DNA from: Chloroflexota bacterium | GTDB lineage: Bacteria; Chloroflexota; Dehalococcoidia; Tepidiformales; Tepidiformaceae | Length of the DNA: 47,394 bases | Assembly (NCBI GenBank): GCA_016191435.1 | Contig: JACPOQ010000076.1 | Span: 1 to 47,394 of the forward strand | Reading direction: 5' to 3' | In this document: piece by piece, positions 1 to 47,394 of the stretch | How the letters are laid out: every line of letters begins with the position of its first letter | Numbering within the stretch: position 1 is the stretch's first letter | Program-made: the position numbers and the translations under genes | The notes under the pieces: model-generated | Told to the model about the DNA's origin: nothing | The model's input: the letters and a program-made list of their open reading frames with translations, nothing else | The model's database searches: none

Positions 1-294
1 TCGCCGCCATGGGCCTGCATCGCAGCCAGTCGGCCCTCGGCGCCTTCTTCCGGCGCAAGAAAGCCCAACTCGGCACGGCCGAGGCCATCACCGCCACCGC
101 CCACAAGCTCGCCCGCATCTTCTACGCCGTCCTCCGCGGCAAGACTGCCTACGCCGACCTCGGCCCTGATCACGACGAGCGCCGACATCGCGAACGAGCT
201 GTCGCCTCCCTCAAACGCCGCGCCCACGCCCTGGGATTCGAACTCGCTCTCTTACCGCCAGTTCCTTACCAGCGCGGCTCTGACGACGCTGGTT
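1..294 (+). mobile_element. Left terminal copy of an IS110-like element (3' end)
   Basis: The first 294 bases are nearly identical, in opposite orientation, to the last 294 bases of the window (47101-47394). Similarity ends sharply after the bases gacgacgctggtt at 282-294. The copy holds only the 3' part of a transposase gene. A few substitutions and one single-base indel separate the two copies, so they are two real loci. Both begin at exactly the same base of the repeat, which is typical of an assembly broken at a repeat. Confidence 0.75.
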
Positions 295-338
295 GTGGGC
301 TTACCCCCGCGGGAGCCCGAAACCCCGCTGCGCGATGA
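3..338 (+). CDS. IS110-like transposase, C-terminal fragment (partial)
   Basis: The frame is open from the window edge and its true start lies outside. The visible 112 residues resemble the C-terminal part of the Transposase_20 region of IS110/IS116/IS902 enzymes: the block with ATAHKLARIFY, then AYADLGPD and a basic LKRRAHALGFEL tail. These DEDD/serine recombinases mobilise the element guided by a bridge RNA; neither catalytic domain nor RNA region is inside the window. The frame reads past the repeat boundary at 294 into unrelated DNA and stops at 338. The right copy has TAG where this copy has TAC (about 267-269), so this copy seems to have lost its stop. Family assignment is from memory of the C-terminal pattern. 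Confidence 0.6.
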   Translation, partial: AAMGLHRSQSALGAFFRRKKAQLGTAEAITATAHKLARIFYAVLRGKTAYADLGPDHDERRHRERAVASLKRRAHALGFELALLPPVPYQRGSDDAGCGLTPAGARNPAAR

Positions 339-1479
339 TGTTGCGCTGGATCTCCGCCGTGCCGCCGCCAATTGGGCCCGCGACCGCGAGCAGGTACGAC
401 ATCTGAACGCGGCCCTGGAGCTGCGCCCACTTCGAACCGCGCGTGAGCTGGCCGTAGGGGCCCATCAGATCGACGCCTGCATTCGCGACCTTGATCCCGA
501 GCATCGCGAACCAGACCTTGCCGATGCTCGCCTCGGCGTTCGGCACCTCGCCGCGCGCCTGCATCCACACCGTGCGGTAGGCGATCAGGCGCCCAATCTC
601 GGCTTCGATATAGAGCTCCGAAAGCCGGTCCCGCACGGCGGGTTTGTCCCACGGGCGGCCGCCCGGGCGGCGCTCTTTCGCCCACGCGATGAGGTCGTGG
701 ACGGTGCGGCGGGCGCCGCTGATGGCGGCGATGTTCGAGCGCTCGAAGTCGAGTGTTGTGGTCGCCGCATACCAGCCCTGGCCCTCGCCGCCGAAGAGGT
801 TCGCGGCCGGGACGCGCACGTCATCGAAGAACGTCTGGTTGAAGTCGCGGCGGTAGGCCATGTTGTCGATCGGCGCGACCGTGACCCCCGGGGACTTCAT
901 GTCCACGACGAACGCGCTGATGCCCTTGTGCTTGGGTTCGCCCTGGTTCGTGCGCGCGAGCACCATCATCTTGTCGGCGGCGTGCGCGTTCGAGCTCCAG
1001 ATTTTCGTGCCGTTGATGACCCAATCGTCGCCGTCACGCACGGCGTGCGTCTGCATGCTCGCCAGGTCGCTGCCGGAGCCGGGTTCGCTGAAGCCCTGGC
1101 ACCACCACTCTTCGCCCGAGGCCATCTTCGGCAGCCAGCGCTCCTTCTGCTCGTCGTTCGCGTGGATCAGCAGCGTCGGGCCGACGATGCCGAGCGTGAA
1201 CAGCCGCCCGCCGTGCGGCGCCCGGTGGTACGCGAGCTCTTCGTTCAAGACGAGCTGTTCGATCGGCGTCTTGCCCATGCCGCCGAATCGCTCGGGCCAC
1301 GCGGGCGCCAGCCAGCGGCGGTCGCCGAGCTTGCGCATGAACTGGCGCGCGAACGGTAGCTGCGCTTCGTCGTCGAAGTAGTCATCGGAGCCGGAAAACC
1401 CGGGCGGGAGCTCGGCGGCGAGGAAGCGGCGGAGCTCGTCGCGCCACTGGCGCGTCTCGGCGGGGAGGGTGAATTCCAT
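301..1479 (-). CDS. Acyl-CoA dehydrogenase family protein
   Basis: This 392-residue flavoenzyme would oxidise an acyl-CoA thioester to the 2-enoyl-CoA with FAD and an electron-transfer partner. The N-terminal helical domain is followed by the mid-domain signature WWCQGFSEPGSGSDLAS and the flavin-contact stretch VINGTKIWSSNAHAAD. The C-terminal helical domain ends in GGGTAEIQRNIIAQRGFG. The position of the usual YEGT glutamate base is glycine here (GGGT), as in family members that use a glutamate elsewhere or a heteromeric partner; substrate cannot be read. The start at MEFTLP (1479) is preferred to the upstream Met because of the AGGG just before it. The stop lies 7 bp from the IS boundary. 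Confidence 0.9.
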   Translation of the reverse strand: MEFTLPAETRQWRDELRRFLAAELPPGFSGSDDYFDDEAQLPFARQFMRKLGDRRWLAPAWPERFGGMGKTPIEQLVLNEELAYHRAPHGGRLFTLGIVGPTLLIHANDEQKERWLPKMASGEEWWCQGFSEPGSGSDLASMQTHAVRDGDDWVINGTKIWSSNAHAADKMMVLARTNQGEPKHKGISAFVVDMKSPGVTVAPIDNMAYRRDFNQTFFDDVRVPAANLFGGEGQGWYAATTTLDFERSNIAAISGARRTVHDLIAWAKERRPGGRPWDKPAVRDRLSELYIEAEIGRLIAYRTVWMQARGEVPNAEASIGKVWFAMLGIKVANAGVDLMGPYGQLTRGSKWAQLQGRVQMSYLLAVAGPIGGGTAEIQRNIIAQRGFGLPRG

Positions 1480-1608
1480 GCCCTGATGGTACCCGCCGCG
1501 CACACGAGCTGGGTAGCAGCCGCAGCCTGCGGCTCGCGGCGCGGGCCATCAAACGGGCCATCGCACTCATCGTGGGTTTGGCGGATCGTATCGAACCCGG
1601 CTATGGAT

Positions 1609-2922
1609 TCAGGACCGCGGCTCCGGCATCGGTTCGAGTGCGTGCACCGGCCCGCGCGCGGCGGCGGCAGATTCCGCAACGGTGGCCCGCAAGTTCGGCC
1701 GCAGGACGATGATGACCGCCGCGAGCACGAGCATGAGCCAGCCCATCGCCGGGACCACCACTTCGAGGCTCAGCGATTGGCCGGCGAGCCCGGCGGGCAG
1801 TGCGCTCAACATCCCGAGGCCGACGGACAGTGGGAACAGCGCCATCACGCGCCCGCGCATCTCATCGGAGACCAGGTGCTGGACGATCGTGGTCGCGCCC
1901 ACGGTCGTGCCGACGAGCCCGAACCCGAGCGAGAAGTTCGCGATCACCGTCAGCGGGATAAAGCGCGAGTGACCGAAGACGATGACGGCGGCGGCGAACA
2001 GCACCACGTTCGCGCAGAGCCCCAGCCCACGCCGCGCAAGCCCATCCAGCCGCGCGAAGAACAGCGACGCGGAAACCGCGCCAATGCCCCACGTCATCGC
2101 CATGAACCCGAACTCGGTCTTGCTCAGGCCGAGCACATCGGTCATCCAGACCGGGCCCAGCGCGGACACCCCGGGCATGCCAACCACCTGCAAAAGCACG
2201 ACCATCCCGACCACGCCGAAGATCGTGGCGTCGCGGCGGGCATAGGCGAGGCCGTCGCGGATGTTCGCGAGCATGCCGCGCCCCCGCGCGCCGAGCTCGC
2301 CGCTTTCGAACCGCAATGCCAGCATGAGCGGGATCACGACCACCCACACGGCGGCCGTCCCGAGGAACACGCGGCCGCTCTCGAACTGGCTGTTAAGGAA
2401 TCCCACGAGCGGCAGCATCGAAGGGAAGGCGATCTGGAGCGCGACCATCTGGAGCCCGATGGCGTTTGTCACGGCCTCCATCCCCACGATCGCCGGGATG
2501 CTCGCCGCGCGCGCCGGCAGGTCGATGGCCTGGTTGCCTGCTTGCAGCAGCACCAGCGCCGCGACAGCCACGATCGTCGCCTCTCCCAGCGGCTCCGCAA
2601 GCATCGCCAACGCGACGGCGGCGGTCAGCACGAAGGCCACGGACTCCGTCGCGACCAGCACATGGCGGCGCTCGAAGCGGTCGGCGATGGCGCCGCCGGC
2701 GAAGCTGAAGGCGAGCATCCCGAAGCCGCGGCAGGCGGAAATCGCAGTGACAAGGACCACGTCGCGGTCCGGGTACGCCTTCTGCACCCAGAAGATGAGG
2801 GTGATGAACTGTACCGGCACGACGAGTCCGCCGAGCAGCGTGCCCGCCAGCAGCAGCCGGAAATCGCGCACGGCAAGCGCCTGCACGGATGGGTGCCGGG
2901 CAAAGAAGCCCCCCTCGGCCAT
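1609..2922 (-). CDS. MFS transporter, exporter type
   Basis: A 437-residue integral membrane protein with about twelve hydrophobic segments. It has the loop-2/3 motif GGAIADRFERR typical of the major facilitator superfamily and a central loop around residues 200-220. The overall pattern is that of the MFS_3/enterobactin-exporter-like group: drug, siderophore or metabolite efflux driven by protons, at the cytoplasmic membrane. The start MAEGGF (2922) is chosen because the open frame upstream (to 3180) has low hydrophobicity and runs into the divergent gene at 3041. The substrate is not predictable. The 118-bp gap to the divergent neighbour should hold both promoters. Confidence 0.85.
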   Translation of the reverse strand: MAEGGFFARHPSVQALAVRDFRLLLAGTLLGGLVVPVQFITLIFWVQKAYPDRDVVLVTAISACRGFGMLAFSFAGGAIADRFERRHVLVATESVAFVLTAAVALAMLAEPLGEATIVAVAALVLLQAGNQAIDLPARAASIPAIVGMEAVTNAIGLQMVALQIAFPSMLPLVGFLNSQFESGRVFLGTAAVWVVVIPLMLALRFESGELGARGRGMLANIRDGLAYARRDATIFGVVGMVVLLQVVGMPGVSALGPVWMTDVLGLSKTEFGFMAMTWGIGAVSASLFFARLDGLARRGLGLCANVVLFAAAVIVFGHSRFIPLTVIANFSLGFGLVGTTVGATTIVQHLVSDEMRGRVMALFPLSVGLGMLSALPAGLAGQSLSLEVVVPAMGWLMLVLAAVIIVLRPNLRATVAESAAAARGPVHALEPMPEPRS

Positions 2923-3040
2923 ACCGCGCACGATACTGCATCGCCGTGTGGGCGTTTCGGCGTGCGAGCGAATCAGCACTCGGACCTTTCGCGTCACGGC
3001 GTGGTAGCCTGCCGGTGCAATCCGCGCACAGGAGAGAGCA

Positions 3041-3460
3041 GTGGCAGAGAGCGTAGTCCCCGGGTCGGGCACGCCCACGGACCCGTGGCAGCTGAAGACC
3101 CCGAGCGGCGGCTCCGAATACCAGGCCTGGCGCGACCCCTTGCTGGACCCGCCGGCGCTGGTCTGCCAGGTCGGCGCCACCAGGCTGAGCTACCACCTGC
3201 GCTGCATCGAGGACCTGCAGGCCATGCTCAAGGCCCGCGGCGATTGGGTGCCGCTCGGCAGCGCCGATGAGCAGAAGCCCGCGCCCGAAGGCACGGTCGA
3301 GGCGTGGGGCCGCTCACCCGAGAACCCGGTGGGCGGCTGGTACGGGTTGCGCAAGGGCTACCGCGGCCGCTTCGGCATGTACGTCCCGCCGGTGCTGCAG
3401 GCGCTCGGTCTCGCCGAAGTCGAGGCCAAACCGCGAAACAACCGCATGCGCGCGTCCTAA
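3041..3460 (+). CDS. Conserved hypothetical protein
   Basis: This 139-residue soluble protein starts with GTG after a clear AGGAGAG ribosome site. It has no signal peptide or membrane segment. Conserved-looking blocks are PWQLKTPSG, DPPALVCQVG, LKARGDW, GSADEQKPAPEGTVEAWGR and NPVGGWYGLRKGYRGRFG. I recognise this as the pattern of a small uncharacterised bacterial family with no known function. It is convergent with the PAS gene and the two stop codons overlap by 4 bases (3457-3460). Confidence 0.85.
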   Translation: MAESVVPGSGTPTDPWQLKTPSGGSEYQAWRDPLLDPPALVCQVGATRLSYHLRCIEDLQAMLKARGDWVPLGSADEQKPAPEGTVEAWGRSPENPVGGWYGLRKGYRGRFGMYVPPVLQALGLAEVEAKPRNNRMRAS

Positions 3461-4155
3461 GGAGCGCCCCCGGGGCCGCGGCGAGGCTCTAGCAGCGATG
3501 GCTCGATGACCGTCGAGACGACCATCGCCTCGCCCTGCACTTCGATCACGTCGAAAAACGCGATCACCGGTTTCTGCTCGCCGGACTTTGTGATGAGGTT
3601 GCCCCGCGCGGCCGAAACGCGCCCCTTCGAACCAAGCACCGGCGCGAGCCTGTCGCGCTCGCCACGGTCGGCCCACAGCCCGAGCGCCGCCGAGGATTGC
3701 CCCAGCACCTCGGTGCGCCAGTACCCGCTAAGGCGCAGGAACGCTTCGTTCACGGCCACGAACAGGCCGGTGGATTGGCGCGTGACGGTCATCGCGAACG
3801 GGCTGCCAAGGACGATCTTCGCGTACATCTCCTCCGAGCTGCGCAGGCTCGCCTCGATGCGGCGCTCTTCGCCCACATCCCGGAAGGCGGCCACGTGCAG
3901 CCCGGGCAGGATGTTCGGGACCACGCCAAACGCGACGTGCACGATTTCGCCGCCCGGCCGCACGATTTGCGAACGGCCGGTAACACGGTCCCCGCGGAGG
4001 ATCTCGCGCATGCGGGCGTGGGCATCGAAGGGCTCTTGCGCGAACTCACCGGCCTTCCGCCCCACCAGCCCGCCCGGTTCGACGCCGAACAGCCGCTCCG
4101 CCGCCCGGTTGGCGTGCACGTACACTGGCTCATCGTCGAAAACCACGATGGCCAC
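3457..4155 (-). CDS. Double PAS-domain protein (apparent N-terminal frameshift)
   Basis: Two PAS domains are visible. PAS-1 covers residues 1-95 (VVFDDEPVYVHANRAAERLFG) and PAS-2 about 105-225 (AMTVTRQSTGLFVAVNEAFLRLSGY), with no kinase, GGDEF or other output domain after them. PAS modules sense small molecules, redox or light and mediate dimerisation. The open frame begins inside PAS-1 at GTG 4155. The natural beginning of PAS-1 (V-S-E-D-I-F-R-A-I-F) is present just upstream in another frame, from GTG 4198/4201. Joining it to D-A-S-P-V-A-I-V needs removal of one base in the run at about 4168-4172. The gene is therefore probably 3457-4201 with a frameshift, real or a sequencing error. Confidence 0.65.
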   Translation of the reverse strand: MAIVVFDDEPVYVHANRAAERLFGVEPGGLVGRKAGEFAQEPFDAHARMREILRGDRVTGRSQIVRPGGEIVHVAFGVVPNILPGLHVAAFRDVGEERRIEASLRSSEEMYAKIVLGSPFAMTVTRQSTGLFVAVNEAFLRLSGYWRTEVLGQSSAALGLWADRGERDRLAPVLGSKGRVSAARGNLITKSGEQKPVIAFFDVIEVQGEAMVVSTVIEPSLLEPRRGPGGAP

Positions 4156-4252
4156 GGGGCTCGCGTCGAAAGATCGCCCTGAAGATGTCCTCGCTCACCA
4201 CTCTCGACCCCAGCCGCAGGCTCGCGCCCACAGGGGAGGGCGTCGCGGGAGT

Positions 4253-4573
4253 TTACTCCGAGCCAGGCGCAACCGTCGCGTGCTCCGCTCCGGCGTCCAC
4301 GGTGCCGGCGTCCGTCTCGCAACTCCGTTGCGCCGAGGCGGCCAGCCGCACCCACCACCGCCGCTCGGAGCCGACCCAGCGCGTGGTCAGCACGCCGCGC
4401 AGCCGTACCGCGCCGAGGTCCACCAGCACGTCGTGCCGCCCCTCCACGAAGTAGTAGCGCAAAAGGTCGCTCTTGCCGCTGATAACGCGCTCGACCAGCA
4501 GTTGCCTGGTTTCGCTCAGTTCCAGGGTTACGCAGGCCAGTGGCTGACCGTCATCTCGCAGGAGTTCTGCCAT
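4253..4573 (-). CDS. Small hypothetical protein
   Basis: I do not recognise this 106-residue protein. The N-terminal half looks folded, with alternating hydrophobic beta-like segments (ACVTLELSE, LLRYYFVEGRHDVLVDLG, LRGVLTTRWVGSERRWWVRL); the last about 25 residues are low-complexity. The start MAELLRDD (4573) is preferred over the Met at 4723 because the upstream part reads as non-coding. It ends about 50 bp before the PAS gene on the same strand, so the two may be co-transcribed. Confidence 0.5.
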   Translation of the reverse strand: MAELLRDDGQPLACVTLELSETRQLLVERVISGKSDLLRYYFVEGRHDVLVDLGAVRLRGVLTTRWVGSERRWWVRLAASAQRSCETDAGTVDAGAEHATVAPGSE

Positions 4574-4785
4574 GTTCGCGCCATCCCTGGCGGTCGTCCC
4601 CCGGCGGCCCGCCCCAACCAGCCTACAACGTTCAGGTTGCAGCGTCGTAAACGAGCATCCCACTAGAGAATCACGTGCGAAAAACGGCGACCATTGGGTC
4701 GTTGTTGATGGCCGGCGCTCCAAGCGGCGTCTCCACGCGGCGACCCCAAAATGCGTAGAATCGCCGCCAAACGCAGGAGGGCCTC

Positions 4786-5622
4786 ATGGCAATCGCGACC
4801 ATCAACGGCGTCGGTCTGTTCTACCGCGAGCTGGGCTCGGGGCCGGCCGTCATCCTCCACCACGGTTACACCGGCTCGCACGATAGCTGGGACACCGTCG
4901 CGCCCGCGCTCGCCGACCACTACCGCACGGTCGTGATGGACTGTCGCGGCGCCGGCGACAGCAGCCACCCGGCCGGCGGCTACACCATCCAGCAGTACGC
5001 GGCCGATGTGGTGGCGATGGCCGATTACCTCGGCATCGACCGCTTCACGTACGTCGGCCACAGCATGGGTGGCGTCATCGGCATGGAGCTCGGCCTGAGC
5101 TACGCCGAGCGGCTCCAGAAGCTGGTGCTGGTCGCGCCTGCGCCGGCCGACGGCATCGACATGGCCCTGCCGGGGATGGCGGAACAGCGTGAGCGCGGCC
5201 GCCGGCTGCGCCAGGAGGGGGCCCGCGACGTGATCTTGCGGGAGCGCATGGCGACCACCGCGCGCCCCAACCCCGAGACGGTCGCGCACGCCGTCGACCG
5301 CGCGCTCAGCGTCTCCGAAGGGCACTACGAGCAGTCGTGGGACGCGCTCGTGAACTACCGCGTGGGCGACCGCCTCGGCGAGATCGCGACGCCGACGCTC
5401 GTGGTCTCCGGCGCCGCCGATGGCCTGCTGCTGGCGAACCTGAAGGACTTTCAGCGGCTGCCCAACGCGACACTGCACGTGTTCAGCCGCATCAGCCACG
5501 GCATCCACCAGGAGGACGCGGCGCCGTTCATCAGCGCGCTTCGGGACTTCCTCGAGCACGGCGTGGTCACGCAGGCGACGCTCCTGGCGAAGCTGCGGCA
5601 GGAAACTGCCGCCGCCCGCTGA
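4786..5622 (+). CDS. Alpha/beta hydrolase
   Basis: This 278-residue enzyme has an alpha/beta-hydrolase fold. The oxyanion motif is HHGYTGSHDSW (about 25-35), the nucleophile elbow GHSMGG puts the serine at 93, and the acid is probably Asp212 (SGAADGL). The catalytic histidine is His238 or His241 in ISHGIHQE. Closest in form are esterases, haloperoxidase-like and epoxide- or lactone-hydrolase-like members; the substrate is unknown. No signal peptide, so cytoplasmic. The ribosome site AGGAGGG lies just before the ATG. It stands alone, divergent from the small protein at 4573. Confidence 0.9.
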   Translation: MAIATINGVGLFYRELGSGPAVILHHGYTGSHDSWDTVAPALADHYRTVVMDCRGAGDSSHPAGGYTIQQYAADVVAMADYLGIDRFTYVGHSMGGVIGMELGLSYAERLQKLVLVAPAPADGIDMALPGMAEQRERGRRLRQEGARDVILRERMATTARPNPETVAHAVDRALSVSEGHYEQSWDALVNYRVGDRLGEIATPTLVVSGAADGLLLANLKDFQRLPNATLHVFSRISHGIHQEDAAPFISALRDFLEHGVVTQATLLAKLRQETAAAR

Positions 5623-5734
5623 CCCGGCTCCCCCGGACCGTGGCCGGGTGACCCCTTCCCTTGGGACCGATGGGCCGTCGCCGCACCCCGGTATTTCTAC
5701 ATACCGTGGAGGTTGAAGGGAAAGGAGGTCAGTC

Positions 5735-6040
5735 ATGGTTGCGGATGTGCTCGCGGGAATCGGTTCGTTGCCCTTCCTCGCCGCCCCGGTCGTCCGCCAA
5801 GTCATGTGGGACGATAACGGCTGGGGCTGGGGCGCCTGGTTCTTCATGACGCTGGCTATGATCGCGTTCTGGGGCGCGGTCATCTTCCTCGTGGTGTGGT
5901 TCGTGCGCGGGGGCTCCCGCCCGGCTGCGATGCCGCCCACTTCGCGAGGGACCGCACTCGATATCGCGGCGGAGCGCTACGCGCGCGGTGAAATCTCCGA
6001 AGAAGAGTTCGCGCGCATCAAGCACGGTCTGGCGAGTTGA
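5735..6040 (+). CDS. SHOCT-domain membrane protein
   Basis: A 101-residue protein with one strong transmembrane helix (about residues 34-57, FFMTLAMIAFWGAVIFLVVW) and a C-terminal SHOCT domain (about 74-100, AAERYARGEISEEEFARIK). SHOCT is a short oligomerisation module found at protein C-termini. The N-terminal stretch is weakly hydrophobic and could be a second membrane-associated segment. The start is supported by AGGAGG eight bases upstream. Function is unknown; such small proteins often sit near stress or membrane-maintenance genes. Confidence 0.85.
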   Translation: MVADVLAGIGSLPFLAAPVVRQVMWDDNGWGWGAWFFMTLAMIAFWGAVIFLVVWFVRGGSRPAAMPPTSRGTALDIAAERYARGEISEEEFARIKHGLAS

Positions 6041-6056
6041 CGCTCGGCGCCGCAAA

Positions 6057-6204
6057 GGGGTGTGGGGTATGGGCGTGTGGGAGTGGGAACAGCGATTCGG
6101 GCCTGACTCACCGATAGCGGCCCACGCGAGTTCGGGCGTACTCGGGCACGCGATCCGGATCGGAACCACACCACGCCCACACGCCCACACTGCCACACGC
6201 CGCC
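6057..6204. repeat. Octamer tandem array, inverted pair
   Basis: Left arm 6057-6087 is built of units like GGGGTGTG and GCGTGTGG with an 8-bp period. Right arm 6166-6204 carries the complementary units (CCACGCCC, ACACGCCC). About 80 bp of ordinary sequence lies between. The pair sits between the SHOCT gene and the cupin gene and could fold as a long imperfect stem. Confidence 0.7.
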
Positions 6205-6284
6205 GCAGCGCCCTGGCGCCAGTCGCGATGCCGCGCCCGCGCCCGTATGCTTTCGCTGCCCACCCGCGGGCTGGAGGAACGGCG

Positions 6285-6659
6285 ATGAAAGTGACGCGCA
6301 TCTACACCGGCGATGACAACGAGTCGCACTTCGAAGACCTGGACGTGCCCTTGAAGGAGGGCGTCTACGGCAGTATCTCGCGCTTCGTCCCGGTGAAGGG
6401 CGTCGCCTTTCGCGAAACACCGCTCGGCGCCGAACTGGACTTCCACAACGCCCCGCAGCGCCAGTTCGTCATCACCCTCACCGGCATCGCCGAGGTGGAG
6501 TGCGGCGACGGTTCGAAGCGCCGCCTGGGCGCGGGCGACATCCTCCTCGCGGACGACGTCGCCGGGCACGGGCACATCACGCGCGAAATCGAAGGCCCCC
6601 GCAGGAGCATCTTCCTCCCGCTCCCGGAGGAATTCGACCTCGCGCCGTGGCGGGCATAG
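6285..6659 (+). CDS. Cupin-domain protein
   Basis: A 124-residue single-domain protein with a cupin beta-barrel pattern: HNAPQRQFVITLTG (about 53-66) as cupin motif 1 and GAGDILLADDVAGHGH (about 82-97) as motif 2. The first motif lacks the usual HxH-E pair but keeps a histidine, an arginine and a glutamine. Metal binding is therefore uncertain. Start ATG 6285 follows GGAGGA. Family members include small dioxygenases, isomerases and binding proteins; the specific role is unknown. Confidence 0.85.
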   Translation: MKVTRIYTGDDNESHFEDLDVPLKEGVYGSISRFVPVKGVAFRETPLGAELDFHNAPQRQFVITLTGIAEVECGDGSKRRLGAGDILLADDVAGHGHITREIEGPRRSIFLPLPEEFDLAPWRA

Positions 6660-6670
6660 GCGCCCGTGGG

Positions 6671-7453
6671 CTACCGCGACTCCACTGGAAACCAGCAGCG
6701 ATAGTCGGTGACGTGGCGGAAGCCGAGCTCCTTATAGAGGGAGTAGCCGGCGCGGGTCGCCTGGAGCGCGCTCGCGGTGCAGCCGGCGGCGCGCCCTTCT
6801 TCGGCGGCGTGCCGCGTCATCGCCGCGCCGTACCCGCGCCGGCGAAAGCTGTGCAGCGTGCTCACGTTCGAAACGCCCGCGATGCCGTGGCTGCAGAGCA
6901 GCGTTGCGGTCGCGACCGCGCGCCCGCCGCAGTACCCGAGGTAGTGCGTCAGCCCCGGCTGCGCGAGCAGTGCCGGGTCGGCGAAGACGGCGAACAGCTC
7001 GCGCGGCGTGCTGAAGCCGCTCGCCATGATTTCGATGAAGCGAGCGGCGGGTTCGCCCGCTTCGACGCGCTCGATGCGGAGCGGCGAGGACTCTTCCTCC
7101 GCGGCCGCGACGAGGGGCGCGAGCAGCATCCCCGGCAGATCCGGCCCCGCCTCCAGCCCCGAGGCGTTGGCGAAGGCGCCCGCCACGCCGCTCGCTGCCA
7201 CCACGCACCACGGCAGCCCAAGGTCGCCGAAGAAGGCCGAGGCGCGGTCCAGCAGCAGCTCCGGGTCGGCCGGGCGGGAGAAGACGAACAGGCGGTTGAA
7301 CTCGGCCCGGTCGACGCCCGTGGCCACGGCGGTGGCGCCCTCCGATTCGAACACCGCCCCGCCTGCGACCGTCCGCCCGATGACGCGGTAGGACTCAGCG
7401 AAGTTTTCGTGCATCCGCGTGATCATCGGGTCGGGCGGTTCGCTGCCGCGCAT
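6671..7453 (-). CDS. GNAT-family N-acetyltransferase
   Basis: The 260-residue protein ends in a GNAT acetyl-CoA-binding domain (about residues 125-260). Motif A is seen in VSNVSTLHSFRRRGYGAAMTRH (the R-x-x-G-x-G/A pyrophosphate loop) and motif B in AGYSLYKELGFR. The N-terminal about 120 residues form a degenerate second GNAT-like half. GNAT enzymes transfer an acetyl group to amines of small molecules or proteins; the substrate is unknown. The start at MRGSEP (7453) is chosen because the preceding open frame runs through the promoter region of the divergent gene at 7542. Confidence 0.85.
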   Translation of the reverse strand: MRGSEPPDPMITRMHENFAESYRVIGRTVAGGAVFESEGATAVATGVDRAEFNRLFVFSRPADPELLLDRASAFFGDLGLPWCVVAASGVAGAFANASGLEAGPDLPGMLLAPLVAAAEEESSPLRIERVEAGEPAARFIEIMASGFSTPRELFAVFADPALLAQPGLTHYLGYCGGRAVATATLLCSHGIAGVSNVSTLHSFRRRGYGAAMTRHAAEEGRAAGCTASALQATRAGYSLYKELGFRHVTDYRCWFPVESR

Positions 7454-7541
7454 GGCCGTACCCTTTCGCCCCGAGTGTAGCGGACGGCGCCGGCCGCGCC
7501 CGCTGGTATAGTCCGGCGCACGAGCGCAGGAGAGACGACGC

Positions 7542-7949
7542 ATGATCGGCACGCCCCAATTCGATGACTTCATCACAGAGCACCGCTGGTGCGTCATCAC
7601 GACGTTGCGCAAGGACGGCAGCCCCACCTCCTCCGTCAATGCCTACGCCCGCGAAGGCGACGAGCTCGTCATCAGCACGCAGGGCCATCGCCTCAAGGTG
7701 CGCACGCTCGACCGCGACCCGCGCATCACCGTGCTCGTCCTCAACGACGCGTCGCCGTTTAACTTCGTCTCGGTCGAAGGGACAGCCGCCATCCAGCGCG
7801 GGGACGTCCTGGAGCCGACGCGGACCGTGTTTCGCAGCCTGGCGAAGATAAATTACCCGGAACCGGCCGACCTCCCGAAATGGATCAAGGAGCAGGGGCG
7901 CGTGATCATCCGCGTCACGCCCACGCGCGTCTCCGGCGTCATCCGCTGA
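7542..7949 (+). CDS. PPOX-class / F420-type flavin-reductase-like protein
   Basis: A 135-residue split-barrel protein of the pyridoxamine-5'-phosphate-oxidase superfamily. The pattern WCVITTLRKDGSPTSSVNAY, then LVISTQGHRLKVRTLDRDPRITV, is typical of PPOX-class F420-dependent or FMN-binding oxidoreductases of this length. Cofactor cannot be decided from sequence alone. It is separated from the divergent GNAT gene by 88 bp. The ribosome site is GGAGAG. The stop codon is followed at once by a heptamer array. Confidence 0.85.
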   Translation: MIGTPQFDDFITEHRWCVITTLRKDGSPTSSVNAYAREGDELVISTQGHRLKVRTLDRDPRITVLVLNDASPFNFVSVEGTAAIQRGDVLEPTRTVFRSLAKINYPEPADLPKWIKEQGRVIIRVTPTRVSGVIR

Positions 7950-8056
7950 GGATTCACGATTTGCGATTCACGATTGAAGTCACAGTCGTGTCCACATCCG
8001 TTCGGCCGGCGCCACGGAACCCCTATCGTGAATCGGCAATCATGAATCGTGAATCT
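7950..8056. repeat. Heptamer array of GATTCAC type, inverted pair between convergent genes
   Basis: Left arm 7950-7979 has 7-bp units gattcac, gatttgc, gattcac, gattgaa and begins at the stop codon of the PPOX gene. Right arm 8026-8056 has complementary units cgtgaat, cggcaat, catgaat, cgtgaat and abuts the stop codon of the convergent DUF192 gene. About 45 bp separate them. Confidence 0.7.
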
Positions 8057-8525
8057 ACTGTGCCGCGGGCAGGTCCGCGGGCAGGCGCACTACCGAGCCG
8101 ACGCCGAGCCCTTTGCGTTCGAACCAGCCCTGGTTCACTTCGATCACGTTCCGGTAGGTGATGCCGGGGCCGGGGCTGAGGACCGTCTCATCGAGGGGCG
8201 TGCCGTCCTTGATCGCCAGCACACGGCCATCCGCGCCGATGTAGGCGATGCTCAGGGGGAGGTAGGTGTTCTTCATCCAGAACCCGGTGGTGACATCGCT
8301 CGGGAACAGGAAGAGCATCCCGGCGTCATCTGCGAGCGTCTGGCGGTACATCAACCCCTGCCCGCGCTGCGCGTCCGTCGCGGCGACCTCCACGGTGAGC
8401 TTCTCGGAGACGCCGCCCGCCTCCACGGTCACCTGCCGCACCGGCAACGTGCTCGCAGGTGCATCGTTGCCATCGCAGGCAACGAACGAAAGGAAGGCGA
8501 CGAACGCCAACACGATGTTGATCAC
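8055..8525 (-). CDS. DUF192 lipoprotein
   Basis: A 156-residue exported protein. The N-terminus has a hydrophobic segment ending in a lipobox (LSFVAC, Cys about 17), so it should be lipidated and held on the outer face of the membrane. The body is a DUF192 domain, with RGQGLMYRQTLADDAGMLF, FWMKNTYLPLSIAYI and the final GWFERKGLGVGSVV. DUF192 is a small beta-barrel of unknown activity. The start is GTG 8525; the longer open frame upstream runs through repeats and is spurious. Confidence 0.85.
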   Translation of the reverse strand: MINIVLAFVAFLSFVACDGNDAPASTLPVRQVTVEAGGVSEKLTVEVAATDAQRGQGLMYRQTLADDAGMLFLFPSDVTTGFWMKNTYLPLSIAYIGADGRVLAIKDGTPLDETVLSPGPGITYRNVIEVNQGWFERKGLGVGSVVRLPADLPAAQ

Positions 8526-8581
8526 GGCGCTCCTCCGCAGCACGGGGGAAGGGTAACAGCAAGCCGGGAACGAGGGATGAA

Positions 8582-8616
8582 AGTTCCGAGGGCCGAGTCC
8601 CGAGTTCCGAGTGGGG
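8582..8616. repeat. Heptamer array (GTTCCGA type)
   Basis: Units gttccga, gggccga, gtcccga, gttccga, gtgggga with a 7-bp period. It lies upstream of the DUF192 start and next to copy A of the 210-bp repeat. The 620-bp gene-free gap 8526-9145 holds nothing but this array, two copies of the 210-bp repeat, an octamer array and a second heptamer array. Confidence 0.65.
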
Positions 8617-8643
8617 ACAACCCGCCTTGGGGCCGCGCCGATC

Positions 8644-8796
8644 GCGGCCGACCACCCTCCGGTAGTCGTGGCCGTCTGGGGCCACGGGTCATGGACCCCA
8701 TGTTCCGGGACCAGTGACCGGCGTTCGAACGCGGGCACACGTGGATCAGCGGGCGAGCGCAAAGCGCGAGACCGCGGCGACCGCAGCCCACGACCG
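8644..8796 (+). repeat. Interspersed 210-bp repeat, copy A (3' truncated)
   Basis: Nearly identical to copies B and C from the accacc...ggtagtcgtggccgtctgg block onward. It stops at about 8796, losing the last about 60 bp present in the other copies. It contains several self-complementary blocks (GTGGCC..GGCCAC, GGGTC..GACCC, GCGTTCGAACGC). No conserved reading frame with a start and ribosome site is apparent. An octamer array begins at the truncation point. Confidence 0.8.
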
Positions 8797-8848
8797 TGAC
8801 GGCGTGACGGCGTGACGGCGTAGGGGAGTGTGGGAGTGTGGGCGCGTG
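8797..8848. repeat. Octamer array between repeat copies A and B
   Basis: Tandem 8-bp units ggcgtgac, ggcgtgac, ggcgtagg, ggagtgtg, ggagtgtg, ggcgcgtg occupy the junction between the two copies of the 210-bp repeat. Confidence 0.75.
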
Positions 8849-8873
8849 CAAAACACCGCCGGGCGCCGAAACC

Positions 8874-9086
8874 GCGGCCCACCACCCCCTCGGTAGTCGT
8901 GGCCGTCTGGGGCCACGGGTCATGGACCCCATGTTCCGGGACCAGTGACCGGCGTTCGAACGCGGGCACACGTGGATCAGCGGGCGAGCGCACCGCGCGA
9001 GACCGCGGCGACCGCAGCCCGCGACCGCCACGAGCGCGAGTCCCATTTTCATCCCTGGTTGTGGCGCCGCGCCATCACCGACTCGG
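8874..9086 (+). repeat. Interspersed 210-bp repeat, copy B
   Basis: Full-length copy in the same orientation as A and C. Palindromic blocks are as in copy A. The 3' part (about 9027-9086) contains gttgtggcgccgcgccatca and ends in a CTCGG that merges into a heptamer array. No coding signal is apparent. Confidence 0.85.
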
Positions 9087-9126
9087 AACTCAGCACTCAC
9101 CACTCACCACTCAGCACCCAGCACCT
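9080..9126. repeat. Heptamer array (CTCGGAA / AGCACTC type)
   Basis: Units ctcggaa, ctcagca, ctcacca, ctcacca, ctcagca, cccagca with a 7-bp period. It fills the space between repeat copy B and the LigD-type gene that starts at 9146, so it overlaps that gene's promoter or leader region. Confidence 0.75.
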
Positions 9127-9145
9127 TCCATGCTACTTTGTCCCC

Positions 9146-10162
9146 ATGCCGAAAGACGCCATCGAGGTGGAGGTGAGCGGGCGGGTCGTGCCCGTGACGA
9201 ACCCGGGCAAGGTGTTCTTCCCCGTGTCCGGCTATACCAAGCTCGATATCGTGAACTACTACCTGGCCGTCGGCGAAGGCGCGCTGCGCGGCGTCTACCG
9301 CCGCCCGACTGTCCTCAAGCGCTTCGTCAACGGCGCCGACCAGGAGCCTTTCTTCCAGAAGCGCGCCCCCACACCGCGGCCCGAATGGGTCGAAACCGCG
9401 CACGTGACCTTCCCCAGCGGCCGCAGCGCCGACCTCGCGGCGCCCGACGAGATCGCCGACCTGGTCTGGATGGCGAACCTCGGCTGCCTGGATCTCAACC
9501 CCTGGCCCGTGCGTGCGGACGACGTCGACCATCCGGACGAGCTGCGCGTCGACCTCGATCCCACGCCGCAGGCCGATTTCGCGATGGTGAAGCTGGTCGC
9601 CAAGGCCGTGCGCGAAGTGCTCGACGACTTCGGCTACGTGGGCTACCCGAAGACCTCTGGCTCGCGCGGCATCCACGTGAACGTGCGGCTGGAGCCACGC
9701 TGGGGCTTCACCGATGTGCGCCGCTGCGCCCTCGCACTCGGCCGCGAAGTCGAACGGCGCGTGCCGGCCATCGCGACGACGAAGTGGTGGAAAGAAGAGC
9801 GCCACGGCGTGTTCATCGATTACAACCAGAACGCCCGCGACCGTACCGTGGCGTCCGCGTACTCGATCCGCCCTACCCCGGACGCGCGTGTCTCCTGCCC
9901 GATCACCTGGGACGAGCTGGCAACCGTCGAGCTCGCCGACTTCACCATCGTCACCGTGCCGGCGCGCTACGCCGCCATCGGCGACCCTTCGGCCGCGATC
10001 GACGAGAAAGCGCACTCGCTCGAACCGCTGCTGGAGCTGGTGGCCAGGCAAGCGGCTGCCGGCCTCGGCGAAGCCCCGCTCCCGCCACATTACCCCAAGG
10101 CCGAAGGGGAACCCCGCCGCGTCCAGCCCAGCAAGCGGAAGAAGGATGGGCTGAGGGACTGA
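9146..10162 (+). CDS. LigD-type DNA polymerase/primase domain protein (stand-alone)
   Basis: A 338-residue protein matching the polymerase (PolDom, archaeo-eukaryotic primase fold) of bacterial LigD, which fills and extends ends in non-homologous end joining. The catalytic acids are Asp136 and Asp138 in LRVDLDP and Asp225 in VFIDYNQN. The SGSRGIHV motif (171-178) binds the nucleotide and NQNARDRTVASAYSIRP is also diagnostic. No ligase or phosphoesterase domain is attached, and no ku or ligase gene lies in the window. The ATG at 9146 begins the conserved N-terminus; the frame is open far upstream but through repeats. The last codons and stop fall inside an octamer array (10148-10176). Confidence 0.9.
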   Translation: MPKDAIEVEVSGRVVPVTNPGKVFFPVSGYTKLDIVNYYLAVGEGALRGVYRRPTVLKRFVNGADQEPFFQKRAPTPRPEWVETAHVTFPSGRSADLAAPDEIADLVWMANLGCLDLNPWPVRADDVDHPDELRVDLDPTPQADFAMVKLVAKAVREVLDDFGYVGYPKTSGSRGIHVNVRLEPRWGFTDVRRCALALGREVERRVPAIATTKWWKEERHGVFIDYNQNARDRTVASAYSIRPTPDARVSCPITWDELATVELADFTIVTVPARYAAIGDPSAAIDEKAHSLEPLLELVARQAAAGLGEAPLPPHYPKAEGEPRRVQPSKRKKDGLRD

Positions 10163-10176
10163 GCGGCTGAGGGGCG
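10148..10176. repeat. Octamer array (GGGCTGAG type) over a stop codon
   Basis: Units gggctgag, ggactgag, cggctgag, gggcggcg. The array covers the last four codons and the TGA of the LigD-type gene, so the C-terminal residues and stop are written by the repeat. The same unit type recurs at 44461-44488. Confidence 0.55.
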
Positions 10177-10218
10177 GCGGCCGCTTCGCGGGGCCGCGCG
10201 CTGTGCCATGATGTTCCC

Positions 10219-11472
10219 GTGAGCGTGACGCTGGCGGATATCGAGGCGGCGCGGGGCCGCATCGCGGGGCAGGTACGGCTCACCCCGCTCTGGCCCTCCG
10301 CCACGCTTGAACAGCTGAGCGGTGTGCCCGTCTGGTTCAAGTGCGAACAGCTCCAGCGCGCCGGCTCCTTCAAGATCCGCGGGGCGACGAACTTCGTCCG
10401 CCAGCTGAGCGAACAGCAGGCCGCCCAAGGCCTCGTCGCCGCGAGCGCCGGCAACCACGCCCAGGGCGTCGCCCTCGCCGGCGCTTCGGTGGGCATCGAT
10501 GTCACGGTCGTGATGCCCGCGACGGCGCCGCTGGCGAAGGCCGCCGCCGCCCGCGACTACGGCGCCCGCGTCGTCCTCCTCGGCGCGTCGCTGGAAGAAG
10601 CCCGCGCCGAGGCGCGTGCCATCGCCGACCGCGAGGGGCGGCTGTTCGTGCCGCCCTTCGATGACGACGCGATCATCGCCGGGCAGGGCACGGTGGGCCT
10701 CGAAATTCTCGACCAATGCCCCGATGTCGAGGAGGTGCTGGTGCCGGCCGGCGGCGGCGGCCTGCTCGCGGGCATCGCCGTCGCGATCAAGGAGCGACGC
10801 CCGGACGTGCGCGTCGTCGGCGTCCAGTCGCTCGCCATGGACGGCATCCGCCGCTCGCTGCAGGCGGGCCGGCCGGTCCAGGCCGCCGCCGCCCGCACCA
10901 TCGCCGACGGCGTCGCCGTCTCTGGCCCTTCGGACCGCACGTACGCGCTCATCGAGCGCTACGTGGACGACGTCGTGGCCTGCGCCGACGAGGCGATCGC
11001 CCACGCCATCGTCCTGCTCATCGAGCGCTCGAAGTTCGTGGTCGAAGGAGCGGGCGCGCTGGCCGTGGCCGCACTCCAGAGCGGCGCCTACCGGCCGCGC
11101 GGCCGCACGGTCGCGGTGCTCTCCGGCGGCAACATCGATATCAACCTCGTGGGCTCGATCGTGCGGCGCGGCCTCGCCGATGCCGGGCGCTACCAACACC
11201 TGGAGGTCGAGGTTTCGGACACGCCCGGCGAACTGGCGCTCGTCTCGCGCGTCATCGCCGATGCGGGCGGGAACATCATGGAAGTAGACCACAACCGCGA
11301 GGCGCGCGGCCTGCCGATCGGCGTGGCGCTGCTGGATCTGCTCCTCGAAGTCAGCGGCCAGCCGCACTTCGAGGCGATCATCGCCGCCCTCCGCGAGGCG
11401 GGCCTGCGCGGCGTCCCCGGCAGCACCGCCCGCCTCGCGACGGAGGACGCCCGCCGCCGCCACGGCGCGTGA
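10219..11472 (+). CDS. ilvA: Threonine dehydratase (PLP-dependent, with ACT domain)
   Basis: The 417-residue protein has a fold-type II PLP domain, with the Schiff-base lysine at 52 in GSFKIRGATNF and the phosphate-binding glycine loop PAGGGGLLAG (about 175-184). It ends in a C-terminal ACT-like domain (about 325-400, beginning LEVEVSDTPGELALVSRVIA). It should convert threonine to 2-oxobutanoate and ammonia, feeding isoleucine synthesis, with feedback through the ACT domain. Length and the single ACT domain fit the short allosteric class (ilvA or tdcB type; the choice is not decided by sequence). Start GTG 10219. leuB of the same amino-acid family lies at 43.4 kb, not adjacent. Confidence 0.9.
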   Translation: MSVTLADIEAARGRIAGQVRLTPLWPSATLEQLSGVPVWFKCEQLQRAGSFKIRGATNFVRQLSEQQAAQGLVAASAGNHAQGVALAGASVGIDVTVVMPATAPLAKAAAARDYGARVVLLGASLEEARAEARAIADREGRLFVPPFDDDAIIAGQGTVGLEILDQCPDVEEVLVPAGGGGLLAGIAVAIKERRPDVRVVGVQSLAMDGIRRSLQAGRPVQAAAARTIADGVAVSGPSDRTYALIERYVDDVVACADEAIAHAIVLLIERSKFVVEGAGALAVAALQSGAYRPRGRTVAVLSGGNIDINLVGSIVRRGLADAGRYQHLEVEVSDTPGELALVSRVIADAGGNIMEVDHNREARGLPIGVALLDLLLEVSGQPHFEAIIAALREAGLRGVPGSTARLATEDARRRHGA

Positions 11473-11474
11473 GC

Positions 11475-11563
11475 GGCTGTTAGCTAATAGCCGGTAGCCA
11501 TTGGCCGTTGGCAAGAATGCACGCGGCTGCGCGCCATGGCCACGAGCCGCTAGCAGCTAACAC
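11475..11563. repeat. Heptamer array (AGCTATT type), inverted pair
   Basis: Left arm 11475-11514 reads gctgtta, gctaata, gccggta, gccattg, gccgttg and begins 3 bp after the stop of the dehydratase gene. The short right arm 11544-11563 (ccgctagcagctaacacc) is complementary to its start. About 30 bp separate them. Confidence 0.7.
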
Positions 11564-11624
11564 CTCCCTCCCCTTGACGCCACCCGCGCCGCCGCCCACC
11601 ATCCCGATCACTCCGAGGGTGCTC

Positions 11625-13211
11625 ATGCAGACGCGTACTCGTTCGCGGCGCGCTGGTGGCCACCGGCCGGGCGGGCCTGCCCCGGTCGCGGTGGGCGCCG
11701 CCCCGCGCGGCCGCCACGACGCCGTCATCGGGTTGCAGCGCTCGGTGGGGAACCGCGCCGTCGGGCGCCTGCTCGCCGGGCAGGGGCCGGCTGTGCTCGT
11801 ACAGCGCTTCGGCACCACCAAGAAGTACGACGAGACGCAGGCGGAGCCCGCGGAGGGTCGCGCGGCGCCGCCCATGTTTTCCACCCACTCTGTCGACCCG
11901 GTGATCACCGGCCGCGGCGAGATCCGCCACGAGATGAAGCGCCCGAAGCACCCCGAGCTGATGGTCGCGGACGACGGCACCATGGCCATCAGCAAGACGA
12001 AGGCCGAATCCGAGGAGTTCTACGCGACTGATGAGGTCGTCGATGCCGCCAACACGGCGCTCGAAGCCAAGCACAGCGCCGTCATCCTCGACAACGAAAT
12101 CGGTAACTCCATCTCACTCAAGGGCAAGACGCTGAAGATGGTGAAGCCCGGCATCCGTGTGCTGCCCGATCGCGATTTCGTGTTCGGCCCGGAAGCCTCG
12201 TTCGCCACCAATATCTGCATCGAAGTCGCCCAGAAGGTTATGGGGAACGTCCACGGCAACTACAACACGCAGGCCGTCTTCCAGGGCGTGGACGACGAGG
12301 ACACCGACGCAAAGACGGCCGACTTCACGCCCCAGGCCGGCGCCCCGGAAGCGACCCACAACCTCGCCGACTACGTCGCCACGACCGACGACCCCAAAAA
12401 GGCTCAGCTCGGCGCAAAGATGAACGTAAGAGCCGAAGACTCGAAGGCGAAAGCAGGGCCCGAATACGCGAAGCAATCCGGCAAGAAAACCTTCAAGGCG
12501 AAGGAGAAGGCGCTCGGCATCAACAAGTATGCAATGCCCGAAGTGGGCGAGGGGTTCGCGAGCTATAGCACCTTTAGCTCCAAGGGCGGCAGCGGGAAGG
12601 GCGGGCACGGCTGGGGCTACCACTATGCGGGCGTCGTCGCGAAAAGCATGGACCAGAACGACTACATGACGTTGGAGAACTACCGCCGCGATGGCGACAT
12701 CAACAAGCTGAAGGCCGAGCTCTACGAGAAGCTCATGAAAAACAACAAGCGTCTCATCGAAGCAAAGATCGCGGAGCTGAACGAGGAGATGGCCGGACCC
12801 GACGCCGAACGCCTGCGGCTCGAGTACGAACTGGGCGAACTGAAGAAAGCACGCGCCGACGCGATGACCACCGAGGAAGGCCAGGCCCTCGCCAAGCGCA
12901 TCAACGACCTCTCGCAACAGACATCGGCGGCGAACATCCGCGTCATGGACCTGAAGGACAAGTCACCCGCGCGCGCGCTCAAGGAAGTAGTCGCGACGAT
13001 CATGGAAGCTGACCGCGGCTCACGGGAAGAGGCGCTGGCAGCGGCGGCGAAAGTCGCGGACACGGAGCCATCCAAGCGCTGGTTTTTCCACATGTACGGC
13101 TCGAAGAAGAGCCAGTCGTTCCACGAGCAGGCGAAGGAAAGTGGTTTCTTCCACGACCCCATCACCCTCCGCGTTCGCCCCCAGGCCGCGGACCAGGGGA
13201 CGAAGGGCTAG
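11625..13211 (+). CDS. Orphan eCIS-cargo-like protein with probable papain-like domain
   Basis: A 528-residue protein. Residues 33-61 carry the leader I-G-L-Q-R-S-V-G-N-R-A-V-x-R-L-L ... VQR, common at the N-terminus of proteins encoded with extracellular contractile injection systems (often DUF4157 proteins). Residues 85-355 look like one enzyme domain. Cys198 (TNICIEVAQKV) starts a helix, His333 (GWGYHYAGVVAK) lies on a strand, and Glu351/Asn352 (YMTLENY) follow on the next strand; this Cys-His-Glu/Asn order suits an NlpC/papain-like fold. Residues 360-440 are a charged coiled coil, and the end has RWFFHMYGS and SFHE. Lysine content is high compared with neighbours, suggesting transfer. No sheath, tube or spike gene is nearby. 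The function is inferred. Confidence 0.6.
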   Translation: MQTRTRSRRAGGHRPGGPAPVAVGAAPRGRHDAVIGLQRSVGNRAVGRLLAGQGPAVLVQRFGTTKKYDETQAEPAEGRAAPPMFSTHSVDPVITGRGEIRHEMKRPKHPELMVADDGTMAISKTKAESEEFYATDEVVDAANTALEAKHSAVILDNEIGNSISLKGKTLKMVKPGIRVLPDRDFVFGPEASFATNICIEVAQKVMGNVHGNYNTQAVFQGVDDEDTDAKTADFTPQAGAPEATHNLADYVATTDDPKKAQLGAKMNVRAEDSKAKAGPEYAKQSGKKTFKAKEKALGINKYAMPEVGEGFASYSTFSSKGGSGKGGHGWGYHYAGVVAKSMDQNDYMTLENYRRDGDINKLKAELYEKLMKNNKRLIEAKIAELNEEMAGPDAERLRLEYELGELKKARADAMTTEEGQALAKRINDLSQQTSAANIRVMDLKDKSPARALKEVVATIMEADRGSREEALAAAAKVADTEPSKRWFFHMYGSKKSQSFHEQAKESGFFHDPITLRVRPQAADQGTKG

Positions 13212-13212
13212 G

Positions 13213-13250
13213 GAGCTCATAGCTGCTGGCTATTAGCTGTTAGTCCAGCA
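13213..13250. repeat. Heptamer array (AGCTATT type) between convergent genes
   Basis: Units agctcat, agctgct, ggctatt, agctgtt, agtccag with a 7-bp period. It joins the stop of the eCIS-like gene (13211) to the stop of the convergent SecB-like gene (13240) and overlaps the latter. Confidence 0.7.
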
Positions 13251-13650
13251 GTGCTGTGAGATTCAGAGTGGGCATGTCGATGCGGCCGAGGCCGGTCGCG
13301 CCCGTGAGAGCGGCAATCACGCCCCGCATGCTGCCCAGCACCACCAGGGGGGCGTTGATGTGAATGAACGCTGCCTGCTCCTCGTCCGGGGCGGCAGCGG
13401 CTGAGACGGTGGCCACGCCGACCATGTCGAGGACCCGTCCGGCCCCGGAGGCCTGGACGCGAATCCTGACCTGGGCGCGTCCCGGCTCCTCAGGATCATG
13501 AAGCAATTGGGGCCGTGAGACCTTCCACGTGAGGTCTCCTGCGGGGTCCGGGCCCGCTTCGGGTTCCTCGTACTGAATCTGCTCGATCCAGAAGCGTTCG
13601 ACTTCAAGGGCGCCTTCGACGGCAGCGACCAGCCTGGGGCGAGAAACCAT
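13240..13650 (-). CDS. SecB-like chaperone of a toxin-antitoxin-chaperone module
   Basis: A 136-residue beta-rich protein with the SecB-type arrangement: antiparallel strands (FWIEQIQYEEP, AQVRIRVQASG) and a C-terminal helix-loop, MRGVIAALTGATGLGRIDMPTLNL, matching the R-x-x-I-x-x-L-T-x-x-x-G ... P-x-x-N-L pattern near the SecB C-terminus. It follows the HigA-type antitoxin by one base on the same strand, in the order toxin-antitoxin-chaperone known from the Mycobacterium tuberculosis TAC locus (Rv1955-Rv1957). There the SecB-like protein binds the antitoxin and protects it from aggregation and proteolysis. Similarity is by pattern only; I rate the SecB assignment likely but not certain. Confidence 0.65.
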   Translation of the reverse strand: MVSRPRLVAAVEGALEVERFWIEQIQYEEPEAGPDPAGDLTWKVSRPQLLHDPEEPGRAQVRIRVQASGAGRVLDMVGVATVSAAAAPDEEQAAFIHINAPLVVLGSMRGVIAALTGATGLGRIDMPTLNLTALLD

Positions 13651-13651
13651 C

Positions 13652-14011
13652 TCAGGCCGCCCGCGCGGACTGGTCGACCACCCCGCGCGGCAGTTTCGCC
13701 GTCCGGCAGTCGCGCCACGCGGTCACGTTTCCTGACCCCATTACCGACCGCGGCGACAGCCGAGTCGTAAACGAGGCGTCCAGGGCATGCGCGACAGCCA
13801 CCAGCGTCTTGAGGGTCAGGTTGTCGCTGCCGCGGAGCACCTGCGTCACGCGTGCGCGCGACACTCCCATCCGTTCTGCCAACTGCGAACGGTTGAGGCC
13901 GAGTTCCTTCATGCGAGCGACGATCGCCTCACCGATCTCAATAACCAGCAGCTCGAACTGATAGTCCGGGTCTTCGTGGCGCGTCGCCATCCATTCGAAA
14001 TTAGAGCTCAT
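13652..14011 (-). CDS. higA: HigA-like XRE-family antitoxin
   Basis: A 119-residue protein with a helix-turn-helix of the XRE/Cro type at about 38-80 (LNRSQLAERMGVSRARVTQVLRG). A C-terminal tail of about 40 residues (from about 80) corresponds in position to the chaperone-addiction extension of TAC antitoxins. It would bind the toxin and repress the operon from the palindrome at 14409-14426. The start ATG 14011 overlaps the end of the toxin gene by 11 bases, and the SecB-like gene follows after 1 base, so all three are translationally linked. Confidence 0.85.
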   Translation of the reverse strand: MSSNFEWMATRHEDPDYQFELLVIEIGEAIVARMKELGLNRSQLAERMGVSRARVTQVLRGSDNLTLKTLVAVAHALDASFTTRLSPRSVMGSGNVTAWRDCRTAKLPRGVVDQSARAA

Positions 14012-14378
14012 GATCCATTCCCTCAGAGAATTCGGCACGGAGCAGATCCATGCGGTCCGCGGCGGTTCGTTTCTCAGCCACCGGCGTAGCCTGGCCGCGT
14101 TTCGGGAACGCGTGCGTGAGAACGATCTCGGTTCCACCCGGGAGCGGGCACCAGAAAACTCGATCGTGCAGGGTCTTGAACTCGCGAAGACGCCATTGAG
14201 CGCCCCGCTCTCGGAAGACGAATTCCTTGGCGTGTTCGGGATTGGTGGGTATCCCGGACTCCGCCGCCCGTTCAATTCTCGCGGACATCTTCTTAAAATC
14301 GGCGAGCTGCATCTTAGCGAAGTATTCCTCGACCGGAACGCGCCCGTTGGCCAACACGTAGAACTCGACCTCATGCAT
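14001..14378 (-). CDS. higB: HigB/RelE-type toxin (phage Gp49-like)
   Basis: A 125-residue small basic protein of the RelE/HigB Gp49-like group. It has VEFYVLANGRVPVEEYF at the N-terminus, then EFVFRERGAQWRLREFK and RVFWCPLPGGTEIVLTHAFPKR, the pattern of a ribosome-dependent mRNA endonuclease. It is the first gene of the operon. Start at ATG 14378, not 14408, because the codon at 14406-14408 falls inside the predicted -10 hexamer (14407-14412). Confidence 0.85.
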   Translation of the reverse strand: MHEVEFYVLANGRVPVEEYFAKMQLADFKKMSARIERAAESGIPTNPEHAKEFVFRERGAQWRLREFKTLHDRVFWCPLPGGTEIVLTHAFPKRGQATPVAEKRTAADRMDLLRAEFSEGMDHEL

Positions 14379-14406
14379 CTTGCCGCTCAACCAATGCTTT
14401 AGGGGC

Positions 14407-14435
14407 ATGTTAAGTCATACCTTAACGACCTGCAA
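14407..14435 (-). promoter_or_regulatory. Promoter of the higB-higA-secB-like operon
   Basis: On the minus strand, TTGCAG (14435-14430) and TAACAT (14412-14407) are separated by exactly 17 bases. Transcription would begin near 14400, about 22 bases before the toxin start. Confidence 0.55.
14409..14426. promoter_or_regulatory. Probable HigA operator
   Basis: A perfect inverted repeat GTTAAG-N6-CTTAAC lies across the spacer and -10 of the promoter above. An XRE antitoxin dimer bound here would block transcription, giving autoregulation. Confidence 0.65.
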
Positions 14436-14512
14436 TCCGCCGGGCCGCTCGTTTCTCGTGAATTCTATGGACTTGTTAACCCTGGCTCAAATTTTGCTGG
14501 TCCCCCCACCCC

Positions 14513-15040
14513 TCACTCCCGCGCCTGGCGCAGCGCCACCGCGACCGTTAGCGTCCCGAGGCGCGTCTTCAGCGGCACGTCCAGCCACAGCAGCGGGCGC
14601 GGGCAGACGTACTTGCCCGTGCCTCGCAGCAACCGCGGCGGCGAGATGCTCGAACGAAAGCCGTTCGCCTCCAACCCCATGCTCGCGCGGCCCGTAATCA
14701 TGTTCGTCAGCTCCGAAAGCGCGCTCAAGGCCATCCCGTCCAGGGACAGCACGTCGCCATCGACCATGCGCGCGGCGACCCGGCAGGCGGTGAACTCACT
14801 CATCGAATACGTGACCAGCCCCGCAACACGATCACCTTGCACAGCCACCACGCTGTTCCAATCGTCCCGCGTGAGCAGCGAGCGGGAGGCGCGGACCTGC
14901 TGGCGCGTAAACGTCTCGCGGCAGACCTCCTGGAGCACGAGCCCGGCGGCGACGACGAACGGCTCGACGGCATCGACGAGCAGCCGCCCGCTCATGGCCT
15001 CGGCGTATTCGAGGGCCGATTCAATAGTGGGTGCGGGCAT
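14513..15040 (-). CDS. CheX/CheC-like chemotaxis phosphatase-domain protein
   Basis: A 175-residue protein whose central part carries ALSELTNMITGRASMGLE (about 108-125), the E-x-x-N phosphatase signature of the CheC/CheX/FliY group, preceded by the typical beta-sheet half (VAGLVTYSMSE). CheX-type proteins dephosphorylate CheY-P or related receivers. No che or flagellar genes are in the window, so it may act on another receiver domain. The start at MPAPTIE (15040) is favoured by the conserved helix that follows. Confidence 0.75.
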   Translation of the reverse strand: MPAPTIESALEYAEAMSGRLLVDAVEPFVVAAGLVLQEVCRETFTRQQVRASRSLLTRDDWNSVVAVQGDRVAGLVTYSMSEFTACRVAARMVDGDVLSLDGMALSALSELTNMITGRASMGLEANGFRSSISPPRLLRGTGKYVCPRPLLWLDVPLKTRLGTLTVAVALRQARE

Positions 15041-15152
15041 CTGGGTGATTGTCGGCAGCCCGGCCGCTACGGGCGGTGAGGAAACACCCCAACATCGAAG
15101 GCCATTCACGGTTGTCGTAAAGCCTCGCCCGGCACGGCGCCGCGCGGCCCCG

Positions 15153-16514
15153 CTACGCTATCGAGCCCCGTGCGAACCCGCCCTCTTCTTGCACCCGCGC
15201 CCATTCCGCGTCCGGGTCATCGCTGCCGAGGTGGCCGGCGGCGGTGCGTCGCGACTGGATTCCCGCCTCCACGAGCGATCGCTCGTCGGCCACCTGCCGC
15301 GAACGGTCGATGGGCAGCACCGGCCCCCAGTGCGCGACCGCCCGCAGCCCCTCGATATCGAGGCCCGCGTACTTCGCCAGGAGGCGCAGGATGAGCATCG
15401 CCCGGCGTTCGTACACGGAGGTGCGGATCAGTCGCTTGCGTTCGACCTTCTTCGCGAGCGGGTCCAGCTCGGTGTTGAGCGCGATGCCGCTGAGCCCCTG
15501 CGGGTTGCTGCCGAAGGCCGTCCGCGGCGACTCCCCGAGGTCGTGCAGCGTGCGGTAAATGAGGTCGATGTAGTCCTTGTGGAGCGCCACGCCGCCGCCC
15601 TGGAGCAGGTCCAGCAGGTAGGCCCGCGCCCGCTCCGGCACCTCCCACACGGCGCCCGGCTCGACGGCGATGTCGTCGGCGCCCGTCACGCCTTCGAGCA
15701 CCGCGATCGGGTTCCCCGAAAGCTCCAGGATCTGGCTGAGCTGGCTGTAGGCGCGGTTGAGCTCGCGGGAGGATTCCACGAGCGCGGGGATGTCGCTCGA
15801 ACCCCATGCCTGCTTCGGCTCCCGGACGTTGGGAAAGAGCACGTAGGGGATGAAGCCATACGGGTTCACCTCGTGCCGTTCGCGCTGCTCGCCGCGCCAG
15901 AGCTCGAAGGTATCGGCCGTCCAGTATTCGGTGACCGTCGTCGCGGGGAGGCTGCCGCCCGCGCCAGTGGAGTGGAGGGTCACCACCGGGGCCGCGTCTT
16001 CGACCGAATACTGCGAGGCAACCGCGACGAGCCGCGCCGGGTCATCGGGCACGCGCCACGCGAAGAGGCCCTGCACATCCGGCGCCGTCACCCGCACCAT
16101 CGCCTCGGCGGGGTCCCAGGTGACCTTGTAGGCGGCGTCGCCGAGCACGGCGCAATCGAGCTCGGTCTCGAAATCGAGCTGCGCCAGGAAGTTCGTGGCT
16201 TCGACATCACGCAGCGCACGTTCGGCTGCGCGGGCGCGTTCGCGGCCGGCGCCGGTGTCGCCATCGCGCGCCTCTACCTGGACCGCCAGCCCGCCGAGCA
16301 GGTAGCTCGTGATCTTGTCGGCGAAGGCGCGCGCGTAGTTGAAGGTCAGCCGGCGTTCGCCACGCCGCGCCCGCCCGAGCCACTGTCGCCCCTCGTAGAA
16401 CTCCAGATTCTCGCGGTAGCGCCGCAGCCGCTCCTCGTCCATGCGCCGCAGCCGCACGGGCAACGGCAGCTCGTCGCGCAGTTCGCGCCGCCGTACCGGG
16501 AACCTCACAGGCAT
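15153..16514 (-). CDS. Phage portal protein (SPP1-type), isolated
   Basis: A 453-residue protein resembling tailed-phage portals. The N-terminal YRENLEFYEGRQWLGRARRGE then NYARAFADKITSYLLGG is the clip/wing pattern; VKVTWDP-like and GFIPYVLFPN blocks follow, then a long helical stem/crown region with SSRELNRAYSQLSQILELSGNP. Portals form the dodecameric DNA gate of the capsid. Terminase, protease and capsid genes, which normally flank it, are absent; the neighbours are a CheX-like gene and dCTP deaminase. The reading frame is intact and GC-rich like the host. Start ATG 16514 chosen as the first Met of the conserved N-terminus. Confidence 0.85.
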   Translation of the reverse strand: MPVRFPVRRRELRDELPLPVRLRRMDEERLRRYRENLEFYEGRQWLGRARRGERRLTFNYARAFADKITSYLLGGLAVQVEARDGDTGAGRERARAAERALRDVEATNFLAQLDFETELDCAVLGDAAYKVTWDPAEAMVRVTAPDVQGLFAWRVPDDPARLVAVASQYSVEDAAPVVTLHSTGAGGSLPATTVTEYWTADTFELWRGEQRERHEVNPYGFIPYVLFPNVREPKQAWGSSDIPALVESSRELNRAYSQLSQILELSGNPIAVLEGVTGADDIAVEPGAVWEVPERARAYLLDLLQGGGVALHKDYIDLIYRTLHDLGESPRTAFGSNPQGLSGIALNTELDPLAKKVERKRLIRTSVYERRAMLILRLLAKYAGLDIEGLRAVAHWGPVLPIDRSRQVADERSLVEAGIQSRRTAAGHLGSDDPDAEWARVQEEGGFARGSIA

Positions 16515-16575
16515 CGTTGTCACGCCATCACCTCGCGCCGGGATATCCGCCACGGTGCCGGGCCGGGGGTGGAGG

Positions 16576-16658
16576 TGGTAGGGGCGGTTGGCGTAGAGGC
16601 GTAGGGGCGTGACGGCGTAGTGGCGTGTGGGGTGCGGGAGTGTGGGCGTGCCGGAGTG
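16576..16658. repeat. Octamer array between divergent portal and dCTP deaminase genes
   Basis: About ten 8-bp units such as cgtagagg, cgtagggg, cgtgacgg, cgtagtgg, cgtgtggg, gtgtgggc. It occupies most of the divergent promoter region between 16514 and 16748. Confidence 0.75.
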
Positions 16659-16747
16659 GTCGCGGTAGCGTGGCGTCGGTGGTGGCCATAGACTCGGCGT
16701 GTGTTTCGACGCGAAATTCGAGGGCTCGATCGCGAGGTGCGCCAACC

Positions 16748-17923
16748 GTGAGCGCGCCGCGGCCCGGCATTCTGCCGTGGCAGGAGTTGCAGAGGGCCGC
16801 CGAATCGGGGTTCATCCGCGCCGAGACGTGTGCCATCCCCGCGGGCAGCTTCCAGCCCGCAAGCATCGACCTCCGTCTCGGCGAGCGCGCCTACCGCCTG
16901 CGCTGCAGCTTTCTCCCCGGCACGGCGCCCGTCGCCGAGCGCCTGGAAGAGTTCGCCATGGGCGAGATGGACCTGCGCGAGGGCGCCGTCCTCGAAAGCG
17001 GCCGGCCCTACCTCATCCCGCTCATCGAGGAGCTCAGCCTGCCACGGAATCTGCGCGGGCAGACGAACCCCAAGTCCTCCACTGGCCGCCTCGACATCTT
17101 CACGCGCGTGATCACCGATGCTGGCACGCAGTTCGATGAAATCGCCGCCGGCTATAAGGGCCGCCTCTACCTCGAGGTGTTCTCGCGCACGTTCACCATC
17201 AAGGTGAAGACGGGACGTGCGCTCAACCAGCTTCGCCTCTTCGCTTCGAAGTCCGATTGCAGCGACGCGGACCTGCTCGCGTTGCACCGCTCGCGTCCCA
17301 TCGCTTACCGCGGCAGCCGGCCCATCAGCGCCGAAACCGTTGGGCTTTCGAACGGCCTGCTCCTGGGCGTGGACCTCGCCGCCGGCAGCGCCGTCGGCTT
17401 CCGCGCGAAGCGCAACAGCCACCTGTTGGACCTCGAAGCCACCGCCGCCTACGAAGCCGAGGACTACTGGGAAGAGGTCTACAGCGAGGCCGGCAACCGC
17501 CTCATCCTCGAGCCCGAGGAGTTCTACCTGCTGCTGTCGAAGGAGGCCGTGAGCATCCCGCCATCGGTCGCGGCCGACATGGTCGCCTTCGACCCTACGA
17601 GTGGAGAGCTCCGCACCCACTACGCCGGCTTCTTCGACCCCGGCTTCGGCTACGGCCACGAGGCAGCGCTGCCCGGCAGCCGCGCCGTCATGGAAGTGCG
17701 CGCCCACGACGTCCCCTTCGCCGTCGAAGACGGTCAGCGGGTGGCGAAGCTGACCTTCAGCCGCATGGCCGCCGAGCCATCGGTTCTCTATGGCTCACCG
17801 TCGATGGGCTCGCACTACCAGGGCCAGGGCGAACTGCGCATCCTCCCGAAGCAGTTCCGGCCGCCCCGCAGCCGCCAATTCCAGCCGGCTCTGCGGCGGG
17901 CGCGTGGGGGCATCTCGGCGTAG
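16748..17923 (+). CDS. dcd: 2'-deoxycytidine 5'-triphosphate deaminase (two-domain)
   Basis: A 391-residue tandem form of dCTP deaminase, with two dUTPase-like beta-barrel halves (about 1-190 and 200-390). It should deaminate dCTP to dUTP for thymidylate supply; the thymidylate kinase gene tmk lies at 35.3 kb. Visible motifs are PASIDLRLGERAYRL, LRGQTNPKSSTGRLDIFTR in the first half, and GFFDPGFGYG, VMEVRAHDVPF in the second. Start GTG 16748 precedes the conserved ILPWQELQ start of the family; the open frame upstream runs through the octamer array. Confidence 0.9.
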   Translation: MSAPRPGILPWQELQRAAESGFIRAETCAIPAGSFQPASIDLRLGERAYRLRCSFLPGTAPVAERLEEFAMGEMDLREGAVLESGRPYLIPLIEELSLPRNLRGQTNPKSSTGRLDIFTRVITDAGTQFDEIAAGYKGRLYLEVFSRTFTIKVKTGRALNQLRLFASKSDCSDADLLALHRSRPIAYRGSRPISAETVGLSNGLLLGVDLAAGSAVGFRAKRNSHLLDLEATAAYEAEDYWEEVYSEAGNRLILEPEEFYLLLSKEAVSIPPSVAADMVAFDPTSGELRTHYAGFFDPGFGYGHEAALPGSRAVMEVRAHDVPFAVEDGQRVAKLTFSRMAAEPSVLYGSPSMGSHYQGQGELRILPKQFRPPRSRQFQPALRRARGGISA

Positions 17924-17977
17924 GCGCGGCGGGAGTTCGGGGAGCCGCAACATCCCGGTGGCCCTACAATGCGCCCC

Positions 17978-19378
17978 ATGCCCGCCCCGGACCTCGCCCG
18001 TCTGTTTTCGCCGCGTGCTGTCGCCGTTGCCGGCGCCTCGACGAAGGTGGACAGCCCGGGACACGACTACGTGCATTCGCTGCGCGTGTTCGGCTTCGAA
18101 GGCCCGGTCTACCCCATCAACCCCCGCGCCGAGGAAGTCGACGGCTACCGCGCCTATCCCTCGCTGGCGACCGTTCCTGGCGATGTGGACCTGGTGATCT
18201 CGTGCCTGCCGGCGTCCGCGGTGCTCGATCTCGTGGCGCAGTGCGCGGCGAAGCGCGTGCCCTTCCTCCACCTGTTCACCGCGCGCTTCAGCGAAACCGG
18301 CGATCCCGATGCGGCCGCACTCGAACGCCAGGTGCTGGCCGCATGCGTGGCTGGCGGCGTGCGCCTGCTGGGTCCCAACGGCCTCGGTCTCTACCACCCG
18401 GCCGGCGGGATCGCGTTCCGCCCCGACCTCCCGCAGGAATGTGGCGCAGTCGCCTTCCTCAGCCAGAGCGGCAACAACGCCGTCGAAGTCGCGTTGCGCG
18501 GCAACGCGCGTGGGCTGCGCTTCGGCAAGGTCGCGAATTACGGCAACGGGCTGGACCTCACGCCAGCGGTGCTCCTGCGCTACCTCGCCGAAGACCCCGA
18601 GACCGCCGTCATCGGTGCCTACGTCGAGGGCGTCCCCGATGGGCGCGGCCTGTTCGAGGCGCTGAAGGCGGCGGCCGGGCACAAGCCGGTGATCGTCCAC
18701 AAGGCCGGCCGCACGGTCGCGGGTGCGCGCTCGGCCGCATCGCACACGGCAGCGCTCGCGGGCGCGGCGGAGCTGTGGCCGGTGGCGATTCGGCAGGCGG
18801 GAGCCATCGAGGCGCGCAGCCAGGAGCAGCTCCTCGACCTCATGGTCGGCGCCTCGTTGCTCGCAAAGCCGCGTGGACGGCGCATGGCCGTTGTTGGTGG
18901 CGGTGGCGGCCGCAGCGTGCAATCCGCCGACGCCTGCGAGGAGAACGGCTTCGATGTCGTGCCGCTGCCTGCCGCCGTGCGCGAGCAGGTGCGGGCGAAG
19001 GCGCCGCAACTCGCCGACTGGATCGGCAACCCGGTGGACCAGTCCATCCTCGCCGGCAGCGGCGTGTCATCGAACGGCGTGCTCGAACTGATGCTCGCCA
19101 GCGGCGAATACGACGCCGCCATCGCAAACGTGGGCGAGGACTGGTTCCTCGGCCGCCCCGAAGGGGATGAGCGGCTGAAACACGCCTGCTCGCGGCTCGC
19201 CGCCGTGTGCGAGTCCGCGCCGATCCCCGTCGCCGTCGTCCTTGGCGCCACCGAGACCACCGACCCCGGGTACCGCGCCGTGATCGACGCCGTCCGCGAC
19301 GCGTTCATCGCCCGCAACATCGCCGTCTACCCCAGCGTTGAGCGCGCCGCGTGGGCGCTTGGCCGGCTGGCGGGGTAG
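17978..19378 (+). CDS. Acyl-CoA synthetase (NDP-forming) alpha-subunit-like protein
   Basis: A 466-residue protein with a Rossmann CoA-binding domain (about 5-130, FSPRAVAVAGASTK, GFEGPVYPINPRAEEVDGY) and two succinyl-CoA-ligase-type flavodoxin-like domains. It has GAVAFLSQSGNNAVE and the phosphohistidine loop SAASHTAALAGAAEL. This matches the alpha part of ADP-forming acetyl/acyl-CoA synthetases, which interconvert acyl-CoA + NDP + Pi with acid + CoA + NTP. The beta (ATP-grasp) part is neither fused nor nearby, so a partner must be encoded elsewhere. ATG 17969 is an alternative start three codons upstream. Confidence 0.85.
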   Translation: MPAPDLARLFSPRAVAVAGASTKVDSPGHDYVHSLRVFGFEGPVYPINPRAEEVDGYRAYPSLATVPGDVDLVISCLPASAVLDLVAQCAAKRVPFLHLFTARFSETGDPDAAALERQVLAACVAGGVRLLGPNGLGLYHPAGGIAFRPDLPQECGAVAFLSQSGNNAVEVALRGNARGLRFGKVANYGNGLDLTPAVLLRYLAEDPETAVIGAYVEGVPDGRGLFEALKAAAGHKPVIVHKAGRTVAGARSAASHTAALAGAAELWPVAIRQAGAIEARSQEQLLDLMVGASLLAKPRGRRMAVVGGGGGRSVQSADACEENGFDVVPLPAAVREQVRAKAPQLADWIGNPVDQSILAGSGVSSNGVLELMLASGEYDAAIANVGEDWFLGRPEGDERLKHACSRLAAVCESAPIPVAVVLGATETTDPGYRAVIDAVRDAFIARNIAVYPSVERAAWALGRLAG

Positions 19379-19443
19379 CTCCGGCGTGACCTGCTGTCGT
19401 CTCTGCTCGCCCCGGGCTTGCGAATAACCTTGCCTGTTTTCCG

Positions 19444-19866
19444 TCACCCCACCAGCCGCACGGGCGACGGCGGGTTGGCGCCAAGCGCGCGCACGAAGCT
19501 CGCGTCGCAGGTCAGCAACTCGATGCCGAATGCCTCGGCGCACGCGAGGTACAGCGAGTCGTAGATTTTCGATTGCCCGGCCGCCTCGGCGATCTCGAGC
19601 GCGCGCTCGATCCATGCATCGTTCCAACCGTGCTCGATCGGAAGTAAACGAAACGCGCGCCACAGACTCACGCGGGCCTCGGTATCGATAACACCGCGCC
19701 GATGAAGCGACCGCAAATTCGATGCGAACTCCGACTGCAACAGATTCGTCGACACGAACTGGTGTCCCCCCTCGACGAGCTCCGAGAGAACGGACTGCGC
19801 TGCGGGAAGTTGTTGGCTCGGAACCATCGCTCGCAGCAAGAACGACGCATCGGGGACGTAGATCAA
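19444..19866 (-). CDS. PIN-domain toxin (VapC-like)
   Basis: A 140-residue PIN ribonuclease. The acidic active-site positions are visible: Asp6 (YVPDASFL), a Glu in LLQSEFASNL (about 46), Asp in KIYDSLYLACAEAFG (about 104) and Asp in LLTCDASFVRAL (about 120). VapC-type toxins cut tRNA or rRNA. It overlaps the preceding small gene by 4 bases (ATGA), as toxin and antitoxin genes commonly do. Confidence 0.85.
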   Translation of the reverse strand: MIYVPDASFLLRAMVPSQQLPAAQSVLSELVEGGHQFVSTNLLQSEFASNLRSLHRRGVIDTEARVSLWRAFRLLPIEHGWNDAWIERALEIAEAAGQSKIYDSLYLACAEAFGIELLTCDASFVRALGANPPSPVRLVG

Positions 19867-20102
19867 TGGTCGTCGGACTCGTCCAGCACTTCCTGGATCA
19901 CTTCCTCCGGCACGCCAAGTCCACCCGTCGCACGCAAGACCGCTTGGCGCGCCTCCGCGAGGGCGCGCAGCGCCGCCAGCGCACGGGCGTGGCCCTCGGG
20001 GCTACGGGCGCGCGCGAGCATCGCTTCGCGATCGGCCGCGTAGTCCTCCGGCGTGGCGCCGGTCATGTCTCTGGACCGCGAGGTGCTCGCTTCGGTAGTC
20101 AT
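19863..20102 (-). CDS. Putative antitoxin partner of the PIN toxin
   Basis: A 79-residue, mostly helical, acidic protein with a short disordered N-terminus. The sequence ARALAALRALAEARQAVLRATGG and the C-terminal IQEVLDESDD suggest a toxin-wrapping helix, but no clear DNA-binding fold is visible. The antitoxin role is inferred from size, position and the 4-base overlap with the toxin gene. Confidence 0.65.
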   Translation of the reverse strand: MTTEASTSRSRDMTGATPEDYAADREAMLARARSPEGHARALAALRALAEARQAVLRATGGLGVPEEVIQEVLDESDDH

Positions 20103-20169
20103 GGAGCGATTGTAGCGCGTCGCTGCCTGGAGGGCGTTCCGCCAGAGAGCCGCGACGACAGTCAGAAAA

Positions 20170-20181
20170 TATGATTATCAT
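20170..20181. promoter_or_regulatory. Candidate -10 and operator of the second VapBC-type pair
   Basis: TATGAT at 20170-20175 could be a -10 hexamer, and ATGATTATCAT (20171-20181) is a perfect inverted repeat around one base. The ATG of the antitoxin follows at 20188, so the transcript would have almost no leader. No good -35 is seen. Confidence 0.4.
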
Positions 20182-20187
20182 GGGTAC

Positions 20188-20481
20188 ATGGAATCGACGA
20201 CCACGGCGCCAGCCCCAACGAAGATTACCGCGACGGAGCTGGCCCGGAACCTCTCCGACGTCCTGAACCGCGTGCGTTACCGCGGCGAACACTTCATCGT
20301 CGAACGCAACGGCGAAGTAGTGGCCGTGCTCGAACCAAAGCCGGAGGCAAAGAAGCGGACGCGCGAGGAGTTCCTTCGTGAGTTCGGTCACATGAAGCTG
20401 CCACACGGCTTCGCGGACGCCCTTGAGGATGGGATGAAGGTCTTTAAGACGGGCGCCGAGGATCCGTGGCAGTCCTTGTAG
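20188..20481 (+). CDS. Phd/YefM-type antitoxin
   Basis: A 97-residue antitoxin. Residues 11-55 (KITATELARNLSDVLNRVRYRGEHF...VAVLEP) give the Phd/YefM DNA-binding and dimer fold, and the C-terminal about 40 residues form the toxin-binding tail. It overlaps the start of the PIN gene by 16 bases and should repress its own operon. Confidence 0.85.
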   Translation: MESTTTAPAPTKITATELARNLSDVLNRVRYRGEHFIVERNGEVVAVLEPKPEAKKRTREEFLREFGHMKLPHGFADALEDGMKVFKTGAEDPWQSL

Positions 20482-20876
20482 ATTCGAGCGTCTTCATTGA
20501 AGCGGAGCGGCGCGAATTCAGTCTCGACGAAATCTTCGCGCTCGTCCGGCCGGGGGAGTCAATGGCGGTCTCCGCCATCGGAGCCGCTGAGCTCCTGTTC
20601 GGGTTTCACCTTGGCGCACCGGCCCAACGGCGGCTCCAACGATCGGCGTTTGCCGACAGTGTTTTCGAACAATTCGAGATCCTCGCCTTCGACATTGTTG
20701 TCGCACGCCGGTACGCCGAGCTCTGGGCGCATCTTCGGTCGAAGGGCACGATGATCGGCCTGCACGACCTCATGATCGGCGCCACGGCGCTTGCCAACGG
20801 CTTTGACGTGCTCACCCACAACGTCCGGGATTTCGAGCGCATCCCCGGTCTCACCGTGCGCCGCCCCGATTGGTAG
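20466..20876 (+). CDS. PIN-domain toxin (VapC family)
   Basis: A 136-residue PIN ribonuclease beginning with GTG inside the antitoxin gene. The motifs are VLVDSSVFIEAERR (Asp6, with a following Glu), AIGAAELLFGF (Glu about 42), GLHDLMIGATALANG (Asp about 99) and a final Asn/Asp region, VLTHNVRDFERIPGL. It is a standard VapC ribosome or tRNA endonuclease. The divergent arrangement with the other PIN pair (about 85 bp between starts) is unusual. Confidence 0.88.
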   Translation: MAVLVDSSVFIEAERREFSLDEIFALVRPGESMAVSAIGAAELLFGFHLGAPAQRRLQRSAFADSVFEQFEILAFDIVVARRYAELWAHLRSKGTMIGLHDLMIGATALANGFDVLTHNVRDFERIPGLTVRRPDW

Positions 20877-20899
20877 CCGCTTGAGCCAAGGCGCCGCCG

Positions 20900-21634
20900 C
20901 TACCGCCCGCCGGCCAGCGGCGATTCCGCCGCCAGCGCCTCCACCAGCTCCCCGAGGTGCGCGATGACGCGGTCCGGGACGGCGACCAGGCCCTCGCCCA
21001 GCTCCATGCGGTCGCGGTGGATCCAGACGGCGTGGAGGCCGGCGTTCTTTGCCCCGCCGATGTCGGCGTAGAGATTGTCGCCGACGTGCCAGGCCTCGTG
21101 CGGCTCAACGCCCGTCGCCGCGAGCGCGTGCTCGAACACCTCTTTGTCCGGCTTCCCATGCCCGAAGACGCCCTCGATCACGATGGCATCGACGTACGCC
21201 TCCAGCCCGAAGCGTTCGACCTTGCCGCGCTGCATGTCGGCCGGCCCGTTCGTGATGATGGCCAACCGGAAGCCCTGCGCCCGCAGCCCTTCGAGCGTGG
21301 CCAGCGCGTCATCGAACAGGTGGATGCGCGGCGTGACCTCCTCGGCGTAGCGGTCGGAGAGCCGGGGCGCGAGCTCGACATCGAGCCCTTCGGCTGCGAG
21401 CGCGCTGCGCACGGTGTTCATGCGCGCTTCGACGAGCCGCGTGCGCCATTGCCCGACCGCTGCCTCGTCGCGCCAGAACTCCCGCGCCTCGCGGCGGATG
21501 GCCGCGCGGATGAGCTCCCATTCGCAGCCCAGTTCGGGCGCGAGGTCGCGGCAGGCGATCTCCCAGGCGACCTCCAGGCCGCCGGAGGTATCGAGCAGCG
21601 TGTCGTCCATATCGAAGAAAACGGCGCGGGGCAT
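20900..21634 (-). CDS. HAD-superfamily hydrolase
   Basis: A 244-residue haloacid-dehalogenase-like phosphatase. Motif I is [10 protein letters not shown] (nucleophile Asp8, acid Asp10), motif II is IITNGP, motif III is the lysine in [12 protein letters not shown], and motif IV is [16 protein letters not shown]. The inserted helical cap (about 20-110) puts it in subclass I, as in phosphoglycolate phosphatase or 5'-nucleotidase YjjG-like enzymes. The substrate is unknown. Start MPRAVF (21634) is the conserved N-terminus. Confidence 0.9.
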
Positions 21635-21818
21635 GGCAATCCGGTGCGGTCGTCGCCCCTCAACCGTACCGCATCGAATCGGCACGGGCACACCATCCTG
21701 GCGGAGGAAAGTCAACGGCTCGGCGGCGAATTTCGGTATGCTGGACGGCGTCCGGGCGCGCACTGAGCCGGCCCGCGCCCGTCACGATCCTGCGGCCGGA
21801 ATGTCAGGAGGACGCGCC

Positions 21819-22478
21819 ATGCTCTTCAAGCGAAAGCCCACGGCACTGATTGACCCCGCGGACGCGCTCCGCGGCCGGGACACACCGATGCCCGTGCCGG
21901 AGCGGCACCTCGTGCTGGGCACGCCCCTCGAGGGGCCCTGGCCCGCCGGCTACCAGCGCGCGACCGTCGCGATGGGCTGCTTCTGGGGCGCCGAGAAGTT
22001 TCTCTGGCACGTCCCCGGTGTCTATTCGACGTTCGTCGGCTACGCCGGCGGGTTCACCCCGAACCCCACGTACGAAGAAGTCTGTTCGGAGCGCACCGGC
22101 CACGCCGAGGCCGCCGTCGCCATCTTCGACCCCGCAAAGGTCGCGTACGACGACCTGCTGAAGGTGTTCTGGGAGAACCACGACCCCACGCAATGGATGC
22201 GCCAGGGCGGCGACATCGGCACGCAGTACCGCTCCGCAATTTTCGTGGAGGGTGCGGAACAGGAGGCTGCCGCGCTCGAATCGCGTGACCGCTACCAGGC
22301 CGCACTGCGCACCGCCGGCTTCGGCGACATCGTGACCGAAATCCTCCCCGCCGGGGAGTTCTACTACGCCGAGCCCTACCACCAGCAGTACCTCGCGCGG
22401 AACCCGCACGGCTACTGCAACCACGGCTTCTGCCAGGCCGCGTACCCGGCGGCAGCGGCCAGCGAAGTAAGAGGCTAA
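21819..22478 (+). CDS. msrA: Peptide-methionine (S)-S-oxide reductase
   Basis: A 219-residue MsrA, which reduces the S-epimer of methionine sulfoxide in proteins or free. The catalytic Cys54 is in [22 protein letters not shown]-like and the QYRSAIF block follow, and resolving cysteines lie near the C-terminus (YCNHGFCQ). The enzyme is recycled by thioredoxin; trxA and trxB lie at 26.9-28.4 kb. ATG 21819 follows a strong AGGAGG. Confidence 0.93.
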
Positions 22479-22489
22479 GAGCCGCGGCG

Positions 22490-22576
22490 GGGTGTGGGGG
22501 TGTCGGCGTCTGGGCGTAAGCCTGGGAACGCACGCTTCCACACCCACACACCCACACACCCACACGCCCACACGGC
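22490..22576. repeat. Octamer array, close inverted pair
   Basis: Left arm 22490-22518 (ggtgtggg, ggtgtcgg, cgtctggg) and right arm 22538-22576 (cacaccca repeated three times, then cacgccca) have only about 20 bp between them, so a long hairpin is possible. It lies between msrA and the nitroreductase, ending about 15 bp before the latter's start. Confidence 0.75.
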
Positions 22577-22591
22577 GACGAAGGAGCACAC

Positions 22592-23245
22592 ATGCCCGCC
22601 ACCGGCGACGCCACAGCCGCATTCGACCCTGCCCGCCTTGCGATGCCCATCGGCGAGGCGATGTTTAGCCAGCGCGCCATCCGCCGCCTGCGCCCGGACC
22701 CTATCCCCATGGCCGATGTGCGCGCCATGCTCGAAGCGGCGGTCAAGGCGCCCAGCGGCGGCAACCAGCAGTGGGCGCGCTTCCTTGTGCTCAATGACCC
22801 GGAACGCATCCGCGAATTCGGCCAGCTCTACCACGAAGCCTGGTGGGCGAAACGCCGCGACATCGAGGGCTGGTCCGGCCCGCAGGACATCCCCGCCGGC
22901 GCCACCGTCGCCCGCTCCGCGATGCGGCTCGCCGGTGAGATCGGCGCCGCGCCGCTGATCGTGCTGGTGCTCGCCGAACCGCCCGGCCCCGCCAACTCCG
23001 TCATCACCTGCGCCCAGAACCTGATGCTTGCAGCCCGCGCGCTCGGCATCGGTTCGGTCCCCACGACGCTGCACCCCGATGTGATGGAGCGCGTCTACGC
23101 GCTGTTCGATATCCCCTCGCGCGCCGTCTTCCACCTCTGCATCCCTATGGGCTACCCGCGCGGCAACTTCGGCCCGACGGCGCGCCGCCCAACGGCCGAA
23201 GTCTCGTACCTGAACACATGGGGCGCCCCGGTCCCGTGGGCCTGA
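22592..23245 (+). CDS. Nitroreductase-family protein
   Basis: A 217-residue FMN-dependent nitroreductase-like enzyme. The N-terminal SQRAIRRLRPDPIPMADVRAMLEAAVKAPSGGNQQWARF has the Arg-rich phosphate-binding and S-G-G/N-Q flavin motifs; the C-terminal GYPRGNFGPTARRP closes the FMN site. Members reduce nitroaromatics, quinones or act as dehydrogenases with NAD(P)H. The exact substrate is unknown. The ribosome site AAGGAG follows directly after the octamer array. Confidence 0.88.
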   Translation: MPATGDATAAFDPARLAMPIGEAMFSQRAIRRLRPDPIPMADVRAMLEAAVKAPSGGNQQWARFLVLNDPERIREFGQLYHEAWWAKRRDIEGWSGPQDIPAGATVARSAMRLAGEIGAAPLIVLVLAEPPGPANSVITCAQNLMLAARALGIGSVPTTLHPDVMERVYALFDIPSRAVFHLCIPMGYPRGNFGPTARRPTAEVSYLNTWGAPVPWA

Positions 23246-23391
23246 GCGGCGCGCTTGACCTCGAAGGCAAGGTGGCGGTGATGATCGCGTGCATCAACGG
23301 CGCCACCATCCCCGGCGGCGGCATGCTCCTCCGGGGAACCGGATACCCTGGAGATTGCACAAGTGTTCTATTCCTGAGGCATCTCCTCTAG
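23236..23391 (+). pseudogene. Short-chain dehydrogenase remnant with internal deletion
   Basis: The 51-codon open frame from GTG 23236 begins like an SDR N-terminus (SGALDLEGKVAV). It then jumps to something like an SDR C-terminus (INGATIPGGGMLL; compare the family end Y-V-T-G-A-T-I-x-V-D-G-G-M-L), followed by unrelated residues to a TAG at 23389. It looks like an SDR gene that lost its core, about 230 codons. It overlaps the end of the nitroreductase gene and abuts the restriction-modification pair. Confidence 0.4.
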
Positions 23392-23400
23392 AATCATCCT

Positions 23401-24369
23401 GTGAGTAGCCAAACGGCGAGCCAAATCCCCCTCCTGGCGGCGGATCTCCATGTAGTGCCGCGGCTGGAGGTTGGTATCGCACCAAGAACGCGTCCCGCGT
23501 ACGAACTGGTTTTGGACGATGCGTTCGATTGGCTGGATCGGCGGGTGGCCAATTCCATCGAGGCGGTCGTGACGGATCCGCCCTATGGATTGATTGAATT
23601 CAGCGAAGCGGAATTGCGGAAGAAGAAGGATGGCAGTGGCGGAGTGTGGCGGATTCCGCCAGCCTTCGACGGTTGCGAGCGAGCGCCGCTGCCGCGCTTC
23701 ACGGTGTTGCGGGATCGCGATCGCCAGGCGCTGCGCGCATTCTTCGCGCGGTTGTCGCAGTCGCTCATACGGGTGCTCGTGCCGGGAGCGCATGTTTTCA
23801 TCGCGACGAATCCGCTGGTCTCCCACCTCGTGTACGAGCCGTTCATCGCCGCGGGGTTTGAAAAGCGCGGGGAAATTATTCGCCTGGTGCAAACGCTGCG
23901 CGGCGGGGATCGGCCGAAGAACGCGGAGAACGAGTTCGACCTTGTTTCGGTGATGCCTCGGTCCGGTTGGGAACCCTGGGGTCTCTTCCGGAAGCCATGC
24001 CAGGGACGTGTGCAGGATAACCTCAGGGTGTGGCGGACCGGTGGCTTGCGGCGGATATCCGATGCGGAGCCCTTCAGAGACGTCATCTCCGCTCCCGTGG
24101 CGCGCGGCCGCGAACGGGAAATCGCACCTCACCCTTCGTTGAAACCTCAGCGGTTGATGCGCCAATTGGTGCGGGCCTCTTTGCCGTTCGCTGAAGGCAC
24201 GGTGCTCGATCCATTCATGGGCTCCGGCTCCACAATCGCCGCCGCATCGGCGCTCGGGATACAAAGCATCGGGATAGAGTGCAACCCGGAGTTCTTCGCA
24301 CTCGCCGTCGCGGCCATCCCGGAACTGGCCGGGCTCGATGCCGGTGAGCACGACTCTGCCAGATGGTGA
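23401..24369 (+). CDS. Type II DNA methyltransferase
   Basis: A 322-residue amino-methyltransferase with catalytic motif IV TDPPYG (about 58-63) before the SAM motif I DPFMGSGST (about 275-283), the permuted beta-class order. DPPY favours N6-adenine, though N4-cytosine cannot be excluded. The target recognition region lies between. It is followed by a putative endonuclease gene overlapping by 7 bases. Base composition is clearly less GC-rich than neighbours, a sign of transfer. Start GTG 23401. Confidence 0.88.
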   Translation: MSSQTASQIPLLAADLHVVPRLEVGIAPRTRPAYELVLDDAFDWLDRRVANSIEAVVTDPPYGLIEFSEAELRKKKDGSGGVWRIPPAFDGCERAPLPRFTVLRDRDRQALRAFFARLSQSLIRVLVPGAHVFIATNPLVSHLVYEPFIAAGFEKRGEIIRLVQTLRGGDRPKNAENEFDLVSVMPRSGWEPWGLFRKPCQGRVQDNLRVWRTGGLRRISDAEPFRDVISAPVARGREREIAPHPSLKPQRLMRQLVRASLPFAEGTVLDPFMGSGSTIAAASALGIQSIGIECNPEFFALAVAAIPELAGLDAGEHDSARW

Positions 24370-25013
24370 GGCCCGCGGATTTTGACGCCGCGGTTCCCCT
24401 TCCACCAGGGCTTGATATCGGTGCTATTCGGCGCGCGATCGAATACATGGAGCGTGAACTCTCCGATCTCGTCGAGATCTACTACGAGCAGGCGAACGTC
24501 TTCAGCGCGATCGTCGGGATATTCGGCACGCGGGCGCTGGATCAGGTCAGCAACTATGAAAAGCATAGAAACGCCGATACGGCACAACAACGGTTTCCGG
24601 ACCTTAAACGCAGAGGATCCGGGGACCATCCTATCCCCGCTAATAGCCTGGAGAGCAAGGGGAGCAAACGGACTTACGCCATTCAGTCTCACTACGACCA
24701 TCCGGGCTGGTACATCATCTGGCGCTACCTGATCGACTCCACCCAGACTATCGAAGCAGGTAAAACCGTCATCATCTGGCGAGTGGACGTGGCATTCCTG
24801 ACAAAAGACGACTGGAAGTACGAGAAGAGCTCCGCCGGGGATCTGGGCGGCGGCAGAACCCATACGTTCGGGGTAAAGAACCCGCAGAAGACGTTGCTCG
24901 GGAAGAGCGTGTACCGGCGCGCAGACATTAGGCTCGTGGACCAAAAGCCCGTGCCGGCAAACGGTCACATCCCGCCCGCGAAGATCAGTCCCGAATCATC
25001 GGCTCCGCCATAG
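24363..25013 (+). CDS. Putative restriction endonuclease partner
   Basis: I do not recognise this 216-residue protein as a known family, but its position, overlap with the methyltransferase and size fit a type II restriction endonuclease. Possible nuclease residues are in HPIPANSLESKGSKRTYAIQ (an E-x-K) and TVIIWRVDVAFL (acidic strand). The C-terminal part is basic and has GGGRTHTFGV. Like its partner it has lower GC content than the flanks. Confidence 0.6.
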   Translation: MVRPADFDAAVPLPPGLDIGAIRRAIEYMERELSDLVEIYYEQANVFSAIVGIFGTRALDQVSNYEKHRNADTAQQRFPDLKRRGSGDHPIPANSLESKGSKRTYAIQSHYDHPGWYIIWRYLIDSTQTIEAGKTVIIWRVDVAFLTKDDWKYEKSSAGDLGGGRTHTFGVKNPQKTLLGKSVYRRADIRLVDQKPVPANGHIPPAKISPESSAPP

Positions 25014-25055
25014 CCTGCCACCCTCCTGAGCTGGGCCCGTGCCGCCGGCGAGGCC

Positions 25056-25793
25056 TCAGCCCGGGTCCTGCATCAGGGCGATGGCGAGATGGAGGCTGTC
25101 GCCCTTCTTGAAGACGAAGTCCAGGGCGGCCTCGCCGGTGAGCATCTGCCAGCGCAATGCGCCGTTCGCGTCCTTCGCCTGGGCGCCATCCGGGCCGGGC
25201 ACCGGGATGCGCACGCCGTTCGCACAAACGATGCGCTCGAGCCGTTCCATCCGTTTTTCGAGCGCCGCGAACCGGGCCTCCGTGGCGGTCACGGCGCCCG
25301 GCGCCGGCGCCGTCTTCGCGGCCGCGGGTATCGTGCCGATGAAGCTCGCGGGGTCGCGCAGCTGATCGAAGTCGAGCGCGAAGAGCGCCTGTGTGCCGAC
25401 GGCCCAGTGCAGGTGCGGCCCCGTCGAGATCCCGGTGTTGCCCACGTACCCAATAACCGCCCCGGCATCGACAGGCCCCTCGGGCGCCTCGAACTTGCTC
25501 AGGTGGCCGTAGGCCGAGTACCACTTCGTGTTCTGGTGGTCCAGCACCACCCAGTTGCCGAACTGCCACGCCTGTTCATCCAGGCTGTGGCGCTTGAGGA
25601 TCCCGGCGGCAGGCGCACGGACGGGTGTACCGGTATCCGCGGCGATGTCCATGCCGCCGTGCTTGTTCCCGGTCACCGAAGGGATGCCGAAGCGCTGCGT
25701 GATCTCGCCGGCCACGGGCCAGCCATCGCAGCGCATCGTGCCATCCGGCTTTGTCGAAAGCTTCGTATTCGCGAACACCAGGTCCTCGGGCAT
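25056..25793 (-). CDS. M23-family peptidase, endolysin-like
   Basis: A 245-residue zinc metallopeptidase of the LytM/M23 family. The metal ligands are His and Asp of NKHGGMDIAAD (about 45-51) and the second histidine of GPHLHWAV (about 125-130). A short coiled coil (about 168-185) and a C-terminal module (LRWQMLTGEAALDFVFKKGDSLHL) follow. There is no signal peptide or lipobox, which suits a phage endolysin released by other means more than an exported cell-wall remodeller. The AGGAGG site precedes ATG 25793. It stands alone, convergent with the restriction pair. Confidence 0.8.
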   Translation of the reverse strand: MPEDLVFANTKLSTKPDGTMRCDGWPVAGEITQRFGIPSVTGNKHGGMDIAADTGTPVRAPAAGILKRHSLDEQAWQFGNWVVLDHQNTKWYSAYGHLSKFEAPEGPVDAGAVIGYVGNTGISTGPHLHWAVGTQALFALDFDQLRDPASFIGTIPAAAKTAPAPGAVTATEARFAALEKRMERLERIVCANGVRIPVPGPDGAQAKDANGALRWQMLTGEAALDFVFKKGDSLHLAIALMQDPG

Positions 25794-25968
25794 CGCGTGC
25801 CTCCTTTGGCCGAGACAGTAGTTCGCGCGCCCGGCCGTGGGAAGACGTGTATGTCACCGAAGGTGCCATCCGGGAATGGTGGCAACGGCCGGTGCCATCG
25901 CGCTTCGTGCTGGCGAACGTCATCAGCTACAATCCCCGGCCAGCACTCAACCTCGGGGAGGCTCACCC

Positions 25969-26487
25969 ATGGAAGCTCGTGAAATTATCCGCAGCCAGCT
26001 GCAGATGACGCATCGCTTGCTCGATCAGGTACTGGCCGATGTAACGTCCGAGCACTTGCGTGCGGTGCCGGATGGCACCATCAACCCCATCGTTTCTATC
26101 TATGCGCACCTCGTTACCTCCGAGGACCGCCTGGTGAATCTGCGCGCACTGGAGCGGCCCACCGTCGCCGCCTCGGGCGGCTGGACCGCGCGCACCGGCA
26201 TCCCGGATTCCACGGAGCCGTCGCAGCCGGCCGACAAGGGCGCCTGGTGCGCGAAGGTGAACCTGGAAGCGTTCAAGGAGTACGCCGCCGCTGTCTTCGC
26301 CGCCACCGACGACGCGATCGCCAACGCCAGCGACGTGGCCCTTGCGCGCGAGGTGGAGATGGGTCCGATGGGCAACCAGCCGGCCTTCTACTATATCTAC
26401 GGCATCGCGCTTTACCATTGCAGCGAACACACCGGCGAAATCGCCGCCCTCAAGGGTGTCCGCGGCCTCAAGGGCCTCCCCTTCTGA
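25969..26487 (+). CDS. DinB-superfamily protein
   Basis: A 172-residue four-helix protein of the DinB/DUF664 type. The N-terminal IIRSQLQMTHRLLDQVLADVTSEHL, the histidine in SIYAHLVTSEDRLV and the distal HCSEHTGEIAALKG supply the three-histidine metal site typical of the fold. Members include thiol-dependent transferases and many of unknown function. Start ATG 25969 follows GGGGAGG. Confidence 0.85.
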   Translation: MEAREIIRSQLQMTHRLLDQVLADVTSEHLRAVPDGTINPIVSIYAHLVTSEDRLVNLRALERPTVAASGGWTARTGIPDSTEPSQPADKGAWCAKVNLEAFKEYAAAVFAATDDAIANASDVALAREVEMGPMGNQPAFYYIYGIALYHCSEHTGEIAALKGVRGLKGLPF

Positions 26488-26518
26488 GGCCGGCCGGCGC
26501 TCTCGCCGCACCCGGCAC

Positions 26519-26794
26519 TCACTCGTGGGTGGCGTGCCGCGCCCACATCCGCATCGTGTCCCGCACCTGCTGCAGCGCCTCCGGCTGGATCGTCGCGTCG
26601 TTGAGGATGCAGTCCGTCAGGTGGCGGTCCAGCAGGATGAGCCCCGCCTGCTCCAGCCCCGAGCGCGCCGCGAGCAGCTGGTTCAATACGTCCTCGCAGG
26701 TGCGCTGCTCTTCGAGCATCTTGCGCAGCCCGCGGACCTGGCCTTCCACGCGCGCCAGGCGGTCCTGCAGTTTCTTATCGGGTTCGAGCGGCAT
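26519..26794 (-). CDS. CsoR/FrmR-family metal- or thiol-sensing repressor
   Basis: A 91-residue all-helical DUF156 repressor. The Cys-His-Cys sensor triad is present: Cys in EQRTCEDVL, then His and Cys in DRHLTDCIL with four-residue spacing, as in copper sensors of the CsoR type. Related members with other residues sense nickel/cobalt, formaldehyde or persulfide. It is divergent from trxA, and the palindrome 26816-26832 lies between them, so trxA-trxB and its own gene are the likely targets. Start MPLEPDKK 26794 is the conserved family start. Confidence 0.88.
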   Translation of the reverse strand: MPLEPDKKLQDRLARVEGQVRGLRKMLEEQRTCEDVLNQLLAARSGLEQAGLILLDRHLTDCILNDATIQPEALQQVRDTMRMWARHATHE

Positions 26795-26806
26795 CGTGCT
26801 GATCCG

Positions 26807-26835
26807 TTGACATCCATACCCCACCGGGGTATCCT
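26807..26835 (+). promoter_or_regulatory. Promoter of trxA
   Basis: TTGACA (26807-26812), 17-base spacer, TATCCT (26830-26835). The spacer is almost entirely the CsoR-type palindrome. Confidence 0.65.
26816..26832. promoter_or_regulatory. CsoR-type operator
   Basis: Perfect palindrome ATACCCC-acc-GGGGTAT, the C-tract/G-tract form bound by CsoR-family repressors. It sits inside the trxA promoter spacer and just downstream of the predicted csoR-type start site, so one bound tetramer could shut off both directions. Confidence 0.75.
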
Positions 26836-26842
26836 GAGTGCA

Positions 26843-26870
26843 ACCATACTACAGGCGCGCAGGATGTCAA
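26843..26870 (-). promoter_or_regulatory. Promoter of the CsoR-type gene
   Basis: On the minus strand TTGACA (26870-26865), 16-base spacer, TATGGT (26848-26843). Transcription would begin near 26836 and run straight into the operator. Confidence 0.55.
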
Positions 26871-26919
26871 CCGCCCGGTCCGGGCGCAAAGGCCTTGCCG
26901 CCGAAGGAAGTGCAATCCG

Positions 26920-27252
26920 ATGTCCGATCTCCGCGAAGTCACCGACTCAACCTTCGATAGCGAAGTCATCAAGGGTGAACTGCCAACCCTCGTCGATTTC
27001 TGGGCGCCCTGGTGCGGCCCCTGCCGCATGGTCGGCCCCGTGGTCCAAGAGTTGAGCGAGGAATACGTCGGCAAGGTGAACTTCGTCAAGATGAACACCG
27101 ATGAAAACCCGCAGGTGCCTGTCAAGTACGGCATCCGCACCATCCCTGCGCTGCTCGTGTTCAAGCCCGGCGACGACCGGCCCGTCGAAACGATCGTCGG
27201 CTTCCGCCCGAAGGGCGACATCAAGAAGCGGCTCGACGCGGCCCTGGCGTAG
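26920..27252 (+). CDS. trxA: Thioredoxin
   Basis: A 110-residue classical thioredoxin. The redox pair is Cys32/Cys35 in WCGPC, and the cis-proline is in GIRTIPALLVFKPG. It reduces disulfides in the cytoplasm (ribonucleotide reductase, MsrA and others) and is re-reduced by the thioredoxin reductase encoded next to it. The gene is driven from the TTGACA/TATCCT promoter under a CsoR-type operator, which is an unusual control for a housekeeping thioredoxin. Confidence 0.96.
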   Translation: MSDLREVTDSTFDSEVIKGELPTLVDFWAPWCGPCRMVGPVVQELSEEYVGKVNFVKMNTDENPQVPVKYGIRTIPALLVFKPGDDRPVETIVGFRPKGDIKKRLDAALA

Positions 27253-27255
27253 GAA

Positions 27256-27286
27256 GTGCGGAGTCCTGGGTGCTGAGTGCTCAGGG
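27256..27286. repeat. Heptamer array (GAGTGCT type) after trxA
   Basis: Units gagtcct, gggtgct, gagtgct, cagggtt begin 4 bp after the trxA stop codon, within the trxA-trxB interval. Confidence 0.6.
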
Positions 27287-27370
27287 TTCGCCACCGCAGG
27301 GGAACCCCGACCGGACCCGGCACCAGGGCCCACCGGCCGTTGGCGGTGGCCCGGCGCCTGACAGAATGAG

Positions 27371-27411
27371 AGGCACGGGCCGCCATCTTGCGGCTGCCGT
27401 GCCTTTTCTGT
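27371..27411 (+). terminator. Intrinsic terminator or attenuator between trxA and trxB
   Basis: A stem of 12 pairs (GGCACGG...CCGTGCC plus GCCGC...GCGGC, with a 2-base bulge) and a 6-base loop is followed by TTTTCTGTT. It ends about 25 bp before the trxB start and directly before its ribosome site. It should limit read-through from trxA or act in the trxB leader. Confidence 0.65.
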
Positions 27412-27435
27412 TCTCCCGAGAGGAGCTTTACCACT

Positions 27436-28419
27436 ATGACGCAGCCCGCGTCTAGCGCGCCCCCGCCGGCGCCAGCACCCGAGAGCGGCCACTACGATGT
27501 CGCCATCATCGGTGGCGGCGGGGCCGGCCTGACCGCCGCGATCTACGCCGCCCGCGCCCGCCGCCGAACCGTCGTCTTCGAACGCCGCATCACCGGCGGC
27601 CAGATCGCGACCACCGAGCTCGTCGAGAACTTCCCCGGCTTCCCCGAAGGTGTCAATGGCTTCGATTTCGCCCAGCTCCTGCTGCAACAGGCGGAAAAGT
27701 TCGGCGCGGAGATTGTCTACGACGATGTGCGCGCGCTCGTCCGTGAGCCGGACGGCTCGTTCCGCCTCTCGGCAGAGAGCGGTGATTACCATGCCCGCGC
27801 CGTCATCGTCACGGCCGGCGCCGAGTACAACCGCCTCGGCGTCCCCGGCGAGGCGGAGCTCACGGGCAAGGGCGTGAGCTGGTGTGCCACCTGCGATGCC
27901 GCGTTCTTCAAGGGCCAGGAGGTAGCCGTGATCGGCGGCGGCGATTCCGCGCTCGACGAAGGCCTCTTTGTCTCCCGCTACGCGAGCAAGGTCCACGTCA
28001 TCCACCGCCGCGATACGCTCCGCGCCAGCGCGATCCTGCAGGAACGTGCGTTTGCGAACCCCAGGTTCACGTTCACCTGGGACACCGCCGTCGAGGCCAT
28101 CCACGGCGGCGAGCAGGTCACCGGCCTGGCGCTGCGAAACCTGAAGACGGGCGCAAAGAGCGAGCTCCCGGTCGGCGCCGTCTTCATCTTCATCGGCCAG
28201 ACCCCGAACAACGGGCTGCTTGCCGGGCTCGTGCCGCTCGATGCCGGCGGCCACGCGCTGGTGGACCTCAACATGCAGACGGCCGTCCCGGGCCTCTTCG
28301 TCGCCGGCGACCTCCGCACCCACGCCGCGCGCCAGCTCGTCAGCGCCTGCGGGGACGGCGCCACCGCCGCAATCGCCGCCGAGCATTACCTGGAATCGCT
28401 GCCGGCCGCCGCCAAGTAG
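27436..28419 (+). CDS. trxB: Thioredoxin-disulfide reductase
   Basis: A 327-residue low-molecular-weight thioredoxin reductase. The FAD-binding GGGGAGLTAAIYAAR is at about 26-40, the redox-active CATC is Cys150/Cys153, and the NADPH-binding GGGDSALDEG follows at about 168. FAD contact VPGLFVAGD is near the end. It passes electrons from NADPH to thioredoxin. A Pro/Ala-rich N-terminal tail of about 18 residues precedes the domain. ATG 27436 follows GAGAGGAG. Confidence 0.95.
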   Translation: MTQPASSAPPPAPAPESGHYDVAIIGGGGAGLTAAIYAARARRRTVVFERRITGGQIATTELVENFPGFPEGVNGFDFAQLLLQQAEKFGAEIVYDDVRALVREPDGSFRLSAESGDYHARAVIVTAGAEYNRLGVPGEAELTGKGVSWCATCDAAFFKGQEVAVIGGGDSALDEGLFVSRYASKVHVIHRRDTLRASAILQERAFANPRFTFTWDTAVEAIHGGEQVTGLALRNLKTGAKSELPVGAVFIFIGQTPNNGLLAGLVPLDAGGHALVDLNMQTAVPGLFVAGDLRTHAARQLVSACGDGATAAIAAEHYLESLPAAAK

Positions 28420-28520
28420 CAGCGTTGGTTTCGCTCGCGCGCCGCGCTTCCGCGATCGTGGTGTCCACGGCCCGAAGCCCCCGCCTGTGTGCATGGCCGG
28501 AGCCGGGCGCAGGGCCCCCT

Positions 28521-28546
28521 GGCCTCGGCACTCGGCCCTCGGCACT
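28521..28546. repeat. Heptamer array (CTCGGCA type)
   Basis: Units ctcggca, ctcggcc, ctcggca lie just upstream of repeat copy C. The 397-bp gap 28420-28816 holds this array, copy C and the array at 28783; about 100 bp after trxB show nothing I can name. Confidence 0.6.
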
Positions 28547-28577
28547 GCTGTGAAAATCGCCCCCGAGCGCGCCACTC

Positions 28578-28789
28578 GCAGCCCACCACCTCCCGGTAGT
28601 CGTGGCCGTCTGGGGCCACGGGTCATGGATCCCAGGTCCCGGGACCAGTGACCGGCGCTCGAATGCGGGCACACGTGGATCAGCGGGCGAGCGCAGCGCG
28701 CGAGACTGCGGCGACTGCAGCCCACAACCGCCACGAGTGTGAGTCCCGTTTTCGTCCCTGGTTGTGGCGCCGCGCCATCACCGACTCGG
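28578..28789 (+). repeat. Interspersed 210-bp repeat, copy C
   Basis: Full-length copy matching copy B over its whole length with scattered substitutions. The block GGTCCCGGGACC is a perfect palindrome here. It again ends in CTCGG and merges with a heptamer array. It is about 20 kb away from copies A and B, same orientation. Confidence 0.85.
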
Positions 28790-28813
28790 AACTCGGAACT
28801 CGGCCCTCGGAAC
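28783..28813. repeat. Heptamer array (CTCGGAA type) abutting a stop codon
   Basis: Units ctcggaa, ctcggaa, ctcggcc, ctcggaa. It joins repeat copy C to the stop codon (28817) of the small phage-type gene. Confidence 0.75.
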
Positions 28814-28816
28814 TTC

Positions 28817-29029
28817 CTACGTGTGCACCGCGTACAGCACGACGTCCCCGAGGTCGCCCGTGTCCCCGGTATCGATGAGGACGCGGCGGGTCGCGACCAT
28901 CTCGGCGGCGGCGATGCCGCGGCTCACGCGCACGTTGTCCAGGCTCTGCGCCTGCGACCCATCGAGCCGCACGCTCGCCGTGTACGTGCCGCTGTTGAAC
29001 GAGACCAGAGTGCCGCGGTAGGTGGGCAT
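28817..29029 (-). CDS. Small phage-type beta protein
   Basis: A 70-residue protein with alternating beta strands (YRGTLVSFNSGTYTASVRLDG, VRVSRGIAAAEMV, RRVLIDTGDTGDLGDVVLYAV). I recognise it only as a type often encoded just after tail or receptor genes in prophages; a role as small tail or fibre accessory is inferred. The start follows AGGAG. It lies downstream of the LamG gene on the same strand, with an octamer pair between. Confidence 0.6.
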   Translation of the reverse strand: MPTYRGTLVSFNSGTYTASVRLDGSQAQSLDNVRVSRGIAAAEMVATRRVLIDTGDTGDLGDVVLYAVHT

Positions 29030-29044
29030 TTCGAGCTCCTTCGT

Positions 29045-29145
29045 CGCCGTATCGGCGTTGTGGCGTGATGGCGTATCGGCGTAACGGCGGCCATCGGCGA
29101 CGCCGGCACGCCCCTACGCCGGCACGCCGATACGCCCTATGGCGC
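29045..29145. repeat. Octamer array, inverted pair overlapping a stop codon
   Basis: Left arm 29045-29090 (cgtatcgg, cgttgtgg, cgtgatgg, cgtatcgg, cgtaacgg) and right arm 29098-29145 (ccggcacg, cccctacg, ccggcacg, ccgatacg) are complementary with about 8 bp between. The right arm covers the stop codon of the LamG gene (29137-29139). Confidence 0.75.
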
Positions 29146-31821
29146 CCCCAGTGCGAGCACCGAGTCGTAGCGCGCGCCACGCGGTGCGCGTTCGTAATCG
29201 AGCCCGAGACCGAGCACGCGGTAGATGGCGGTTGCCGGCGCGAGGCCCCGGTGGGTCACGCGCACCAGGTCGAAGAGCTCCTGGCCGGCGTTGAACGGCG
29301 CGGTCAGCTCGCCCGCCGGCTCGTGCCACCCAGCCCGGCGGAGTGCGCCGGCAGTGTAGCGGTCGGTCTTGGTGTTCGTATCGGCGTCGAGGTTGCGGAC
29401 CGCGTCGAAGCGCGCGCCGTGCTGCGCCACTGATCCCCCGTCGAAGCGGTCGGAGAAGCGGCCGCTGCCCTGGAGCCGCAGCCAGTTCGTGGCCGGCGGC
29501 TCGTCCCCGAGGCTGAGGGCGGCGACGGGATGCTCGCCCGCGCCGCCGTAGGCGTAGACCGCCGGCGAAACGGCCAGCCAGAGGGCCGCCACCTGCTCGG
29601 AGCTGAGCGCGCTGTTGAAGACCATCGCCTCGGCGATATCGCCCTTGAACGCGTCGGTCCCGGCGCCGTCCTTCGCGCCCATAAACAACGCCGCCGCCGG
29701 GGACACCGTCGCCGCGGAGCCGCTCGCCCGCGTCCCCACGGCCACGCCATCGACGTAGAACGTGACTATCGACCCGGCCGCGCGCGTCACGCACAGCAGC
29801 CGCCACTGGCCGTTGTTGATGGCCGTGCCGCGCGTATCGGTCCAGCCATCGGCGGAGTCTCCGAAGGCGAGGACGTTATCGATGAGCCCCATCGTGAAGA
29901 ACGTACCGCCGGCCGCGCGCGAGAAGATGCGCCGCGTGCCCGTGCCCGCGTTCGCCGTCCGCACGAGTGCCACGTACGTCCCGGAGGCAAGGTCCAGCGC
30001 GGCGGCGCTCGCTGTGGAGAACGTGTCGTCGATGCCATCGAGTGTGGCGTACGCGCTGGGCGATTGACCCACGAGTGGTCCGGGCGTACGGCCCGTCGTC
30101 GCGTAGAGCCCGCCGGTGGAGACCGCCGGGTAGATCGCGTTTGCGTGATCCTGCACGAGGGTCACGCCCGGCTCCTGCAGCCGCCACCAGGCCTGTGGCG
30201 CCAGTGCTCGCACGGTCTCGGCGAACAGCGGCGCATCGAGGTTGCGCACCGTGAGCAGCCCGCTTTCGCCGCGCACCCCATCGGTCAGCGGCGCGAGCAG
30301 CCGGCCGAGCGCCGTCGCGCCATCCTCGCCCTGGGCGATGGCGAACGACGGGCTGTAGGCGTTGAAGTCGGCGCTCGCCGCGTAGGGGGTGCCCGCACTC
30401 GCGATGCCGATGCCGGCGCGCCCGGCGATGCGGTTCGCGACCAGGTACCGCGTCAGCACCCCGCTCGCCGTTTGCCATGTCTGCGGTGCGCGCCAGCGGC
30501 GGAGCTGCTCCCATGGCCCGCTGGCCTCGATTGTCACTCCGCTGTGGCCATCGCCGGCACGGTAGCGGATGCGGTCGATGGTCAGCCGCCAGGTGACGCC
30601 GTATTCGGCCGCGCCCGCCGCGCCCGAAAGGTACCCCGGCGAGAGCGTGAGCTGCCCGCCCGTCATGGTCCCTGGAAACGCCGCCGAGGGCAGCGCCGCG
30701 AGCGCGCCGTCGCCGTTGTCGAATTCCACCACGCAGCGCGCGGTGGCGGGCCCGAAGCGGACCTTGCAGCTCACCACGCGCGCGGAGAGGTCGTCGGCGC
30801 CGTTGATCGCCGCCTGCCACCAGCCATTGGCCGCCACCGCGTAGACGGTGTTGGGCGTGCCGCTGCCATATGCGAGCTCGAACCCATGCACAGACGCCGC
30901 CTCCATCGGCGCCGGCTCCGACCACGTGCTGGTTGGGCCGAAGCTCGGGTATGGGTGGCTTTCGCGCGCGCTCACGGCCGCAACCGCGCCCGTCTCGCGG
31001 TGCGCGAACGTGCCGTACACGCCCGGTGCGATGCTCGTGATGGACGCGCCGCCGAAGAGCGTGGTGGACGCGGAATCGGCCTCCGCGACGTTGGAGAAGC
31101 CGCTCCAGGTGTTCGCCGGCAGCGAGAGGTCGCCCATCTGCACGGCCCACGCGCGCTTGTGCGTGGTCGTCACTTCCGTACCGTTGACCAGCAGCGCGAA
31201 ATCGGCGCCATCGTGCGTCGCGGCGATGTTCGCGATGCTCGCCACCGAGCCGCTCTTCGTCCAGTTCGTCCCCGAAGCGGCCCACGTGCCAGCGATGCGG
31301 CGCAGGCGCTTGAGCGTGGTGCTGGTCCCAAGCGTGTAGAACGCGCAGCAATCCGGCCCCGCGGCCGACCAGCTCGCGGCGATATCGCCAATCGCCGAGC
31401 CTTCGGTCACGAGCGCGGTCGCGGCGCCCCAGGTGACGCCATTGTCGCTCGAGCTACGGACGTAGAGCGTCAGCGTCTTCGTATAGAAGAGCAGCACCTC
31501 GCCCGCCCGCGCGATGAGCGCCACCCCCGAACCTGTCACCAGCCCGGTATCGATGACGGCCCAGGCGGCCGGGTTGATGCCGGTGCCGCCCGCCCACGGG
31601 TACGAAGCGAGGAGCGTGCCGCTCGCATTGCGGGCCACCACCAGCCGGCCGTTCGCCGTCACGCAGGCAGCGCGGGGGTCGTCGGGCTCGCTGCCGCGGT
31701 AAACGCGCGACCAGCGAAAGATGTGCGCCGTGTTGCGCTTCGCCTGGGTCGTGACGAGGAACGCCGGCTGGCGGTTGGCGCTCTGCTGGTGGACGGCAAG
31801 CGTGGGCGAAAGCGAGAGCAT
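29137..31821 (-). CDS. Large phage tail/surface protein with LamG-like domain
   Basis: An 894-residue protein without signal peptide. The N-terminal about 300 residues are beta-propeller-like with an Asp-box-type motif SSDNGVTWG, as in sialidase/BNR folds. A middle region (about 330-540) resembles phage minor tail or baseplate beta domains. Residues about 590-760 form a LamG/concanavalin-like domain (WWRLQEPG, ATLDGIDDTFSTAS, WRLLCVTRAAGSIVTFYVDGVAVG, DIAEAMVFNSALSSEQV). The last about 110 residues are another beta module. It fits a receptor-binding or tail-tip protein. No other tail genes except the small gene at 28817 are near. ATG 31821 follows AAGGAGG. Confidence 0.75.
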   Translation of the reverse strand: MLSLSPTLAVHQQSANRQPAFLVTTQAKRNTAHIFRWSRVYRGSEPDDPRAACVTANGRLVVARNASGTLLASYPWAGGTGINPAAWAVIDTGLVTGSGVALIARAGEVLLFYTKTLTLYVRSSSDNGVTWGAATALVTEGSAIGDIAASWSAAGPDCCAFYTLGTSTTLKRLRRIAGTWAASGTNWTKSGSVASIANIAATHDGADFALLVNGTEVTTTHKRAWAVQMGDLSLPANTWSGFSNVAEADSASTTLFGGASITSIAPGVYGTFAHRETGAVAAVSARESHPYPSFGPTSTWSEPAPMEAASVHGFELAYGSGTPNTVYAVAANGWWQAAINGADDLSARVVSCKVRFGPATARCVVEFDNGDGALAALPSAAFPGTMTGGQLTLSPGYLSGAAGAAEYGVTWRLTIDRIRYRAGDGHSGVTIEASGPWEQLRRWRAPQTWQTASGVLTRYLVANRIAGRAGIGIASAGTPYAASADFNAYSPSFAIAQGEDGATALGRLLAPLTDGVRGESGLLTVRNLDAPLFAETVRALAPQAWWRLQEPGVTLVQDHANAIYPAVSTGGLYATTGRTPGPLVGQSPSAYATLDGIDDTFSTASAAALDLASGTYVALVRTANAGTGTRRIFSRAAGGTFFTMGLIDNVLAFGDSADGWTDTRGTAINNGQWRLLCVTRAAGSIVTFYVDGVAVGTRASGSAATVSPAAALFMGAKDGAGTDAFKGDIAEAMVFNSALSSEQVAALWLAVSPAVYAYGGAGEHPVAALSLGDEPPATNWLRLQGSGRFSDRFDGGSVAQHGARFDAVRNLDADTNTKTDRYTAGALRRAGWHEPAGELTAPFNAGQELFDLVRVTHRGLAPATAIYRVLGLGLDYERAPRGARYDSVLALGAP

Positions 31822-31892
31822 CGGCCCCTCCTTATGGCTCCGAGCGAAACAGGCGCGGCGGCGAAGGGGGAAGGGGAGGGTGGCAGGATTCG

Positions 31893-31985
31893 TAACGACG
31901 TATGGGCGTAACGGAGTAACGGCGTAGGGCCCCACGCCGACACGCCGACACGCCGACACGCCGGCACGCCCCTACGCCGTTACAC
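31893..31985. repeat. Octamer array, inverted pair with a perfect 14-bp stem
   Basis: Left arm 31893-31929 (gtatgggc, gtaacgga, gtaacggc, gtaggg) and right arm 31930-31985 (acgccgac three times, then acgccggc, acgcccct, acgccgtt). GTAACGGCGTAGGG at 31916-31929 pairs perfectly with 31970-31983. It lies between divergent genes, ending 8 bp before the SDR start codon. Confidence 0.8.
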
Positions 31986-31992
31986 TTCCCCC

Positions 31993-32754
31993 ATGTCCTA
32001 CACCGCCAACGCCACTCCCGACGGCTCCCGGCCGGTCGCGGCCGTCACGGGCGCGAGCTCGGGGATCGGCGCCGCGGCCGCACGCATGCTTGCCGCTGCC
32101 GGGTTCGACGTCGTGCTTGGAGCGCGGCGGATGGAGATGTTGCAGGCGGTGGCGGACGAGATGGGCGGCCGCGCCATCGCCCTCGATGTCACCGACCGCG
32201 CCAGCGTCGAAGCATTCGCGGCGGCGGTCCCGCGGCTGAACTTATTGGTGAACAACGCCGGGGGTGCGCTCGGCCTCGAACCCATCGCCGAATCGGTGGA
32301 CGAGCACTGGCGCACGATGTGGGAATCGAACGTCCTCGGGCTCATGATGGTGACCCGGGCGTGCCTGCCCGCGCTCGAAGCCTCGGGAAACGGCCACGTC
32401 ATCAACATCGGTTCGATCGCGGGGCTGGAGTCGTACGCCGGTGGGGCAGGCTATACGAGCGCGAAGCACGGCGTCGTCGCCATCACCGAGACGCTCCGGC
32501 TGGAGCTGCTCGGCAAGCCCATCCGCGTCACCGAGATCGACCCCGGCATGACCGAGACCGAATTCAGCCTCGTGCGTTTTGCCGGCGACGCCGCGCGCGC
32601 GGACAAGGTCTACGAAGGCGTCGACCCGCTGGTCGCCGGGGACGTTGCCGATTGCATCGCCTGGGCGGCCACACGCCCGCCGCACGTCAACATCGATACC
32701 CTGCGCGTAACACCCCGCGCCCAGGCCCGCGCGAGCGTGGTGCACCGGCGGTAG
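31993..32754 (+). CDS. Short-chain dehydrogenase/reductase
   Basis: A 253-residue classical SDR. The cofactor loop is TGASSGIG (about 20-27), NNAG (about 90-93) is present, a serine in INIGSIAG and Y-x-x-x-K in YTSAKHG complete the active site. The order and the DPGMTETEFSLVRF segment resemble the YdfG/serine-3-dehydrogenase-like NADP group. Substrate is unknown. The start codon lies directly after an octamer array, so its leader must contain that repeat. It overlaps the convergent DUF2283 frame at its 3' end. Confidence 0.9.
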   Translation: MSYTANATPDGSRPVAAVTGASSGIGAAAARMLAAAGFDVVLGARRMEMLQAVADEMGGRAIALDVTDRASVEAFAAAVPRLNLLVNNAGGALGLEPIAESVDEHWRTMWESNVLGLMMVTRACLPALEASGNGHVINIGSIAGLESYAGGAGYTSAKHGVVAITETLRLELLGKPIRVTEIDPGMTETEFSLVRFAGDAARADKVYEGVDPLVAGDVADCIAWAATRPPHVNIDTLRVTPRAQARASVVHRR

Positions 32755-33037
32755 TTGCGTAAGGCGTACCGGCGTAGGGGCGTGACGGCGTCGAGGCGTT
32801 CGCTTCGTTGCGGCGGTCGCGCGGGCCGCGCCGAACTCGACGGGCAAGAGGGAGCCTAGCTAGGTCCAGGTGGACGGATGCATCCAGCATTTCGATGCCC
32901 ACCAGCTTTCCACGCTCGTCGATGTCGAAGATGAGCCGGAAATCCGGCCCATCGAACGTCTCGTTGCGGAACGGCCCGGGGGCGTCGGCCAGGCCGATGT
33001 ACAGTGCATCGACCTCATAGTCGTACTGGATTTTCAT
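32687..33037 (-). CDS. DUF2283 protein with repeat-derived tail
   Basis: Residues 1-60 are a DUF2283 domain (MKIQYDYEVDALYIGLAD, then GPDFRLIFDIDERGKLVGIEMLDAS), a small family of unknown function. The natural end should be near residue 70, but the frame continues through the octamer array at 32755-32800 (translated as ...STPSRPYAGTPYATT) and stops at 32687 inside the convergent SDR gene. The tail is probably not original. About 23 in-frame residues upstream of the Met also look protein-like (GKRWLTAAEVEEIVTDAV), so the gene may be a rearranged remnant. Confidence 0.6.
   Translation of the reverse strand: MKIQYDYEVDALYIGLADAPGPFRNETFDGPDFRLIFDIDERGKLVGIEMLDASVHLDLARLPLARRVRRGPRDRRNEANASTPSRPYAGTPYATTAGAPRSRGPGRGVLRAGYRC
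32755..32800. repeat. Octamer array after the SDR stop
   Basis: Units such as gcgtaagg, cgtaccgg, cgtagggg, cgtgacgg, cgtcgagg start at the SDR stop codon and run into the DUF2283 frame. Confidence 0.7.
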
Positions 33038-33113
33038 TGATCGCGTAACCGCATCTGTGACGATCTCCTCCACTTCTGCAGCGGTCAACCACCGTTTGCC
33101 GAGACGACATCCG

Positions 33114-33156
33114 GCACGCCCATACGCCCTTACTCCCATACGCCCACACTTCCTCG
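33114..33156. repeat. Octamer array upstream of DUF2283
   Basis: Units cacgccca, tacgccct, tactccca, tacgccca are complementary to the array at 32755-32800, so DUF2283 is bracketed by an inverted pair of arrays. The array ends just before the HTH gene's stop codon at 33163. Confidence 0.7.
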
Positions 33157-33162
33157 CCCCCC

Positions 33163-33510
33163 TCACCCCCGCACGCGCCGGCTCGGTGGGCCCTGCCCGC
33201 GGCGACAACCGCCTCCGGTGGCCGTGCGCAGCACCCGGAAGATGGTGCGCCGCGAAAGCCCGAACATCCGCGCCAGCTCGTCGACGGCCACACCGTCCTG
33301 TTCGGCCAGCCGGATGATGCTTGCATCGCGGCCCGTGCGCAGCATCGCCGCGGCGCCGCCCGGGTCCTCGTAGCGGCAGCGCGGCAGCGGGCACTGCAGG
33401 CACGATGGGTAGAGGTCGCAGCCGCGGTCCGTGTAGTCCGTGTACTCGGGGAGCGCATCGATGCGCGGCTTGCGGGTCGAAATCTCCAGCACGGCGCTGT
33501 TCGTTTCCAT
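33163..33510 (-). CDS. Cys4 helix-turn-helix regulator-like protein
   Basis: A 115-residue protein. The middle has four cysteines, CDLYPSCLQCPLPRC (about 32-46), a plausible metal or Fe-S site. The C-terminal half has a resolvase-type helix-turn-helix, GVAVDELARMFGLSRRTIFRVLR (about 74-96). It could be a redox- or metal-responsive DNA-binding protein. AGAGGTGG precedes ATG 33510. A promoter with a palindrome in its spacer lies at 33559-33587. Confidence 0.7.
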   Translation of the reverse strand: METNSAVLEISTRKPRIDALPEYTDYTDRGCDLYPSCLQCPLPRCRYEDPGGAAAMLRTGRDASIIRLAEQDGVAVDELARMFGLSRRTIFRVLRTATGGGCRRGQGPPSRRVRG

Positions 33511-33558
33511 GGGTCCACCTCTGGTTCGCCGCCGGCATGCAGCAGCGGTTATGGCGGG

Positions 33559-33587
33559 AGAATAGAACGGATGTTCTAAGACTTCAA
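33559..33587 (-). promoter_or_regulatory. Promoter of the Cys4 HTH gene
   Basis: On the minus strand TTGAAG (33587-33582), exactly 17 bases, TATTCT (33564-33559). The predicted start is about 40 bases before the ATG. Confidence 0.6.
33563..33578. promoter_or_regulatory. Palindromic operator, LexA-box-like
   Basis: Perfect inverted repeat TAGAAC-N4-GTTCTA within the promoter spacer. It contains GAAC-N4-GTTC, the core of the LexA/DinR box of Bacillus and actinobacteria. It may instead be the binding site of the HTH protein itself. Confidence 0.6.
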
Positions 33588-33734
33588 GCCCGCCGCCGGC
33601 GAATTCCCGGAAAGGCCGACAGGGGGTGACGGGGAGGCGGAAAAGCGGAGCAGACCTGGTCGCCGCCCCGCCGCAACGCCGGCACGCTTCGGGGGCGTAG
33701 GATTGCGCTCGCACATCGCCTGCAGGAGCCCGCC

Positions 33735-35132
33735 ATGCCGATCTCGCTCGACCCCGCCTGGCAGACCGCCGATGCCGTGCGCGCGAAACGCGTCAGCGCC
33801 CGCGAAGTCACCCAGGCCGCCCTCGACCGCATCGCTCAGCTCAACCCGAGGCTGAACGCGTTCGTCCATCTCTCGCCCGAAACCGCGCTGCGCGACGCCG
33901 ATGCCATCGATGCCGCCATCGCCCGCGGCGAGGATCCAGGCCCGCTGGCCGGCGTCCCGATCGGCGTGAAGGACCTGGAGCCCGTGGGCGGCATGCCCTT
34001 CACCGATGGCTCGCGCGCCTTCGCCGGGCGCATCGCGCGGGAAGACTCGGTGCAGGTCGCGCGGCTGAAGGCCGCCGGCGCCGTCGTGGTCGGCAAGACC
34101 AACACGCCCGAGTTTGGCTACAAGGGCTTCACCGAGAACGAGCTCTTCGGCCCCACCCGCAACCCCTGGGACGTGGCGAAGACGCCCGGCGGCTCCAGTG
34201 GCGGCAGCGCCGCGGCCGTGGCCGCGGGTATGGTCGCGCTCTGCACCGGCAGCGATGGCGGCGGGTCCATCCGCATCCCGGCCGCGTTCTGCGGGTGCTA
34301 CGGCATCAAGCCCAGCGCGGGGCGAATCCCCATGGCGGGCGAGAACTACCCGCACTGGGGCACCCACAGCACCAAAGGCCCGCTCAGCCGCACGGTGCGC
34401 GATTCGGCGCGCTACCTCGATGCCGCCGCCGGCCCGCACCCCAACGACCTCAACTCGCTCGATGCCGCGCCCGGCGATTACGAAGCCGCGGTCCTCGCCC
34501 CGCCGCCGAAGCTGCGCCGCATCGGCTGGAGCGCCGACCTCGGGTACGCCGCGGTCGACCCCGAGGTGGCGGCCGTCGCGCGCGAGGCTGCCGTGGCGTT
34601 CGCGGGCGCGCTTGGGGCGGAACTCGTCGAAGCAGCCCCCGGCTTCGATGACCCGATGCCCGCCTGGTTCGCACTCGGTGTCCCCGGCGACGCCCACTTC
34701 GTGGACACCATGACAGACGAGCAGCGCGGTCGGCTGGAGCACGGCTTCGTCGCCTTCGCGAAGCTCGGCCACGATATCTCCGGCGTGCAGATGGCGGCTG
34801 CCGCCCAGGCCCGCCACCACCTCAACATGCGGATCAACGCCTGCCTGGACGACTACTCCCTGCTGCTCACGCCAACCTGCGCGGACGTGCCCTTCATCGC
34901 CGAAGGCCCACCCCCGAACAGCATCGGCGGGAGGCCCGTGGGCCCCGCGGGCTTCATCCCCTTTACCTACCCGTTCAACCTCACCGGGCACCCGGCGGCT
35001 TCCCTCCCGGCCGGGCTCGCGCGCGGGTTGCCCGTGGGCCTCCAGGTGGTCGGCCCCCGCTACGGCGACGCGCTCGTGCTCGCCGTCAGCGCCGCATTCG
35101 AAGCAGCCCGCCCGTGGGCGTGGCCAGCGTAG
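33735..35132 (+). CDS. Amidase (amidase-signature family)
   Basis: A 465-residue amidase-signature hydrolase. The Ser-cisSer-Lys triad is Lys79 (PIGVKDLE), the cis-serine in [16 protein letters not shown] (about 154) and the nucleophile Ser178 in [12 protein letters not shown]. It hydrolyses amide bonds of small molecules. It lacks the partners of GatCAB, so a free amidase is more likely than the tRNA amidotransferase subunit. The stop codon is followed immediately by a heptamer array. Confidence 0.9.
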
Positions 35133-35181
35133 GGAGTGCTGAGTCCTGAGTGCTGAGTGCTGAGTGCTGAGTGCTGAGTGC
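35133..35181. repeat. Heptamer array (GAGTGCT type) after the amidase stop
   Basis: About seven units: gagtgct, gagtcct, gagtgct four times, gagtgcg. It begins at the stop codon and is the most regular array of the window. Confidence 0.85.
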
Positions 35182-35242
35182 GCCGTCAGTTGTTGGCTGG
35201 CCGTTTCCCCATGCGTTGTCGGCTCGGGGTCCGGCCAGGAGC

Positions 35243-35281
35243 GGGAGCTACTAGAGCTAGCAGCTAACAGCTAGCAGCTAC
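35243..35281. repeat. Heptamer array (AGCTAAC type) at the tmk 3' end
   Basis: Units gagctac, tagagct, agcagct, aacagct, agcagct (7-bp period) overlap the tmk stop codon at 35278. It is inverted relative to the array at 35904, so tmk is bracketed by a complementary pair. Confidence 0.75.
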
Positions 35282-35880
35282 CTGACCAGCGGCTCGATCC
35301 ACGCCCACGCGTCCGCTTCGATCTCGGCCGGCGAATGCGTCGCATCGAGTGTGAGCCACGTGCCGGGTGCGGAGCCGGTGGCCTGCGCGAGGTAGCCTTT
35401 GCGCACCCGCCGGTGAAACTCGAGCGTTTCGAGGCCGGTGCGGATCGCCTCCGCCTCGCCGTGCTTGCGCGCGAGCCCGAGCGCCGGCTCGATATCGAGG
35501 TACACCGTCACGGCCGGCTGCAGGCCGCCCGTCGCCAGCCGGTTCGCCGCCTCCAGCGAACGCAAGTCCAGCCCGCGGCCGTAGCCCTGGTAGGCGAACG
35601 TGCTGGCCGCAAAGCGGTCGCAGATGACCACGGCGCCGCGGAGCAGCGCCGGCCGTACGACTTCGTGGACCAGCTGCGCACGCGCCACGAGGAACGCGAA
35701 CGTCTCCGCCCAGGGCGTGAGCGGCTCGTGCAGCAGCGCCCGCACCAGCTCGCCCGCGGCCGTACCGCCCGGCTCGCGCGTCAGCACCGCCTCGTGGCCG
35801 GCCGCGGTGACGCGCGCGCCGAGCGCCGCCGCCAGCGTGCTCTTGCCCGCGCCTTCGCCACCTTCGAGCACAACGAACAT
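35278..35880 (-). CDS. tmk: dTMP kinase
   Basis: A 200-residue thymidylate kinase, phosphorylating dTMP to dTDP. The P-loop is GGEGAGKST (7-15), with REPGGT (35-40) and the substrate-binding CDRFAASTFAYQGYGRGL (about 88-105) following; the LID region lies near residue 145. The two-domain dCTP deaminase at 16.7 kb feeds the same pathway. There is no holB next to it. The gene is bracketed by an inverted pair of AGCT-type heptamer arrays. Confidence 0.93.
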   Translation of the reverse strand: MFVVLEGGEGAGKSTLAAALGARVTAAGHEAVLTREPGGTAAGELVRALLHEPLTPWAETFAFLVARAQLVHEVVRPALLRGAVVICDRFAASTFAYQGYGRGLDLRSLEAANRLATGGLQPAVTVYLDIEPALGLARKHGEAEAIRTGLETLEFHRRVRKGYLAQATGSAPGTWLTLDATHSPAEIEADAWAWIEPLVR

Positions 35881-35903
35881 GAGCCCAAGGGTAGACGGGC
35901 GGC

Positions 35904-35945
35904 GAGCTGTTAGCTAATAGCTTCTACTAGCTGCTAGCTGCTTGC
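35904..35945. repeat. Heptamer array (AGCTAAT type) upstream of tmk
   Basis: Units gctgtta, gctaata, gcttcta, ctagctg, ctagctg begin about 24 bp upstream of the tmk start codon and are complementary to the array at 35243-35281. Confidence 0.75.
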
Positions 35946-36010
35946 CGTGATCCCGAGGAGAGATGGGACGCACACCTGGCGGGGCGGCGCGTTGCCCAGC
36001 CGCCAGCGTT

Positions 36011-36047
36011 CCGGCCAACGCCCAACGCCCCTCGAATGGCCAATGAC
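36011..36047. repeat. Heptamer array (CCAACGC type)
   Basis: Units ccaacgc, ccaacgc and degenerate neighbours lie upstream of the SDR gene at 36089. The same type forms the larger set at 45845-46130. Confidence 0.5.
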
Positions 36048-36088
36048 CGCCGGGCAACCTACGATGCGGCTATTGATGGAGGCACACG

Positions 36089-36853
36089 ATGGCTGATGTA
36101 CGGAAACTCTTCGACCTCACGGGCAAGGTCGCGCTCGTTACCGGCGGGAGCCGCGGGCTGGGCAAGGAGATGGTGCTCGCGTTCGCACACGCTGGCGCCG
36201 ATGTCGTCATCGCCAGCCGCAAGCTCGATTCCTGCGAGGAGCTCGCGGCGGAGGTCGAAAAGACCACCGGCCGGCACGCCCTGCCCGTCGCCTGTCACGT
36301 CGGCGATTGGGGCCAGGTGGAGCAACTCGCCGAGACCGCCTATGCGCACTTCGGGCACGTCGATGTGCTCGTGAACAACGCCGGCATGTCGCCGCTCTAC
36401 GACCACGTCAGCAACGTCACCGAGGCGCTCTACGACAAAGTCCTCGACGTGAACCTGAAGGGCCCGTTCCGGTTGACGGCGATGGTCGGCACGCGCATGG
36501 CCGCCGGCGATGGCGGCTCGATCATCATGGTGTCGAGCACCGGTTCCATCCACCCCTCCGCCGATGTCATCCCCTATGCCGCGGCGAAGGCTGGCATCAA
36601 CGCCATGACCGTTGGGTTTGCGCACGCGTTCGGGCCAAAGGTGCGCGTCAACTGCATCATGCCCGGCCCCTTCCTGACCGACATCTCGAAGGCGTGGGAC
36701 CTCGAGGCGTTCAAGAAGCGCGCCGAAACGAACATCTTCATGAAGCGCGGCGGCGAAGCGGAGGAGATCGCCGGCGCCGCCCTCTACCTCGCCACTCCCG
36801 CATCGAGCTATACCACCGGCATCATCCTCGAAGTCGCGGGCGGCCGGGGGTGA
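36089..36853 (+). CDS. Short-chain dehydrogenase/reductase (FabG-like)
   Basis: A 254-residue classical SDR. It has TGGSRGLGKE (about 18-27), NNAGMSP (about 96-102), the catalytic serine in VSSTGS, Y-x-x-x-K in PYAAAKAG, and the C-terminal YTTGIILEVAGGRG. Family members act on beta-hydroxyacyl thioesters, sugars, steroids or gluconate; the substrate is not predictable. ATG 36089 follows GGAGG. An octamer array starts at its stop codon. Confidence 0.9.
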   Translation: MADVRKLFDLTGKVALVTGGSRGLGKEMVLAFAHAGADVVIASRKLDSCEELAAEVEKTTGRHALPVACHVGDWGQVEQLAETAYAHFGHVDVLVNNAGMSPLYDHVSNVTEALYDKVLDVNLKGPFRLTAMVGTRMAAGDGGSIIMVSSTGSIHPSADVIPYAAAKAGINAMTVGFAHAFGPKVRVNCIMPGPFLTDISKAWDLEAFKKRAETNIFMKRGGEAEEIAGAALYLATPASSYTTGIILEVAGGRG

Positions 36854-36880
36854 CGTACCGGCGTGTTGGAGTGTGGCAGC
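36850..36880. repeat. Short octamer array over the SDR stop
   Basis: Units tgacgtac, cggcgtgt, tggagtgt, ggcagcaa. It overlaps the stop codon at 36851-36853. The rest of 36881-37040 shows nothing I can name. Confidence 0.5.
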
Positions 36881-37040
36881 AAGCGGCCAAAACCTTCTCC
36901 CCGGCCCGCTCCGTCGCGCGCTAGGTGAGCGGCTCCGTCAGAGTCGCGACTGGTAGGGAGCGTTTGGGCAGACAATTGCCAGTGCCGCTGCGCGTTAGCC
37001 CGACATCCCCCTGGAGCGACCGCGGCTCTAACTGCTCGTC

Positions 37041-37994
37041 TCACACGCCCGCGTAGCTGTGCAGGCCCTTGATCCAGAGGTTGACGGCGAAGTAGGTGAA
37101 CAATACCAGCACGTACATCACCACGAGCCACCACATCGGGTCCGGGCGCCATCCGCGGCGGATTCCGACGGGGATCACCCGCCGGATTCCGGGCGCGTTC
37201 GCCACGGTGCCGGTGCCCGCGCTCGCATGGAAGTACGCGGCGATGCTGAGCCACGTGACCAGGGCGCTCGTCTCCTTCGGGTCCCAACCCCAGTACCGCC
37301 CCCAGGCGGTGTTCGCCCACCACGCCCCGAGTGCGATGCCGATTGCGAGCATCGGGAAGCCGACAATCACGGCCTTATGCGCGAGATCCCCCGCCGCATC
37401 GGCGCTCGGAAGCGAGGCGAAGCGCCGCCGCCCTTCGCCGCCCTGCAGGAGGTAGACGAACGCCCCGCAGAAAGCCACCGTCAGCACCGCGTACGAAATC
37501 ATCATCACACTCACGTGGATGGTGAGCAGACGGGCGTTCTGGAGCGCCGGGACGAGCGGCTTGATGTCCGACGGGAAAAGCGCCGCGATCCCGAGCATGA
37601 TGGCGACGATAGGCATCGCGACGATGCCGATGCGCCGCTGCCGGGTCACTGTTTCGAAGGCGAGGTACGCCCCGCTGACGCCCATCGAGAACGACAACGT
37701 GAACTCGTACAGGTTCGCCATCGGGAAGTAGCCGGCGGCCGACCAGCGCGTGGCCACCGCTCCCGTGAGCGCGATGAAAGTGAAGCTCGTGAAACTTGTC
37801 GCGAGGCGGCCGAGGCCGGGATTGGGCCGGCCTGTGGCCCCGGAGACGGTCACGGTGCCGGCTTCCGTCACGGCGCTAAAGCGGCGGAGGGAGACGGTAG
37901 CGCTCAGCACGTACGCTGCATAGATCCCCACGGACATGAACGCGGCGACGAGCCCGGTCCAGAAGAGGTAGAGGGAGAAGTCGGCCACGGACAC
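37041..37994 (-). CDS. CcsA/ResC-type cytochrome c biogenesis protein
   Basis: A 317-residue membrane protein with about eight transmembrane segments and the tryptophan-rich WWD motif WGRYWGWDPKETSALVTWL (about 230-250). This is the haem-handling signature of the system II synthase (called CcsA or, in TIGRFAM naming, CcsB). It ligates haem to apocytochrome c together with a ResB/Ccs1 partner. That partner is not in the window. An external loop histidine is visible in LLTIHVS. Length fits the family. Confidence 0.9.
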   Translation of the reverse strand: MSVADFSLYLFWTGLVAAFMSVGIYAAYVLSATVSLRRFSAVTEAGTVTVSGATGRPNPGLGRLATSFTSFTFIALTGAVATRWSAAGYFPMANLYEFTLSFSMGVSGAYLAFETVTRQRRIGIVAMPIVAIMLGIAALFPSDIKPLVPALQNARLLTIHVSVMMISYAVLTVAFCGAFVYLLQGGEGRRRFASLPSADAAGDLAHKAVIVGFPMLAIGIALGAWWANTAWGRYWGWDPKETSALVTWLSIAAYFHASAGTGTVANAPGIRRVIPVGIRRGWRPDPMWWLVVMYVLVLFTYFAVNLWIKGLHSYAGV

Positions 37995-38197
37995 ATACTA
38001 AGGGCGGCAACCGGATAGCGGGAAGCTGGCGGGACGGCAGGCTTTGTGGTTGCGGGCGCGGCTGCTTACGAACTCTTTTCGCACGTATCGCGATGGCTGG
38101 CTTCGGCCGCCGCGGTCTCGCTCCGCACCCGCGAACTCCACGCGCCGGCTGCCATCGCGGCGTTCGCGCTCGCCGCCCCGCGTGGCAACGTCCCCGC

Positions 38198-38788
38198 ATG
38201 ACTGTGCTGAGTGATGTCCGAGACCGAGTCCGCAAGGACCTGCGCGATACCGATGCGGCCGCCTACCGCTGGAGCGACGCCCAGCTCGAACGCCACATCG
38301 ACCACGCCCTCACGGAGGTGAGCCTCGCGCTCCCGCAGGAGAAGACGGCCACACTCGCCACCACGAGCGGCAGCCGCGAGCTCTCGCTGGCGGCACTCGA
38401 TGTGATCGAGGTCGAGCGCGTGGAATACCCGCTGGGAAGCTACCCGCCCGAGTACGTCGGCTTCGCTACCTGGGCGACCTCGCTCATGCTCCAGGTCGAT
38501 GCGCTGCCGGTGGGTGCGCCCGCGAAGCTCTACTTCACCGCGCGCCACACCCTCGATGGCACGGGCACGTCGCTTTCGCCCCAACAGGTGGACCTGGTGG
38601 CGATGGGCGCCGGCGCGTACGCCGCGCTCGAACAGGCCATCTACGCCGCCGACCGCATTACCACCGGCGCGGATGCCGCCGGCGGCTACGCCGACTGGGG
38701 CCGTGCCCGCCTCACGGCGTTTCAGCAGCTCCTGCTCCAATACGGCCGCCGCAACCGCGTGCGCGGCAACCGGTTGTATAGCTATTAG
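38198..38788 (+). CDS. Phage head-tail adaptor-like protein
   Basis: A 196-residue protein with a helical N-terminus (VRDRVRKDLRDTDAAAYRWSD, then LERHIDHALTEVSLALP), a beta middle (TATLATTSGSRELSL, VIEVERVEYPLG) and a helical C-terminus. I recognise the pattern from adaptor/connector proteins encoded near portal genes in phages of environmental bacteria. It is isolated here, about 22 kb from the portal. The stop TAG is supplied by the heptamer AGCTATTAG, so the last residues (LYSY) come from the array. Start ATG 38198 begins the conserved part. Confidence 0.65.
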   Translation: MTVLSDVRDRVRKDLRDTDAAAYRWSDAQLERHIDHALTEVSLALPQEKTATLATTSGSRELSLAALDVIEVERVEYPLGSYPPEYVGFATWATSLMLQVDALPVGAPAKLYFTARHTLDGTGTSLSPQQVDLVAMGAGAYAALEQAIYAADRITTGADAAGGYADWGRARLTAFQQLLLQYGRRNRVRGNRLYSY

Positions 38789-38952
38789 CTATTAGCGGCC
38801 AGCTGCTAGCCGCTAACGATTCCTGTCCGTTTCTTTCATCAAGTTTGACGAAGATGAGGCGAAGATACTCTCTCGATACCGGTACCGTTGCATGGACTCG
38901 CTAAAAGCTAACAGCTAAGAGCTAGTAGTTATTAGCTCTTAGCCAACAGCTA
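38778..38952. repeat. Heptamer arrays (AGCTATT type), pair between convergent genes
   Basis: Left arm 38778-38818: agctatt, agctatt, agcggcc, agctgct, agccgct. Right arm 38899-38952: agctaac, agctaag, agctagt, agttatt, agctctt, agccaac, agctacc. Both arms overlap stop codons (38786-38788 and 38950-38952). About 80 bp of AT-richer sequence lies between. Confidence 0.8.
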
Positions 38953-39348
38953 CCACGCGGCCGTGCGCGATGTCGCACGCATCTCCATGCTCAGCGCGAG
39001 CAGCAGCGCCGCCAGCTCATCGACCTTGATCAGCGGCGCTTCCAGCAGCGAGGCCGTTACGTAGCCGCGGCTTTCCGCCTGCTTCATCAGCACCGAGAGA
39101 CTGTTCAGGGTCGACCGCGCGGAGCGCACCAGCGAGCTCGCCCGCAGCCGCCCGATGCTCCCCTCGCCGAGTTCGTGCTGCGCCGCCGCCACCTGCGTGA
39201 GGACCGTGATTGCCGCGTCCGACATCTGCGTGGAGAACCACCGCCGCTGCGCCAGCCCGGGCGCGGACTCGAGCGCGAGCGCCGCTTCCGAAAGCTCGTG
39301 GGCCAGCCTGAATGCCACCAGCCCGAGGGTCCCGATGTCTCTTCTCAT
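38950..39348 (-). CDS. Four-helix bundle protein (S23/IVP-like)
   Basis: A 132-residue all-helical protein, with heptad-like helices LVAFRLAHELSEAALAL, QMSDAAITVLTQVAAAQHEL, SLVRSARSTLNSLSVLMKQAES and LIKVDELAALLLALSMEMR. The length and four-helix pattern resemble the 23S rRNA-intervening-sequence-type four-helix bundle family, of unknown function, but the match is weak. Start MRRDIG 39348. It is also possible that it is a diversity-generating accessory-like bundle; no other evidence supports that. Confidence 0.55.
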   Translation of the reverse strand: MRRDIGTLGLVAFRLAHELSEAALALESAPGLAQRRWFSTQMSDAAITVLTQVAAAQHELGEGSIGRLRASSLVRSARSTLNSLSVLMKQAESRGYVTASLLEAPLIKVDELAALLLALSMEMRATSRTAAW

Positions 39349-39521
39349 GCCCGCTTCCCCGCATGGCCCGCCGTCGTACGCCCCAGGTGGATCACTGGTC
39401 CGTATGCCCGGATCATCGGTAAGGCCGCGGCCGGAGCCATCCAGGCGACGAGGCCGGCCGGTGGACGCGCGGTGACGGCTGCCGCGGAAGGTAGGGTTGT
39501 CCCCTATCCCCGGTAAAGGCC

Positions 39522-41024
39522 TCAATCCGCGAGCCGCCCGTATGTCTCGGCCAGTTCCCGCAGCCACGCCGGGCGGGATGAGTCGAGCTGTTCCCAGCGG
39601 AAGCGCCAGCCCCAGTTGCCATCGGGCCGGCCGGGTACGTTCATACGAGCCTCGGACCCGAGTTCGAGCACATCCTGCATGGGCACGATGGCCGTCTCCG
39701 CGACCGCCGCATACGCCAGCCGCACAAGGTCGCTCGTCGCCACCTCGGGTTTTCCGAGGTAGCGGCGCATGTTTTCCTGCTCGTGCTCGCTCGCCGTCGC
39801 CAACCAGCCGGCGGTCGTGTCGTTATCGTGCGTGCCCGTGTAGATGACCGACCGCTCGGTCAGGTTGTGGGGCAGGTAGGGGTTCTTGTGGTCGTCGCCG
39901 AAGGCGAACTGGAGGACCTTCATCCCGGGATACCCGAGCCCATCGCAGAGCTGGCGCACTTCCGGTGTGATCAGCCCCAGGTCCTCCGCGACCACGGGCA
40001 GCGGCCCGAGGTCCGCGCGGACATCATCGAACAGTTCCCGCCCGGGCCCTTCGACCCAGTGGCCGTGCTCGGCCGTCGGTTCGTTCGCGGGGATCTCCCA
40101 CGCCGCCTGGAAGCCACGAAAATGGTCCAGCCGCACGATGTCGACCAACTCGAGCGTCGCGTGGAGCCGCTCGCGCCACCAGGCGTAGCGCTCGCCGCGA
40201 AGCACGTCCCAACGGTAGACCGGGTTGCCCCAGCGCTGCCCGGTGGCCGCGAAGACGTCCGGGGGCACGCCCGCGACGACCGCCGGGCGCCCATCGGGGC
40301 ACAGCTTGAAGATGCGCTGGTTCGCCCACGCGTCGGCGCTGTCGTGGTCCACGAAGATGGGGATGTCGCCGAGGATGGCGATGCCGCGCTCGGTGGCGAA
40401 GCGCTTCACGGCCGCCCACTGGTCGAACGCGCACCACTGCTTGAACTCCGTGAACGCGATCTCGCCGGCGAGATCGCGGCGCGCGGCGTCGAGTTTATCC
40501 TCGTCGCGCCGGCGGATCTCCTCGGGCCATTCGACCCAGGAGCCCCCGCCGAAGGCACGCCGCAGCGCCATGAACAGCGCGTAGTCCGGGAGCCAGCCGC
40601 GGGCGTGTTCGCGAAACGCCAGGAACGCCTCGGGCGCCGCGCGGCCACAAAAGCGCACGAAGGCGTGGCGCAGGACGCGCTCCTTCGACGCCTTCACCGC
40701 CGCGAAATCGATGCGTTCGCCTTCCGCGAGCGTGGCGGCATCCCGCTCCGCATCTTCGATCAGCCCCTGGTCGCGAAGCGCGTCGGGCGATATCAGCAGC
40801 GGGTTCGCCGCGAACGTCGAGCGCGCGGCATAGGGCGAATTGCCGGCTCCCGCGGGCGTCAGCGGGAGGATCTGCCAGAGCCGCTGGCCGGCGTTCGCCA
40901 TGAACTCGAGGAAGTTGAAGGCTTCGGGGCCGAGGTCGCCGATGCCGAACCGGCCGGGGAGCGACGTGGGATGGAGGAGGATGCCGGCCCGGCGCGGGTT
41001 GGGTTTCGCCTCAGAATCGGTCAC
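39522..41024 (-). CDS. malQ: 4-alpha-glucanotransferase
   Basis: A 500-residue GH77 amylomaltase, transferring alpha-1,4-glucan segments between maltodextrins or glycogen. Signatures are the N-terminal RRAGILLHPTSLPG and FGIGDLG, the nucleophile region VRLDHFRGF, AEDLGLITPEV with the acid/base glutamate, and GTHDNDT near the end. Length is normal for the bacterial form. It is isolated from other glycogen genes. The start overlaps no neighbour; the tRNA-Val gene lies upstream on the same strand. Confidence 0.95.
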   Translation of the reverse strand: MTDSEAKPNPRRAGILLHPTSLPGRFGIGDLGPEAFNFLEFMANAGQRLWQILPLTPAGAGNSPYAARSTFAANPLLISPDALRDQGLIEDAERDAATLAEGERIDFAAVKASKERVLRHAFVRFCGRAAPEAFLAFREHARGWLPDYALFMALRRAFGGGSWVEWPEEIRRRDEDKLDAARRDLAGEIAFTEFKQWCAFDQWAAVKRFATERGIAILGDIPIFVDHDSADAWANQRIFKLCPDGRPAVVAGVPPDVFAATGQRWGNPVYRWDVLRGERYAWWRERLHATLELVDIVRLDHFRGFQAAWEIPANEPTAEHGHWVEGPGRELFDDVRADLGPLPVVAEDLGLITPEVRQLCDGLGYPGMKVLQFAFGDDHKNPYLPHNLTERSVIYTGTHDNDTTAGWLATASEHEQENMRRYLGKPEVATSDLVRLAYAAVAETAIVPMQDVLELGSEARMNVPGRPDGNWGWRFRWEQLDSSRPAWLRELAETYGRLAD

Positions 41025-41152
41025 GCCTGGCTCCCTGTGGCGAAATAGTAGCCGGGCGCGCGCGGCGCTGCATGGGACTAGATTCGCAGGGTGGGGGCGT
41101 TATGGGATATTGCAGGACGAAAACGCAAGGTAAGCACGGCGGTACCGGGGGC

Positions 41153-41229
41153 TGGTGGGCGGTACTGGACTCGAACCAGTGACCTCGTCGGTGTGAACGA
41201 CGCGCTCTAACCAACTGAGCTAACCGCCC
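41153..41229 (-). tRNA. tRNA-Val (CAC anticodon)
   Basis: The minus strand gives a complete cloverleaf: acceptor GGGCGGT/ACCGCCC, D-arm GCTC...GAGC with AGTTGGTTA, anticodon stem CGTCG/CGACG with loop TTCACAC (anticodon CAC), five-base variable loop, and T-arm ACTGG-TTCGAGT-CCAGT. Discriminator A and encoded CCA follow. It reads GTG codons. Confidence 0.95.
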
Positions 41230-41299
41230 CCGGAAGAGCCAGTCTAGGGCCGCGGCGGTGGCGGTTCAACCAAAACGCGTCGATACCGAGTTCCGTCGC

Positions 41300-42286
41300 T
41301 CAAACGGCACCACGCTCGGCCATGGTGATTCCCTTGGCGACGCCTTCGTCGCGGAGGATCGCCAGGAACTCCGAGAGCGGCATGAGGTCATCGGACAGTG
41401 AGAAATGCATATCCAACTCCGCACCCCCGAACACGCGGGCGAAACCACGGATCCGGAGCGCATATGCGCGTTCGAACAGCTTTTCCTTGAGGAGCGCCTC
41501 GGCGCGCCGGGCCGAAAGAACGAACCAATCGGCCTGAGCAATGCTCGCATACGTGCTTACCGCTGCAGGGTCTTGCTGAGCGAGCAGGTGCCGTACGAGC
41601 GTGTCCTCGATGTTTCGCTTTCCTGGGAGCCTCTGCGACTTTGAGAGAAGGGCGACTGCCTCGACGACCTCGGACGGGAGGCTTTGACCGACGACCTCGG
41701 CGCCGAGCCCCGCCACTCCAACGATGATGAACAGGTAAGGCAACGATTCACGATGCTGCTTTTCCAGCGCAGAGTGAATCTTATAGGTCGCGAGCGCGAA
41801 CGTGTCTTCTGGTACCAACCCCACCAACTCTTGGGCGCGCCGGAACTGCGATCCGAAGAACTTGATATTGATTCGAAAGATGGGGCGGCCGTTGCCGTTC
41901 AGAAGGCGGTAGTCAGTATCGGATCGTGATTCACGTAGGTCGATGAGATCGAACTCCCGCCCTACCATCTCCGCGCGGTAACGATCCTCAAAAGCCCTTT
42001 CGGCCGAAGCGCCAAGTAGCAGCTGGCCGAGGATCAGCGTTGCTTTCCGGACGTCGCCGGGTTGGATGTTCGATTGCGACAGTCCAAGCGTCTCCAACAC
42101 AGCATCTTGCGCTGCCAGTACCCTGGCAACCGACTGCCTGTTCGTTCCAACTGTCGCTGACGCCTGCGGCAGGGGCACACCGCTATGGACAAGGCGTTTC
42201 GCTTGAAGGAGATGTAGAGGCTTAGGCCACGGGGAATTACCGAACGCCGCGCCCATCAGATCGCATAGCTGCGCTTCCGAAATCAT
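41300..42286 (-). CDS. Type II restriction endonuclease
   Basis: A 328-residue protein whose gene overlaps the methyltransferase stop by 4 bases (ATGA). Residues 30-60 hold a helix-turn-helix-like segment (VPLPQASATVGTNRQSVARVL). A likely PD-(D/E)xK nuclease core lies at about 105-140 (GREFDLIDLRES, then RPIFRINIKFFG). I do not recognise a specific isoschizomer family. The gene is less GC-rich than its surroundings. Confidence 0.7.
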   Translation of the reverse strand: MISEAQLCDLMGAAFGNSPWPKPLHLLQAKRLVHSGVPLPQASATVGTNRQSVARVLAAQDAVLETLGLSQSNIQPGDVRKATLILGQLLLGASAERAFEDRYRAEMVGREFDLIDLRESRSDTDYRLLNGNGRPIFRINIKFFGSQFRRAQELVGLVPEDTFALATYKIHSALEKQHRESLPYLFIIVGVAGLGAEVVGQSLPSEVVEAVALLSKSQRLPGKRNIEDTLVRHLLAQQDPAAVSTYASIAQADWFVLSARRAEALLKEKLFERAYALRIRGFARVFGGAELDMHFSLSDDLMPLSEFLAILRDEGVAKGITMAERGAV

Positions 42287-43242
42287 TCGACTGGCACGAG
42301 TCCAGATCCGTGAGCCGGGAACCTAACTGCCGAGGCAGCGAGATATGCACGCTCTTTCTCTATCGACAACCACTGGCGCCCGTGAGTTTCTGCAACCCAT
42401 CCTGTCATGTTGCTCCCTGCGAACGGATCAAGGACGAGGTCGCCGATATCTGTTGTGAGCTTGATCGCAAACTCTGGGACTGCAGCGGGAAAGCGAGCAG
42501 GATGAACCTTCAGGCCAAGTCGGCGACATTCCTGTATGTACGCGGAGTTACTTTCGTTGTTTCCTCGTTCAATGAGGTTGGAAGGGGTGGCGCCGCCGTT
42601 GTCCTTTTGGAATTTATCAGTGATGTTATGGCCGCTGGGCCGCAACTTTGGTCGATATCCGCGCTCGAGAATGCGCCGCATGTCAACGCTGTACGGCACG
42701 AGCACTTTCCGGTTATTCGCCTTGGGCCAAGCCGATGGAGAGAGCCACCAAAAGTACTCCACAGAATCCTTCACTCTAATGCGGCGCACGTTGACCCATT
42801 CCGCAGGTGCCGGCAATTTCGCGGGATTGTACCAGAACAATTCCTGAGCTAAATGAAACTTAAGGCGATCACATAATGCAATGAGAAGCCTAAAGTGATA
42901 AAGCGATCTCGTGGGAGTACCACTGTTGTAGCTACCACCGATATTGAGGAAGAAGCTACCATCGGGCTTGAGCACTCTCCGTATTTGTTCCGCGAAAGGG
43001 AGAAACCAGGCCACGTAGTCATCTTTCGACTGGTTTCCATATTCTTTTTGGAAATGAAGGGCATAAGGTGGCGAGGTGACGACCGCCTGTACTGACGCGG
43101 AGGGCAATTCGTCCAGCAACGCGAGTGAGTCCGCTACAAACGCAGAACCAAGCGCGGTGCTGTAGAGCGGCGCGTGCTCGATGAAACGTTCGCCAGGATG
43201 GAGGGGCCGCTCGTCCGGGGCAGGGGACGGATTCAGGGTCAA
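42283..43242 (-). CDS. Type II DNA methyltransferase, N4-cytosine type
   Basis: A 319-residue methyltransferase with TSPPYALHFQKEYGN (motif IV, SPPY favours N4-cytosine) before DPFAGSNMTG (motif I), a permuted beta-class order. The recognition segment is between. It modifies the host's own sites against the endonuclease encoded immediately downstream. Lower GC than flanks marks the pair as acquired. The upstream flank is the 3' end of leuB. Confidence 0.9.
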   Translation of the reverse strand: MTLNPSPAPDERPLHPGERFIEHAPLYSTALGSAFVADSLALLDELPSASVQAVVTSPPYALHFQKEYGNQSKDDYVAWFLPFAEQIRRVLKPDGSFFLNIGGSYNSGTPTRSLYHFRLLIALCDRLKFHLAQELFWYNPAKLPAPAEWVNVRRIRVKDSVEYFWWLSPSAWPKANNRKVLVPYSVDMRRILERGYRPKLRPSGHNITDKFQKDNGGATPSNLIERGNNESNSAYIQECRRLGLKVHPARFPAAVPEFAIKLTTDIGDLVLDPFAGSNMTGWVAETHGRQWLSIEKERAYLAASAVRFPAHGSGLVPVE

Positions 43243-43360
43243 CTCGCGCTACCCTCACAAATCGCGACTGGCGGAACTGTAGCAGGTCGGCCGGAGAGGC
43301 GGAAGCATGGGGAGCGTCAACTGCGGTCGCTTCCTCCCTTCGGCGACTTCTCCGGCGGCC

Positions 43361-44449
43361 CTACACCCGCTCCGCCACGATGTCGCCCATCTTGCGCGTG
43401 TCTACCACCGTGGCGCCGGGGCTGGCGATATCGGGCGTGCGGTAGCCATCGCGGATGGCGGAGTCGACGGCGCCTTCGAGTGCGGCCGCCTCGGCTTCGA
43501 GGCCCAGCGAGAGCCGCAGCATCATCGCCGCGCTCAGGATCATCGCCAGCGGGTTCGCCTTGCCCTGCCCGGCGATATCGGGCGCGCTCCCGTGGATGGG
43601 CTCGTAGAGCCCGATGCCCGTGCCGCCCTTCGTGCGCTTGCCCAGGCTGGCCGAGGGCATCATCCCCATCGAGCCCGCCAACATCGCCGCTTCGTCCGTA
43701 AGGATGTCGCCGAACATGTTCTCGGTCACAATCACGTCGAAGCTGGCCGGGCGGCGGAGCAACGCCATCGCGCACGCGTCGACGAGCATGTGCTCGGTCT
43801 CCACGTCCGGGTACTGGGCCGCCACCTCTTTCGCGATCTCGCGCCACATCTGGCCCGTGCGCAGCACGTTCGCCTTGTCCACGCTCGTGACCTTCTTCCG
43901 GCGGCCCTGCGCCAGCTGGAATGCGACGTGGAGGATGCGCACGACCTCGCGCTCGCTGTAACGCAGCGTGTCGACGGCCTGGCGCCCGCTGGCGCTCTCC
44001 CAGCGCCGCTTGGGGACGCCGAAGTAGAGCCCGCCCGTGAGCTCGCGGATGACGAGCATGTCCGTCCCCTCGAGCACCTCTGGTTTGAGCGTGCTATCGC
44101 CCAGCATCAGCGGGTGGACGCGTACCGGCCGCAGGTTCGCGAACAGCCCGAGCTGCTTGCGCATGCCGAGGATCGCGTCTTCCGGGCGCACGAGGGCTTT
44201 GGGGTCGTCCCACTTCGGCCCGCCGACCGCGCCGAACAGCACCGCCCGCGACGCCTTCGCCTTGCTCACCGCCTCGGGCCGCATCGCCACTCCATACTTG
44301 TCGATGGCGGCGCCACCGATGGTCTCTTCGTCGTACTGGAATTCGTGGCCGAAGCGCTGCTGGATGCGCGCCAGGGCCTTCAGCGCCTCCTCCATGACTT
44401 CGGGGCCAATGCCATCGCCGGGCGTGATGAGGATCGAATACGTCGCCAT
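43361..44449 (-). CDS. leuB: 3-isopropylmalate dehydrogenase
   Basis: A 362-residue leucine-pathway enzyme, oxidising and decarboxylating 3-isopropylmalate to 2-oxoisocaproate with NAD. It has PGDGIGPEVM, the NAD/substrate region FGAVGGPKWD, the arginines of LFANLRPVRV, RELTGGLYFG, and the metal-binding DACAMALLRRPASFDVIVTEN with MFGDILTDEAAML. GGTGIGLYEPIHGSAPDIAGQG is the family signature. Other leu genes are not adjacent. Confidence 0.95.
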   Translation of the reverse strand: MATYSILITPGDGIGPEVMEEALKALARIQQRFGHEFQYDEETIGGAAIDKYGVAMRPEAVSKAKASRAVLFGAVGGPKWDDPKALVRPEDAILGMRKQLGLFANLRPVRVHPLMLGDSTLKPEVLEGTDMLVIRELTGGLYFGVPKRRWESASGRQAVDTLRYSEREVVRILHVAFQLAQGRRKKVTSVDKANVLRTGQMWREIAKEVAAQYPDVETEHMLVDACAMALLRRPASFDVIVTENMFGDILTDEAAMLAGSMGMMPSASLGKRTKGGTGIGLYEPIHGSAPDIAGQGKANPLAMILSAAMMLRLSLGLEAEAAALEGAVDSAIRDGYRTPDIASPGATVVDTRKMGDIVAERV

Positions 44450-44460
44450 GGAGAGCAGGG

Positions 44461-44525
44461 TAAGGGGCTGAGGGGCTGAGGGGCTAGGGACGGCGTGTGG
44501 GCGCGTCGGCGTGTCGGCGTGCGAC
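44461..44525. repeat. Octamer arrays upstream of leuB (two types)
   Basis: aggggctg three times (44461-44488), then cgtgtggg, cgcgtcgg, cgtgtcgg, cgtgcgac (44490-44525). They lie 12 bp upstream of the leuB start codon, in its leader region. Confidence 0.7.
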
Positions 44526-44526
44526 C

Positions 44527-44578
44527 CTCACTCGGCCCTCGGAACTCGGCCCTCGGAACTACTCGCCCCTCAGCACTG
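44527..44578. repeat. Heptamer array (CTCGGAA type) at a stop codon
   Basis: Units ctcggcc, ctcggaa, ctcggcc, ctcggaa, ctactcg, cccctca, gcactgg. It overlaps the stop codon (44570) of the YwqG-like gene. Confidence 0.75.
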
Positions 44579-45247
44579 GTACAGGAACGCCGCCCCGCCC
44601 GGCCCGCACTCCTCCGCGCACAGGAACAGGTACCCGCGGCCGCCTTCGCCGAAGCCAAGGTATTTCTCGGCGCCGTCCGGCGATGGTTCGAGGCGGTCGG
44701 CGAACTGGGCGGCGAAGATCATCGCGCCGCCACAGGCCGGGCACGCCGGGCGGCGCGACGACCGTAGCCACGCCGGCACGCCGCCAACCTTCGTCCCCTC
44801 CCAGAGCTGCTTGCGCTGCGAAACGTCGAGGTCCTCGGGCGTCCAGTGTACGCGGGGCTCGATCGCGCGTTCGAGCCGCACCGCGTAATCCGGGTAGGTG
44901 GCGCCGGGGCCGGGGGCGGGCGAGTCGCTGTAGGCCTGCAGCACCACGCGGTTGGCGCCCGCATCGGGCAGGTCGTTTTCGCAGATCAGCGCCCAGCTCG
45001 AATCGTAGGCGCCCGCGCACATGAAGATGTAGGCCATGCTCCAACGGGCCGAGAGCGGCAATGGCCCATCGATGCGCACCTGCGCGAGGAACGCCATCGG
45101 CATGCGGCACGAGGTGCATGCCGGCGGCTCGATGGGCCCGAACAGCACCGGCGCGCCGCCAATCTTCGTCACCGGCTGGCGGATTGGCCGCGGCGAATGG
45201 CGCACCTGCGCCACGAACAGGTCGACGACATCGGGCGCGCGTGCCAT
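44570..45247 (-). CDS. YwqG/DUF1963-like protein
   Basis: A 225-residue protein made of two similar halves. Each has a Cys-x2-Cys pair (ACTSCRMPMAFLAQV at about 44-58 and ACPACGGAMIFAAQF at about 168-182), plausible zinc ribbons, followed by beta strands ending in YIFMCAGAY or YLFLCAEECG. This is the arrangement of DUF1963/YwqG-like proteins, of unknown function. Start 45247 (MARAPD). It is divergent from the cyclic-nucleotide-binding gene. Confidence 0.7.
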   Translation of the reverse strand: MARAPDVVDLFVAQVRHSPRPIRQPVTKIGGAPVLFGPIEPPACTSCRMPMAFLAQVRIDGPLPLSARWSMAYIFMCAGAYDSSWALICENDLPDAGANRVVLQAYSDSPAPGPGATYPDYAVRLERAIEPRVHWTPEDLDVSQRKQLWEGTKVGGVPAWLRSSRRPACPACGGAMIFAAQFADRLEPSPDGAEKYLGFGEGGRGYLFLCAEECGPGGAAFLYQC

Positions 45248-45424
45248 GCCTCAGCATGAGCATCAGCCGCACGCCAATGCAATTGGGAACAACCACGACG
45301 GCAGCGAAAGCGCCGCACTGTTGCCCGCGTTACAGAAGCGCCACAGCAGCCCTTGTACGGCTCGCGCCCGCATGCCTACAATCCCGCCGACGACCGGGCG
45401 ACCCGGCGCCCAAGGAGCTTCGCT

Positions 45425-45844
45425 ATGAGCGCCACGCTGGATTCACTCGCAAAAGTCCCGCTCTTCCAGGACCTCCCGAAGAAGTCGCTCGAGCGCATCG
45501 AGAAGTTTGCCCGTCCCCGCAACTTCCAGGCCGGCGACACGATTTTCAAGGAAGGCGAAGAGGGCGTCGGCTTCTTCCTGATCACCGATGGCAGCGTGAA
45601 TGTCGAGCGCAACGGCCAGAACATCGCCACCATCGGCGCCGGCGGGTTCTTCGGCGAGATGGCGCTGCTCGATAATCACCGGCGTAGCGCGACCGTAAAG
45701 GCCGCTGCCCCGACGGCGTGCCTCGCCCTGATGCGCTCGGACTTCCTCGCCGAAATGCGCAACAACCCGGACCTCGCGCTCGAAATGCTGACCGTCATGA
45801 GCCGCCGGGTGCGCGAACTGGACGAGCGTCTCTCGCACTCGTAG
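45425..45844 (+). CDS. Cyclic nucleotide-binding domain protein
   Basis: A 139-residue single CNB domain. Residues 1-135 show FQDLPKKSLERIEKFARPRNFQAGDTIFKEGE, VERNGQNIATIGAGGFFGEMALLDNHRRSATVKA (phosphate-binding cassette with G-E-x-A-L and R-S-A-T) and a C-terminal helix. There is no DNA-binding or catalytic domain, so it may act as a regulatory subunit or scaffold. Retention of the cassette Glu and Arg suggests it can bind cAMP or a relative. Confidence 0.88.
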   Translation: MSATLDSLAKVPLFQDLPKKSLERIEKFARPRNFQAGDTIFKEGEEGVGFFLITDGSVNVERNGQNIATIGAGGFFGEMALLDNHRRSATVKAAAPTACLALMRSDFLAEMRNNPDLALEMLTVMSRRVRELDERLSHS

Positions 45845-46130
45845 GGGCGTTGGGCGTTGGGCGTTGGCCAGAATGGCCGCGGCTCGCGCCAAACGCGAAT
45901 CAGAGCCGCGCACAGTAGTAAGCGTCCGGGGATACAGGCCACCCAAAGGCTCCGCGTCAGCCGTGGAACGGGCGGCTCCACAATGGGGCGTTGGCGTTGG
46001 GGCGTTGGCCGGCAACAGGATTGTGCCCCCAGCGCAGGCACGTGAATGATGGCCCGTAATCGCGCGGGTCTCGGCTCAGGGTGCCAGCTCGTTCGGCCAA
46101 CGCCCAATGCCCAACGCCCAACGCCCGCCC
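45845..46130. repeat. Heptamer arrays (GTTGGGC type), inverted set
   Basis: Three arrays: 45845-45880 (gttgggc, gttgggc, gttggcc, beginning at the stop codon), 45983-46011 (gcgttgg, cgttggg, gcgttgg) and 46091-46130 (ccaacgc, ccaatgc, ccaacgc, ccaacgc, complementary to the first two). The 346-bp gap 45845-46190 holds only these and unremarkable sequence. Confidence 0.75.
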
Positions 46131-46190
46131 CGTTGCATCATGCTTCCTCCCGGAGTTGAATGCGCCACACCACCACTGGAGGCGAATCCC

Positions 46191-47102
46191 ATGGCCAGCC
46201 CCGAAAGCAAGCAAGTCCTTGACATGTTGCGCGGCATGCCCCGCCCACCAGCCGATACGCCGATCGAGGCCCGCCGTGCCGGCATGGAGCAGTTCGCGCG
46301 CCCGCTCGAGGCCGACTGCACCGCGACGCCCGTCGATGCCGGTGGCGTGCCCGCCGAATGGGTTACCGCGCCCAACAGCGGCGACGACGCGGTCGCGCTG
46401 TACCTGCACGGCGGCGGCTACGTCATTGGCTCAATCGTCACGCACCGCGACCTCGCGGGGCGCATTGCCCGCGCCGCGCGTGCCCGTGTGCTGCTGATCG
46501 ACTACCGCCTCGCCCCTGAGCACCCGTTCCCGGCGGCCGTCGATGACGCCGTCGCGGCCTACAGCTGGCTCCTGCAGCAGGGCGTCGCGCCTGGGAACAT
46601 CGCCCTTTCCGGCGATTCTGCTGGCGGCGGCCTGGCTGTGGCCACTCTCCTGGCGATCCGCGATCGCGGTCTCCCGCGGCCGGCCGCGGCCGCCTGCATC
46701 TCCCCGTGGGTGGACCTCGAAGGTTTGGGCGAATCCATGACGACGCGTGCAGCGCTGGACCCGATGGTGCAAATCGATGGCCTGCGCGACATGGCGAGCC
46801 AGTACCTCGGCGGCGCCAGCGCGCGCGAGCCGCTCGCCTCGCCGCTGCACGCCGACCTTGCCGGGCTGCCGCCGCTGCTCATCCAGGTCGGCACCTCGGA
46901 GACGCTGTTCGATGACGCGACTCGCCTGGACGCGAAGGCCCGCTGCGCCGGCGTCGAGGTGCACTTCGAGGCGTGGGACGAGATGGTGCACGTCTTTCAG
47001 ATGTTCGCGGGCATGCTCCCCGAGGGCCAGGCCGCGATCGAGCACATCGGCGCCTTCATCCGGGAAAAGGTCGGCGCGCCCCAACTGGTTGGCACCCTGT
47101 AA
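46191..47102 (+). CDS. Alpha/beta hydrolase, hormone-sensitive-lipase family
   Basis: A 303-residue esterase or lipase. The oxyanion-hole motif HGGG (73-76) and the nucleophile elbow GDSAGG (Ser143) mark the HSL family; the acid is probably the Asp in TSETLFDDATRL and the catalytic histidine lies in EMVHVFQMF. No signal peptide, so cytoplasmic; it acts on short acyl esters. GGAGG precedes ATG 46191. The last two bases of its TAA stop are the first two of the IS repeat, so the element landed at or created this stop. The protein length is normal. Confidence 0.9.
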   Translation: MASPESKQVLDMLRGMPRPPADTPIEARRAGMEQFARPLEADCTATPVDAGGVPAEWVTAPNSGDDAVALYLHGGGYVIGSIVTHRDLAGRIARAARARVLLIDYRLAPEHPFPAAVDDAVAAYSWLLQQGVAPGNIALSGDSAGGGLAVATLLAIRDRGLPRPAAAACISPWVDLEGLGESMTTRAALDPMVQIDGLRDMASQYLGGASAREPLASPLHADLAGLPPLLIQVGTSETLFDDATRLDAKARCAGVEVHFEAWDEMVHVFQMFAGMLPEGQAAIEHIGAFIREKVGAPQLVGTL

Positions 47103-47392
47103 CCAGCGTCGTCAGAGCCGCGGCCGCTAAGGAACTGGCGGTAAGAGAGCGAGTTCGAATCCCGGGCGTGGGCGCGGCGTTTGAGGGAGGCGACAGCTCG
47201 TTCGCGATGTCGGCGCTCGTCGTGATCGGGACCGAGGTCGGCGTAGGCAGTCCTGCCGCGGAGGACGGCGTAGAAGATGCGGGCGAGCTTGTGGGCGGTG
47301 GCGGTGATGGCCTCGGCCGTGCCGAGTTGGGCTTTCTTGCGCCGGAAGAAGGCGCCGAGGGCCGACTGGCTGCGATGCAGGCCCATGGCGGC
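47101..47392 (-). pseudogene. IS110-like transposase, C-terminal fragment (frameshifted)
   Basis: Same fragment as at the left end. One base is missing near 47163 relative to the left copy, turning A-L-G-F-E-L into A-R-D-S-N-S and reading on into the hydrolase gene. If the base is restored, the frame would end at a TAG just after LLPPVP, which is likely the true C-terminus of the family. Confidence 0.65.
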
Positions 47393-47394
47393 GA
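47101..47394 (-). mobile_element. Right terminal copy of an IS110-like element (3' end)
   Basis: Inverted near-duplicate of 1-294. The boundary aaccagcgtcgtc at 47101 corresponds to position 294 on the left. The rest of the element lies outside the window. Confidence 0.75.

Follow-up and report, generated by a model that had tools for sequence, protein, structure and literature searches.

The closest systems on record

Bacterial heptamer repeats have long been known, and their mechanism is without consensus. The GGGAATC / GGGGA(T/C)T heptamers described for Xanthomonas and Nostoc are dispersed and mostly non-coding (Rehm et al. 2015, PMC4692102); the same source counts 70 and 75 convergently oriented pairs of sites in the two Xanthomonas, and places the heptamers closer to the ORF on their 5' side, irrespective of the direction of that ORF. 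The P6b stem of the Nostoc/Calothrix trnL intron is described as falling into Class I (TDNGATT) and Class II (NNTGAGT), which have repeatedly replaced each other (PMC4476775). According to a 2007 proposal by Mrazek, as cited by MacGregor (2015, PMC4679880), the polymerase footprint favours slippage by 7-8 bp.

We examined a 47,394-nucleotide stretch of a Chloroflexota genome (contig JACPOQ010000076.1; hereafter the window, its genome being G000), for which the original prediction had claimed at least 26 short arrays of 7- and 8-bp units in intergenic positions. At score >=9 the window held 31 arrays (14 of period 7 and 17 of period 8), and shuffled sequence about one per period (maxima 3 and 4, respectively). 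At score >=12, 9 period-7 and 8 period-8 arrays were found, compared with means of 0.08 and 0.13 (maximum 1) in 60 dinucleotide shuffles and with 0-1 arrays at periods 4-6 and 9-12, confirming the predicted excess. Among periods 5-13 only 7 and 8 were prominent; the multiples 14 and 16 track them. Every family that had been named was found (Table 1). The intergenic placement stood in part: 9/17 strong arrays were mostly non-coding, and several overlapped the ends (stop codons) of called ORFs, coding status being that of a crude gene caller which assigned 86% of the window to coding sequence and 14% to non-coding. The likeness to cyanobacterial heptamer repeats was borne out down to identical cores: degenerate 7-bp tandem units are dispersed and mainly intergenic by these gene calls, as in STRRs, with the addition of an 8-bp unit in 17/31 arrays. 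GAGTGCT words are also present in a chromosome titled complete, that of Calothrix sp. PCC 7716, and because the same words occur in this and other records, the arrays cannot be put down to errors in a single draft.

Table 1. Arrays of 7- and 8-bp units in the window
Positions	Strand	Feature	Remarks
6064..6087	+	8-bp GGnGTnnn array, left arm of foldback pair	core regex, sequence
6170..6198	-	8-bp array, right arm (CACGCCCA)	
7951..7978	+	7-bp GATTnnn array, left arm	
8025..8055	-	7-bp GTGAATC array, right arm	pair folds as single strand, z -5.2
8586..8615	+	7-bp GAGTnnn array (GAGTTCC/GAGTCCC)	
8795..8848	+	8-bp array, GGCGTGAC to GGAGTGTG	
9081..9125	-	7-bp array, ACTCGGA/ACTCAGC/ACTCACC	opposite to 8586-8615, 470 bp apart, one array between
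10145..10175	+	8-bp GGGCTGAG-like array	
16590..16660	+	8-bp GGCGTnnn array, two runs	
22489..22520	+	8-bp array, left arm	partner 22539-22574, loop ~20 bp; pair folds, z -2.5
22539..22574	-	8-bp array CACACCCA, right arm	
28784..28810	-	7-bp ACTCGGA array	weak left partner GAGTGTGAGTCCC at ~28735 by eye; fold z +0.4
29054..29089	+	8-bp GGCGTnnn array, left arm	
29097..29136	-	8-bp array, right arm	pair folds, z -4.3
31891..31928	+	8-bp array, left arm	
31931..31978	-	8-bp array CACGCCGA, right arm	pair folds, z -2.9
32763..32802	+	8-bp GGCGTnnn array	
33113..33149	-	8-bp array ACGCCCAT	opposite orientation to 32763, gap 316
35134..35182	+	seven GAGTGCT/GAGTCCT units	just after stop of amidase ORF 33735-35132
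35255..35280	.	7-bp AGCTAGC array	3' end of thymidylate-kinase-like ORF 35278-35880 (-)
38779..38815	+	7-bp AGCTATT array, left arm	orientation by eye
38900..38943	-	7-bp GCTAACA/GCTAAGA array, right arm	orientation by eye
44463..44485	+	8-bp array AGGGGCTG	
44492..44523	+	8-bp GGCGTGTC array	
44531..44556	-	7-bp CTCGGCC/CTCGGAA array	
45845..45867	+	7-bp GGGCGTT array, left arm	
46094..46126	-	7-bp CCAACGC array, right arm	inverted match 7/7 to 45845-45867, gap 226

Words and the polarity of inverted pairs

The families could be grouped as GAGTnnn (GAGTGCT, and GAGTTCC = CTCGGAA), GATTnnn, AGCTnnn, GGGCGTT-like, GGCGTnnn and GGGCTGAG-like, the unit consisting of a constant core followed by a variable trimer (GGCGT+3, GAGT+3). 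Among arrays whose units averaged 3.2/5 or 3/4 core letters matched, column constancy for GGCGTnnn was 0.78-0.99 in the core compared with 0.48-0.69 in the trimer. The families are genome-wide words rather than local seeds: four consecutive GGCGTnnn units gave 74 overlapping matches in G000, the reversed-pattern control gave 0, and the same words recur across loci, genera and phyla. The GAGTGCT array at 35134 reads GCTGAGT and so agrees with Class II of the trnL stem, with which the GAGTTCC arrays do not agree; the GATT+3 array at 7951 is preceded by CAC/TGC and not by the TDN of Class I. Matches were also seen in viral sequences (9 and 15 stretches). Some GGnGTnnn arrays carry GG or GGGG runs.

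Arrays of one family often form inverted pairs of fixed polarity, with the G-rich word 5' on either strand; many other arrays are unpaired or have a weak partner only. Pairs of the '+-' order numbered 28 and those of the '-+' order 0. GGCGT pairs within G000 were 13 '+-' and 0 '-+' (the stretches were mostly picked near known arrays, which biases densities and not polarities). A collection of at least 119 loci from many phyla, chosen by GAGTSCT x5 on either strand and with organism names for 80, gave 51 '+-' vs 1 '-+' GAGT pairs among the matches listed; same-orientation neighbours were common there ('++' 23, '--' 25, likewise among the matches listed). With stringent pairs found unsupervised, G exceeded C in the 5' arm for 63/65 (binomial 1e-16), and control non-tandem inverted repeats were without polarity (688:678, 412:415, 888:905). 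The inverted pairing and its polarity are new here and formed no part of the original prediction; convergent pairs of heptamers are already in print for G-rich words. Gene orientation was rejected as the cause of the polarity, since pairs were found in tandem, convergent and divergent spacers alike (by crude gene calls). A universal rule of "G-rich first" was likewise rejected: the word AGTTCCC of G001 is C-rich yet keeps an order of its own, so polarity is a property of each word. In one step that followed this inspection of G001, the sense of each word was assigned in the light of it.

When folded as single strands, 7/8 sequences (one of them a REP-like palindrome) were better than their shuffles; among the window modules, 1/5 was no better. 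A same-genus module in G001 forms a perfect 31-bp stem with the variant unit in register. Mirroring of an 8-bp insert in both arms at equal copy number was seen in 4/5 cases. The trimers of paired GGCGT arms matched no better than trimers across loci (0.421 vs 0.532), and those of paired GAGT arms slightly better (0.613 vs 0.558; 119 loci, among the matches listed).

Module differences between closely related strains

Calothrix PCC 7716 and Dulcicalothrix PCC 7102 were compared (64,051 aligned bp at 95.1% identity in the first segment). The two strains together have 49 array clusters. Of these, 8 were dropped because their flanks could not be resolved and 6 (4 slots) because they were not of foldback type; the remaining 35 represent 23 slots. 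By labels assigned by hand, 11/23 of these slots were discordant, the other strain having nothing, a different hairpin, repeat or word, or unrelated DNA. Complete two-arm inverted pairs made the difference in 9/11 (some by hand reading) and one arm in 2/11; what stood in the other strain was a palindrome of the GTAGAGACG type, which is GTAG-type, in 4/11, another heptamer pair in 1/11, and 15 bp or less in 3/11. A 73-bp pair in PCC 7716 is a gain, the site being an empty TCCA in both PCC 7102 and NIES-4105, and no target-site duplication accompanied it. At one slot, between flanks 97-100% identical, the word is GAGTTCT in PCC 7716 but GATTTTA in PCC 7102, and the GATTTTA module fits Class I. 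Here the original prediction, that different families at equivalent positions argue for one underlying process, was seen directly.

Modules scored as shared were not static. Their unit number varied between the two strains, which makes slippage one ingredient, and one had lost its left arm; at slot a1 (A3004/B2786) the words differ, and at slot a5 (A18597/B17039) the left arm alone is common nearby. The loop was inverted in 2/3 shared modules of the first segment: in one, the inner score was 94 inverted vs 24 direct; in the other, 13/14 bases match inverted and 2/14 direct, the masked scores of 18 vs 16 giving no separation. Two shared modules in other segments had direct loops (35 vs 10; 23 vs 14). 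Synteny was sought between the amidase neighbourhoods of G000 and G001 and was not found.

Origin of the modules and comparison with known systems

We consider, at a probability of about one half, that the arrays of the window are stems of hairpin modules. Each module would arise, be exchanged and disappear in one piece, probably when the replicating strand switches template inside a hairpin; switching between arms could give rise to loop inversion and mirrored inserts, unit-by-unit slippage would come second as a lesser ingredient, and a slot may tend to retain some hairpin because gene borders tolerate such a structure or profit from it. The dynamics seen in cyanobacteria (gain at an empty site, slot swaps and loop inversion) would extend to G000 by analogy. 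General copying of one arm from the other is contradicted, as arms were no more alike within their own module (39.6/39.1/38.1/47.8) than with other modules (44.5/41.2/44.3/49.3), and the foldback proposal does not account for the G-rich arm coming first. Turnover is not fast everywhere, since two Xanthomonas species have 83% of their repeats of this kind in common (Rehm 2015, PMC4692102).

Foremost among the explanations that we regard as unlikely is a mobile element, in which HUH/Y1 (RAYT-like) enzymes move foldbacks as is thought for REPs and the G-rich 5' word serves as recognition tag. A tagged hairpin would show such polarity, a whole unit was inserted without target-site duplication, GTAG-type palindromes take the same slots, and Y1 matches number 3 in G000, 7 in G017 and 3 in G002; however, array-rich G001 (94% complete) has 0 PF01797 matches, for which RAYT/Y1 was rejected as maker, G008 has 5 Y1 matches whereas a 17-kb sample of it yielded no period-7 or -8 array scoring >=12, the copies seen beside Y1 genes are those of a 150-bp GTAG repeat, and loops are by eye mostly unrelated in sequence. 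No GTAG-like tag was seen on the arrays. Ordinary replication slippage on local seeds, at a period of 7-8 bp favoured by the polymerase footprint, comes next and is also unlikely. In the majority of genomes, heptamers are given as the most frequent type of long simple repeat (PMC4679880), unit numbers do differ, and some arrays, such as that at 35134-35182, are homogeneous; set against this, words are common to loci, genera and phyla, the core stays constant while the trimer varies, discordant modules are mostly complete pairs, and the 73-bp pair was gained whole, so that the predicted slippage on different seeds was not supported. Strict polarity across phyla, which by itself weakens slippage, taken with different whole hairpins at one slot in close strains, leaves plain slippage an incomplete account. 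We think it still less probable that selection maintains hairpins in RNA (for mRNA end protection or bidirectional termination) with their sequence free. The folding results, the palindromes and heptamer pair facing 5/11 discordant slots, and the two motif classes accepted by the Nostoc P6b stem (PMC4476775) agree with this, but in 3/11 the other strain has next to nothing, pairs also lie between divergent genes, and polarity is not accounted for; perfect RNA stems were rejected because the GGCGT trimers of paired arms are not complementary.

Ribbon-helix-helix proteins read cores periodically, omega every 7 bp and MetJ every 8 bp. Arrays of binding sites under selection, whose protein readers contact 4-5 bp of core at a spacing of 7 or 8 bp, would fit the GGCGTnnn column constancy; however, several readers would be required for the roughly six words that a single genome has, and slots differ in word and hairpin type between close strains, making this quite improbable. 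Several words per genome argue, by reasoning only, against one reader of Chi-like sites as well. In favour of G-quadruplex elements, proposed for the GGGAATC/GGGGATT heptamers (Rehm 2015), the arrays share convergent pairing and placement beside the 5' ORF with those repeats, and G-runs exist in some GGnGTnnn arrays, which might form such elements; GAGTGCT, GATTnnn and AGCTnnn have no G-run in the unit, and GAGT and GATT arrays pair alike, so that this reading, already unlikely for words without G-runs, is very remote. Telomerase-like or reverse-transcribed repeats were rejected on 0 PF00078 matches in G000, G001, G002 and G017, a search that divergent reverse transcriptases or genes missing from drafts could escape. 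End-filling by NHEJ was rejected because Ku is absent in G000 (90% complete) and present in array-bearing G001 and G002; Ku is also found in G013 and G007 (small samples without arrays), hence there is no correlation of Ku with arrays in this search, which was run without G017. The window contains a LigD Prim-Pol gene. A MITE, with fixed terminal inverted repeats and a target-site duplication, does not fit: no duplication accompanied the one polarised gain, inspection of G001 by eye also gave none, and arms vary in length.

Under the foldback reading, the hairpin module becomes a concrete object with rates of birth, swap and inversion. We suggest, tentatively and at less than even odds, that a general process in many phyla writes polar foldbacks (a G-rich 7- or 8-mer in the 5' arm and its inverse in the 3' arm) from interchangeable core-plus-trimer words, which are exchanged whole at fixed slots next to genes, both among themselves and for palindromes of the REP kind. 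If this is general, STRRs, tRNA-Leu intron stems, the G-rich Xanthomonas repeats and REPs would be occupants of the same slots.

The modules resemble the heptamers of Rehm et al. (PMC4692102) in their 7-bp units, convergent pairs and polarity; those are G-rich, were studied as G-quadruplex formers and are mostly conserved between two species, whereas here the words are many, some of them lack G-runs, units of 8 bp occur as well, a core is joined to a variable trimer, and close strains differ by whole modules. With the trnL P6b stem (PMC4476775) they share the GAGT/GATT cores, a heptamer-built stem and class replacement, but that stem is part of a transcribed cyanobacterial intron and these are free intergenic modules in many phyla. 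Cyanobacterial STRR and long simple sequence repeats, and TAACTGA repeats (MacGregor 2015, PMC4679880), are likewise intergenic heptamers, patchy over distant phyla and with 7-nt indels between strains; TAACTGA repeats are described as mostly direct (in the main genome, 169 sets are direct and a single one is indirect) and as lying for the most part shortly before start codons. GTAG-tagged REPs/REPINs (Di Nocera 2013, PMC3733652) are dispersed foldbacks too, and GTAG-type palindromes share heptamer slots in Calothrix; unlike the arrays of the window, REPs/REPINs are not tandem and are tied to RAYT genes.

Periodic arrays and their words

Both periods that the original prediction had noted, 7 and 8 bp, stood above the rest together with their multiples, and an excess over shuffled sequence was confirmed. 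Among the 120 listed of 292 relatives of the 3-isopropylmalate dehydrogenase encoded there, the organism names given were "Dehalococcoidia bacterium" (six), "Chloroflexi bacterium", "Tepidiforma sp.", "Tepidiformaceae bacterium" and one Hyphomicrobiales, which makes a Dehalococcoidia (Chloroflexota) the likely host, perhaps one close to Tepidiformales. Within the 47,394 bp (68% GC; contig C88 of the 3.8-Mb draft genome G000), 14 arrays of period 7 and 17 of period 8 scored at least 9, versus means of 1.25 and 0.92 over 60 dinucleotide shuffles; at a score of at least 12 there were 9 and 8, versus 0.08 and 0.13. Column counts for the 8-bp word GGCGTnnn (66 arrays, 290 units) gave core letter frequencies of 0.99, 0.97, 0.78, 0.97 and 0.89, and 0.69, 0.53 and 0.48 for the commonest trimer letters; core letters of GAGTnnn (289 arrays, 1,888 units, at least 119 loci) reached 0.92–0.96. 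A constant core with a variable trimer is unlike neutral drift after slippage, since drift would alter all columns alike.

GGCGTnnn x4 gave 74 overlapping matches in G000, 47 in G017 from a different genus of the family (trimers there mostly RRA), and none in the remaining 39 relatives searched, the same-genus G001 included. Of the 294 genomes of the class, five carried GAGTGCT x4: G000, G001, G002 and two of other families. Period-7 arrays were common in G001 and also occurred in G002 and G017; none of either period scored 12 or more in small samples of G007, G010, G013, G014 and G018 (20–40 kb each) or G008 (17 kb). Among named genomes, GAGTSCT x5 marked at least 119 stretches, with hosts, among the matches listed (80 by name), in Cyanobacteria, Chlorobiaceae, Chloroflexi, Beta- and Gammaproteobacteria, Acidobacteria, Planctomycetes, Actinobacteria and others. 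Viral contigs (IMG/VR, L180–L203) carried GAGTSCT x4 in 9 stretches and GGCGTR-type x5 arrays in 15.

Inverted pairs, polarity and folding

Arrays of one family were often inverted neighbours, almost invariably with the G-rich word first ("+-"). GAGTNCT arrays no more than 400 bp apart (182 arrays, at least 119 loci) were "+-" 28 times, "-+" never, and "++" and "--" twice each. For bare cores within 250 bp, counts of "+-", "-+", "++" and "--" were 51, 1, 23 and 25 for GAGT in the at least 119 loci, 4, 0, 6 and 2 for GAGT in G000, and 13, 0, 4 and 4 for GGCGT in G000. The window held four "+-", one "++" and no "-+" pairs of GGnGTnnn, and one "+-" and no "-+" of GATTnnn. In a word-independent test, G exceeded C in the 5' arm of 63 of 65 stringent inverted pairs; the bias was absent from non-tandem inverted repeats of the same sequences (688:678, 412:415, 888:905). 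Because an inverted pair looks the same from either strand, its order could not be set by a single direction of replication or transcription; by crude gene calls, tandem, convergent and divergent spacers held pairs alike.

Arrays in G001 frequently flanked the palindrome GGCAACCCC...GGGGTTGCC, present in exact form at 6 sites there and at none in 24 other genomes. Left-side and right-side words could differ; of the 52 arrays that had a centre close by, 47 followed the order specific to their word (30 centre-less arrays left out). The C-rich word AGTTCCC also occurs among these arrays, which argues that polarity is a property of the word beyond G-content alone. In stretches L039, L041 and L226–L229 of G001, single spacers carried several heptamer words, often flanking this palindrome.

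Arms of one module were no more alike than arms from different modules, and GGCGT trimers did not match between paired arms. One G001 stem paired perfectly over 31 bp, its variant unit lying in register, and folded at z -10.3; five window modules folded at z +0.4 to -5.2. Perfect stems are perhaps young; since they exist, yet both similarity tests were negative, arm-to-arm copying was taken as occasional.

Probable turnover of whole modules

As the comparison turned up no strain close to the window's genome, dynamics were read in cyanobacteria, where the same GAGTGCT modules are present in Calothrix sp. PCC 7716, Dulcicalothrix desertica PCC 7102 and Calothrix sp. NIES-4105. The first segment aligned PCC 7716 with PCC 7102 over 64,051 bp at 95.1% identity. 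Six segments resolved 23 array slots, 12 with modules in both strains and 11 discordant. Opposite the discordant modules, the other strain had at most 15 bp at three slots, a GTAG-type palindrome (for example GTAGAGACGTTACATGTAACGTCTCTAC) at four, different repeat-like DNA as judged by reading at two, unrelated DNA at one, and at one a different heptamer (GAGTTCT versus GATTTTA, with flanks 97–100% identical). Both arms were present at 9 of the 11 (two judged by reading). A 73-bp pair in PCC 7716, at a slot where the sequence is TCCA in both PCC 7102 and NIES-4105, is a whole-pair gain that left no target duplication; at most other slots gain and loss are indistinguishable. One slot carried three different hairpins in the three relatives. 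One Nostocales spacer had, at 12 loci, GAGTGCT pairs (2), a palindrome (1), no array (5) and, judged by reading, GAAGTAT- (2), CAGGAGT- (1) and GGGATTA-type (1) pairs.

Among shared modules of the first segment, the loop was inverted in two of three (13 of 14 bases in one; score 94 inverted versus 24 in the other); the two informative modules elsewhere had direct loops. An 8-bp insert was mirrored in both arms, and copy number was equal in 4 of 5 cases. The 8-bp word TGCGCTCG was embedded, mirrored, in both GAGTGCT arms in NIES-4105 and PCC 7102 segments, so 7- and 8-bp words are able to share one module.

We give about even odds (roughly 0.5) to the arrays being foldback modules that turn over whole, probably by template switching within hairpins, with slippage playing a lesser part. 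A module would be gained, lost or exchanged as a unit; loop inversion, mirrored inserts and the absent target duplication suggest that such switching is what probably drives this, and slippage would alter the number of units. Y1/RAYT, reverse transcriptase and Ku were also considered in module making, and the presence of each across genomes did not fit.

Neighbouring features and known heptamers

Features of the window
Feature	Position	Remark
Inverted pair, AGCTATT	38779/38900	polarity consistent, by eye
Inverted pair, GGGCGTT	45845/46094	polarity consistent, by eye
~150-bp repeat, GTAG-tagged palindrome GGTAGTCGTGGCC...GGGGCCACG	8640-8795, 8873-9026, 28576-28729	
LigD primase-polymerase domain protein	8945-10162	PF21686, 4.7e-83
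ORF, SPP1-type phage portal family	15153-16745	PF05133, 1.6e-12; perhaps a prophage remnant
Two ORFs, lower third-position GC	23401-24369, 42283-43242	sub-cutoff matches, adenine-specific DNA methyltransferases

The ~150-bp repeat matched G000 25 times and six relatives not at all. Some copies adjoin Y1 transposase genes (contig C27 of G000, 34.6–35.4 kb and 40.9–41.4 kb), and repeat and gene look like a REPIN with its RAYT. Ku had no match in this 90% complete genome.

In a literature search over titles and abstract openings, with few subscription journals, none of the matches listed described such arrays in Chloroflexota, the 8-bp GGCGTnnn family, or whole-module word differences at intergenic slots. 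Related repeats include TAACTGA (MacGregor 2015, PMC4679880, where Mrazek 2007 is the source given for heptamers and polymerase slippage), GTAG REPs, some of them cyanobacterial (Di Nocera 2013, PMC3733652), and the Nostoc trnL intron stem, with TDNGATT or NNTGAGT units and repeated class switching (PMC4476775). Rehm et al. (2015, PMC4692102) describe convergent pairs of Xanthomonas GGGAATC heptamers, a majority of loci being retained between two species; these and Nostoc GGGGA(T/C)T were placed as here, nearer the 5' ORF, and read as G4.
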